64,000 nt of DNA, from assembly GCA_964036295.1 (NCBI GenBank), contig OZ038470.1, positions 10,941,078-11,005,077 on the forward strand, in the 5' to 3' direction. The position numbers and the translations under genes were made by a program. The notes beneath the pieces are model-generated. The model had not been told where the DNA came from. It worked only from the letters and a program-made list of their open reading frames with translations, and made no database searches. Within the stretch, counting starts at the first letter, position 1. The number at the start of each line of letters is the position of its first letter. Below are positions 1 through 64,000 of this stretch, in pieces. This DNA is from Plumapathes pennacea (taxonomy: Eukaryota > Cnidaria > Anthozoa > Antipatharia > Myriopathidae).

Positions 1-20
1 CTCTGCATTTCGTTTGTCAG

Positions 21-10055
<10,035 letters not shown>

Positions 10056-12164
10056 GGCTAGACCTGTCGTACAAATGCTCCATCATGCGCCTTTAATTTC
10101 AACATGACTTTCTAGATTTATACGATAAAGAAATCACTTTATTTAAGATTCAATGTATTTAGCACTGCCGTGCTAATTGGGGAGACTTGAAATGCAGAAA
10201 CCAAATACTGTTTCATAATTGGACGAAATTTGGTAAATTATAAGTAATCCCAACTTGTTAAAACTAACCAGTTAGCTAGTTACATCACGTAGCCATGGGG
10301 TTGACCAATTGTTAGCGAACGGTCCCGCAAAACAAGAGGCGGAAAATCCGTCTGTTTTCTCAGCCTGACAATTTTTGGGCTCGGCGAGGTCGTCAAATGT
10401 TGCAACCAATCAGAAGCGACGGCTCGCACGCTAATTTGCATGTCAAACTCATGATGGTAAAGTGTAGCTGAGCGAATTTCTTATCTGTCCGAATACACTC
10501 GCGCTTCTTCTTGGCTAGGAGCGTGATGTTTTCGGTTGAAGGGATGAAAAACAAAACTATTTATTTTTCATTGATAAGCAAGAGGAAAGTAAGGAAAGCG
10601 GAGATTGTCACCAAATTCAAAATGGTGACTCACTGGAGGTCTAAAAAACCGACGGTTCCTTAAAATAATACACGGCTCCCGTCAACTGGCCTTTTGCAAC
10701 TAGGGGTCATGTGACCCACCCTAAGATATATCAAGGTTTTATCGCCTGAAATGAAAAGCGCAGCAACGATGAGATGTGTTGCTGCTTTTATATTTTTAGG
10801 AATCCTGGATTCCAACATTCTCACTGTCGGGTTCTAGTGGCTCTTGTATTCTCGCTATATTTTTTAGGTTGGATTATTTCTCAACAGTCAGACCTTTGGT
10901 GACCGCGTGTGAGTGTAGTTCCAATTTCAAATTGCATAGCGTCTTGACATTGGTCGTATTTGTACTGGGGACGATTCATCCACCTCAGACGGACAATATA
11001 TTTATGTGTGAATTTGGCTTTTGGATGAATCTTGACGTATAATCCGTCTGAGTTTGATTCATCTTGTAGCATTTCCTTAAAGATGTGTTATCAGACGAAA
11101 GATTCGTCCAAGGCACATAATCCGTCTGTAAATTTACATTAGACGGATTATGAAGACTACGCATGACCCCATTGTGTTATGGAACATATATAGTTCTCTT
11201 ACCAGACCTCTGCATGACTCGACTACTGCGATGTGCCATGTTTAACCAGATGGGTTATCCGTCAAAATTCATCTTGGATTTACATCTGGATGCGTTATTA
11301 CTCGTTTGGGCGGATAATTGGTCTCCAGTGTAAATTAGGCTCTTATTCCTTTATGATAAGGAGTAGACTTCTAGGCATTATATTAGATAGTTTTAGCAAA
11401 TCAGTCTTACCAATGATATTTTGAACTGGCAACCATGTCACCGCTTATAACATACCATTAAACTGTTGTTTTGTTTGTTTTTGTTTTTGTTTTTGTTTTT
11501 TTGCCATTTTATTGTGAATAGTTATCCACTCTTAATGATAATAACGAGCTCTTGATGTTTAAGCGCAAAAGAACAAAGTGGTGCGAGGTAGAGAAAGAGC
11601 CTGGGATCCAGAATACCGCCAACTTTGGGAAGGGGTGGGGTGGGGTGTGGTACGTAAAGAGCTTGTTGGATCATTTCAGTTGCTCAGCGTTCCCCTTTGT
11701 TGATATTTATGAACGTCATCCTAAAAAGGACTTTTAAGCTATTTTGGAGAAAAATGTACTCTGAAGCAATTGTCCGAAAGGCGAAGGTGAAATTTGAAAT
11801 GAGGGTTCGACGGTGGTTTGTGTTGCCAGTGCCCTGAAAGCTTTCAGTATTAAAGTTGTGAGTATAATTCTGTCACAAAGATAAAATCTTTAACTCGTTC
11901 TACATGTAGTCCGCATAGTGATAAAAGTTCACTTGATAACAACGAATTTATTCTGGCGTGGCTAGTAATTTGGGATGGCGATAATGAAAATTACGTGCAT
12001 GGTGAGGGCCGTGGGTGGGGGGACGCTTGTTAAAAATCTTATTAGAATTATAACGGTTCCTAATGACATGTGCAGATCATGAACGATCCCAACTACAAAT
12101 TTCACGGCTAAATCAAACAATGGGACTGAAGACATATATTCATTCATTTATTTAACTAGAAATA
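10056..12164. other. Intergenic, no gene recognised
   Basis: No convincing exon chain. 10115-10300 is a head-truncated copy, in minus orientation, of the SINE at 25385-25685 (shared CCGTGCTAATTGGGGAGACT). 10900-11170 repeats AGACGGA/TCCGTCTG and GATTCATC words in both orientations, probably a decayed inverted-repeat element. 11460-11505 is T-rich. Confidence 0.6.
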
Positions 12165-12545
12165 CGATAATCGCATATACCCCCTCACTCTGCCATTGAT
12201 GGGACTTTTACTTTGGTAACTCCCAATAAGAGTAGCCTTTGTTTTACCGAAATGTTGACTCAATCTTTTCTTCGAACTCAAGTGCTACACGCAAAGGAAG
12301 GAGAAAAAGAATGGTGTGTGTTATACTTTTGCGTTGAAAAAAGAATCGATTGCATGACGAAGTACGTATTTCCCACGGTCGGCACGTCAAATTAATTCAT
12401 ACAGTCTGCCAAGCACGTTCTCGAAATTTAATACTCAAAGTTTGAAGTTGGTCGGCCGTCGTAGTACGGGAACTGAAAGGAACACTGATTTTCCAATTTT
12501 GAATTCATAGGCAGTACAATTAAATAGGCTTCCTGTGCGATTTGT
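12165..12545. repeat. Dispersed repeat, inverted partner at 29955-30350
   Basis: Several hundred bases match the reverse complement of 29955-30350, including GACGTGCCGACCGTGGGAAA on the partner and its complement here. No coding signal. The family is not recognised. Confidence 0.75.
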
Positions 12546-12859
12546 TTTTACTACCGCATGCACCAGACTCAGGCATGCATATTTAATAGGCTCGAATTGT
12601 TTTGTATGTGAACCCACTCAAAACAGCAAAATTTCTCCCAGAATCAAAGCAAAACTTGAACAGTTTACTTCAAATTATACACGGGCTTCAGACCCAGTAA
12701 TACTTCTAAGGGCTTGTGAACGATTCTCGCTGCAATCACCGCGTGTCAGATTACAGAAAAATAAGACATCTGACTAAATCATTCAAGACTCCAAGTTCCG
12801 ATTGCTCTGAGCAAATACGGTAGCCGAAACTGGCAACAGAAGCGTAGTAAAACAATACT

Positions 12860-13367
12860 TCAAGGGAAAATGATCAGCATACAGATTTTAATACATTCTT
12901 GAAGTGATCGAGTTACAAAATATATATTTGTCACGGTGATTGTTCGATTTCCACTGACTAACCTTTGTTGCTTGTCCTTTCTAAATAAGTATCTGAGTTT
13001 AACACAAAACGGCATCTGAAGCTCCCGATTTGCTTTCAAGCGCTGTTCCCTTTGCGGAGTTGTCTGTGTTACCCGCTTCTGTTCATGTCGCTTTTGGTCG
13101 GCATTCATGCGCTGTTGTCTTAACTTGCGGAGTCTTCTCTTCGGCCCGCTTTTTCTCCTGAAGTTTCCGATTTGCGTTCAAGTGCTGTTCTCTTTGCGGA
13201 GTTGTCTGCGTTACCCGTTTCCGTTCATGTCGCTTTCGATCGGCATTCATGCGTTGTTGTTCGCTCGTTTCACGATTTCGCCTTGCTCGTGCCTGTTCCC
13301 TTCTCATTTGAAGACGAGCTTCGCGAGACTGTTGTGTTTCAAGTTTTTCAGTTTTTAAGTTTTCCAT
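12860..13367 (-). pseudogene. STPR-like basic repeat protein remnant, frameshifted
   Basis: From ATG at 13367 the frame reads an Arg/Lys/Gln-rich, probably helical polypeptide with near-repeats MNADRKRHERKRVTQTTPQR and MNADQKRHEQKRVTQTTPQR. Units of about this kind recall STPR (score-and-three amino-acid) DNA-binding repeats found in insect proteins and next to helicase-like mobile genes (family knowledge). The frame shifts near 13115: the first frame ends in TGA just after the second unit's start, while an overlapping frame carries the second unit and runs to 12860. The two units are also similar in DNA. After NRELQ the second frame loses its repeat character, so the end may be intronic. Calling this a remnant is moderately sure; its source is unknown. 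Confidence 0.4.
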
Positions 13368-14696
13368 TTTCGTGAACGCAGCTTCGATATATTGTTGCTT
13401 CGTTCAAATCTAAATGCTTCGTTCAAATCTAATTTCTCTTATTTCGGAGTAAAACAACATTGCTGAGTAAAACAACATTGCTGAGTAAAACTACAGGCCA
13501 GGGCACACGTGATCGATCCGGCCTTTCTTATTGGTTAGCAGGGTAACCGCGCCTAAAGTCGTACGACAGACTGACTGACAAACTGACAGACAACGTTAAA
13601 TTTCGAGATGGCGACAGGCTTGGAGTCCCCAAGTAGGCGGTATAATATTACTGCATTAGTGTCGTGAGTATTTCCCTCACTTCGTTCGGGGATAACTTAC
13701 AAGTTTTATAGTAAACTGCACCTACTGGGATTGGTGAAACAAAAGGACCGCTATAGCTCCCTTCTAGTCTATCGTCAGCGGTAACAGCAATGTTTTCTCC
13801 CAACACTTCAGTTCGAATTACAAAACAGGTAAACATCTTTTACAAATTCCAGGTTTTCACAAAAAAGGAACAGGCAAGTATATGATAATCACAAACGAAG
13901 TAAACTGCTAAGGTAGTGCAAATTTGGTCTATATTTCTGGTCCAATTGCTTTGGAGAGAATTGCGACATAGACCACCCAAAATATTACAAAATTCTGGAA
14001 ATAACTTCGCCAATGAGGAACTAAGAAGTCAGCCAATCACAAGACGTAGTCTTTGTGCTTAATATTGCCATACTTCCAAACTGCAGTATTACAAAACCTT
14101 GGTATCTTTTTGCTATTAACTAATTCTAAGGCAAAACCTTAGGAATCATTATTACTTTAAACATTCTAGTTTTTCTTGGCATTACCTAACAATGTCACGT
14201 CGTACTTCGGAAGGCAAACTAGTTTTCTAAAAACGTCATGGCTTACGCAACTGATGCAGAAATCTATACAATGCAAAGAGCTTCAATAAAACTCGTTCAA
14301 ACGTAACAACCCTGTCCGTGTACTGCCCTATTCTATAAAGTAATATAAAACAGTATTCTATATGATTTGATAATAATTATTATAACCTCCCTTATTCGCT
14401 AAAACTCAGAAACGTAAACTCATTCATTGTGTGTCAAATCTATGCGACATCAAAAGCTTCTCCAGCTGGTTCAAACACTGCATCAAAATTCTGATTGAGA
14501 GTATTAGCGAGACTGCGCTAGTCTACTTAACAACGGGTAATAATGCTATAAAACGCTGAACGCTCATAAAACTGTCACAACTTGATGTATCCCATGAAAG
14601 GCTCATCTGTTTCCTTTTACGGGAATGACGCCTGCACAAAACGAAACACGAAATGAGCCACACAGAGAAAAAGGTCAAACAAAACAAAACAAAACA

Positions 14697-15650
14697 AAAA
14701 AATAGGCACCTGTGAGGTGCATGTGTCTACTGCATTTGTTCTTCTATTTTTTGTATGAAGAAATGGCATTTGCCACAGGCACCCCTCTTGCACCACAAGA
14801 TGATTTGTGACGTATTTCCGTTAGCTTGAATCAGCTGGCCCGCTGCCAAAATGTCGCGTCGCATCTGTGTTTACGGTAAAACTGTTCTATTTCTGGGAAA
14901 CTGGGAAAATTTAAGAATTGGGAAAACGCACACACTTAATGCAGGAACAGAGAGAAGGTTTGAGGGAATTTCACAGATCAAAACTCGGATCAGCACAAAG
15001 AAGCACTTGCGTTACCTCGACTCCGAGAGCGTCGCGAGGCGAAACTGAACTACTGGAGAAATATAGGTTCCCCGAGATGAAGGTGCTTGAAGATGCAGTA
15101 ACCATTGCTAGAAAATATGCCTATTCAGTTGCCATTGACGGTTTTTGTAAACATTTCACTTCACAGCCGTCACGACCAAATCAAATCAGTAACGACAAGC
15201 ACAACTAGGCTCAAGTAAAGTATATATTTCAACTCGTACGCGAATGACCAATGGCAGATTCATAGATGCTTTACATTTTACTGTACTGTCTCTGCCGACT
15301 GAAACATCGACACAAAATAATGACTGGTCGATTTACGTATCGTTGCAACGTGTTGTCATACTGTACACAGTTTGTCAGGAAAATCGGGCGATGCATAGTA
15401 CTGGCCAGAACCTTTCATCGGCATACATATTTTCAAAAACTGCGATTTGAGGCAAACTCAACAAGCGTCCGCAGCTTTCCCTCGGCAAGGAAACTCGTCG
15501 CTCTAACTCCGTATCCGTTCAGTTCGCGCCAAGTTCGTCGATTCGCAACACTGAAGTAACCATTCGTTTGATCGGTTTGACACATACTTCGAAAACTGTG
15601 GCAAGTTATCCTGGTAAGTTTAAAGCAATTCATCGTGAAATATTCCCCAT
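14697..15650. mobile_element. ~950-bp interspersed element, inverted copy at 62720-63577
   Basis: 14697-15040 and 15270-15650 match the reverse complement of 62720-63577. Shared landmarks are AGGCACCTGTGAGGTGCATG, ATGTCGCGTCGCATCTGTG and CTCTAACTCCGTATC. It is absent from the matching place in unit C, so it inserted in A, or was lost from C, after duplication. The short frames inside are not convincing genes. Confidence 0.65.
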
Positions 15651-15918
15651 TTGATGTCTTCAATAGAGTGAAGAAAAGTGTGTATACATTTAGATACAAC
15701 AACATGGCTTAAAGTGACAGTGAAAGTCAACTTCGCAGTTATGCAGCAATAATATTTCTACTAATTGCAGAAACAGTACAACACGCAACTACCACCATCG
15801 GAGGTCGGTTCACCAGTGGACCGTTTATGGCTAACTCGGGTCACACACAAAAGCAAACTGACACACTTGCTAATAAAAGAAAGTGCGAATAAAACTGGAA
15901 CTGGCATAAACAGTTAAA

Positions 15919-16048
15919 GGGGCCCTCTCAGCCAATTTAATGTTCTTGTTTACATCTAAAGTGCGTAATTTATCTTTTGGCATTTAAGGCCCTCCAAAAG
16001 GCGGATCGGTGATTTCGGGGTGCAAACGATTGTGGTTGAGAGGGCGCC
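15919..16048. mobile_element. MITE family CCCTCTC...GAGAGGG, internally deleted copy
   Basis: It starts GGGGCCCTCTCAGCC and ends GGTTGAGAGGGCGCC. It corresponds to 50489-50764, but about 145 bp of the middle is missing. It occupies the same position relative to the TPR-CHAT gene as in unit C. Confidence 0.75.
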
Positions 16049-16245
16049 GCTTTTAATTTGTGAAACCTTCAATAAAGGAAAAAGGGCATCCAGGCTAAGC
16101 ATGAAAACGTCAGCTGTACTTTAATAAAGGTTGCTGGTAATTCACGAACTTCTAATCTACGTTACTCTGTAAAAGTCTTGTCAGGTAAACACCAAATTAG
16201 ATTTATCGTTCTTTTACCTACTTATAAAAGTTGTTATAGGAAACG

Positions 16246-19200
16246 TTAGAAGCAAAGTGATGACATAGTTACCTGTTGTGACGTACAGAGAGGAGTCACA
16301 TCATCTCCAATAAGAACGAACGGCGCCCAATAGCGCGGATGTTTAAAGTCAGGGTGCACTCTCATGGCTTTCATGGCTGTACTGAGTGCCTCACTTGCCT
16401 TTTCTCTGTTACCAAGCTCCTTGTAAAACTTCTCCATAAAGTACAAAGTGGCTTTGTCACTAACTGCCCAGAGTGTCGCGAGAACAGCGCGGGCACCAGC
16501 TCCAAGGAACGCACGAGCAATTCCAATCACTCCTTCGGTCTTCACCTCTCCGCGGCCACTGTGGCAACAGCTGAGGACGACAAGCTTGGCTTTCAGACGT
16601 TTCTGTTCCAGGTGAGAGATCGTGAGCATGACGTCTTCTTTTCTGGCTTTCTCTTTATCAACATCAGGGTTTGGCGCGAGCAAAATCTCTCCCCTCTTGT
16701 CGTCTCCGTGTGCTGCGATGTGGATTAAGTTGGCACTTTCAAGTTTGTTGAGGACAGCTTGTCTGGTAGCATTTACTCCCGTAAGAGGCTGGACACCCAG
16801 CAGCTGCCCAATCATCAAGACTTCTTTTTCTGCGTTTGGTAATCTCTCCAGTTTATACTCGCCATCATCGTCTTTATAGCGGGTCACATCCGGGTCTCCC
16901 ACGATCAAGGGACTTGCTTTCACTTCCGATTCTTGTGGGTACTCTCTGATTATCTTTGCTGTTGCTAGTGATGGAACAAGCCTTACCTGCAAGGATTTTG
17001 CTGCGAAATATCCATCTTCAGCAATGAGGGCAGCAAATGGAACCAGCGAGAGTCGACCGTCAGGAACGATGACGACCTGTGACCCTTCAACCAAATGACG
17101 TACAGGCCCCAGAGTGGTCTTGTACAACTTCTTGAGTACTTCGGTTACGGCATTTGTGACAGATTCTGAATCCGAACCTGCCTTGACTTCTTTACTGTCG
17201 TTCGGATGGCCGGTTCTTTTAATGCGCTGCTCGGGAAGTGTCCCTGGACTTCTTTCTTCTGCCGTTAAAGAAGGAAAAACATCTCGAGGTTCCAGAGCAG
17301 TCATCCCTTCATCCGTTTTGAACGGCAATGCGGGGATCATCTCGTTCTTAGCTGGTTTTCTCGCTTCCGCTTGGTAAAGAAACGGCAGTGAACGATCTTC
17401 ACACTGGTCAGTGGAACGTGTGACCATCTTTGTGACACTACCAATCAACGAATTTAGATCTCGAGCAGCACTTGAAACATTATCTGTCAGGCAAGACTCC
17501 AAATCACTTTTAAATTCAACATATCCATTTGGCTTTACGACCCAAAGGCAGGTTTGAGAGTTACGTAATAAGAAAAACACGACTGTAGTGTCAATAGCCT
17601 TGACAAGTTCGAAGATTTGCGCTAGGTCTAAAGCATTGTCATCAGCACATGAAAGAAAATAACGTCTTCTCATCAGCTCAGCCAGTGCTCTGGAGCGTTC
17701 ATCTTCAGCGAAAACCAATGCCTCATTTGTTTTGCCTTGACGAAGCAGAACTTTAAGCAGCAAATTCACGTAATATTGATAGGTCTCAATAAACGATACT
17801 CTGAAATTGTCCTCATTTGGAGTCGTTGTGAAAATTATTTTAAAGCATCCAAGAGAGTTTCTAAGTTCACGTTCAGCTTCGTCGTACTGCCCAAGAGAAT
17901 AGTAACAATTGCCAAGGTTACCATAAGCACGTCCTTCCCCAGCCTTGTCTCCAATCTCTTTCGCAATTTTCAAGCGTAATTCATAGTGTTCTTTTGCCTT
18001 GTCGTACTGCCCAAGAAAATAGTAACAGTTGCTAAGGTTAAGATAAGCACGTCCTTCCCCAGCCTTGTCTCCAATCTCTTTTGCAATTTTCAAGTGCAAT
18101 TCAAGGTGTTCTTCTGCCTTTTCGTACTGCCTTAGCAAATTGTAACAGTTGCCAAGGTTACCATAAACAGCTCCTTCCCTAGCCTTGTCTCCAATCTCTT
18201 TCGCAATTTTCAAACCTAATTCATGGTGTTCTTTTGCCTTGTCGTACTGCCCGAGAGAATCGTAACAGTTGCCAAGGTTAACATAAACAGCTCCTTCCCC
18301 AGCCTTGCCTCCAATCTCTTTTGCAATTTTCAAGTGCAATTCATGGTGTTCTTTTGCCTTGTCGTACTGCCCAAGAGAATAGTAACAGTTGCCAAGGCTA
18401 CCATAAGCAGCTCCTTCCTCAGCCTTCCCTCCAATCTCTTTTGCAATTTTCAAGCGTAATTCATGGTGTTCTTTTGCCTTGTCGTACTGCCCAAGAGAAT
18501 CGTAATAGTTGCCAAGGTTACCATGAGCACGTCCTTCCCCAGCCTTGTCTCCAATCTCTTTTGCAATTTTCAAGTGCAAGTCATAATGTTCTTTTGCCTT
18601 GTCGTACTGCCCAAGAGAATCGTAACAGATGCCAAAGCTACCATAAGCACGTCCTTCCCCAGCCTTGTCTCCAATCTCTTTTGCAATTTTCAAGTCCAAT
18701 TCATGGTGTTCTTTTGCCTTGCCGTACTGCCCAAGAGAACGGTAGCAGTTACCAAGGTTACCATAAGCAGCTCTTTCCCCAGCCTTGTCTCCAATCTCTT
18801 TTGCAATTTTCAAGTCCAATTCATGGTGTTCTTTTGCCTTGTCGTACTGCCCAAGACAAGCGTAACAGTTGCCAAGGTTACCATAAGCTTTTCCTTCCCC
18901 AGCCTTGTCTCCAATCTCTTTTGCAATTTTCAAGTGCAATTCATGGTGTTCTTTTGCCTTGTCGTACTGCCCAAGACAAGCGTAACAGTTGCCAAGGTTA
19001 CCATAAGCAGCTCCTTCCCCAGCCTTGTCTCCAATCTCTTTTGCAATTTTCAAGCGTAATTCATGGTGTTCTTTTGCCTTGTCATACTGCCCAAGAGAAG
19101 CGTAACAGTTGCCAAGGTTACCATAAGCAGCTCCTTCCCCAGCCTTGTCTCCAATCTCTTTTGTAATTTTCAAGTGCAATTCATGGTGTTCTTTTGCCTT

Positions 19201-20108
19201 GTCGTACTGCCCAAGAGAATAGTAACAGTTACCAAGGCTACCATAAGCACGTCCTTCCCCAGCCTTGTCTCCAATCTCTTTCGCAATTTTCAAGAGCAAA
19301 TCATGGTGTTATTTTGCCTTGCCGTACTGCCCAAGAGAACAGTAACAGTTACCAAGGTTACCATAAACAGCTCCTTCCCCAGCCTTGTCTCCAACCTCTT
19401 TTGCAATTTTCAAGTCCAATTCATGGTATTCTATTGCCTTCTCGTACTGCCCAAGAGAATTGTAACAGTTGCCAAGGTTACCATAAACAGCTCCTTCCCC
19501 AGCCTTGTCTCCAATCTCTTTTGCAATTTTCAAGTCCAATTCATGGTGTTCTTTTGCCTTGTCGTACTGCCCAAGAGAATAGTAACAGTTACCAAGGTTA
19601 CCATAAGCAGCTCCTTCCCCAGCCTTGTCTCCAATCTCTTTTGCAATTTTCAAGTGCAATTCATGGTGTTCTTTTGCCTTGCCGTACTGCCCAAGAGAAC
19701 GGTAACAGTTACCAAGGTTACCATAAACAGCTCCTTCCCCAGCCTTGTCTCCAATCTCTTTTGCAATTTTCAAGTGCAATTCATGGTGTTCTTTTGCCTT
19801 GTCGTACTGCCCAAGAGAATAGTAACAGTTCCCAAGGTTACTATAAGCACCACCTTCCCCAGCCTTGTCTCCAATCTCTTTCGCAATTTTCAAGCGTAAT
19901 TCATGGTGTTCTTTTGCAGTGTCGTACTGCCCAAGAGAAGCATAACAGTTGCCAAGGTTACCATAAGCACGTCCTTCCCCAGCCTTGTCTCCAATCTCTT
20001 TTGCAATTTTCAAGTGCAATTCATGGTGTTCTAAATTTTTACTGCTGGAGAGAAGAGTGACAGGTTCCATGTGCACTTCTTTTGAAGTTTTGTATTCTGT
20101 CTGTGTAT
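16246..20108 (-). pseudogene. TPR-CHAT protein gene A, main exon with one in-frame stop
   Basis: From ATG 20070 (MEPVTLLSSSK) one frame of 1274 residues runs to TAA 16246, broken only by TAA at 19309-19311 (codon 254), where a GAA Glu is expected in AKEHHEL. Residues about 10-730 are 18 TPRs of exactly 40 residues (AYGNLGNCY-SLGQYDKAKEHHEL-LKIAKEIGDKAGEG type). A helical region with the EDERSRALAELM motif follows, then a Ser/Glu-rich linker. The CHAT caspase-like domain runs from about 970 to 1270, with VPDGRLSLVPFAAL, catalytic His 1121 (HIAAHGD) and Cys 1169 (VVLSCCHSGRG). TPR-CHAT proteins such as TTC28 pair a scaffold with a C-terminal CHAT fold; proteolysis is not shown here. An acceptor (GTTGTTGTAG) precedes 20108, and a GTAACT donor at 16272 suggests a further 3' exon. 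The stop may be real, allelic or an assembly error. Confidence 0.85.
17880..20035 (-). repeat. 120-bp coding tandem repeat, 18 units
   Basis: Units begin at 17881, 18001 and so on to 19921, exactly 120 bp apart and very similar in DNA (CCAGCCTTGTCTCCAATCTC in nearly every unit). Because 120 is a multiple of 3, the array can gain or lose whole 40-residue TPRs without shifting frame. Confidence 0.97.
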
Positions 20109-20164
20109 CTACAACAACAAGAACAAGAACAACAAACCGCTTTAAAAATATCTTATATGTTTTG

Positions 20165-20312
20165 ACGAGCCACATATTCTATACCACTTGCTTGACTGTC
20201 GAGCCGCCAAGCAGAACAAGTTATATAAAATGAGTGGCTCGCCGGCTCGTGAGTCAAGCAAGTGGTAAAAAATAAGTGGCTCTCCGGGTCGTCAGTGAAG
20301 CTAGCTTTATAA
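20165..20312. repeat. ~55-60-bp GAGTGGCTCGCCGGCTCGT satellite, short array
   Basis: Tandem TATAAAATGAGTGGCTCGCC and TCGTCAGTCAAGCAAGT units sit just upstream of the TPR-CHAT main exon. The same satellite lies at the same place in units B (40498-40645) and C (53995-54330, the longest). Confidence 0.85.
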
Positions 20313-20839
20313 AACAAATTAAGTTTTTCGGGTAATTAAAATAATTAGGGAAAAAAAATTTTTTTTGGAACTATCATAAACTAGCCAATACTCATGCAGA
20401 GGTGGATCGGGGATGAGATTTATCATCGGTGATACACAAGGAGAAGCAGAAACGTTTGATTCACAAATTTTTATTCACAATTAAAAACGCACAGTTTGTA
20501 GCTTATAATAACACACCCACTGACTTAATAAAATCTTTGGGAGTAGTGAAATGTTGAGAATGACCGCGTCTAAGTGTGCGCTCCTACCGAACTAGGCAAT
20601 GAGCACTTGCTAATGGCAAAAAATCTAACGGGAATTCACAAAGTTAGAAAAATCAGTAACTATAGATTAATATTTAGTGTTAGCTCTTTATAGAACGAGG
20701 GAACAGACATCCGCACTTAATAAACCCTTGGAGAAATGCTGGAAATGTCCGCGTGTCAAAAATTATATTGGAAGTTCACAAACTAATGTCCTGTGTTGCG
20801 ATGTGCCCATATCTGGTATAGAGTGTCCACGATGTTTGA

Positions 20840-21400
20840 AGTGATCAACTTGCGGGGGGGCTCTGAAAACTTTTGAGCGTAATCTTATACTTGCTGCAGG
20901 GGAATGCTCTGGCCACGGCAGAATTTTAGCGACAGATTTTTTGATCAGAACGACCATCTTCTGCGCTTGTCGAGGTATGTGGATTTTTACGGTGGTCCCG
21001 AAGTCTTTCAGGTCGTCCACGTACTGGTCAAATTCCTGGTTCTGTACTTCGCAGGCTTCGTGGAGAATATTTCTTGAACTACTGGAAGCTGAGAAGCCGG
21101 CTAGGAAAACGGAGAATGGCAGTCTTGATATCAAGCGCTGTTGGTTGTTCCCTTGTTTTGTCTTTTGCGGGCTGACAGATGCTTTTGATAAATTCCGAGA
21201 ACATGTCCTTCTGAGAGTGGAGGAAGTCAACATAGGCCATCGTTTTCTCATAAGAGGAATGCGTAATATTTTCTGACGGGTCACTGCGTGGTTCACCTTT
21301 CAGCAGATTGGAGATGAAATATTCTACGGTGCTAAGACAAACAGCCACACATGCGACCAGGTCGGTTCCTTTAGATTTCGGTGGTACTTCGCCATTTTAA
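20840..21400 (-). pseudogene. Conserved upstream coding-like block, unit A
   Basis: Minus-strand block shared by all three units. One frame (about 21399-21079) reads a protein-like segment with EYFISNLLKGEP, HSSYEKTMAYVDFLHSQ and QPTALDIKTAILRF. After a frame change near 21080 a second frame reads NILHEACEVQNQEFDQY, DDLKDFGTTVKIHIP and KKSVAKILP. Neither matches a domain I know. The matching blocks in units B and C carry different indels, so this looks like a decayed ancestral 5' exon or a separate gene. It is placed upstream of the TPR-CHAT exon in every unit. Confidence 0.4.
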
Positions 21401-21509
21401 ATGTCGCGGTTGACTTTATTTACGTCTTCAGTCATTTATGGACGTCAGATGCGTGAGGATGCAAGGAATAAGTCTTATTGATGATCTTGTGGGCGTTTGC
21501 AATGGCCTA

Positions 21510-21840
21510 GTTGAAAATGGTTCCAAAACCATTAAACGGCAATGCACCCAGATATTCGCTTGCGTCTTCTTTTTGGGTGGGAGTCGGTTTCAGGGCCGGC
21601 CGGGAGAAGAAATGACCAAGCGGTTCAGTAGACTATGGCCCTTGTCCATGCGGTAGCTAACATTCGTAAAGTTCTGGATCTGTGTTGCCATTAGAATTGA
21701 GAATGGAGTGTTGGCATCAATTTCTCTTGTGAACAAAGTGTAAGTTGCTTCTTCTCCACTCCACAGTTTACACAAAAACTGAACATCTCCGGTGGCGTTT
21801 TCTTCATCGTTCTTCAAAAGTTTGTTTAAGATATCATAAA
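21510..21840 (-). pseudogene. DUF3987-like fragment, frameshifted
   Basis: The minus-strand frame reads GDVQFLCKLWSGEEATYTLF, then FSILMATQIQNF and MDKGHSLLNRLVISSPGRP, then stops. Another frame continues naturally with ALKPTPTQKEDASEYLGALP. The MD.GH.LL.RL..P...KPT pattern resembles the end of DUF3987 (helicase/primase-like) domains, from memory. One indel near 21595 breaks it. No flanking exons were recognised, so it is likely a transposon-borne or retroposed remnant. Confidence 0.4.
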
Positions 21841-23400
21841 CTTATAAACTTATATGTGATAAGGCGATTAAAGATTTTCCCTGCTTTGCTGGTAACTTCC
21901 CAGGGTGACCAATAACATGGCGTATACATTTGTTACGAAATGTATTTTGTAATATCCTAGGAGCTCTATAACAGCCACCTGTATAGGCTGAATAGGTTTC
22001 GTTTCTCATTTACTTCGTGAGTACGAGAATTTAAACAAGTTAAACTTGTGCTGAAGAAACCGCGGGCGTGCCCAGGAATGTTCTTCTGGTACTACTATTT
22101 TTCGTTCTCACTTTGCTCGTTCAACATTACTAAGTTTCTCTCACCTGTTGCGTATTAAAAGGAAGCTATTTTTGTGTGCTTTGATCGGCCAAACTATTGT
22201 TAAACTCCTCAACTCCTCTCGTGGCGTTGTAAGTGGGCATATTTTCATCGGCTGTGGGAAACTTTGGTTTCAAGTTATGGAATGTTGAATGGTCCAAAGA
22301 CAAATACATTAGGTTTCGTTTGTCACCGATTATTTGCCGTCATAAATAACGTATTATCTGTGCTTAGGGGAAGGGCCAGGGGCAGGGGAAAATCAAGCGC
22401 CCAGAAACACAATGTACACTTTTTGCCGGATCAATTGGAGAGGCTGAATTTAAAGTAAATAAACATCACAATAGTTTTTAGTTTTTAGTGAGAGGGGTAT
22501 TCGTAGCGTGCATATGAAAACAATGAACACAGAAAAACGATTCCTTGCTCACCTTTGGTCGTTCAGACGAGATCCTAGTAATAACCTTGATCTTATCGGT
22601 TTGATGGTTGCCGATTTCTCTTTTACTTCTAGTTAAAAAACAAACAAACAAACAAAAAACAGGAAAGAAGTAAAGCATGCAGCCGAATCCGTGGTTCAGG
22701 AAGCTAATTATTCATTGCACTGTGCCTTACCAATTTTTTTTTCGTTGTTTCGTTTCGCAAATTACCATCAGCCTGATAACGAGTTGAACTCGTACTGAAA
22801 AGAAACTGGTAGATGGTCTTTGACCCTGTTTCAAGACACAAATCGGTTTACAAAATTCTTTCCCCTTGACTGATCAAGGTGTACATTTTACACTTTTTAG
22901 GTTTGAGAATGTTCCGTCCGTCCGAACTGTAGTTCCCCAAAAGTCACTTGATAACAACAGATTTTATTCGCTAGCAGATCACTCTCTCTCACTCGACTCA
23001 CAATCACGCTTAAAGACATGTTTTCAGTTCTTGTACTCCACGCGTCCGGCGTGTCGACCTCTGATTGGCTTTCTCCATGACATAATCACTTATCACCTCA
23101 CTCACTCACATACTCACATTACAACATTTCCCAGTCTCCAACATAGGGTCATGAGCAGGGTCGTCTTTTCTTTGTTATATACTAACTAGGATATCTAAAG
23201 ATAGTGATTGCTGCGCTGGTTTTGGTGTAATCTCGCATAACTGTAGTTGGGAGGACATTGCTTTTGCTGGATAGCAACTTATCTACTGGACATGGTTTCG
23301 CATTGAATAACTGGGGCCTACTGTATTCAACAGCACACGACAAGACACCCATGTGGAAAGGAAGAACTCGCGCAGAACGCGTTGTTATTGAGAAGTCAAG
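21841..23400. other. Intergenic, no gene recognised
   Basis: The 22010-22140 segment (AACTTGTGCTGAAGAAAC..., AGGAATGTTCTTCTGGT) recurs in diverged form at 24990-25110 and 29900-29960, so it is a dispersed repeat. The rest is unremarkable AT-rich sequence without exon-like frames. Confidence 0.55.
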
Positions 23401-23401
23401 T

Positions 23402-23858
23402 GTCGCCACAGGCGGCCCAAGCTCGGTGACGAAGTGTTGCGTAACGCAAGATTATAAGGAAATGTATGGGGATTTTACCGATCCACGGAAAATCACAAAA
23501 TTTGAAAAACGTTCGCTACCTGTTAGTAGTTCCCGCCGATGTTTCCATTACCCAAAAGAAAGAGAAGACCGGAAACTCCGTTGGCGAGAGGTCGTCACTC
23601 GTTCGGGTCAAGCATCAGAACACATGAAATCGTGGCAGTTTGAAAACATGTCGTTTGATTTGAGAGCTTGCGGGTAGCGCGAATCTGCCCAAACATCGAT
23701 ATGATGAGGGAAATTTATCGGGGAATGGCGTGGTTGAGAAATTTTTTCATTCTCAAATTTTGTGATTTTCCGTGGATCGGTAAAATCCCCATACATTTCT
23801 TTATAATCTTGAGTTACGCAACACTCCGTCACCGAGCTTGGGCCGCCTGTGGTGTCGC
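23402..23858. mobile_element. Non-autonomous element with ~103-bp TIRs
   Basis: The left arm 23402-23504 and right arm 23754-23858 are inverted copies (GTCGCCACAGGCGGCCCAAG; CCGATCCACGGAAAATCACA), with about 250 bp of unique sequence between. The same peptide-like string opens in both orientations only because of the inversion. No target duplication was identified. Confidence 0.85.
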
Positions 23859-24213
23859 AAAGCATTTTGGTTGCAAGCGCGTGAGGCAGTGTGGTCTAAT
23901 TGCAAACGGACGCAGTCAAGCGAATCGAGATTTTTTCTGTGTAAGAAATATGAACTGCTGCTTCGCTCGCTTCGCTCGCTGCGCAGCAACTAGGCCTCGG
24001 TTTTGCACAAGGAAGCTATTGCTTCCCAAGTTAGAAGAAATATGGCGATGAATTGCATTCGTCTTTACTTTCACCAGAAGTTACGATGTCATTGCACAGC
24101 CCGGCGGCTCGTTGAATTTTGGGGTCAAGTTAAACACTTTGTCTTAACGGACACTTGGAGCTGGTTCTTGCCGCTTTCTCAGTCATTTACTCTTACCAAA
24201 CCCTCTTTAAGAC

Positions 24214-24539
24214 CTCAATAAAGGTTCGCGCGCCGTTGTTGACACGGTATTGGAGAAAACTGTGCTGTCTACAGCTCACGAAAATTTGAGCAATATTGAC
24301 AAAAATGCTCGAAACTTTTGTTTCCCGAAAGACCTGATTTTTCGCGAAAATCTTTCATCGATCTGATCTAGATCGCACTCTACCTTTAACGTGTACAAAA
24401 TTTAATACTATAGATCTGCATTTTTCAGTCCCAGACCTTTTGCAATGATATATTGTACATGTATATATCTTAAATAGCAACGCTACAATGATTTTTTTTT
24501 CGAGAATATTTTTTGAGGAACGCGCGAACCTTTATCGAG
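24214..24539. mobile_element. Mutator-like MITE with 9-bp target duplication
   Basis: The ends are CTCAATAAAGGTTCGCGCG and, inverted, CTCGATAAAGGTTCGCGCG. The flanks carry the direct repeat CTTTAAGAC at 24205-24213 and 24541-24549. A 9-bp duplication fits Mutator-type insertion. 326 bp, non-coding. Confidence 0.8.
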
Positions 24540-25384
24540 ACTTTAAGACCTGCACTTTTTCAAAACGGACAGCAGACACTTTCCAAGCGGAACTTGGTGT
24601 TAAATACCTCCGAAAGTGGACACTGCATGATTCGATGTAAAGTTACGGACAAATAGTCCAAAACAGTAGTTTTTGATTGAAATTTCAAAATTGCATATTT
24701 TTTAACCTGCATTCAACACCAACCAAAGGCAACATTTGCAGGTATACACAAACTGCGAACAGATGTTGATGACAACTAAAAGCCGATCTTCACAGTCAGT
24801 GAAGCAACAATTCGAAATAGCGTAGAAAAAGAATTTTAAAAATTTCTAAACAAGACAGATCTTGTGTTTGACTGCATGCCGAATTCCTTATTCACAAAAT
24901 CAACGCACACTGCAAAGCTAAAGAAACAGTAATCCGCAATTCAGTTTACATGGCAAAGCTGAACAGGTTTCACTTTACTTATTTGTTTCATAAAGCTGAA
25001 AATGAGTTGAACTCGTGCTGATAAAACTAGAGACATGCTCAGGAACGTTCTTCCGGTGTTGCGGTATTTGTCGCTGTCGCTCAGCTCGCTCAAAAGTCTT
25101 ACCATTAATACCTTCCTCTGACTTCTTTGTGTACACAAATAGAACTACTTCGTTTCGTGCTTCGATTGTACGAAGTGTTTTGCTAAAACTGTCCGGCTCC
25201 TTTAGTCAATAAGCTGATATAGATTTGGAAAGGGACCTGATCTGAACTGGCTTGCTCCCGGAGCTTCTTTATTTTTATTAGTATTTGGCGAATCAAATGT
25301 CCAAAATAAGTAGATTTTGTTTTAACTGCCGAGTCACTGCTTATCTTTGAACCAGTCAACGCCAAAGAAAATGGATGGCATAAA

Positions 25385-25685
25385 ATAAATAAAAATAAAA
25401 TAAATAGATAAATTACTTTATTTAAATCTCAATGTATTTTGCGCTGCCGTGCTAATTGGGGAGACTTGAAATGCAGAAACCAAATATCAAACTGATTGAA
25501 CGTAAATTTGTTAAGAATCCCAACTGGTCGAAGGCTAACCAGTTGGCTATTTACATAGTGTGGCCGAGGATTTGAACTCAGGGCTACCGTGTTGCAAATT
25601 CAGTTAGTGCTCAGAGCGGGACTTGAAACTGGGACCTACGGATTTCAATCCGACGCCCTAACCACTCGGCCACACTGCGTCCCTA
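25385..25685 (-). mobile_element. tRNA-derived SINE
   Basis: Read on the minus strand, the head carries a Pol III A-box region (TGGCCGAGTGGTTAGGGCG) and a B-box-like GTTTCAAGTCC of Ser/Leu-tRNA type. A tRNA-unrelated body with CAAGTCTCCCCAATTAGC follows, then an AATAAA/TAAAT-rich tail. Truncated relatives lie at 10115-10300 and about 3008-3060. Confidence 0.85.
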
Positions 25686-25852
25686 TCGGGCATGATACGC
25701 GAATGGGGAACAATGACAGTGAAAGCGACCTTCGCAGTTATGAAGCAACCCATATTATGGATTAAATTGCAAAAGATAGACCAGAAAAATAATTTGACAC
25801 AAGACAACACGCCCACAGTGTTCACTCACTTACCTTTTGGCGACTACGAGAT

Positions 25853-28800
25853 CCTTTAAGAGCGGGTGACTGTAAATATCGAGAACTCGCCGTCAAAACT
25901 GAAATTTCGGATTCCTTCTTCTTTCGTCCGAAAAACCCCTTTGGTGAACTACTTTCGAAAGTCACAAACAAACTTCCCCGGGAGTTTTCATTTTCGGGAA
26001 ATCCGCCCAACTGTGAAATGACGTGATTGCCTTACATCTGCCGTGAAATTCCAACGAAAATTGATGAATGTTCAAACCGTCCAGGAGGAAAGACGGCTCA
26101 AGGGATCAAAACCATCTTCTATACCTTTGTAGGGCATCCTATTTACTACATAGAAACGTAAAAATATTTCAATAGAATGTAATTTTACTGGTTGTTTTGG
26201 AGGCTCGAAAATTCCAATTTCTCGTTCTTTGGTAAACACTCGAACGTCGAGAAAGTTTAGGGGCAAAAATTGCATCCTGGTACGTCAAGTTTTGAGTGGA
26301 AACTAACACTAGAGGAAAGTTCTATCATTGTACTACAATATATAAAAAATTCAGCTTGGGCAATTTAAAATCCACACGCCGAGAGAAGTAAATCCATGGG
26401 CAATTTTTCATATTTTGGCAACTGGATAGTAGGATATAGTTCGTGTTATAATGCAATTCTCAGGTCTTAGTAATATTTCAACTATCCTGTAGATTTGTAA
26501 AAAAAGGGGTTCCAGGGCAGTAATTAAAGCGGGGCCGACAAACTGCCCAGGAATCACGTTCCTGTCGCGTGGCCGCGTCAACATGAACAATTCGCTTCAC
26601 TGGACAGTCCGATTTTTTGATGCTCCACTTCTCTGAAATGGCACAAACGAAACAATACACCTACAGCGATTGCCAACTGGCCACATTTCTTCGCTGTTTC
26701 TGGCGGACTATGGGCGAGGTGTCGGCAGTCGTGGAAAAAAAAAACGCTCAGATTTGCATATGTCACGCTTGTCTAAAACATTCGTTTCCGATATTTGTTG
26801 TTGTGAAAAACACTGCCCAATAGTTAACTCATAGTTTTGATATGAACAGGGCCGGGAAAAGAATAAAAGGCGATAAAGGTTTACAGTAGACACAAAAACG
26901 GAGACAGTTTAGGAGACAATATTGTCCGTCCCTGGTCAGGCACACTGTTGAGGGGTGGGTTCTAAATCCATGCAAGTGCATAAATACCGGACTAATTCTT
27001 TTCAAAAGAGCATTGTATAGGGCTTTTTTTCTGAGGGGTACGTTTGGATTATCGAGTCCAAGTTCACAATAGTGGAATTGCAACTGCCTCACTTCAGTTT
27101 CTTTGTAAGAGTGCCTGCATTTACCACCGCGCACATGTTTTCTTGGTCACGGACAATTGCATGAGTCAGCTGCAATTTGGCAAAATTCGGTTGAGCGGCC
27201 TTAAAGAAGCACTCACCACTGAAACGTTTACTTGACGCATTTCTCGTGCAACTTCTTCCTGCTCCATCTTGTGTCCTGTTGTCTGTCCGACATACAATCT
27301 TAAAGTCAAGAAAGACTTCTGTTTTTCGTCGAAATCACTCGGATTTCTCGTTTTCTTCCAAGCCCAGACTTTGCATGATTGGAAATTGACGACGTTTCTT
27401 TTTTCTTTTCTCTCTTCTTTTTTTGTTTTGTTTTGTTTTTTTGTTTTGTTTTGTTTCTTTTGTTTTTTGTTTTTTTTGCAAAGTTGGTTTATACCAACTC
27501 CCTAGGCAAGTTTTGTAGCGTACATCTCTCTGGCTTGGTCCAGTACGGGTAATGTCCTCTCTGCAATCCGTGCATCTGCCAAAGACAACTATCTTTCTCA
27601 TGCCCGCATGGCGCTAGAATACACTAGTGCAGCCATTTCGAGGCAGCTCAAGGTTTTCAGGTGCAGCATCTTCAGAAGAGTTTTCTTTTCTAGTTTCAAA
27701 GCACCGGGCTTCGAAGGCGCTTACTTAATGACTTGAAACCACCGCCTGAAAATGTTTCCTATCACCGACTTCTCACGCCCCAGCAATTTCCTGTTTTCTT
27801 TTCTTTTTGTTTTTCTTTTGTTTTGTTTTGTTTTTTGTTTTGTTTTTTTTTTGAGGATGGCTGCATAAATCGGCCAGCAACCAATGAGCCAAGAAGACTA
27901 GGACTGCAGCTTCTCATGACGAGAAGAATTATGCCATTGTCCGGGAGTCAGTTGTCGCCAAATTGCACCTGGCTCATATAATTGCCTGTCACCAGCAAAA
28001 CGTGCTTTGCACGATTGGTTCTACAGGCAGGCACTCTTTCAAAGCAAAAACTGAAGCAGTTGCAATTATTCAGCAGCCGAACTTGGACTTGATGTTCCAA
28101 GCCCACCCCCCAGAAATAAATCCCAAACGTTGCTCTTTTGATAAGAATTAGTTCGGTATTTGTGCACTTGCATGGAATTAGAGCCCACCCCTCAACAGTG
28201 TGCCTGACCAGGGACGGACAATATTGTCTCCTAAACTGTCTCCGTTTTTGTGTCTACTGTAAACCTTTGTGGCCTTTTATTCTTTTCCCGGCCCTGTTCA
28301 TATAAAAAAGATGAATTAACTATTGGGCCAAAATGTTTTTGATCCTACAGTGTTTTTCACAACAACAAATATCGGCAACGAATGTTTTAGACAAGCGTGA
28401 CATATGCAAATCTGAGCGTGTTGTTTCCACGACTGCCGACACCTCGCCCATAGTCCGCCAGAAACAGCAAAGAAATGTGGCCAGTTGGCAATCGCTGTAT
28501 AGGTGTATTGTTTCGTTTGTGCCATTTCAGAGAAGTGGAGCATCAAAAAATCGGACTGTCCAGTGAAGCGAATTGTTCATGTTGACGCGGCCACGCGACA
28601 GGAACGTGATTCCTGGGCAGTTTGTCGGCCCGCTTTAATTACTGCCCTGGAACTAGGCTTTTGTACATTATGCTTTTATTTTTCACTAAAATGTTAATGC
28701 TTAATGCTCAAGTTTTCCACTAAAATGCTCGGCAGAATGCTCCGAAATGCTCGAAAAATGCTGATCCTTTTTGTTCGCTTTCTTACTTTATTGAGTTATT

Positions 28801-29838
28801 TTACAGTTATAACTTTGAATTCGGGATGTAACAAGTAACAATGTTTGTAACGATAAATGTAAACTTTAAAACAGAGAAGTAATATGCAAAGGGACTAACA
28901 TGCTTTGAAAATCATGTTGCCAAAGTCACTATAATATTCACACTTGTCACAGCTCAGTCTATCATGACTTCTTCAGTGCTTCTCTGGTCTGGGGAAGTTA
29001 TTTTTTTGTTATAGTTCTTGTCGACTGCCCACTATTTTTACTAGTTTCAGGTTCTCTTGGTCTTTTATTGGTCAAAAACGTCACTAAAATGCCAGCATTA
29101 TGCTTAATGCTTCCAGTCCCCTAAAATAATGCTCAAACAAATGCTAGCATAATGTACAAAAGCCTACCTGGAACCCCTTTTTTACAGATCTACAGGATAG
29201 TTGAAATATTACTAGGACCTGAGAATTGCATTATAACACGAACTATATCCTACTATCCAGAATGAAGCACATTTAACGATAAATCTATTTGAAAATAAGT
29301 TCTCTCGACGTTGTGTGACAGCGGATTTTAAATTGCCCAAGCTGAATTTTTTATATATTGCAGTACAATGATAGGGCTTTCCTCTAGTGTTAGTTTCCAC
29401 TTAAAACTTGATGTACCAGGATGCGATTTTTGCCCCTAAACTTTCTCGACTTTCGCGTGTTTACCTAAGAACGAGAAATTGGAATTATCGAGCCTCCAAA
29501 ACAACCAGAAAAATTACATTCTATTGAAATATTTTTACGTTTCTATGTAGTAAATAGGATGCCCTACGAAGGTATAGAAGCTGGTTTCGATCCCTTGAGC
29601 CGTCTTTCCTCCTGGACGGTTTGAACATGCATCAATTTTCGTTGGAATTTCACGGCAGTTGTAACGCAATCACATTTCACAGTGGGGCGGATTTCCCGAA
29701 AATGAAAACTCCCGGGGAAGTTTGTTTGTGACTTTCGAAAGTAGTTCACCAAAGGGGTTTTTCTGACGAAAGAAGAAGGAATCCGAAATTTCAGTTTTGA
29801 CGGCGACTTCTCGATATTTACAGTCACCCGCTCTTAAT
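25853..29838. mobile_element. ~4-kb foldback structure with ~1.15-kb inverted arms
   Basis: 25853 to about 27010 matches the reverse complement of about 28150-29838, apart from a 513-bp insertion in the right arm. Shared landmarks are GAGCGGGTGACTGTAAATAT, GACAAACTGCCCAGGAATCA and TGTCCGTCCCTGGTCAGGCA. Inward, weaker pairing and T-rich/TTTTG tracts continue to about 27500 and 27780. No recognised protein is encoded. It may be a foldback transposon or a head-to-head insertion of two copies. Confidence 0.8.
28654..29166. mobile_element. hAT-like MITE with 8-bp target duplication
   Basis: The termini are TAGGCTTTTGTACATTATGC and its inverse at 29147-29166, flanked by CCTGGAAC at 28646-28653 and 29167-29174. 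The other arm of the surrounding foldback (near 26510) has a single CCTGGAAC with no insert, which is the empty site. The interior repeats TAATGCT and ACTAAAATG words. Confidence 0.9.
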
Positions 29839-29954
29839 GATTTCTGCTAAACCCACTGTAGGGAAAACATAAAACAGTATTGGTAAATTGGGAAATCCTA
29901 CTGGAGAAACTAGAGACGTTGTACGTTCGGGAACGTTCTTCCGGTGTTGCATAG

Positions 29955-30350
29955 AGTCCAGAGTAAAAAAAATTGCACAGGAAGCCTATTTAATTGTACT
30001 GCCTATGAATTCAAAATTGGAAAATCAGTGTTCCTTTTTTCCCGTACTACGGCGGCCGACCAACTTTAAATGTTAGTATTAAATTTTGAGAACGTGCTTG
30101 GCAGACTGTATCAATTAATTTGACGTGCCGACCGTGGGAAATACGTACTTCGTCACGCAATAGACTCTTTTTTCAACGCAAAAGTATAACACACCATTCT
30201 TTTTCTCCTTCCTTTGCGTATAGCACTTGACTTCGAAGAAAAGATTGAGTCAATATTTTGGTAAAACAAAGGCTGCTCTTGTTGAGCAGTACCAAAGTAG
30301 AAGTCCCATCAATGGCAGAGCGAGGGGTATCTGCGATTATCGTATTTCTA
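29955..30350. repeat. Dispersed repeat, inverted partner of 12165-12545
   Basis: Reverse-complement match to 12165-12545 along its length, with small indels. Non-coding. Confidence 0.75.
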
Positions 30351-31314
30351 GTATACTCAAGGGACTCAAGAGAACACAAATAACAGGTACACCACCTTAC
30401 GATTCATCCAGATCGTTGCTTTTCTCCATACATTTCCTTATAATTTTCTGTTGCGCAATAACGGTCGTGTCACATATCACTGTGTGACAGACAGACAGAT
30501 CCCTGGAGCCGGGTACAGTTTGATAGCGGGCGCACCTCGTTTTTCGAAAACCTGCGCGCGAAAGCGCCGGGTTCTTGTTTTGTTCTCGCAAAATATTTTG
30601 CAAATCACCGAAGTCTTTGAATCTGCTACATGGCGAGGACTGTTAGCTGCTGGAACGAATCTTTCTTTGAATGCAGGTACAGGAGTTTCAGGCATGAATT
30701 GAACGAATGTTTTTAGAGAGAACTCTGATGACGGCTTTTCCGAAATGAAGCGAAGTACTGTAACCGTCTGATGAGTTTAACAAAAGATTGTCTTTTATTG
30801 TACTCGGGGCAAACATGGCCATTTCTGAGTCTCGGGATTGATTGCATCCCAAGAAACAACATATTTGGCTTTCAGGATTTTCTTCACTCATTGCACTATT
30901 TTACGTCGTTTCCTATCTTTTGGATTGACTGGTTTGTTTTGAAATTTGCTAGACAATTGATTTCCCAGGAGTGATCAACTTCAATATTCTCCTTCACTCT
31001 CTCCACACCAGGGAGACTTGGCATTTGATAGCTTGATTGACCATCAATTCTCACTACATCACTCTAGTATACAATCCCATGTTAAATTTGAATGTTTGGG
31101 AGAATCTGTATATTTATGAACCTGGGAGTGAAATATTTATCTTCAGTCTGTAATTAATACATCCATTTTGGTGTAGTGGGAAAATGAACCAATTTGAGCC
31201 CCAGGGTCCCAAAGAGAGTGACATAATGAGATACAGTCAGAATTGCAACATTGTATATCAATATGACAAAAAGTCATCTATTTGTTTTTGAGCAATTTGT
31301 TTGGGTTGGAATTC
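30351..31314. other. Intergenic, no gene recognised
   Basis: Contains a short GACAGACAGACAGA run at about 30487. There are no long exon-like frames with splice sites and no repeat family recognised elsewhere in the window. Confidence 0.5.
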
Positions 31315-31323
31315 TACTTGATG

Positions 31324-32508
31324 CAACCTCGTTCCCAGGCTCTTTCATCTCCCGGGCCCCGCCCCCGAAGAAAGACCCTGGTTCAGGCTGGTCACGTGTC
31401 GGCCAGAATCTGGCCGGTTGCAAAAAAGGAAACCAAGGGAGGGGCCGTTAAGTCGGAAATTTACTTTACTTTGTCTACTGGGGAAAGAAAAATTTGGATA
31501 TAAAAATTTAACACCTCCCGTGTAGTTTACGCTGCGTCTGAACAACAAGTGAAGTTGTTGCAGGCCTTGTAGTTCTGTGGGAGACCACTGCAAAAACGTA
31601 TGCGGAAAACTGAGCTAATAAGGCACTTCTCGAAACAGCGAAAGAGTTTTACAGCAGCTCGTTGCCACAGAGCGAAGGTTTGCCGCATTTAATCTGCAGA
31701 CCATGTGAAAGACGCCTCGACAACTTCAGAGCTTTCAAAAAGGTAATTTCGAGAGTCAAGGCTCCTTCGGAAGGGTGAAAAGATACATTTAAACACGAAG
31801 GTGCGCTATAAAAGGCCGTCGGCCGTCTCTTTCGACATCAAATTTGCATAATGTTTGTTGAATCGCACGTGCGTCCACAGCGTTCAGAAGTCGCTCTGTC
31901 CATGAAATTTCTCTGCAGCAACTAAAAGTATACCTAAACTTAAACACATACGGGCAACTTTAATGTGGAGTCCTGGACGGAAGGGTTTGAAACGAAATTT
32001 TTCTCTTGGCTGCCAAAATACATTTTGAATTTCGCGGTGCAATGCGACGCATGGCTGCCCACCAAGCATATTTAATTTTTTACTTTGAAGATTATTCTTG
32101 GATTTTACTCAAATTGCACTCAAAATGAATGTTTATGTGATGGCAAAATTGGTGAGGCAACATTATCTTGTTTTGCGTGGTATTCAAGTACAAGGAAAAA
32201 CAAAATTTGGACATTTTTGGCTTTTTACTAATTAGGAGCTGTTGTCTCGGTCGCTGTTGATTGACAAGTGGCTCTGTGCTTCCCTGGGAAGCGCCCTTTT
32301 ATAGGAAGCTTGCCAAAAAGCGTGGCTGATTTGTGTCGTTTGTGACAGCCTCGTTTTGATTTGACAAACGCACAGCACGACAAATTTCTTTGACAGGGGG
32401 ACCCCTCCCAACGGATTATCTTTGTGAGCAAGGCACGTGACCAGCCTGAACCAGGGTCTTTCTTCGGGGGCGCGGCCCAGGAGATGAAAGAGCCTGGGAA
32501 CGAGGTTG
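31324..32508. mobile_element. 1185-bp TIR element with 9-bp target duplication
   Basis: TIRs of about 76 bp with only 2-3 differences: it starts CAACCTCGTTCCCAGGCTCT and ends in the inverse. TACTTGATG is duplicated at 31315-31323 and 32509-32517. The interior has no transposase-like frame, so it is non-autonomous. The 9-bp duplication and long TIRs suggest Mutator-like mobilisation. Confidence 0.92.
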
Positions 32509-33438
32509 TACTTGATGCTGTAAGTCTTAGGCTATAAAAATAACATAGATCTAGACAGTAACTATATTTTCTCATTTTCTGTAGTTAGTAGATATTCTGT
32601 GATTTATATGGTGCTAAAACATGAGCAAATTTTCCATAGCATGCCAAGACAGATGAGTGTGTACAGAAGTGAGAAATGATATCTTATATAGAACAAGACA
32701 GGCCCGTGGCCAGTGCGCTTGTGACGTCATTAGTACAATGAATAGAGACACGCGGGGTCCCGGGAGAGGAACTTTTGTCGTGCGTTTATATGCAAAAGAT
32801 ATTATAGCCGAGTCAGTTTTTGCACATGACGGATCCAAGAGCTCCCTTTATTTTTCTTGCCCTCTTTTCTTCTAATTTCGGTCAAACAGATATTCACGAA
32901 AAAGTGTATTATAATAATTGAAAGAAAACAATTATCAAAGGCCCCGTAGGAATATTCTTCGTTTGCAACAACCCAGTTTTCATTGCTTTCCGATGCACGT
33001 GACAGTACTTTTGTGACGCTTGCTATACAACCTGGCAACCTTGTTGAGTGAATTTTCAAGCTGACATGTTTTGTGGAGGAACTGTGTTGTCATTTTGTAA
33101 TGGGATTGACTGGGGAATACCCGACATCTTAAGTAGCTGTAAGACAGCGTAATAGCCTTATCTCATCTTCCCAGCGTGTGCATCATGTTCAAGTATCTGT
33201 AATTGAAAGCTTTCAGACTTAACTCTGTAGCACATTAAAACATGACACTTCCCATGATGAAATTACTTCGTATGAAAAAGCCATCTCAGACGTTACTCAT
33301 CCTACATGTACAAGTCTGATTACTAATATGTTCAAGACTGCTATGCATTAAGCTTTAACGCAAAATTCTGGGTCGATACGAAATTAATCTCTATCGGAAG
33401 CTGCAGACGTTTGAATACCGTGACAACAAAGGCGTGCA

Positions 33439-33843
33439 TCACGGGCTTGTGGAGCGAACATTACGGCTCGGATAGTCGGATATCAACCTTGAGCTTTTGA
33501 AGACTTCGAGGTATTCAGTGACAAATATTCTCGATGTAATCGCCTGCCGGTCTTTCCTGCTTTTGTTAAAGCGGCGTGAGTGAAAGCTAATTAGCTGATG
33601 ATTCGGGATTCCCCGTTCTATGATATTATGCTCGTGACATTTCATTGACAGATCTTGTATCTTAATCTCGCGTGATATTTGCCTCAAACCTATTAGTAAT
33701 TCAATATCCTCAGACAATAAACAAAGAACCTTTACTGCACGCAAAACGAAGTTAAACGCCGACTGTTCGTATACGCCGCGCGTTACACAAAGCCGCAGAG
33801 TTTCCGACAAAGGGAGACGCTCTGCCCGCAGGGAAAAGTTCAA
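33439..33843 (-). pseudogene. Unrecognised coding-like fragment, related to 34339-34650
   Basis: A 134-codon open frame (ATG 33843) of unknown function. Its C-terminal part (SRRFNKSRKDRQAI..., FKSSRL...YPS) aligns with the frame at 34339-34779 (SRILNKSRKSRRLI..., PKSSKV...YTR), and the DNA differs in a codon-like way. The two may be decayed copies of one exon, or exons of related genes. Overall amino-acid composition is not distinctive. Confidence 0.25.
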
Positions 33844-34338
33844 GTTCTATCAAGTTTCGACTCGTCTTCTACTACTTATTCGATGTTCTTTCACACAAAT
33901 ATTGCTCAGAACACAGATACATTGGTTGAAGCGGTATCTATAATCGAGCATTTGCAAAACACAACCCTTCGTACTTTACGGGGGTCCCGCTGGTAACACA
34001 TCAAGCATTTGTGTACGGCTATTTTCAAGTCTTCCGACGCTTAAAAACAATGCAAGCCAAAATCGCTCTTAAAGTATGGCTTCCGTGCATCCAGAAAGCC
34101 AACCGATGATCGTTTTGTTTAGATCAACAACTGAAGGACCGGAATTTTTTTCTATATCCCTTGACAGAGAAAACCCATTGTACTTGGTTCTGTGATTTTG
34201 ATCTCTGAGTACGTCTGATCTTGCAATGCCTGTTTTTTAACACATTTTAAAATACAAACGTATCTTTAAGCACCTCGGTTACTTTTGGCAATCTTCTTTT
34301 TGAGCTTCTAGCTTTCTCGCAGCGATGGTTTATTGATC

Positions 34339-34779
34339 CTAATTTTCTCTTTCCATTTCCATCTGTTGCTTTTTATTGTTTACATGTTGTTTACATGCAC
34401 GTTCTCGGAACGCATTAGCATTGTGAAGTACGTAAGCTCGGGTATAACCATGGACTTTTGACGACTTTGGGACATTCTTTGAAATGTATTCTTGTATTAG
34501 TCGCCTGCTTTTTCTACTCTTGTTCAAAATGCGTGAAAGGTTATTCAAGGGTACGTGGCTTGGCTCACGACTTCGTCTTGCAGGACTTCGGTTTTCTTTC
34601 ACATAAACATTTGTGGGAATACAATAAAACTGAGCAAAGCGAGATCTACCAACGGTCACTTTTTCCTCAGCCATTTCCCAATTTTCAAATAACAACGCCA
34701 TCTGTTGACCTTCATGGCACCGAGCCAAAATGTCGCAACAACAACATAAATGCACAGCAGAGTGAAATTTTGATCCCAA
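34339..34779 (-). CDS. Unrecognised open frame, related to 33439-33843
   Basis: A 146-codon frame whose basic C-terminal part shares the NKSRKxR segment with 33439-33843. An overlapping frame (34656-34898) would give a short secreted or membrane-type peptide (VLCILLLCIILANTSKAS) and cannot be excluded. No family recognised. Confidence 0.2.
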   Translation of the reverse strand: MGSKFHSAVHLCCCCDILARCHEGQQMALLFENWEMAEEKVTVGRSRFAQFYCIPTNVYVKENRSPARRSREPSHVPLNNLSRILNKSRKSRRLIQEYISKNVPKSSKVHGYTRAYVLHNANAFRERACKQHVNNKKQQMEMEREN

Positions 34780-34904
34780 ACAAAAGTCAGATTTTCTGAC
34801 GCTTTACTTGTATTAGCAAGAATAATACAAAGTAAAAGAATACAAAGTACCTTCAAGTTCACCCTCATACTAAACAGTTCCATATAATCCGCTATCAAGC
34901 GCTT

Positions 34905-35230
34905 GTCAAGAATCGCCGTCTTTACACAGGTTCTCGTCTTTGTATGTCGAGCGGCTTCGTTCAGCTTGTTCCTTCAAGTTCTCAAGGTTCTGGATGTCAG
35001 ATTCTTCGTACATTTCTGTACAGTTGTGCATAGTTATGCAGTTCATTGATAAGTTCATTGCATTTGCTTTCATGGCTTTCAATATGGCTTTTGAGGCTGA
35101 ACGGACCGACCCAAGCCAAAACCGCTCAATGAAATTTAGTATGGGTCTACCGCAGCCGGCGTATGCGTTTGTAAGTAAGATGAGCGGTCCATAAAATAAT
35201 CCACAGAGCCAACCAAGGCAAGCAACTTGC
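34905..35230 (-). other. Possible exon: hydrophobic stretch then charged helix
   Basis: One frame stays open from about 35230 to TGA near 34905. It reads WLCGLFYGPLILLTNAYAG, then a charged part ending EESDIQNLENLKEQAERSRS and TYKDENLCKDGDS. A competing frame over part of it also reads protein-like (ESHESKCNELINELHNYAQL), hinting at a frameshift. No initiator ATG or splice sites could be fixed. Confidence 0.25.
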
Positions 35231-35929
35231 TGTCTTCAAAATGGCGAAACTGCTCGCCCGCCAAGTCACTTGATCACAACGTCATCACAAATCACATGAT
35301 AATATGAACCAATCACCGCATGCAGATTTCTAACCCAGAAAAATAAAAAAAAAAAAAAAAATCGTTGCATTTTAAAGCTTGTGACGTCACAAGCAATAAG
35401 CAAATAGAATAATTCTATTTATTCATAATTTTATTAGCTGACCAACGTATCACATTTGGTCAGGTGAATAAGTTTTGATACAGGATCAAACTGACTAGTA
35501 GAGAGAGTAACATAACACAGGATATTCTGTTGTTGTTTTTTTTAACTAAAATATGACATTTTATTTGGCAGGAGATTGAGAATGATTACAATGCGCGGCA
35601 GGAAACTGGATTAGTGCTGATACTGGATACTGGTCTGGAATAGTACACCCAGTTATAGTGTGGTAAGTCTGAATACAATTTTAAGCCCTGGCAAAACAGA
35701 CACTTAAGTTGAACCAACTGAACTCAGGTTTTCGACTTTGGTATCATTTGGCCATCCAATTGGCTTGACTTTGATTGAGCTCAAATTTCCGGCCAAGTTG
35801 TCTCAAGCACTGTTTGGCCACTGACTGTACGTACAGTGATATTGTGAACTTAGGTTGTCAGTTGGCTTGACTTGGGAAATCCGCTTGCAGGTCAGAGCTT
35901 TAACAGTTAAGTTAAAGACAGGTTTTATT
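35231..35929. other. Intergenic, no gene recognised
   Basis: AT-rich. 35690-35890 resembles the ACTTGGC/CAAGTTG repeat of 2217-2500. Poly-A tract at about 35347. Confidence 0.5.
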
Positions 35930-37665
35930 TAATTGTTTATTTACAAGATTTATAGTAAACTGCAGCTATGGGATATCCAACAAAAGACCCACTGAAGGGC
36001 TGTACTAGGGCATGTCTTTTTGATCAGTGACCATAACAATGTGTTCCCCTAGCATTTCCATTTACAAACTCTTAAATATAGTTCACTACATGTAGCTGCT
36101 GATTTGGTATCAGGCTCTGTTCCAGTCTACAACTGTATTCATAAACTACAACTGTCTAAAACTTGTTGAAGCCAGAAATGAGGCAAATGAAATATTGTGA
36201 CATTGAGTCTATCTGGATGCCAGAAAATATTAATTGTCCCACAGTATAACTCCTTGCACACTATAATAGCATGGGTACTGTAACACTTCAGAACACGAAA
36301 CACTGTTCTCAAAGATTAATTTAAAGCAATTTGAAACCAAAATAGCAAAAAATAGCATTGCCTTATTTTTCAGCGAACTGGAAGAATTATGATTGGCCAA
36401 AACTATTTTTTGGTGCGTTACAGAGAAATAGATTAAAAATATACAGCAATTATTATGGGAATTTTGTCTTGGGCTACATCTAGTCCAATCCCTTTGGAGA
36501 GAATGCAGGACGTTTGACGAATAAGAATATTGATGGTCATTTTTGTTTGGAATCTTGACTATGACTCCATTAATAATTAATGGTATCATGGTCAATATTG
36601 TTATTACATTAGTCAGCCAATTACAAGGCATAAAATTAAGAAGAGGATCAAACTTTTAGAAATGTGGACTTGTGGCAAATAATTCTCTAAGCAAAAGTGC
36701 CCTTACTAACGGACATTGTTCTACCTTACTTGGGCAAGTTTGTCATGACAATCCGACGTCGTGCGTCCAGATCAGGATTTAGTTATTGATTTGCGCATAC
36801 CAACCCCAACAGAAATATAGACGACATGAAAAGCTTGCAATACATGTAGTTTGCAGCAGTATAGTCTTATCACTGCATCAAACTTCTGAATTACGATTCA
36901 TTCCAATTTCGATAAATTCCGATTGATTTCCACTTTGTAAACTTATAAGATGACGAGCAAAGTGATGATGCGTTCTGCGCATCCAAAACTGTTTGCACCA
37001 GTTTACAGAAACCAGTCAAATTCTTAAAATTTAGTTCTCATTCTCCGGAAATAGTAGGAAACGGCATTCTAGAGAGCCAAATCTCAAACTTTTTCCAGGG
37101 GGAACAAGACCCCCCTAGAAGCTCGCACCTTCGGTGCTTACACATTTGGAAACCGGTCGAATTTTATCCTGGATCCGACCCTGGATTTTAAACAAAAATT
37201 AAAACGTGCCACAACTATAACCTTTCCGATCAATTTTTAGTCTGATCAGGTGGACTTGTACTTCCATTTACGGTGGTGATCCCTGCAAAAAAGTGAAAAG
37301 CAAGTTACATAACAGAAGGAACAAAAAAAATCAAAATCAAAAAGAGCAAGAGAGATACAAGAAGAACGAAAGAAAAGAAGAAAAGCCTACCAAATGAAAG
37401 CGAAAAGTTAGTCTTTAGAACGAACGCTGAAATACATATATGTAAATTTGGAATTCTTAACCCTGTCACTTTTCACAATTCTTAACCCAAGCTCAAAATA
37501 CAGATTCTTCCAACAAAATGTACGAGTGATGTAGTGAAATACTGAGCCTAAAAGTACCAGGAATCACGAACTTATCCTCAGCTTTGATACTGTTAAGTTG
37601 TGTCAGGTAAATCACAAAGTACGTGTCACGCGTCACATTAAATTCAAAGCCGGCTTACATACCTG

Positions 37666-40435
37666 TCATGACGTACCGAGGGGAGCAACGTCATCTCCAA
37701 TGAGAACGAAAGGCGCCCAGAAATATGGGTGACCGAAGTCACCACCCTCTCTCATGGCTTCCATGGCTCCATTGAGTGCTTCGCTTGCCTTTTCTCCCCG
37801 AGCAAGGTGCTTGTAGAATTCCTTCATGAAGTACAAAGTGGCTTTGTCGCTCACCTCCCAGAGTGTCACAAGAACAGCACGGGCGCCAGCTCCAAGGAAC
37901 GCACGAGCAATTCCAATCACTCCTTCGGTCTTCACCTCTCCGCGGCCACTGTGGCAACAGCTGAGGACGACAAGCTTGGCTTTTACGCGCTTCTGTTCCA
38001 GGTGGGAGATCGTGAGCATGACGTCTTCTGTTCTGGTTTTCTCTCTATCAACATCAGGGTTTGGTGCAAGCAGAATTTCTCCCCTCTCTGCGTCTCCGTG
38101 AGCTGCGATGTGGATTAAGTTGGCACTTTCGAGTTTGTCGAGGACAGCTTGTCTGGTGGCATTTACTCCCGTAAGTGGCTGGACATTCAGCAGCTGACCA
38201 ATCATCAAGGCTTCTTTTTCTGCGTTTGGTAATCTCTTCGGTTCATAGCTGCCGAGATCGTCCTTGAAATAGGTCACATCCGGGTTTCCAACAATCAAGG
38301 GACTTGCTTGCCCTTCCAGTTCTTGTGGGTACTCTCTGATCATCTTTGCTGTTGCTATTGACGGAACTAGCCTTATCTTTAAGGACTGTGCTACGAAATA
38401 TCCATCTTCATCTACGAGGGTGGCAAATGGAACCAGAGGAATTGGGCCATCAGGAACGACAACGACCTGCGACCCTTCCTGTAAATGTTGCACGGGGGCC
38501 AGAAGGATCTGGTACAACACTTTGAGTACTGTGAGCAGATCAGTCGGTTCTGATTCTGATTTTGATTTACTTTCTTTGCCCTCGTTTGGTTGCTCAGTTG
38601 TTTCATTGCGCCGCTCGGAAAGTGTTGCTGGGCTTATTTCTTGCTCTGGTGGTGCGGCATGTGAGGTGGAGCTATTTCGAGGCACTCCTGGATCAAGAGA
38701 CATACTTTCTTCGTGCGTCATTGTAAACGGCAGTGCGGGCTTCGGCTCGTTCTTGACTTGTTTTCTCACTTGTTCTTGGTAAAGAAATGAAAGCGAGCGG
38801 TCTTCGCACTGGACAGTTGAACGTGGTGTGATCATCTTTGTTGCACTGTCAATCAGCGATTTTAGATTCTGAGCAGTACCTGAGAAACTGTTTGTTAGGT
38901 AAGACTCCAAATCACTCTTAAATTCAACATCTCCATTTGGCTTTACAACCCACAAGCATAGTTGTGAGTTACGTAATGAGAAAAACACGACTGTACTGTC
39001 AATAACCTTGACCAGTTTGAGGATTTGCGCGAGGTCTAAAGCATTGTCATCAGCACATGGAAGAAAGTAACGTCTTTGCATCAGCTCAGCCAATGCTCTA
39101 GAGCGTTCATCTTCAGCGAAAACCAATGCCTCGTTTGTTTTGCCTTGAAGAAAGAGAACTTTAAGCAGTAAATTCGCGTAATATTGATAGGTCTCAATAA
39201 AACATACTCTGCAATTCTCCTCATTTAGGGTCGTTGTAAAAATTGTTTTAAAGCACCCAAGAGAGTTTCTAAGTTCACGTTCAGCTTCGTCGTACTGCCC
39301 AAGAGAGTAGTAACAGTTGCCAAGGTTACCATAAGCACCTCCTTCCCCAGCCTTGTCTCCAATCTCTTTTGCAATTTTCAAGTCCAATTCATGGTGTTCT
39401 TTTGCCTTGTCGTATTGCCCAAGGCTACCGTAACAGAGGCCAAGGTTACCATAAGCACCTCCTTCCCCAGCCTTGTCTCCAATCTCTTTTGCAATTTTCA
39501 AGTCCAATTCATGGTGTTCTTTTGCCTTGTCGTACTGCCCAAGAGAATTGTAACAGAGGCCAAGGTTAGCATAAGCACGTCCTTCCCCTGCTATGTCTCC
39601 AATCTCTTTTGCAATTTTTAAGTGCAATTCATGGTGTTCTTTTGCCTTCTCGTACTGCCCAAGAGAATAGTAACAGTTGCCAAGGTTACCATAAGCACCT
39701 CCTTCACCAGTCTTGTTTCCAATCTCTTTTGCAATTTTCAAGTGCAACTCATGGTGTTCTTTTGCCTTGTCGTATTGCCCAAGGCTATCTCAACAGAGGC
39801 CAAGGTTACCATAAGTACGTCCTTCCCCAGCCTTGTCTCCAATCTCTTTTGCAATTTTCAAGTGCAATTCATGGTGTTCTTTTGCCTTGTCGTACTGCCC
39901 AAGAGAACAGTAACAGAGGCCAAGGTTGGCATAAGCACGTCCTTCCCCAGCCTTGTCTCCAATCTCTTTTGCAATTTCCAAGCGCAATTCATGGTGTTCT
40001 TTTGCCTTGTCGAACTGCCCAAGGCTATCGTAACAGAGGCCAAGGTTACCATAAGCACTTCCTTCCCCAGCCTGGTCTCCAATGTCTTTTGCAATTTTCA
40101 AGTGCAATTCATGGTGTTCTTTTGCCTTGTCGTACTGCCCAAGAGAACAGTAACAGAGGCCAAGGTTACCATAAGCACCTCCTTCCCCAGCCTTGTCTCC
40201 AATTTCTTTTGCAATTTTCAAGTCCAATTCATGGTGTTCTTTGGCCTTGTCGTACTGCCCAAGAGAATAGTAACAGAGGCCAAGGTTACCATAAGCAAGT
40301 CCTTCCCCTGCCTTGTCTCCAATCTCTTTTGCAATGGTCAATTGCAATTCATGGTGTTCCATCTCCTTACTGCTCGAGAGAAGAGTGTCAGGTTCCATGT
40401 GCACTTTTTTGAAGCCTTTTATTTTGTCTGTGTTT
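37666..40435 (-). pseudogene. TPR-CHAT protein gene B, main exon with one in-frame stop
   Basis: From ATG 40398 (MEPDTLLSSSK) 910 residues run to TGA 37666. The frame is broken by TGA at 39790-39792 (codon 203), where related units read TAC Tyr (LCYDSLGQ). There are nine 40-residue TPRs (39293-40372), the EDERSRALAELM helix region, and a Ser/Thr/Glu-rich linker. The CHAT domain has VPDGPIPLVPFATL, His 767 (HIAAHGD) and Cys 815 (VVLSCCHSGRG), the same 48-residue spacing as copies A and C. The terminal TGA lies just before a CAG/GTATGT donor-like site, where A and C have sense codons. The acceptor at 40436-40438 ends a (TTG)n/(CAA)n microsatellite. The exon start has a 1-nt length change against A and C upstream of the ATG. 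It appears the most decayed of the three. Confidence 0.85.
39293..40372 (-). repeat. 120-bp coding tandem repeat, 9 units
   Basis: Unit starts are spaced exactly 120 bp (39293, 39413 and so on to 40253). Most units read GLCY rather than the GNCY common in copy A, so homogenisation has occurred within this gene. Confidence 0.97.
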
Positions 40436-40497
40436 CTGCAACAACAACAACAACAACAACAACAGAAAACCGTTTTTAAAGTACCTTTTATGTTTTG

Positions 40498-40645
40498 GTG
40501 AGCCACTTATTCTATACCACTTGCTTGACTGTCGAGCCGCCGAGCCGAGCAAGTTGTATAAAATGAGTGGCTCGTCGGGTCGTCAGTCGAGCAAGTGGTA
40601 AAAAATAAGTGGCTCGCCGGGTCGTCAGTGAAGCTAGCTTTATAA
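40498..40645. repeat. Satellite array of unit B
   Basis: Two to three units of TATAAAATGAGTGGCTCGTC / CGTCAGTCGAGCAAGTGG type, in the same position as in units A and C. Confidence 0.85.
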
Positions 40646-41425
40646 AACAAGTTAAGTTTTTCGGATCATCACATAAATTGGGAAAATCAATTTTTTTTTC
40701 TGAACTGTACCATGAAGTAGCCAATACTAATGCAGAGGTGGATTGGGGATGAGATAAACAGGGAGGAAGCAGAAACGTTTGATTCACAATTTTCTATTTA
40801 CAATGAAAAACTCACAGTTTGTAGCTTGTAATAACAGACACGGTGACTTAATAAAATCTTTGGGAGTAGTGAAATGCTGAAAATGACGGCGTCTTAGGTA
40901 TCCGCTTCTACCGTACGAGGCAATGAGCACTTGCTAATGGCAAAAAATCTAATAGGAATTCACAAAGTTAGAAAAATCAGTAACTATAAATTAATACTTA
41001 GCGTTAGCTCTTTATAGAACGAGTCAACAGACATCCGCACTAATAAAAACCTTGGTGAAATGCTCGAAATATCTGCGTGTCAAAAATTATAATGGAAGTT
41101 ATGAAACTAAATAATGTCCGGCTGTCTTGCGATGTGCCCATCTCTGATGTGGGGTGTCCACGTTGTTTGAAGTGGTCAACTTGTGGAGGGGCTCTGAAAA
41201 CTTTTGAGCGTACGCTTTCTTGCTACAGGGGGAATGCCCTGGCAACGGCAGAATTGCGTCGCGCGCTATTACTAAAAATAGATTATGTAAATTAGACCCC
41301 CCACGAGACTCAGACAAACAATGCGATTTTCATCAGAGTGTTCAGTGAATGATGATAAGCTACGCGACCTTCTTCGCTCTTAAAGAAACTCCAAAACGTA
41401 AATTCTGTACTCCTGTGAGTGGGAA

Positions 41426-42435
41426 ATGGTCAGTAGTAAGCATTGCTGCTGGGGGCAGTGCAAAAGTGATGCAAGATATCCAGAAAAGCTTCCGAAATCG
41501 CTCAAGGACATGAAGGAGTCGGGGCGGAAAATTTTCCTTCCGTTCCCGAAGCCTTCACAAGGAGTTGAGAAATGCCAGCGGTGGATAACTGCCTGCTCTG
41601 GAGAGAACTTTGATATTTGGAAGATTTCACGGAACACATATATGTGCGCTCTTCATTGGCCTGGAGAGAAAGGTCCTACCGCCGACCATCCAGATCCATT
41701 GAAAGCAAATGTTACGCCAAAAGAAATCAAGGAGGCTTCCGCAGCGAAGAGGAAGGCGCCAAAAGCTAGATTGGGGCCAACTACTGCTTCAAAAAAGTTC
41801 AGACTTGACGGCGGGTATGATGTAGGTGAGACAGACGGCGATACAATGTTTACGAACATGGAAGAGCCCCAAGAGGTCGACGAGATAGATGCGGAAGGCG
41901 AGTATTTGAGTGCCAGCACGGGAAATATGGTCTTGGACCGAGGCACTCAAACAGAGTACTCTAAGTATGTTTTGTCTGCCAGAGTTGAGACTATGGTTTT
42001 GCGAAACAAAGTTGCCACACGGATAGATGACTCCGAAGAACGACGACGAACTTGTCTTATAGTGAAAATACGAAGAAAGACTCGGCCTCAATGAAGCATT
42101 TCGTGGGACTCACGACGGAACAGTTCGAGGCTCTGTATTCTTTTCTCGATGCTGTTTGCCCTTTGAATAGCATAGTGTATTGGGAGGCCAAAGAATTGAT
42201 TGGATTAAGCAAAGGAGGCACTGGCCGAGATTCCAAGTGTTCAAACCGAGAGAAACTCTTTATTTGTTTGTTGAGATTGAGAAGAGGATTCACCATAAAA
42301 ACTTTGGCCCTTCTACTAAGCTCACTGAAAAGGAAGATTGAAGAAACAACGGTGAGACAGATCTTCACGACTTTTATTCAACTGATGTACAAGATTTTTA
42401 GAGACATGGAGGCAGTGATGTTTCCAACCAGGTGA
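41426..42435 (+). pseudogene. THAP-domain transposase N-terminal half, frameshifted
   Basis: The first frame (ATG 41426) begins with a THAP zinc finger: CCWGQCKSD, FPKPSQG, KCQRWITAC, then CALHW and PDPLKA, that is a C..C...C..H pattern with conserved W and P. An acidic linker follows (MFTNMEEPQEVDEIDAEGEY) with DRGTQTEYS. The frame shifts by one near 42050. The downstream frame reads MKHFVGLTTEQFEALYSFLD, REKLFICLLRLRRGFTIKTL and VRQIFTTFIQLMYKIF...MFPTR, the helix-turn-helix segment that precedes the catalytic domain in DDE_Tnp_4-type transposases. The DDE domain itself is absent. THAP proteins bind DNA through the finger, so this is an inactive transposase remnant. Confidence 0.75.
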
Positions 42436-42462
42436 CTGCAACGGCCGAGTGCAGAGACCTTA

Positions 42463-42567
42463 AAGGTGAAGTAATACGGGCAACATTTTCAGTGCAACTT
42501 GTCGTGCAACAATGTTGCGTTACAAGTTGCACCGTAATGTTGCGCGTATTACTTTACCTTTACACGG
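42463..42567. mobile_element. Palindromic MITE inside the transposon
   Basis: AAAGGTGAAGTAATACGGGC at the left pairs with its inverse near 42567 (GCGTATTACTTTACCTTT). Further pairing (GCAACTTGT/ACAAGTTGC) makes it almost wholly self-complementary. It lies between the two transposon genes, at the point where both are truncated. Confidence 0.75.
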
Positions 42568-42651
42568 GTCACAGGAAGCATGCACCACCATACCACTTGC
42601 ATTGGACAGCATCACCAACACATTATGAGGAAGCTCAGTCCTCATAGAGGG

Positions 42652-43227
42652 TCAAACATGAGCTTTGCAAAAATAGTGTTCGTCGGATTTTGCATCAACA
42701 ATGTCTTTCCCAATACCCGAGTCGACATATTTCCGGCTTATCCGTCTATGCCCAAGGCCGCCGTCATATTCTTGGTCGTCGTTTTGTGCTGGATCAACGG
42801 CGATAGTTTTGATCGATTCTAACGCGTAGTGGTGAATATGACCATAGTTGAAGAAGGAAGGCATATTTTGTGACGGAAATGGACGCCAGCTTGTCAATGG
42901 AACCAGAGGGACAAAGTCTGTGTTGTTCCGATGAGATCCCGATGTGTCTGCTGCCTTGTTTTCTTTTATAATCTTGGCAGCAAACCACTTTCCTGCATCA
43001 ATACTGACGTCTAGCGTGTGATGATGTCTTGCACTGGTACAATCTGACACTCGTTTGATTAGTTCGCCACGTTTGCCGGTTTGTTTTAGTCCCTGACACT
43101 TCAGCCATCGCTTAAGCTGCTTCACGGTATAATTATCGGGTTCTTGTTTGAAATAGGAACCTGGAACGCCATCAGTTTCAGATAGAATTGTAAAAGGACG
43201 AGCTGAAGTACTACTAATAGTAGACAT
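42652..43227 (-). CDS. SAP-domain protein of the transposon, C-terminally truncated
   Basis: 191 codons from ATG 43227, 40 bp inside the right inner inverted repeat. Residues about 30-65 form a SAP motif (YTVKQLKRWLKCQGLKQTGK, then RGELIKRVSD), a helix-extended-helix DNA-binding fold. A conserved-looking segment with KWFAAKIIKENK, TSWRPFPSQNMP and FFNYGHIHHYALES follows. Such N-termini precede SWIM/YqaJ nuclease regions in cnidarian transposon proteins, from memory; no nuclease motif is present here. The gene faces the THAP gene tail to tail. It is probably the accessory nuclease gene of the element reduced to its DNA-binding part. Confidence 0.65.
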   Translation of the reverse strand: MSTISSTSARPFTILSETDGVPGSYFKQEPDNYTVKQLKRWLKCQGLKQTGKRGELIKRVSDCTSARHHHTLDVSIDAGKWFAAKIIKENKAADTSGSHRNNTDFVPLVPLTSWRPFPSQNMPSFFNYGHIHHYALESIKTIAVDPAQNDDQEYDGGLGHRRISRKYVDSGIGKDIVDAKSDEHYFCKAHV

Positions 43228-43329
43228 ATCTATTGAAACTGCAAAGAAAGTATACGCGCATGTGGTTTGTTCGTTTGAGTCTTGCGGGGGGTCTCGCTTT
43301 TTGTGACGTCATTTGCGCGCTTCGCTATT

Positions 43330-43735
43330 AATTTCAGCGACAGATTTATAGATCAGAACGACCCTCTGCGCTTGTCGAAGTACGTGGATTTTTACGGTGG
43401 TCCTAAAGTCTTTCAGGTCGTCCTCGTATTGGTCAAATTCCTGGCTCTGTACACTTCGGAGGCTTCGTGGAGAATATTTCTTGACCTACCGCAAGCTGAC
43501 AAGCCGGCTAGAAAAACGGAGGATGGCAGTCTTGATATAAAGCGCTGTTGGTTTTTTCCTTGTTTTGTCTTTTGCGGGCTAGACGGTGCATTTGATGAAT
43601 TCCGAGAACATGTCCTTCTGAGAGTGGAGGTATTCAACATATGCCATCGCCTTCTCATAAGAAAAATACGTAATATTTCTGGCGGGTCACTGTGTATGGT
43701 TCACCTTCATCTCTTTTGCATTGCTCAGGCTCATT
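43330..43735 (-). pseudogene. Conserved upstream coding-like block, unit B
   Basis: Counterpart of 20840-21400 and 54640-55120 (SRNILHEASEV, QEFDQYEDDLKDF, TVKIHVLRQ). A 2-nt difference at the EV...QEF junction and other indels break it. Its left end (41100-41254) is separated from it by the transposon at 41255-43330. Confidence 0.4.
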
Positions 43736-43739
43736 TGTT

Positions 43740-44003
43740 GGTGTTCTGCGACTTTGTCGTAACTGCCCAAGAAAATCGTAACAGTTACCAAGGTTTAGAT
43801 ATTAAAATTGCTTTGCCAGCTTTGTATTCAAGCTGTTTCGCAATGTTCACGTTGGACTTATGATTCTCATTAGCTTTGTCGTACTGCCCGAGAGATATGT
43901 AATAGTTACCAAGGATGCAGTAAGCCTTTCCTTCGCCAGATCTGTCGCCATTTTGTTTTGCCATGTTGAGCTGTGTTTTATGCAGCTCTTCATACTTGTC
44001 CAT
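43740..44003 (-). pseudogene. 5' TPR exon, unit B, frameshifted
   Basis: ATG 44003 opens MDKYEELHKTQLNMAKQNG and a TPR (YCILGNYYISLGQYDKANEN). Against unit C there is one extra base in GCAATTTTAATATC, which ends the frame as ILISKPW-stop, and another extra base in GGGCAGTTACGAC. It is diverged in protein but clearly homologous to 55125-55413. Confidence 0.65.
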
Positions 44004-45249
44004 TTTATTATTCTCTATATAAATGTGCCTATCTAGTACGATTGAAATAGAACTTCTTAAAGATTCTTGTCAACTTGTACGACATATCAACGACATATCA
44101 ACATGAAAAATTAGAAATAGTGAAGTGTGAAGTTCGCTTCGGGTAGTCAACTTGGCAAAAGTGGCTGGAGAGCTTGGTGTTAAGTATTTCGACAATTGCA
44201 CAGCCGGATTCGATACTGCATCACTGTAACACTGAATGGCCCATAGTTTTCAGCGTCCCTTGTCTGTGTTGCAGCCTGTGCTTGAGTTATTTCGCAGGAA
44301 TATTTTTGAAAGGCAGATATAAATAAGTTAACGTATCCACCTCGCAAGGTTTAGCCAAGATTATGCGAGAGCACCCAACGAAGATATTTCTCAAAATAAG
44401 TTAGTTTGCGCAAATGTATGGTTATTTGTCCAAAATATAGTTTATTTTCTGCTTTTTTTACGTTGCTGGCAAACACAGAGGTGTTCCACACTCCCAGGAA
44501 GGCAATTCAGGATATCCGTTTCCCAGCAGAGCGGTCCCAGAAAATCTCCCAGCCAGCAACTTGATGGTGTACCACTTTTGTCAGAAAATGTCAGCATTTC
44601 AAACAAAAATGTAGCCTCGATAGCAGTCTCGCTTGTTCCCACGCTTCCAGCGAGACTGAAAACGGCTATCTCTCTCCCAGCAGTCCGATTTATATATTTT
44701 TTCCCAGCCAGCAAATAAGCAGATAGATCTCATGCTAGCCAGGACAGGTTGCAGTGCAGAATACATATTTTGTGGAACAGCTCCGATGGGTGCTCCTCAT
44801 TATGATCTTAGAGTATAGTTGAACCTCCCGTAAGCGACCATCCTTCGTTCGGTCAAATAATGCAGTTGTCGTACACGAATAACTGTTGCATGTTACATTT
44901 CATATATTAGTATTTTGTCCGGTCCGGTTTTTTGCAAAGAATTTAGTCCTTGCATTGAAGTTTTAGGGACTTGTGATCAGGCTGATAAACTTGTAACCGG
45001 CTAACAGCATAACTTTTGTCGGGAGTGCTTATAAACTGCTGGCTTCACAAAGACTAAAGCAAAAGTAAAAGCACAGGAGTCTTCAATATTTCACACTTAA
45101 AACAGTAAGGCTTGACGCAAGCAAAAGATCATATTATTTACTTTTTTCTCATGCTCAAGTCGCTCGTTTTCACTCGACTCATATCTCGTGCTTCACTGTT
45201 TGCGTTGTTGCGCTTGAGCTTTTTGAAAACCTGGAACTTTAACATTTTC
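44004..45249. other. Intergenic part of unit B 5' flank
   Basis: No gene recognised. 44460-44710 has repeated CCCAGC(A/C)AGC words. 44970-45240 matches 55599-55850 of unit C, including CTCAAGTCGCTCGTTTTCAC. Confidence 0.55.
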
Positions 45250-46330
45250 AGTGTGATGCATGAACCTAATCATTAGTCCCTTACAGGCATAAAAAGCAAT
45301 TAACTTCATTTCAGAGTAAAAACGCTGCGGTTTCCGGTGCTGTCAAGTGATTACGACCAATATCAAGCATCATGCATTACTGAACGTGTATTTGGTTTAT
45401 CGACAAACCGAACTCTTTGCTCCGCTCCAAAATATGCCGTACTTTGTCGTCCGAAGCTATTAGGCCACGCCGTGGTGTTTTCGGGAAAATAAACGACTGT
45501 TGTGTAAACAAACTCAAAGACTCTTTATCAAGCGCAAGTAAATCGTTTGTGTACTGCGAGGAATTGACGATTGATGAAAATGTTCTGGTCATTATGATTT
45601 CCGCTAACATTTTGAACGTGTGTCCTATATAAACAATGTATATACTGAAATGTACTGGTGTACACAGCCACAGATCCACTGTTGGCTCACCTTTGGGCTT
45701 ATGGATTGTGACTGCTGGAAGTTAGCTGCTGACTGATTTCTTTGATTCCTGGTTCACAGGTTCAAATCAAACTAAGAAAAGGAAACAGCAGTCGGTGTGA
45801 TTGGACTAACCAGGAACTCACTCGTAAGGCCAACAAACACAAAAGAAAAGTTGAACTGAATTAAAAGTAACAGGTGAGTTTTAGAAACATTATTCCGGTG
45901 TTACGGTGTTTATCACACATACTTTGTATTCTTGTTTGCTTGTTTAAGGTTTTGACAGACAATATCTTTTACCTGTTCGTGTCTTGGAAGCAACTGATTT
46001 TCCTGCGTGCTTTAATCACTGAGTGGAGTTAATAATAAAACTAGCATCTCACGATCTTGTCGCGTATTGACCTCTTTGAAAAGGGAAAATTCCGGCTTTG
46101 ACGTAAATCCGCTTATTTGTCTGTAACTTTTATAATTGAAAATGAACAATAGATGTTTTTTTCCTGTTTTCCAGCTGTTGATTTTTATGTATGAGTGTTT
46201 ATCATGGAAAGAGAGAGCGGAAGCCAGTCAAGCTACGCCCTTGCCTATTTTCGTTGGGTTAAAATAAGGCCACATTTTGAAGATGAACCATAACTGAAAA
46301 TTCAGGCCGGAAAATAGTCATATTTTTATA
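45250..46330. repeat. Duplicated block, copy 1 of 3
   Basis: Near-identical to 55870-56810, with a third, more diverged copy at 56820-57840. Each contains TGCTCCGCTCCAAAATATGC and CACAGCCACAGAT. A 100-codon minus-strand frame (45679-45377) is open in copies 1 and 2 with few changes, but there is no independent evidence that it is coding. Confidence 0.8.
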
Positions 46331-46470
46331 TAATTAGAGATGCAAGCAATCTCTTCAGAATCTGTCCATAGCAAATAGAGGATACTTTCAAGTATACCAT
46401 ATGATCGATTTTACACATTTTAATCTAAAATAGGATACAACTTTTGCCCTTTTGGTCTGGTTTAGTTTCT

Positions 46471-47428
46471 AATATTATAGATGCAAAAATACTCAATTCT
46501 GATTGGCTGAGAACAGGGGTGTTATATTCAAATTAGTGTCCAAGTGTGCAAAAATGGTTAATCAGATGTGCAAAAGTAGTTAATCAGTGTTAATTGCACA
46601 GATTAATTGATTTTGCACACTTCATTGCCATGACAATCACGCAAGCTCAACTTTTGAATCGAGAAAAAATGGTGGCCAAGAGCGAGAGATTCCCAAAACA
46701 TAAACAAAGCTGCCACAAAAGTTTTAACTGGGAAATTCAAACGCACGAAATCGTCTCTAAAACATGGACGAAAATGCCTGTAAGAAATTCGCGGAGGAGC
46801 CGGCGGAATTATCGTCAAATGAAAGTGGAAATCTACGAGCCCGAAGTCAAGTTATATTCGGAGATCAGCAAAGTCCAAGCCATCCGCAGCGGGAATAGTC
46901 TGAAACTTCAAGAGATCATCGACAGGTCGTGATCAGTAAACTTCGTAAGTTAAATTCTCTAGTTTTGATCTAGTTTCTACTGCTAAAAATCTTGTCTGTG
47001 AAAGTTTAGCCGCTCAATGTTTACTTATAGTGTGTCGATCGGCTCTGCAGTACTTTATGACTGAAGCTTGGAGGCTTCACGATACAATAGCAATTTTTTC
47101 ACTGAACAGCAGCTTCAACGGTTTCTTAATATTCGCTAAGTAAATATAACTATATAGACTTGCCGTAACTCGGGTTAGTTCTCTTCCTTTCGGTGATTGT
47201 CGGCAGCCAGTTATGCCGTTTGAGCGGTTCTGTTGTCCGGTGACTTTCATCCATAATGAGTCCCATAACAAAGCTCAGGGTAAACTCAGTCTTTCATTCA
47301 AGGCTATTCAAGACAGTGATGCTCGTTGACTTGAGTTTTGCATTATGCAAATGTTTGACATTGATTGACTGTTGGTTTTGCTTTGGAATGGCTTCCTTCA
47401 CCTTGTCTATTTTTGCATCTATATTATT
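46471..47428. mobile_element. ~960-bp element with 21-bp TIR
   Basis: AATATTATAGATGCAAAAAT at 46471 is inverted at 47408-47428 with one mismatch. It is present in unit B and absent from the corresponding part of unit C. A frame at 46762 begins MDENACKKFAEEPAELSSNE and soon stops; no family recognised. Confidence 0.6.
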
Positions 47429-47435
47429 TTAACTA

Positions 47436-47575
47436 GTAATCATTGGTGTGCTCGTAATGTTTGAAAATTCCGCAAATAACACTCGTCCTGCGGACTCGTG
47501 TTATTTTAATTGTTAGAATTTTCAAACATTACTCGCACTATTAATCGCTAATTGAACTCGCACACCAATGATTAC
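47436..47575. mobile_element. Hairpin MITE, 140 bp
   Basis: GTAATCATTGGTGTGC (47436-47451) pairs exactly with 47560-47575, and GTAATGTTTGAAAATT (47454-47469) pairs exactly with 47517-47532. It lies just outside the element ending at 47428. Confidence 0.85.
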
Positions 47576-47783
47576 CACTACTAATGGTACTTGGTCTGAA
47601 ATGGGATGCAAACTTTGAAATGCAGGTCTGAAATAGGGAAAATGCGTGGGATGCAGGCGTGAAATATAGGGCCGTATGGAAACTTGTATATTTTGGTCTG
47701 AAATAGGGTATAGCCTTTGAAGACCTTGCTGAACGCTCTTACCCAAAATTGTGGGTCACGGTTTTGGTTCTGTGAAGATATTA

Positions 47784-48330
47784 GGGCCTTGCGAGGTGCG
47801 TTGGTGTGAGCTGATTTCTCTGGTCCGCTCCTAAGTATGGACGACGAGATTTATGTTGGCGAACTTCTTGGGTTACTAGCCGTCTCGCCGTTAATACAGA
47901 CAAGTTATCCCCGAGCTCTGCCATCTCGCATTTTATTGTTCGTCAGCCTGTCTGTCGGTAGAAGACCCCTATTATTTAAAGACTGATAGAAGGTCCGTTG
48001 CCAATGGCAACAATTGTAAGTTAAGGAGGTTCATTTATTATTTGCGAAGTGACCGCTGGCTTAGCCGATGTTAGGTTAAAAAATTTCACGTTTATTGCAA
48101 TCACCTCAAAGGGCAATGTTGCTGCCAAATCTCACAGAAATGAAGAGAAACAGTAGAACTAGGAGATTCTCATCTATGGTGCAATTACAAGATTAGCTGC
48201 TGGTATTTTTTATTAAGATGTGACAGATACAATTTATTAGCCGTTAAGACCGTGATATACACTGGATATAAACTCTGCCCGATAACTTTTATGAAACTGC
48301 GAACTGTCCCAAGTGAAATACGTCTTTCTC
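47784..48330. repeat. Duplicated block, partner at 57960-58510
   Basis: Long shared stretches, for example CTCGCCGTTAATACAGACA and AACAATTGTAAGTTAAGGAG. This is the far 5' end of unit B and fixes the B/C junction near 48340-48440. Confidence 0.8.
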
Positions 48331-50488
48331 AAATCAGGCTAACTACCGAAGAAAATTCTGTGACAACCAGACCGATAATGTTACCTACACAAATACAAGC
48401 ACAGGGGTCAAAATACCCTCAGCACAATTCAAACTGTATACAATACCTTGGTATTTTTTGTTATTAACTAATGCAGAGGCAACCTAAGAATCATTATTAC
48501 TTTAAACATTCTAGTTTCTCTTGGCATTACCTAACAATCTCACGTCGTACTTTGAAAGGCAAACTAATGTTTTCTAAAAATGTCATGGCTTACACAACTG
48601 ATGCAGAAATCTATACAATGCAATGCTTTAGTTACCCATATTAAACTTTAAGAGCTTTAATAAAACTCGTTCAAACGTGAACGGAAAATAAAACCTACAA
48701 GTACCCTGTCCGTGTACTACCCTATTCTAATAAAATAATATGAAACAGAATTGTATATGATTTTATGACAATAATTATTCAAAAGCTTCTCCAGCTGGCT
48801 CTAACACTGCATCAAAATTCTGATTCCGAGTTTTAGCGAAACTGCGCTCGATAATGTACTCGGGCTATTTTTAACATGAACATTCGCTGGGTTGGAGATG
48901 TGTGTTTGGTAAACTAACGCGCCGTCTGTTTTGTAATTTACGTTGACACTGGAAGCTTGACATCGTTTTTTATGTTTTGCATTGATGGTGCTTGTCTGCG
49001 CTTCGTGCAGCCAATAGCAGCCGAGTTCACTCGCGAATAAGTTTTTTTCCCCACACATTCCACCAGTCTTCCAATCGGCCTATAAAGTAGAGTGTAGAGT
49101 GCTGTGAATTCAACCTACACTGAGTTTGGTTTTGTTTCTTACGCCATCATTCCATGATTGTGACCAATGGAATGCGGGTTTCCACTCTTCCTGCGGTTAA
49201 GTGGCCCTCCCGAATCTCAACCTCACTAACTGTGTATAGGAAAGTGGTTATCAATCGCCCTAAATCATTTTATTTACTCCAACAATGATAGAAACGGATC
49301 GTGAACTAGGAAATATAGTAATACTAATAATTAAAAATAAATACAACAAAAACGTTAACTGTATTCTCAGACTCATGCCCTCTAAACTGAGAATTAACTT
49401 TAACTTCCAGTTTAGAAACTTGCGCTAATTAAGGTCCATAGTTTGACAGATTTTGTGTTTTCCTAGTGAGCTAGTATGCATAACAACGGGTAATAATGCT
49501 ATAAAACGCTCAACGCTCATAAAACTGTCACAACTTGATACCTCCCATAGAAGGCTCATCAGGAACTCTTGTGCTTCCTTTTACGGGAACATGACGCCTG
49601 CACAAAACGAAACACGAAATGAGCTACACAGAGAAAAGGACAAACAAAGCCAAAACAAAACGAAACGAAACGAAACACCAAATGAACTACACAGAGAAAA
49701 AGGACAAACAAGGCCAAAACAAAACAAAAGCATTTAAATTGGTAGGGTTTTAGAAGTGAATCGAGAGTCACATTGAATTCATTTGTTTATACTTTGGAAT
49801 TGACTACTTTTATCTTGACTCTGTCTGCTTGTCGTTCCGCACTTGTTTTCGGGCTGTTGCGGCTTTTTCCGAACAAGAACAATAACCTTTGCGGAACTGT
49901 TTTAACAAGACCTTTTGCTGTGTGAACAATACCCCTTTTTGCCGAACTATGAACATTGCCTTTCAAGTAACCTTCATTTAAACCTTTATTGTTGCTTTCC
50001 CGCGTGTACTCTAGTTTATATGCACTTATTCATGTAACTGGTCAGTTCATTTCACTGGTCAAGTCAAGTTAAGTTTCAGTCGTCTTCGTTCATTGTAGCT
50101 TTTAGTTCTTCCGCAATTAGAAAACCGTTCCAATTTGTTGTGATGAGTATCAGGGAGACAAGAAGTATGCACCTACATTTCTTCCCTACACGGGCTTCAG
50201 CGGATTTTTTTTTCAGGCTATATTTTCAACTGCTCAAGTTCCTTCATAACTGCGAAGATCACTTTCACTGTCAATGTCTATCTGCGGTTCATACATATGT
50301 GCTTTCTCATATATAAATCGTATCAACATGGCTTAAAGCTAATATTTTTACATATTGCAGAAACGGTACAACACGCAATTACCATCATCGGAGGTCGGTT
50401 CAACAGTGGACTCGGGCCATACACAACACACTTGCAAAATATAAAAAAAGTGCGAATAAAAATACTGGAACTGGCATAAACAGTTAAA

Positions 50489-50764
50489 GGGGCCCTCTCA
50501 GCCAATTTAATTTTCCTGTTTACATCTGAAGTGCGTAAAAAGATTATATATCAGCGGCTGAATTTGGTTCCCAACAAGAAAAATCGTAAAATCGACGACA
50601 AAATAGTTAGGTAGCACATTTAGTCCAATCAAAGACGAAGCCAATCTTCTCAAACGAGTCGGATGGAAATGAACTAGTTAGTAATTTATCTTTTGTTTTT
50701 CAAGGCCCTAAAAATGGCGGATCAAGGATTTCGGCGCGCAAAGGACTGTGGTTGAGAGGGCTCC
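50489..50764. mobile_element. MITE family CCCTCTC...GAGAGGG, full copy
   Basis: It starts GGGGCCCTCTCAGCC and ends GTTGAGAGGGCTCC. An inner CTCAAACGAGTCGGATGGAA is shared with 9135-9378. It lies 3' of TPR-CHAT gene C in the same position as 15919-16048 in unit A. Confidence 0.8.
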
Positions 50765-50897
50765 GCGTTTGTTTTGTGAAACCTTTAAATCCAAGCTGAG
50801 CATGAAAACGTCAGCTGTACTTTAATGAAGGTTATTGGGAATTCATGAACTTCTATGCTGCGTCTGTAAAAACATCAAATTAAAGTTATCGGCTCTT

Positions 50898-53800
50898 TTA
50901 CCAATTCATAATATAAGCAAAGTGATGACGTACCTGTTTTGACGTACCGAGAGGAGTCACATCATCTCCAATGAGAACGAAAGGCGCCCAGAAATACGGG
51001 TAACCGAAGTCACCACCCTCTCTCATGGCTTCCATGGCTCTATCGAGTGCCTCGCTTGCCTTTTCTCCCTGAGCAAGGTGCTGGTAGAATTCCTTCATGA
51101 AGTACAAAGTAGCTTTGTCGCTCACCGCCCAGAGCGTCACAAGAACAGCACGGGCGCCAGCTCCAAGGAACGCACGAGCAATTCCAATCACTCCTTCGGT
51201 CTTCACCTCTCCGCGGCCACTGTGGCAACAGCTGAGGACGACCAGCTTGGCTTTCACGCGTTTCTGTTCGAGGTGGGAGATCGTGAGCATGACGTCTTCT
51301 GTTCTGGTTTTGTCTCTATCAACATCAGGGTTCGGTGCAAGCAGAATTTCTCCTCTCTCTGCGTCTCCGTGAGCTGCGATGTGGATTAAGTTGGCACTTT
51401 CGAGTTTGTCGAGGACAGCTTGTCTGGTGGCATTTACTCCCGTAAGTGGCTGGACATTCAGCAGCTGACCAATCATCAAGGCCTCTTTTTCTGCGTTTGG
51501 TAATCTCTTCGGTTCATAGCTGCCGAGATCGTCCTTGAAATAGGTCACATCCGGGTTTCCAACAATCAAGGGACTTGCTTGCCCTTCCAGTTCTTGTGGG
51601 TACTCTCTGATCATCTTTGCAGTTGCTAGTGACGGAACTAGCCTTATCTTTAAGGACTGTGCTACGAAATTTTCATCTTCATCTACGAGGGTGGCAAATG
51701 GAACCAGAGGAATTGGGCCATCAGGAACGACAACAACTTGCGACCCTTCCTGTAAATGTTGCACGGGGGCCAGAAGGATCTGGTACAACACTTTGAGTAC
51801 TGTGAGCAGATCAGTCGGTTCTGATTCTGAATCCGATTTTGTTTCTTTGCCCTCCTTTGGTTGCTCAGTTGTTTCATTACGCTGCTTGGAGAGTGTTGCT
51901 GGACCTATTTCTTGCTCTGATGGGGCGGCAAGTGAAGTGGAGCTATTTCGAGGCATTCCTGGATCAAGAGCCGTACTTTCTTCGTGCGTCATTGTAAACG
52001 GCAGTGCGGGGTTCAGCTCGTTCTTGACTTGTTTTCTCACTTGTTCTTGGTAAAGAAATGAAAGCGAGCGGTCTTAGCACTGGACAGTGGGACGTGCTGT
52101 GAGCATCTTTGTTGCACTGTCAATCAGCGAACCTAGATCCCGAGCAGCACCTGAAAAACTATCTGTTAGGCAAGACTCCAAATCGCTTTTAAATTCAACA
52201 TCTCCATTTGGCTTCAAGACCCACATTCCAGATTCAGAGTTGCGTAGTGTGAAAAATACGACTGTAGTGTCAATGACCTTGACCAGTTCGAGGATTTCCG
52301 CGAGATCTAAAGCATTGTCATCAGCACTTGGAAGAATGTAACGTCTTCGCATAAGCTCAGCCAATGCTCTGGAGCGTTCATCTTCAGCGAAAACCAACGC
52401 CTCGTTTGTTTTGCCTTGAAGAAAGAGAACTTTAAGCAGCAAATTCGCGCTCCATTGATAGGTCTCAATAAAAGATACTCTGTAATTGTCCTCATTTGGG
52501 GTCGCTGTGAAAATTATTTTAAAGCATCCGAGAGAGTTTCTAAGTGCACATTCAGCTTCGTCGTACTGCCCAAGAGAAAGATAACAGTTGCCAAGGTTAC
52601 CATAAGCACTTCCTTCCCCAGCCTTGTCTCCAATCTCTTTTGCAATTTTCAAGTTCAATTCATGGTGTTCTTTAGCCTTGTCGTACTGCCCAAGAGAATG
52701 GTAACAGTTGCCAAGGTTACCATGAGCACGCCTTTCCCCAGCCTTGTCTCCAATCTCTTCTGCAATTTTCAAGAGCAATTTATGGTGTTCTTTTGCCTTG
52801 TTGTACTGCCCAAGAGAACTGTAGCAGTTGCCAAGGTTACTATAAGCACGTCCTTCCCCAGCCTTGTTTCCAATTGTTTTTGCAATTTTTAAGTGTAATT
52901 GATGGTGTTCTTTTGCCTTGTCGTACTGCCCAAGAGAATTGTAACAGTTGCCAAGGTTACTATAAGCACGTCCTTCCCCAGCCTTGTCTCCAATCTCTTT
53001 TGCAATTTTCAAGTCCATGTCATGGTGTTGTTTTGCCTTGTCGTACTGCCCAAGAGAAAAGTAACAGAGGCCAAGGTTATTATAAGCACGTCCTTCCCCA
53101 GCCTTGTCTCCAATCACTTTTGCAAATTTCAAGCGCAATTCATGGTGTTCTTTTGCCTTGTCGTACTGCCCGAGAGAACAGTAGCAGAGGCCAAGGTTAT
53201 CATAAGCACGTCCTTCCCCAGCCTTGTCTCCAATCTCTTTTGCAATTTTCAAGTGCAATTTATGGTTTTCTTTTGCCTTGTTGTACTGCCCAAGAGAAAA
53301 GTAACATTTGCCACAGTTACCATAAGCATGTCCTTTCTCAGCCTTGTCTCCAATCTCTTTTGCAATTTTCAAGTGCAATTCATGGTGTTCTTTTGCCTTC
53401 TCGTACTGCCCAAGAGAATGGTAACAGTTGCCAATGCTACCATAAGCAGGTCCTTCCCTAGCCTTGTCTCCAATCTCTTTTGCAATTTTCAAGCGCAATT
53501 CATGGTGTTCTTTTGCCTTGTCGTACTGCCCAAGAGAATAGTAACAGAGGCCAAGGTTACCATAAGCTTTTCCTTCCCTAGCCTTGTCTCCAATCTCTTT
53601 TGCAATTTTCAAGTGCAATTCATGGTGTTCTTTTGCCTTGTCGTACTGCCTAAGAGCAAGGTAACAGTTCCCAATGTTACAATAAGCATGTCCTTGCCCA
53701 GCCTTGTCACCAATCTCTTTTGCAATTTTCAAGCGTAGTTCATGGTGTTCTTTTGCCTTGTCGTACTGCTTAAGAGAATAGTAACAGAGGCCAAGGTTAT

Positions 53801-53950
53801 CATAAGCATATGCTTCTCCAATCTTGTCTCCAATCTTTTTTGCATTGGTCAGTTGCAATTGATGGTGTTTTATATCCTTACTGCTCGAGAGAAGAGTGTC
53901 GGGTTCCATTTGCTCTTCTTCTGAAGCCTTGTATTCTGTCTGTGTAACAA
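50898..53950 (-). pseudogene. TPR-CHAT protein gene C, main exon with one in-frame stop
   Basis: From ATG 53909 (MEPDTLLSSSK) 1003 residues run to TAA 50898. The only break is TAA at 52074-52076 (codon 612), where copies A and B read GAA in VQCEDRSL; it separates the TPR part from CHAT. Eleven 40-residue TPRs fill 52561-53880. A helix with EDERSRALAELM and an acidic linker follow. The CHAT domain has VPDGPIPLVPFATL, His 847 (HIAAHGD), Cys 895 (VVLSCCHSGRG) and YFWAPFVLIGDD at the end. If translated as annotated, the product would be a TPR-only protein of 611 residues. An ATG-initiated CHAT piece is possible but unsupported. A GTACGT donor at 50933 suggests a further exon. The acceptor lies before 53950, with TQTEYKAS in frame upstream of the ATG as in copy A. 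Confidence 0.85.
52561..53880 (-). repeat. 120-bp coding tandem repeat, 11 units
   Basis: Unit starts are 120 bp apart (52561, 52681 and so on to 53761). Units are more diverged from each other than in copy A, for example CGKCYFSLGQYNKAKENHKL beside CYSSLGQYNKAKEHHKL. Confidence 0.97.
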
Positions 53951-53994
53951 CTACAACAGCAAAAACGCTTTTAATGTATTTATATGTTTTGCAG

Positions 53995-54330
53995 CCGAGC
54001 CACTTATTCTATACGACTTGCTCTACCAAGGAGCCGCCGAGCCGAGCATGTTGTATGAAATGAGTGGCCCGGCGGCTCGTCAGTCAAACAAGTTGTATAA
54101 AATGAGTGGCCGCCAGCTCGTCAGTCGACCAAGTTGTATAACACGAGTGGCTCGCCAGCCTGACGGCTCGTCATTCGTGCAAGTTGTATAAAATAAGTGG
54201 CTCGCCAGCTTGGCGGCTCGTCAGTCAAGCGAGTTGTATAATACGAGTGGTTTGCCGGCTGGCCAGTCGAGGAAGTTGTATAAAATAGTTGGCTTGTCAG
54301 GTCGTCAGTCATGCTAGCTGTATAGAATAA
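53995..54330. repeat. Satellite array of unit C, about 6 units
   Basis: Repeats of AAGTTGTATAAAATGAGTGG and GGCTCGTCAGTC, unit about 54-60 bp. Longest of the three arrays. Confidence 0.9.
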
Positions 54331-54639
54331 GTTAAAGTTTTTGGATCATCACATAAGTAGGCAAAAACTTTTTTTTTCGGAACTCTATCATGAACTAGCC
54401 AGTACTCATGCAGAGGTTGATCGGGGATTGGATTTATGATGTGTGAATCACAGGAAGGAAGCAGAATGGTTTTATTCACAAATTTATATTCAAAATCAGT
54501 GGAAAATGCACAGTTTGTAGCTTGTAATATTTAGGCTTAACTAGAACGATACAACAGACACCCGCACTTAATCCCCGAGCTCTGTGAGGGTAATAATCAC
54601 GACGCTAATGCTGTAGTATTGCGCTTTTTGGAGATTCCA

Positions 54640-55120
54640 AGGGGCTCTGAAAACTTTTGAGCGTAATCTTACTTGCTGCAGGGGGAATGGTCTGGCACGG
54701 AAGAATTTCAGCGACAGATTTCTTGATCAGAACGACGATTCTGCGCTTGTCGAGGTACGCGGATTTTTACGGCGGTCCCGAAGTCTTTCAGGTCGTCCAC
54801 GTATTCGTCAAATTCCTGCCTCTGTTCACCTCGCAGGCTTCGTGGAGAATATTTTTTGAACTACTGGAAGCTGACAAGCCGGCTAGGAAAACGGAGAATG
54901 GCAGTCTTGATATCAAGCGCTGTTGATTTTTCCCTTGTTTTTTTTGTTTTTGTTTTTTTTCTTTTGACGAGAACATATCTTTCTGAGAGTGGAAGAAGTA
55001 AACATCTGCCATCGCCTTCTCATAAGAGGAATGGGTAATGTTTTCTGGCGGGTCTTTGTATGGTTCACCTTCATCTCTCTTGCATTGCTCAGGCTCATTT
55101 GTTGGTGTTCTGCCACTTTG
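54640..55120 (-). pseudogene. Conserved upstream coding-like block, unit C
   Basis: Matches 20840-21400 (PPENITHSSYEKAMADV, HSQKDMF, SSKNILHEACEV, QEFDEYVDDLKDF). A T-rich run at 54940-54965 replaces the FIKSICQPAK region of unit A, and indels break the frame. A likely relic. Confidence 0.4.
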
Positions 55121-55124
55121 TCGC

Positions 55125-55413
55125 ACTACCCAAGAAAATCGTAACAGTTACCAAGATTTAGATACAAAATTGCTTCCCCAGCTTTGTATCCAAGTTGTTT
55201 CGCAATGTTCAGGCTGGACTCATGATTCTCTTTAGCTTTCTCGTACTGCCCGAGAGATATGTAATAGTTACCAAGATTAGAATAAGCCATTCCTTCGCCA
55301 GATCTGTCGCCATTTTGTTTTGCCATGTTGAGCTGTGTTTCATGCTGCTCTTCATGCTTGTCCATGTTATTATTCTCTATAAATGTGTCACTCTGCATAT
55401 GTTGTTCCCACAT
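55125..55413 (-). pseudogene. 5' TPR exon, unit C
   Basis: ATG 55365 opens MDKHEEQHETQLNMAKQNG, with TPRs YSNLGNYYISLGQYEKAKEN and YLNLGNCYDFLG. TAG then replaces the expected CAG (FLGQYDK becomes FLG-stop-CDK). Beyond it the frame continues VAEHQQMSLSNAREMK up to a possible GTGAAC donor. An in-frame ATG further up (55413) adds MWEQHMQSDTFIENNN. It would be the N-terminal part of TPR-CHAT gene C, but donor phase does not fit the main-exon acceptor, so the join is unproven. Confidence 0.6.
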
Positions 55414-55869
55414 CTAGTATGATTGAAATAGAACTTCTCAAAGATTCTTGTCAACTTGCACGACATATCAACGATATATCAACGTGAAAAGAAAGTTAAA
55501 AGTAGTGAATCTTCCGCAAATGTTGTATGATCTGGTTATCATTGAGTGTGAAGTTCGCCTCAGGTACTCAACTTGGCAAATTGGTGAACTGTGAATTGGG
55601 AATTGTGATCAGTCTGATAAACTTGCAACCGGCTAACAGCATAACCTTTGGCGGAAGCGCCCATAAAGGCTGGTTTTACATCGACGCAAGCAAAAGTAAA
55701 AGCACAGGAGTCTTCAAAATTTCACAATGAAAACCGAGTCAGGCTTGGCGCAAGCAAAATATCATAATATTTACTTTTTTCTCATGCTCAAGTCGCTCGT
55801 TTTCACTCGACTCATATCTCGTGCTTGACTGTTTACGTGGTTGCGCTTGTGCTTTTTGAAAATCTGGAA

Positions 55870-56810
55870 CTTTAACATTTTCAGTGTGATGCATGAACCT
55901 GATCATTAGTCCCTTACAGGGATGAAAAGCAATTAACTTCATTTCAAAGTAAAAACGCTGCGGTTTCCGGTGCTGTCAAGTGATTACGACCAATATAAAG
56001 GATCATGCATTACTGAACGTGTATTTGGTTTATCGACAAACCGAACTCTTTGCTCCGCTCCAAAATATGCCGTACTTTGTCGTCCGAAGTTATTAGGCCA
56101 TGCCGTGGTGTTTTCGGGAAAATAAACGACTGTTGTGTAAACAAACTCACAGACTCTTTATCAAGCGCAAGTAAATCGTTTGTGTACTGCGAGGAATTGA
56201 CGATTGATGAAAATGTTCTGGTCATTATGATTTCCGCTAACATTTTGAACGTGTGTCCTATATAAACAATGTATATACTGAAATGTACTGGTGTACACAG
56301 CCACAGATCCACTGTTGGCTCACCTTTGGGCTTATGGATTGTGACTGCTGGAAGTTAGCTGCTGACTGATTTTTTTGATTCCTGGTTCACAGGTTCAACT
56401 CAAACTAAGAAAAGGAAACAGCAATCGGTGTGATTGGACTAACCAGGAACTCACTCGTAAGGCCAACAGACACAAAAGAAAAGTTGAACTGAATTAAAAG
56501 TAACAGGTGAGTTTTTTACGGTGTTTAGCACACATACTTTGTATTCTTGTTTGCTTGTTTAAGGTTTGACAGTCAATATCTTTTACCTGTTCGTGTCTTG
56601 GAAGCAACTGATTTTCCTGCGTGCTTTGATCACCGAGTGCAGTTACTGATAGAACCAGATCTCACGATCTTGTCGCTTGTTAATCTTTTTGAAAAGGGAA
56701 AATTCCGGCTTTGACGTAAATCCGCTTATTTGTCCGTGCTTTTATAATTGAAAATAAACAATAGATGTTTTTTTTCCTGTTTTCCAGTCTGTTGATTTTT
56801 ATGTATGATT
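55870..56810. repeat. Duplicated block, copy 2 of 3
   Basis: Near-identical to 45250-46330, with small deletions such as the missing AAACATTATTCCGGTGTT around 56515. Confidence 0.85.
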
Positions 56811-56819
56811 TTTTTTATC

Positions 56820-57840
56820 ATGCTCCGCTCCAAAATATGCCGGATTTTTTTGCCGGAGTAGCTATTAGGCCACATGCTGATGTTTTCGAAAAGATAATTA
56901 AAAACTAATGTTGTGTAAACAAACTAACAGACATTTCATCAAGCGCAAGTAAATCTTTTGTGTATTGTGAGGACTTTACGCGACGATGGGCTTCAGTACA
57001 TATATGAAGTATCATCATGAAGTGTTATTTATCAAAATGTGCAGGGCCCAGTTTTTCAAAAAACGATTAGGCTAATCCTGGATTAGGTATAAATTTTCTT
57101 GATATTTATCAGCCCGAAAACGTGAAGCTTTCGTCCAGAAAGGACTTTATTGATAACGTTTAAAGCTGGAACAAGCTTTGTAATCCATCTAGGTCACAAG
57201 AAAATTCGTTAATCCTGGATTAGCTTAATCGGCTTTCGAACAATCGGGTTCAGGTCATTATGATTTCTGCTAACATTTTGAATGTGTATCCTATATTTAA
57301 ACAATGTAACTGATGTGTACTGGGGTACACAGCCACAGATAGTCCACTGTTGGCTCACCTTTGGGCTTATAGATTGTGACTGCTGAAAGTTCCTGGTTCA
57401 CAGCCTCAACTCTAACTCAGAAAAGGAACAGCCATCGGCGTGATTGGACTAACCAGGAACTCACTCGTAAAGCCAACAAACACAAAAGAAAAGTTAAACT
57501 GAAATGAAAGTAACAGGTGAGTTTTAGAAACATTATTCCGGAGTTACGGTGTTTAGCACACATAGCTTGTATTCTTGTTTGCTTGTTTAAGGTTTTGACA
57601 CACAATATCTTTTACCTGTTCGTGTCTTGGAAGCAACACTGATTTCCTGCGTGCTTTGACCACTGAGTGCCGCAGTTACTGATAAAACCAGCATCTCTTG
57701 TCGCGTATTTATCTTTTTGGAAAGGGAAAATTCCGGCTCCTGTTTTCCAGTCTGTTGATTTTTATGTATAAGTGTTAATCATGGAAAAAGAGAGAGCCAG
57801 TTAAGCCATGCACTTGCATATTTTCGTTGTGTTAAAATAA
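56820..57840. repeat. Duplicated block, copy 3 (tandem, MITE-interrupted)
   Basis: It starts again at TGCTCCGCTCCAAAATATGC (56821) and follows the same order to ATAAGGCCACATTTTGAAGA (57837). It is interrupted by the MITE at 57044-57250. Unit B has no third copy, so this tandem duplication is specific to unit C. Confidence 0.75.
57044..57250. mobile_element. MITE family GGCCCGGTTTTTC, copy 2
   Basis: Matches 8027-8266 throughout: GGGCCCAGTTTTTCAAA, GATTAGGCTAATCCTGGATT, GATAACGTTTAAAGCTGGAA, ending GGATTAGCTTAATCGGCTTT then a decayed terminus. Confidence 0.8.
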
Positions 57841-58520
57841 GGCCACATTTTGAAGATAAACCATCACTGAAAATTCGTAAGGAAGACATAAGGAATACGG
57901 ATTTACTTTTTTGCTGGTTCCTTGCGTTGCCGTCGCCGTCCTAAATTGCTTAAGCTCCCTATCAGGGCCTTGTGACGTGCGTTGGCGCAAGCTGAATTCT
58001 CTGGTCGCTCCTAAATATGGACGAGTTTTGTGTTGGCGAACCTCTCGAGTTTGCACTAGTCTCGCCGTTAATACAGACATGTTATCCCCGAGCTTTGCGA
58101 GGGTAATTATCGAGACGCTAATGGGGTCGCTATCTCGCATTTTAATGTTCGTCAGCCTTTCTGTCGGTAGAAGACCCTATCGTTCAAAGACTGATAGAAG
58201 ATCCGTTGCCAATGACAACAATTGTAAGTTAAGGAGGTTCAATCATTATTTGCAGAGTGACCGCTGGCTTAGCCGATGTTTATTGCGATAAGCTCAAAGG
58301 ATAATGTTGCCGGCAAATCTCACAGAAATGAAGTGAAAGAGTAGAACCAGGAGATTCTCATCTACGGTGTAATTACAAGATCAGCTGCTGGTATTTTTTA
58401 TTACCCAATAAGACCGTGATATACACTGGATATAGACTCTGGCCGATGACGTTTATTAAACTGCGAACTGCCCCAAGTGAAATACGTTTTTCTCAATCTA
58501 GGCTAACTACCAAAAAAAAT

Positions 58521-59998
58521 CTTTATCAAATATATTTTCCCAAACTTGTTTGAAGGACGTTCAGGTGTACGAGGTCGGTACTGCAGAGCAAAGAAACGGC
58601 AGTGCGCGAAATAAAGTACAAAACTTGGACAGCTGGAAAAAGCCCGGTACTACAGTACAAGCAATCGCACACGATCATTCCGACAGAAGTGTTTGTTTGT
58701 CGTAATGTTGTTGGCGTCAAATAAAAATGTTATCAAATAAAAATCAAGACGTTTAAAAATCTCATCGTGTCACAAGGCATACGTTGATCCTTCTCGATCA
58801 ACTAAATTCAGCTAAATTTCTAAGATTTCTAAGATAAGCACTCAGTTAAATTTCTAAGATTTATTTCTATTGTACAAACCCCTAACATTATTAATATAGC
58901 AGCTGTTGCAGTTATTGTTATTGTTTACATTTGTTCCTGTTGTTCACTATTATGTATTTTGATGAATCCAGTGCACTCAGCTAAATTTCTAAGATTTATT
59001 TCTATTGTATAAGCCCATAACATTATTACTATAGTAGCTGTTGCAGTTGTTTACATTAGGTATGACTTTATTACTTTCTATCCAATTAACTATCATCTAA
59101 TATTATATGTTACTATATCATTATTATCATTATCTTACCACTATAACTAGCATTTCATTAACATAACACTTCTCCTAAGTCCAACTTCTAAACATAAAAA
59201 AAAAGAAACATCTGTATTTCCACTGACCCTCGCCATATAAGCCTTTGGCCTCGGCTTTTCAAATGTAATCTTACAATATGATATAAGGAGGAATAAATTG
59301 TATGAAGAAGACGATCTGTCTAGTTTTTCCGCTAGAACTCGTCCTTTGCTTGATGCGTTGGCTTGGAATCCTTGTTATCAGTTGGGCTGGACTCCCGCAA
59401 AATACGGGTGACACCGAATTTTCCTTTTTTTTCTTTTTTTAGTTAGCGGTCGTCGTAAGATGCCGATATTTATATTTTCTTTTGCTCCCCTCCAGCCGCC
59501 TAATTGGATTTTTTATAAGGGAGCACAAGAAAAAGCGTTACACACAGACAGACGGGCTGAGGTCACAGTAATCTAAGATCTTTGTAACATATATCGAACT
59601 ACAGAGTTAATCAGTAATTACGAGGCGCTATCGTTTAAACAATGTGGACAATGATTACTTTGTTGTCAGACGAAGCCGTTCAGTTTTGCTGTGGATACTG
59701 TGTCCAGTCTAATGCAAACGGACCATATATCCGCACTGTCATAACTAACCAATATACAATAACACATCGACTAGTTACAAAACAAAAAACAAACCTAATA
59801 GATGAAAAATATAATCCCATTCAGTCAAGCACCATAGAGTAGCTGCGTTGCACATAATCTGAACTAAACATTGCGGCGTAGGCTACCACAGAGGCACGCA
59901 ATCAAATCTGTAATAAAACATTTACAAACTAATCACAGAGCGCTTGAAGGACCATATTGTGTTTTTGTCTTAGGATTAAAAAAGTGACGTTATCTCAG
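58521..59998. other. Intergenic between unit C and the XKR gene
   Basis: 58810-58910 and 58975-59060 are two copies of a CAGCTAAATTTCTAAGATTT...ATAGTAGCTGTTGCAG segment about 130-160 bp apart. The rest is AT-rich. The 3' UTR of the minus-strand XKR gene should extend into 59000-59998, but no poly-A signal could be fixed. Confidence 0.55.
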
Positions 59999-61937
59999 TT
60001 ACACATTAGTCTCATACATGTACATATACTGATCCTCTGTGTTTTGTACGTTATTTTCCTCACCTGCGTTTTGTGCAATAGATGGATGAAAGTGACGATA
60101 GTACAAAACCAAGCAAGCCAACCCAACAGAAAAAGAAATCTTTTCGACCACGACTGCTCCGATTTTAAATGCTAGGCCCCAACTGGAAAAGAAAAACCAC
60201 AACGCCAATATGGCACTATTTTCTACGAAAGTGATGCCATAGTATTTGACACCCAAATTTTGAGTTTCCCTAGGAATTAGAGGAAAAAAAGAGAAAATGT
60301 GAATGTACGCGACCGCCAATTTAAACAGATGCCGCATCTTTCGATTATCATCAAAATAATCACACTGTTGCTTTGCCACGATTCCTAGGAACACAAGAAA
60401 ACGCACCGCAATCAAAAGAGTAGTAAAATAACCCTCGAAGGTGGAAGCAAACAGAGCGAGAACGAGAATGCGCGACACCAACATAAAGAGACGCCAGAAA
60501 TAAAGCGAGACAGCTCCCTTGCTGAACCAATCCAACTGGCCACATTCTAGGTCCTGTTTCCTGAGGCTTCGTGTGTATGACAGATGGCTAAAGGCGAAAA
60601 GAAGTAGCGACTTGACGATGTTCAGTGTAACCAGCAGGTCGTCACGTGAGGTGAGATCCACGCGTGTCTGACCTAAGAGAATGTAAAACTGCAACATGAC
60701 CTGAAGAGAGAAGGCACTAGTTGAGAATGATTTTTGTTGTTGTAGATTATTTGTCTTAATTTGTTGTGAGCGTGGAGCGGTCCGTATTCGCTACGAATCT
60801 TGTAATCTAATTGGTTCCCCAAATGGGCATATTCTGTGCATTGTACGAGTAAAGAGCCTGTACGAGCTACATTTACCTGCGGTGCATTCTCCAGAAAACC
60901 CTCTATAAGTCCCAGATTATTGCTGTCCGCCGTCTGCAAAATATATAACATATGTCTCCTGACGAAACGTTGGCGAGCTTCCTCTCTGTCCTCAAGACCA
61001 TTATCCCGTTCTTTCCGGATGATGCGCGCAACTTTCCATATCTGATAAAATCTGTACCAGAGAGGAGAAAAAAAGTCCCATGTGATGGAAGCTGTGTGAA
61101 TGGAGCTTGCTCCTTTTTTTTACCATCTATACACTGTTGAATTTGTAGTACAAACGGATTTTGGGAGAATAATAAGTGTATTATTAATATGTCAGAGTGC
61201 TGGTGAAAAACGTTCAGAAATCGGCGGAAAAATACCAAATTACATCTATATGCTATTTGCTTTCAACTAAACTTTTACTAAACTATATAGTGCACATGGA
61301 TAAGCAGTGTTAACTAAAAATGTACCTTACAAGGCGACCGACGAGAAACAAGTGAGAAATGAACATCCACCGTTTCACTGTGAGGCCATTTTCTGACAAT
61401 GCAACTGATTTCTGAGTTTTAACGTCCTTTTTGTCCTCGAGGAAGAAGAACACCGAGACAACTTGCACAAAAACCAGTGAAACAAGCACAATTGTCACTG
61501 TGTACACAGCCCAGTTGTAATCTCCAAGCTGAAAATGCTTCACGGCGACTTGGAGATCAAAACCAACGTCCAACAAAACGAACAAGGCTTGCACAAATGG
61601 TAAAAGGAGGTCAATCCTGGAACGAAAAGTGAAAAACATACTATATAGATATCATTCATTTGTATTCCGACTTTAGATGGTTTAACTGCTCATTCTGGTA
61701 TTTAAAATGACTCAAAGAAAACATTTGCGCCTGCAGTTGATATTTCGTTGTCCAAAATGAATATAACTCAACACGCCGTATCCGTGGGTAGGTCCCTTAC
61801 CTTGAGCATTTTACCCTTTCATACCACAGTAAACATTCTTGGTCTTTTGGAGGATTTTCTGGCTGAACGTCCATAAATTTGTGCGATGCTGACTTCAAGC
61901 CTTGAAAAACTGATGTTTGGGAGTTTGGACAAGGCAT
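59999..61937 (-). CDS. XK-related (XKR) membrane protein
   Basis: Four coding exons on the minus strand: 61937-61801, 61616-61326, 61051-60877 and 60700-59999. All have GT-AG borders and matching phases, giving 434 residues from ATG 61937 to TAA 59999. Upstream of the ATG the frame stays open to an acceptor-like CAG, so an earlier exon is possible. Exon 2 begins with a hydrophobic IDLLLPFVQALFVLLDVGFD and ends WMFISHLFLVGRLVR. Exon 3 has the family signature LQTADSNNLGLIEGFLENAP, continuing Q/VMLQFYILLGQ in exon 4. Later come DLLVTLNIVKSLLLFAFSHL, RILVLALFASTFEGYF, YYGITFVENSAILALWFF and a short polar tail. Length and multi-pass layout fit XKR proteins. Family knowledge: several (XKR4/8/9, worm CED-8) are caspase-activated phosphatidylserine scramblases. 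No clear caspase site is visible in the tail, so the subtype is open. Confidence 0.9.
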
Positions 61938-62719
61938 TTCATGTAGTAGTAACTGAAAGCAATGAGAAATCAGTCACTTCAACTTTAAGCATTGCAATCG
62001 TGGGCATGATTCAGGATGTTTTTGACTGTTAATTCTTCATAACCGCTAATGTTGCTAATTAAGGATAGAAGTAAACCGTCAGTGAAGTGAAGAGATGCAT
62101 GCAAATATGACGGACAGATAATTGAAGTCATTTTGCGTCCACCAAGAAAGAATGATTTAAGACTAGAGCCGATTCTCCACACATACCACGGTGCATTCTC
62201 CACCGGTTTCAAGACGAAAATTTAAAACTCTGCATCGATTATTATAAGAATAATTTTCACCATATTTGTCTCTTATTAGACACGTACGTGTTTAGTACGG
62301 CTGTATATTTTTACGAGTCGTGTAATATTTTGGTGATTCACTTCAGACTCGTGATTACATTAACTGATTTATAAAAGTATCACATTATTTTGCACAAAAC
62401 ATCGGGCATTTCTTACAGTTTTTTGTGTCTACTGCTTCGAAGAAGCTGTAGACATTATGTCGTCGAACGTGTAAGTAATGTAATGTAATGTAATGTAATG
62501 TAATGTAATGTAATGTAATGTAACGTAAGAATCGATAAATGGTCGCGCGTTAATATTCGGAACCAATGAAAGGATCCGCTGGATTGCCGATTGTACACGA
62601 ACTTTGCTATTGGTCGAAGAAACAATGACAGGGCGGCGAAGGCTGGTTCGTGACAAGCTCGTGATCACGAGAAACCCATGAGGTCACAGCGTTTTCAACG
62701 AGGCGATCGGGTTAGTGAA
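61938..62719. other. 5' flank of the XKR gene
   Basis: No gene recognised. (TAATG)n lies at 62473-62525. 62540-62660 is more GC-rich with CCAATGA and GTCACAGC words and could hold a promoter, but no TATA box or initiator could be assigned. Confidence 0.4.
62473..62525. repeat. (TAATG)n pentanucleotide microsatellite
   Basis: About 10 uninterrupted TAATG units, ending in a variant TAACG. Confidence 0.97.
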
Positions 62720-63577
62720 TATTTCATATGAATTGCTTCAAGCTTACCAGGCAAGTTGCCGCACCTTTCGAAATATGTGTCAAACCGGTCAAACGAAAGG
62801 TTATTTCACTGTTTTGAATCAACGTACGAACTTGGGGTCAACTGAAACGATACGGAGTTAGAGCGACGGGTTGCCTTGCCAAGGGAAAGCTGCGGACGCT
62901 TGACGCTGATACGCAGAACAACATCAAGCCCCTTTTGGGGAAACTAAAGCCCCTTGTTAATTTTGTCTCAAATCACAGTTTTTGAAAATATGTGTGCCGA
63001 AAACGCTGTATGATATGTTTCGTGCCAAAATGTAAGGGTTAGGCAAACAAGCCTGCATGTTCAAGTATCTGTAAGACAGCTTAACAGCCTTATCTCATCT
63101 TGGAATGCTTTTAGAACATGATGCCCGGTATCATGTTCGGCTATCTGTGTAGTGCCCACATCCATCCTCCATTTGGTCGTTCGCGTACGAGTTAAAATAA
63201 ATGTATACTTTAATACTTGAGCCTAGTTCTGCTAACGCAAGTGCTTCTTTGTGCTGATCCACGTTTTGATCTGTGAAATGCCATCAATGTCTGGACATAA
63301 TTCCCTCTGTTCCTGCATTAAGTGTGTTTGTTTTCCCAATTCTTAAATTTCCCCAGTTTCCCCAGAAAAAAATCGTTTCTTATACAACAGTTTAGCGCAA
63401 ACACAGATGCGACGCGACATTTTGGCAGCGGGCCAGCTGATTCAAGCTAACGGAAATACGTCACAAATTACCTTGTGGTGCAAGAGGGGTGACCTGTGGC
63501 AAATGCCACTTATTTATACAAAAAAATAGAAGAAAAAATGCAGTAGACACATGCACCTCACAGGTGCCTATTTTTGT
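62720..63577. mobile_element. Interspersed element, inverted copy of 14697-15650
   Basis: The reverse complement matches 14697-15650 in order, with indels. The ends meet unrelated sequence on both sides. The boundary words are CTCACAGGTGCCTATTTTTG at the right and GGCAAGTTGCCG near the left. Confidence 0.65.
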
Positions 63578-64000
63578 GAGAAGGTAGCCATGATAAATGT
63601 TGCTATGGTAATAGATACAAATTACAAATACCTCTAGTCTATGTCCGATGTGAGTTGAGGATCTTGTTTACATTTGAGTTAATTTTTGTGGCACAGGTCG
63701 AGACTGGTGCAAGTCATTTTGTGAAAAAAAGTCCACTGACGAATATGTATGTTGCCAAAACCATCCCAGGTCACCTAAGTCGGGCTGTAGCAGTTCAATG
63801 ACTCAACTTCGACTAGTACGTCGTCTCTAAGTATGTTTGTCAGGTTTGTCAGGCTACTATTATCTGAGGTCAAACCGTTTCTAGGGTAGTGGGGTGGTAC
63901 TTTTTTTTTTTTGACCTTTTTTAAAACCAGCTTCTCGTCTATGCAGACCTGATTTCGTTACGAGAACAATAAATCTGTCATTCATTTATTTCACCATCTT
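63578..64000. other. Right end, no gene recognised
   Basis: Contains a poly-T run at about 63901-63912 and no exon-like frame. Confidence 0.5.

Follow-up and report, generated by a model that had tools for sequence, protein, structure and literature searches.

Three tandem genes in the stretch of DNA analysed here (the window, 64,000 nucleotides) are probably TPR-CHAT (TTC28-like) family members that were working until very recently and were then independently knocked out by nonsense mutations, most likely as null alleles that still segregate. The open reading frame listing and translation of the window revealed three long minus-strand frames, each broken once, referred to below as copies A, B and C.

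Translation of all three copies gave a TPR array followed by a single C-terminal CHAT domain, and the copies lie in tandem in the same orientation, all inside 38 kb (Table 1). They share the start MEPxTLLSSSK, with the ATG at 20070, 40398 and 53909 in A, B and C, respectively. Read from the ATG through the last codon of the CHAT core, the copies have 1258 (A), 904 (B) and 984 (C) codons, with exactly one stop apiece and no frameshift in any copy. Pfam CHAT (PF12770) was matched with E-values of 9.4e-60 (A), 2.9e-62 (B) and 1.6e-63 (C), nearly the entire profile being covered each time, and many Pfam TPR matches were obtained in all three copies. The TPR unit is 40 residues (120 bp) long and occurs 18 times in A, 9 times in B and 11 times in C, for a total of 38 units. 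CHAT begins at about 69-78% of the coding region. Its His, within AAHGD, and its Cys, the second Cys of SCCHSG, are separated by 48 residues in 3/3 copies, and this dyad is intact in each. The description in an earlier note on this DNA of open main exons that keep the CHAT His and Cys at this spacing thus holds for all three copies, without a frameshift. No further CHAT remnant beyond A, B and C was detected in the window by tblastn with the CHAT piece of copy C (E up to 1).

Table 1. Positions in the window of the TPR arrays, CHAT domains, stops and donor-like sites of copies A, B and C.
Feature	Positions	Strand	Basis and remarks
Copy A TPR array, 18 units of 40 residues	17866..20025	-	Translation, Pfam TPR; ATG 20068-20070
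Copy A nonsense TAA, unit 6	19309..19311	-	Translation and unit alignment
Copy A CHAT	16303..17142	-	Pfam; His codon 16708-16710, Cys codon 16564-16566
Copy A donor-like GT after CHAT exon (CAG|GTAACT)	16271..16272	-	Putative splice site
Copy B TPR array, 9 units	39274..40353	-	Translation, Pfam TPR; ATG 40396-40398
Copy B nonsense TGA, unit 5	39790..39792	-	Translation and unit alignment
Copy B CHAT	37693..38529	-	Pfam; His codon 38098-38100, Cys codon 37954-37956
Copy B exon-terminal TGA before CAG|GTATGT	37666..37668	-	CAA in A and AAA in C at this site
Copy C TPR array, 11 units	52545..53864	-	Translation, Pfam TPR; ATG 53907-53909
Copy C nonsense TAA, TPR-to-CHAT linker	52074..52076	-	Translation and alignment with A and B
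Copy C CHAT	50964..51800	-	Pfam; His codon 51369-51371, Cys codon 51225-51227
Copy C donor-like GT after CHAT exon (CAG|GTACGT)	50932..50933	-	Putative splice site

The three premature stops that the earlier note had reported (TAA in A, TGA in B and TAA in C) are all in place and in frame, and the residues expected at these sites were also confirmed. At the position of stop A, 33 of the 38 TPR units read GAA (Glu); at that of stop B, 37 of the 38 encode Tyr (35 TAC, 2 TAT); and at that of stop C, the other two copies have a Glu codon. Counted from zero at the ATG, the stops are codons 253 (A), 202 (B) and 611 (C). No stop site is common to two copies. Stops A and B are each confined to one TPR unit, the nearest sister unit being without a stop. 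Stops A and C result from the same type of coding-strand change, G-to-T, and stop B, where two neighbouring bases separate TGA from TAC, is therefore not a single-base hit. The stop contexts are UAA-C and UAA-G for the two UAA stops and UGA-G for B. As in pseudogenes, the reading frame is disrupted, by one nonsense codon in each of the three copies.

A CAG|GTA donor-like site follows the CHAT exon in all three copies. In copy B, a TGA on which the earlier note is silent directly precedes this site, where A and C have sense codons; if splicing uses that donor, copy B has two in-frame stops compared with its sister copies. The donor of copy A (GTAACT) adjoins a 4-bp indel relative to C, and this change may be a second lesion. 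Because of the possible donor lesion in A and the possible second stop in B, the term 'single hit' is perhaps wrong for these two copies.

Outside the arrays, dN/dS obtained by NG86 counting rather than codeml was 0.34 for A-B, 0.32 for A-C and 0.37 for B-C. Over CHAT (protein columns 235-531, 294 codons), B and C differ by 12 nonsynonymous and 17 synonymous changes, corresponding to a dN/dS of 0.21 with an upper 95% limit of 0.43 (p = 5e-5 against neutrality). The dN/dS check proposed in the earlier note for the CHAT regions thus gave a value well below 1 for B-C, and together with the ratios outside the arrays it indicates that the copies were under selection as proteins until recently. In the linker that contains stop C (columns 140-235), 15.5 nonsynonymous and 6.5 synonymous changes gave a B-C dN/dS of 0.70 on 22 changes; constraint there is weak, if any, and the linker carries little information on the age of the loss. 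Indels in the coding parts after the arrays are all in-frame. Neither lost constraint nor an accumulation of lesions was observed, dN/dS outside the arrays being 0.32-0.37 (0.70 in the short B-C linker) and each copy having one lesion between the ATG and the end of CHAT.

Relationships among the copies shift along the gene, indicating between-copy exchange within the tandem cluster. In the 5' flank, A-B differ at 68 of 477 aligned sites, A-C at 137 of 461 and B-C at 127 of 456; A and B are thus closest here, but unevenly so, B-C matching A-B in closeness in one of four segments of the flank. The copies are equidistant over the first 400 columns past the array, where pair-shared sites number 23 (A-B), 20 (A-C) and 22 (B-C). 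From column 400 to the end, the corresponding numbers are 26, 23 and 206. Silent divergence between B and C is 0.27 in protein columns 0-140 versus 0.09 over CHAT (columns 235-531), and the CHAT of B and C was under selection for most of the time since this exchange. Stop C, at DNA column 468 of the post-array alignment, lies just within the B-C-alike stretch, a placement that is likely rather than certain as the edge of the stretch is resolved to about 100 bp. Since B has no stop at that site, stop C is probably younger than the B-C exchange.

The ages of the lesions were estimated from the duplicated flanks, which are only presumed to be non-coding, some of them overlapping open frames without Pfam matches. 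Six comparisons gave 346 substitutions and 43 indels, of which 35 are frameshifting, or roughly one for every ten substitutions; the 5' flank A-C and B-C comparisons (9 indels each) were left out, not being independent of A-B. A random substitution in these frames creates a stop in approximately 4.2% of cases (transition bias 2). The expected number of neutral lesions is 0.14 per substitution, or 388 to 540 per unit divergence. If the copies had decayed neutrally over 0.21 substitutions per site, which is half of the A-B/C silent divergence, 114 lesions would be expected in A, 82 in B and 89 in C, compared with the one observed in each. Old pseudogenes were therefore rejected, as constraint persists and neutral decay would leave dozens of lesions. 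Loss was instead estimated to have occurred 0.0019 (A), 0.0026 (B) and 0.0024 (C) substitutions per site ago, with upper limits of 0.0088, 0.0122 and 0.0112, respectively. Coral heterozygosity has been reported to be 2.3% in P. lobata and 1.14% in P. cf. effusa (PMC10236652). Given a lesion age of about 0.002 relative to this range, segregating nulls are likely: lesions near the point-estimate age would be expected still to segregate, and the expectation is less clear at the upper limits. Very recent inactivation or segregating alleles, among the options raised in the earlier note, thus best fit a dN/dS well below 1 outside the arrays, the lack of frameshifts and the age of about 0.002.

The earlier note also regarded three single hits in tandem paralogues as unusual, which is only partly borne out. 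The one odd feature is that every lesion is a nonsense codon and none a frameshift. With the indel rate as measured, such a set has a probability of about 0.025; halving the rate raises this to 0.09, and reducing it to a quarter, to 0.24. The nonsense-only set is a mild oddity; simple repeats in the flanks may inflate the indel rate.

The TPR arrays show a different pattern of change. Array-wide dN/dS ranges from 0.73 to 1.26, near 1. Across the 38 units, 122 of 252 nonsynonymous changes fall at unit columns 19, 22, 26, 29 and 30, corresponding to canonical TPR positions 2, 5, 9, 12 and 13 when the offset is set by aligning the unit to Pfam TPR_1, which places profile position 3 at column 20. 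TPR positions 2, 5, 9, 12, 13, 33 and 34 have been described as the most variable and as lying on the ligand-binding concave face (PMC1261162). Positions 33 and 34 were left out of the test, the 40-residue unit being longer than the canonical 34, and column 4, the fourth most variable, is outside the published contact positions. Counted against the commonest codon, pN/pS was 4.39 at the five contact columns versus 0.58 at the 35 remaining columns (Fisher p = 3.5e-7, p values here being too small because the units share ancestry). As many changes were found in 9 of 200000 random five-column sets. The five contact columns had been fixed after the column ranking was known, but are part of the published set. 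The contrast between contact and remaining columns was seen in each copy: 4.5 versus 0.52 in A, 2.0 versus 0.46 in B and 12 versus 0.75 in C (the value of 12 being based on a single synonymous change). The array ratios near 1 are thus attributable to five fast-changing contact positions per unit and are not clearly due to decay, so that array-wide dN/dS is misleading for these genes. Diversification at the contact positions fits what would be expected of a recognition repertoire for varied ligands, a role suggested for coral TPR-CHAT proteins (PMC12314368), and the pattern makes this idea testable residue by residue.

Could the stops be something other than recent knockouts? Among the alternatives, base error alone deserves real weight. 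Some or all of the stops would then be assembly consensus errors, arising, for example, from polishing with reads mis-mapped among near-identical repeats and paralogues or from a haplotype mosaic, which we consider unlikely. Read placement can fail among 120-bp units that are up to 97% identical (4/120 differences), all lesions are substitutions without an indel, as after indel-removing polishing, and A and C share the G-to-T type of change. However, mis-mapped reads from the visible units would carry sense codons, since a stop at the columns of A and B is absent from all other units, and stop C lies outside the repeats. Somewhat less probable is a recognition-receptor reservoir, in which the TPR units would diversify under selection at the ligand-contact positions and copies would alternate between functional and inactive states. 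A stop within an in-phase unit of 120 bp could later be removed by unit deletion or gene conversion, so that a copy might regain function, and the stop-bearing copies would serve as a lasting source of units and CHAT segments instead of being dead ends.

The remaining explanations retain a product from the present alleles. Selection for TPR-only proteins, acting as decoys or dominant negatives, might be suggested by the location of all three stops upstream of CHAT, with about 4 to 11 complete TPR units retained. However, since CHAT begins so far along the coding region, chance alone would place all three stops upstream of it with a probability of about 0.4, no additional decay is seen in CHAT, and the downstream donor would be expected to expose the transcripts to nonsense-mediated decay; this explanation is very unlikely. 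Tolerance of the stops, with readthrough, recoding or editing yielding the full TPR-CHAT protein, is slightly less credible still. It would account for a downstream CHAT that is intact and formerly constrained and for the lack of frameshifts in any copy, but this constraint is explained if the stops are young, and the three stops share no site. UGA-CUA is a leaky stop context, whereas two of the three stops are UAA and the UGA is followed by G. No Rfam family reached the gathering score within the window, and neither a leaky context nor a recoding element was found, leaving the readthrough option of the earlier note without support. Equally improbable is avoidance of the stops by splicing or a downstream start. 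An acceptor-like TTG/TTC tract just upstream of the common ATG makes introns possible, but stops A and B sit in gapless in-frame arrays of 40-residue units. A downstream start was rejected, as the next in-frame Met is codon 799 in A and 439 in B (from zero), past the TPR array in both.

Recent, independent nonsense knockout remains the preferred reading, and probably proceeded through birth-and-death turnover. Recombination would create and reshuffle copies, with tandem duplication adding copies, unit number changing in 120-bp steps and exchange occurring between copies. Selection would maintain the family rather than each single copy, and with such turnover no copy would be indispensable. Nonsense mutations could then knock out individual copies, whose products without CHAT would be at most TPR-bearing fragments of about 253 (A), 202 (B) and 611 (C) residues; we infer that function would be lost. 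On this reading, the stops seem to reflect ordinary, recent loss of genes from a cluster with rapid turnover and call for no new mechanism. Birth-and-death evolution has been proposed for coral tandem families, in a study that argued that multigene families are highly diverse within species, which does not fit homogenisation as the rule (PMC10236652). The B-C exchange fits that view poorly and would have to count as an exception limited to this stretch. Should the three stops prove to be segregating nulls, the cluster would show its individual members varying in functional presence or absence while this is happening, which would bear on the large differences in TPR-CHAT number among coral haplotypes.

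When genome contigs were queried with the aligned post-stop pieces of A, B and C, 311 pattern matches were obtained, together with six distant prokaryotic CHAT loci (L001-L006), which were rejected for polarising changes as too remote. In viral contigs, for which the CHAT piece of copy C was the sole query, there were 3 pattern matches, none of them confirmed as a relative. Among the literature matches listed, the titles and abstract openings mention neither stop-bearing coral TPR-CHAT copies nor site-level selection, which is no proof of absence from print. The expansion of coral TPR-CHAT genes and their turnover by non-allelic recombination is already published.

How do copies A, B and C compare with known systems? 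Prokaryotic CHAT proteins have the His-Cys pair in common with them, and sequence similarity is distant only. In the solved CHAT chain 8rot (E 4.9e-6, the best of 2 chains at E up to 1), His aligns with His and Cys with the second Cys of SCCHSG; the putatively catalytic His-Cys pair is present in 3/3 copies. Csx29 of Craspase is a prokaryotic TPR-CHAT protease, and neither structure match is named Csx29. Unlike for Csx29, a Cas7-11 partner is not expected in an animal genome. Human TTC28 (TPRBK), which has a role in cytokinesis, is alike in having TPR followed by CHAT and is the putative human homologue; non-anthozoan animals mostly have 1 or 2 copies of this architecture (PMC12314368).

The closest likeness is to the coral TPR-CHAT proteins of Acropora, Montipora and Pocillopora (TTC28-like), which also combine a variable N-terminal TPR array with one CHAT, tandem clusters and non-allelic recombination (PMC12314368, PMC9145168, PMC6208414). 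In several stony corals the family numbers hundreds of copies: 276 and 304 such genes were reported in two Acropora reference haplotypes, and the number ranges from 6 to 362 among the compared corals; the genes are clustered in non-syntenic regions, attributed to non-allelic homologous recombination (PMC12314368). Copies A, B and C have both the long N-terminal TPR array and the single C-terminal CHAT, and their putative assignment to a coral rests on family structure, namely architecture, unit-number variation and tandem layout. Unlike the published coral genes, each has a premature stop; 'stop codon' and 'nonsense' occur 0 times in the main text of PMC12314368. Pseudogenes are one fate of duplicates in the model proposed there.

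Units of the three TPR arrays (those of the tandem TPR-CHAT copies A, B and C) were found to differ sharply in constraint between two classes of position. At canonical TPR positions 2, 5, 9, 12 and 13, pN/pS was 4.4, whereas the value at the remaining positions was 0.58, indicative of constraint there. This combination of diversified contact-type positions and a constrained remainder is the pattern of a recognition repertoire.

In the catalytic region of CHAT, the 30 codons from LKAKLVVLSCC, near the catalytic Cys, were observed to contain no synonymous codon differences between A and B and one between A and C; in the remaining windows, the counts were 2-7 and 2-10, respectively. The low synonymous difference beside the Cys codon would reflect either a short conversion tract or constraint at the DNA level. 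The antisense open frame found opposite the catalytic part of CHAT is probably a by-product of homology.

Features of the three TPR-CHAT copies and their surroundings
Feature	Positions	Strand	Remarks
TPR arrays of A, B, C	17866-20025, 39274-40353, 52545-53864		
Low-synonymous-difference stretch	about 16490-16600 (A), with matching stretch in B, C		next to catalytic Cys
Antisense open frame, 148 codons	16282-16728, 37672-38118, 50943-51389	+	opposite catalytic part of CHAT, 3/3 copies
Conserved stretch 3' of A and C	14077-14519 and 48430-48848		
Nested inverted repeats	25856-29837		91% and 87% alike; between A and B
THAP and HTH_Tnp_4 matches	41402-42435	+	weak, under Pfam cut-offs
SAP domain match	42652-43308	-	exceeds its Pfam cut-off
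GC-rich minisatellite	6137-6940		nested periods of 5 to 59 bases
XK-related protein fragment	59999-60790	-	Pfam E 6.9e-34; adjoins TPR-CHAT cluster

The conserved stretches downstream of A and C are identical at 337 of 369 aligned bases, with 8 indels, and contain an acceptor-like start; each may be a last exon, mostly untranslated. No counterpart was found for copy B.

The inverted repeats probably constitute a fold-back DNA element. On the minus strand, an open frame of 163 codons overlaps the minisatellite. Upstream of copy B, a SAP domain match exceeding its Pfam cut-off lies on the strand opposite the THAP and HTH_Tnp_4 matches, and this region is perhaps a DNA transposon.
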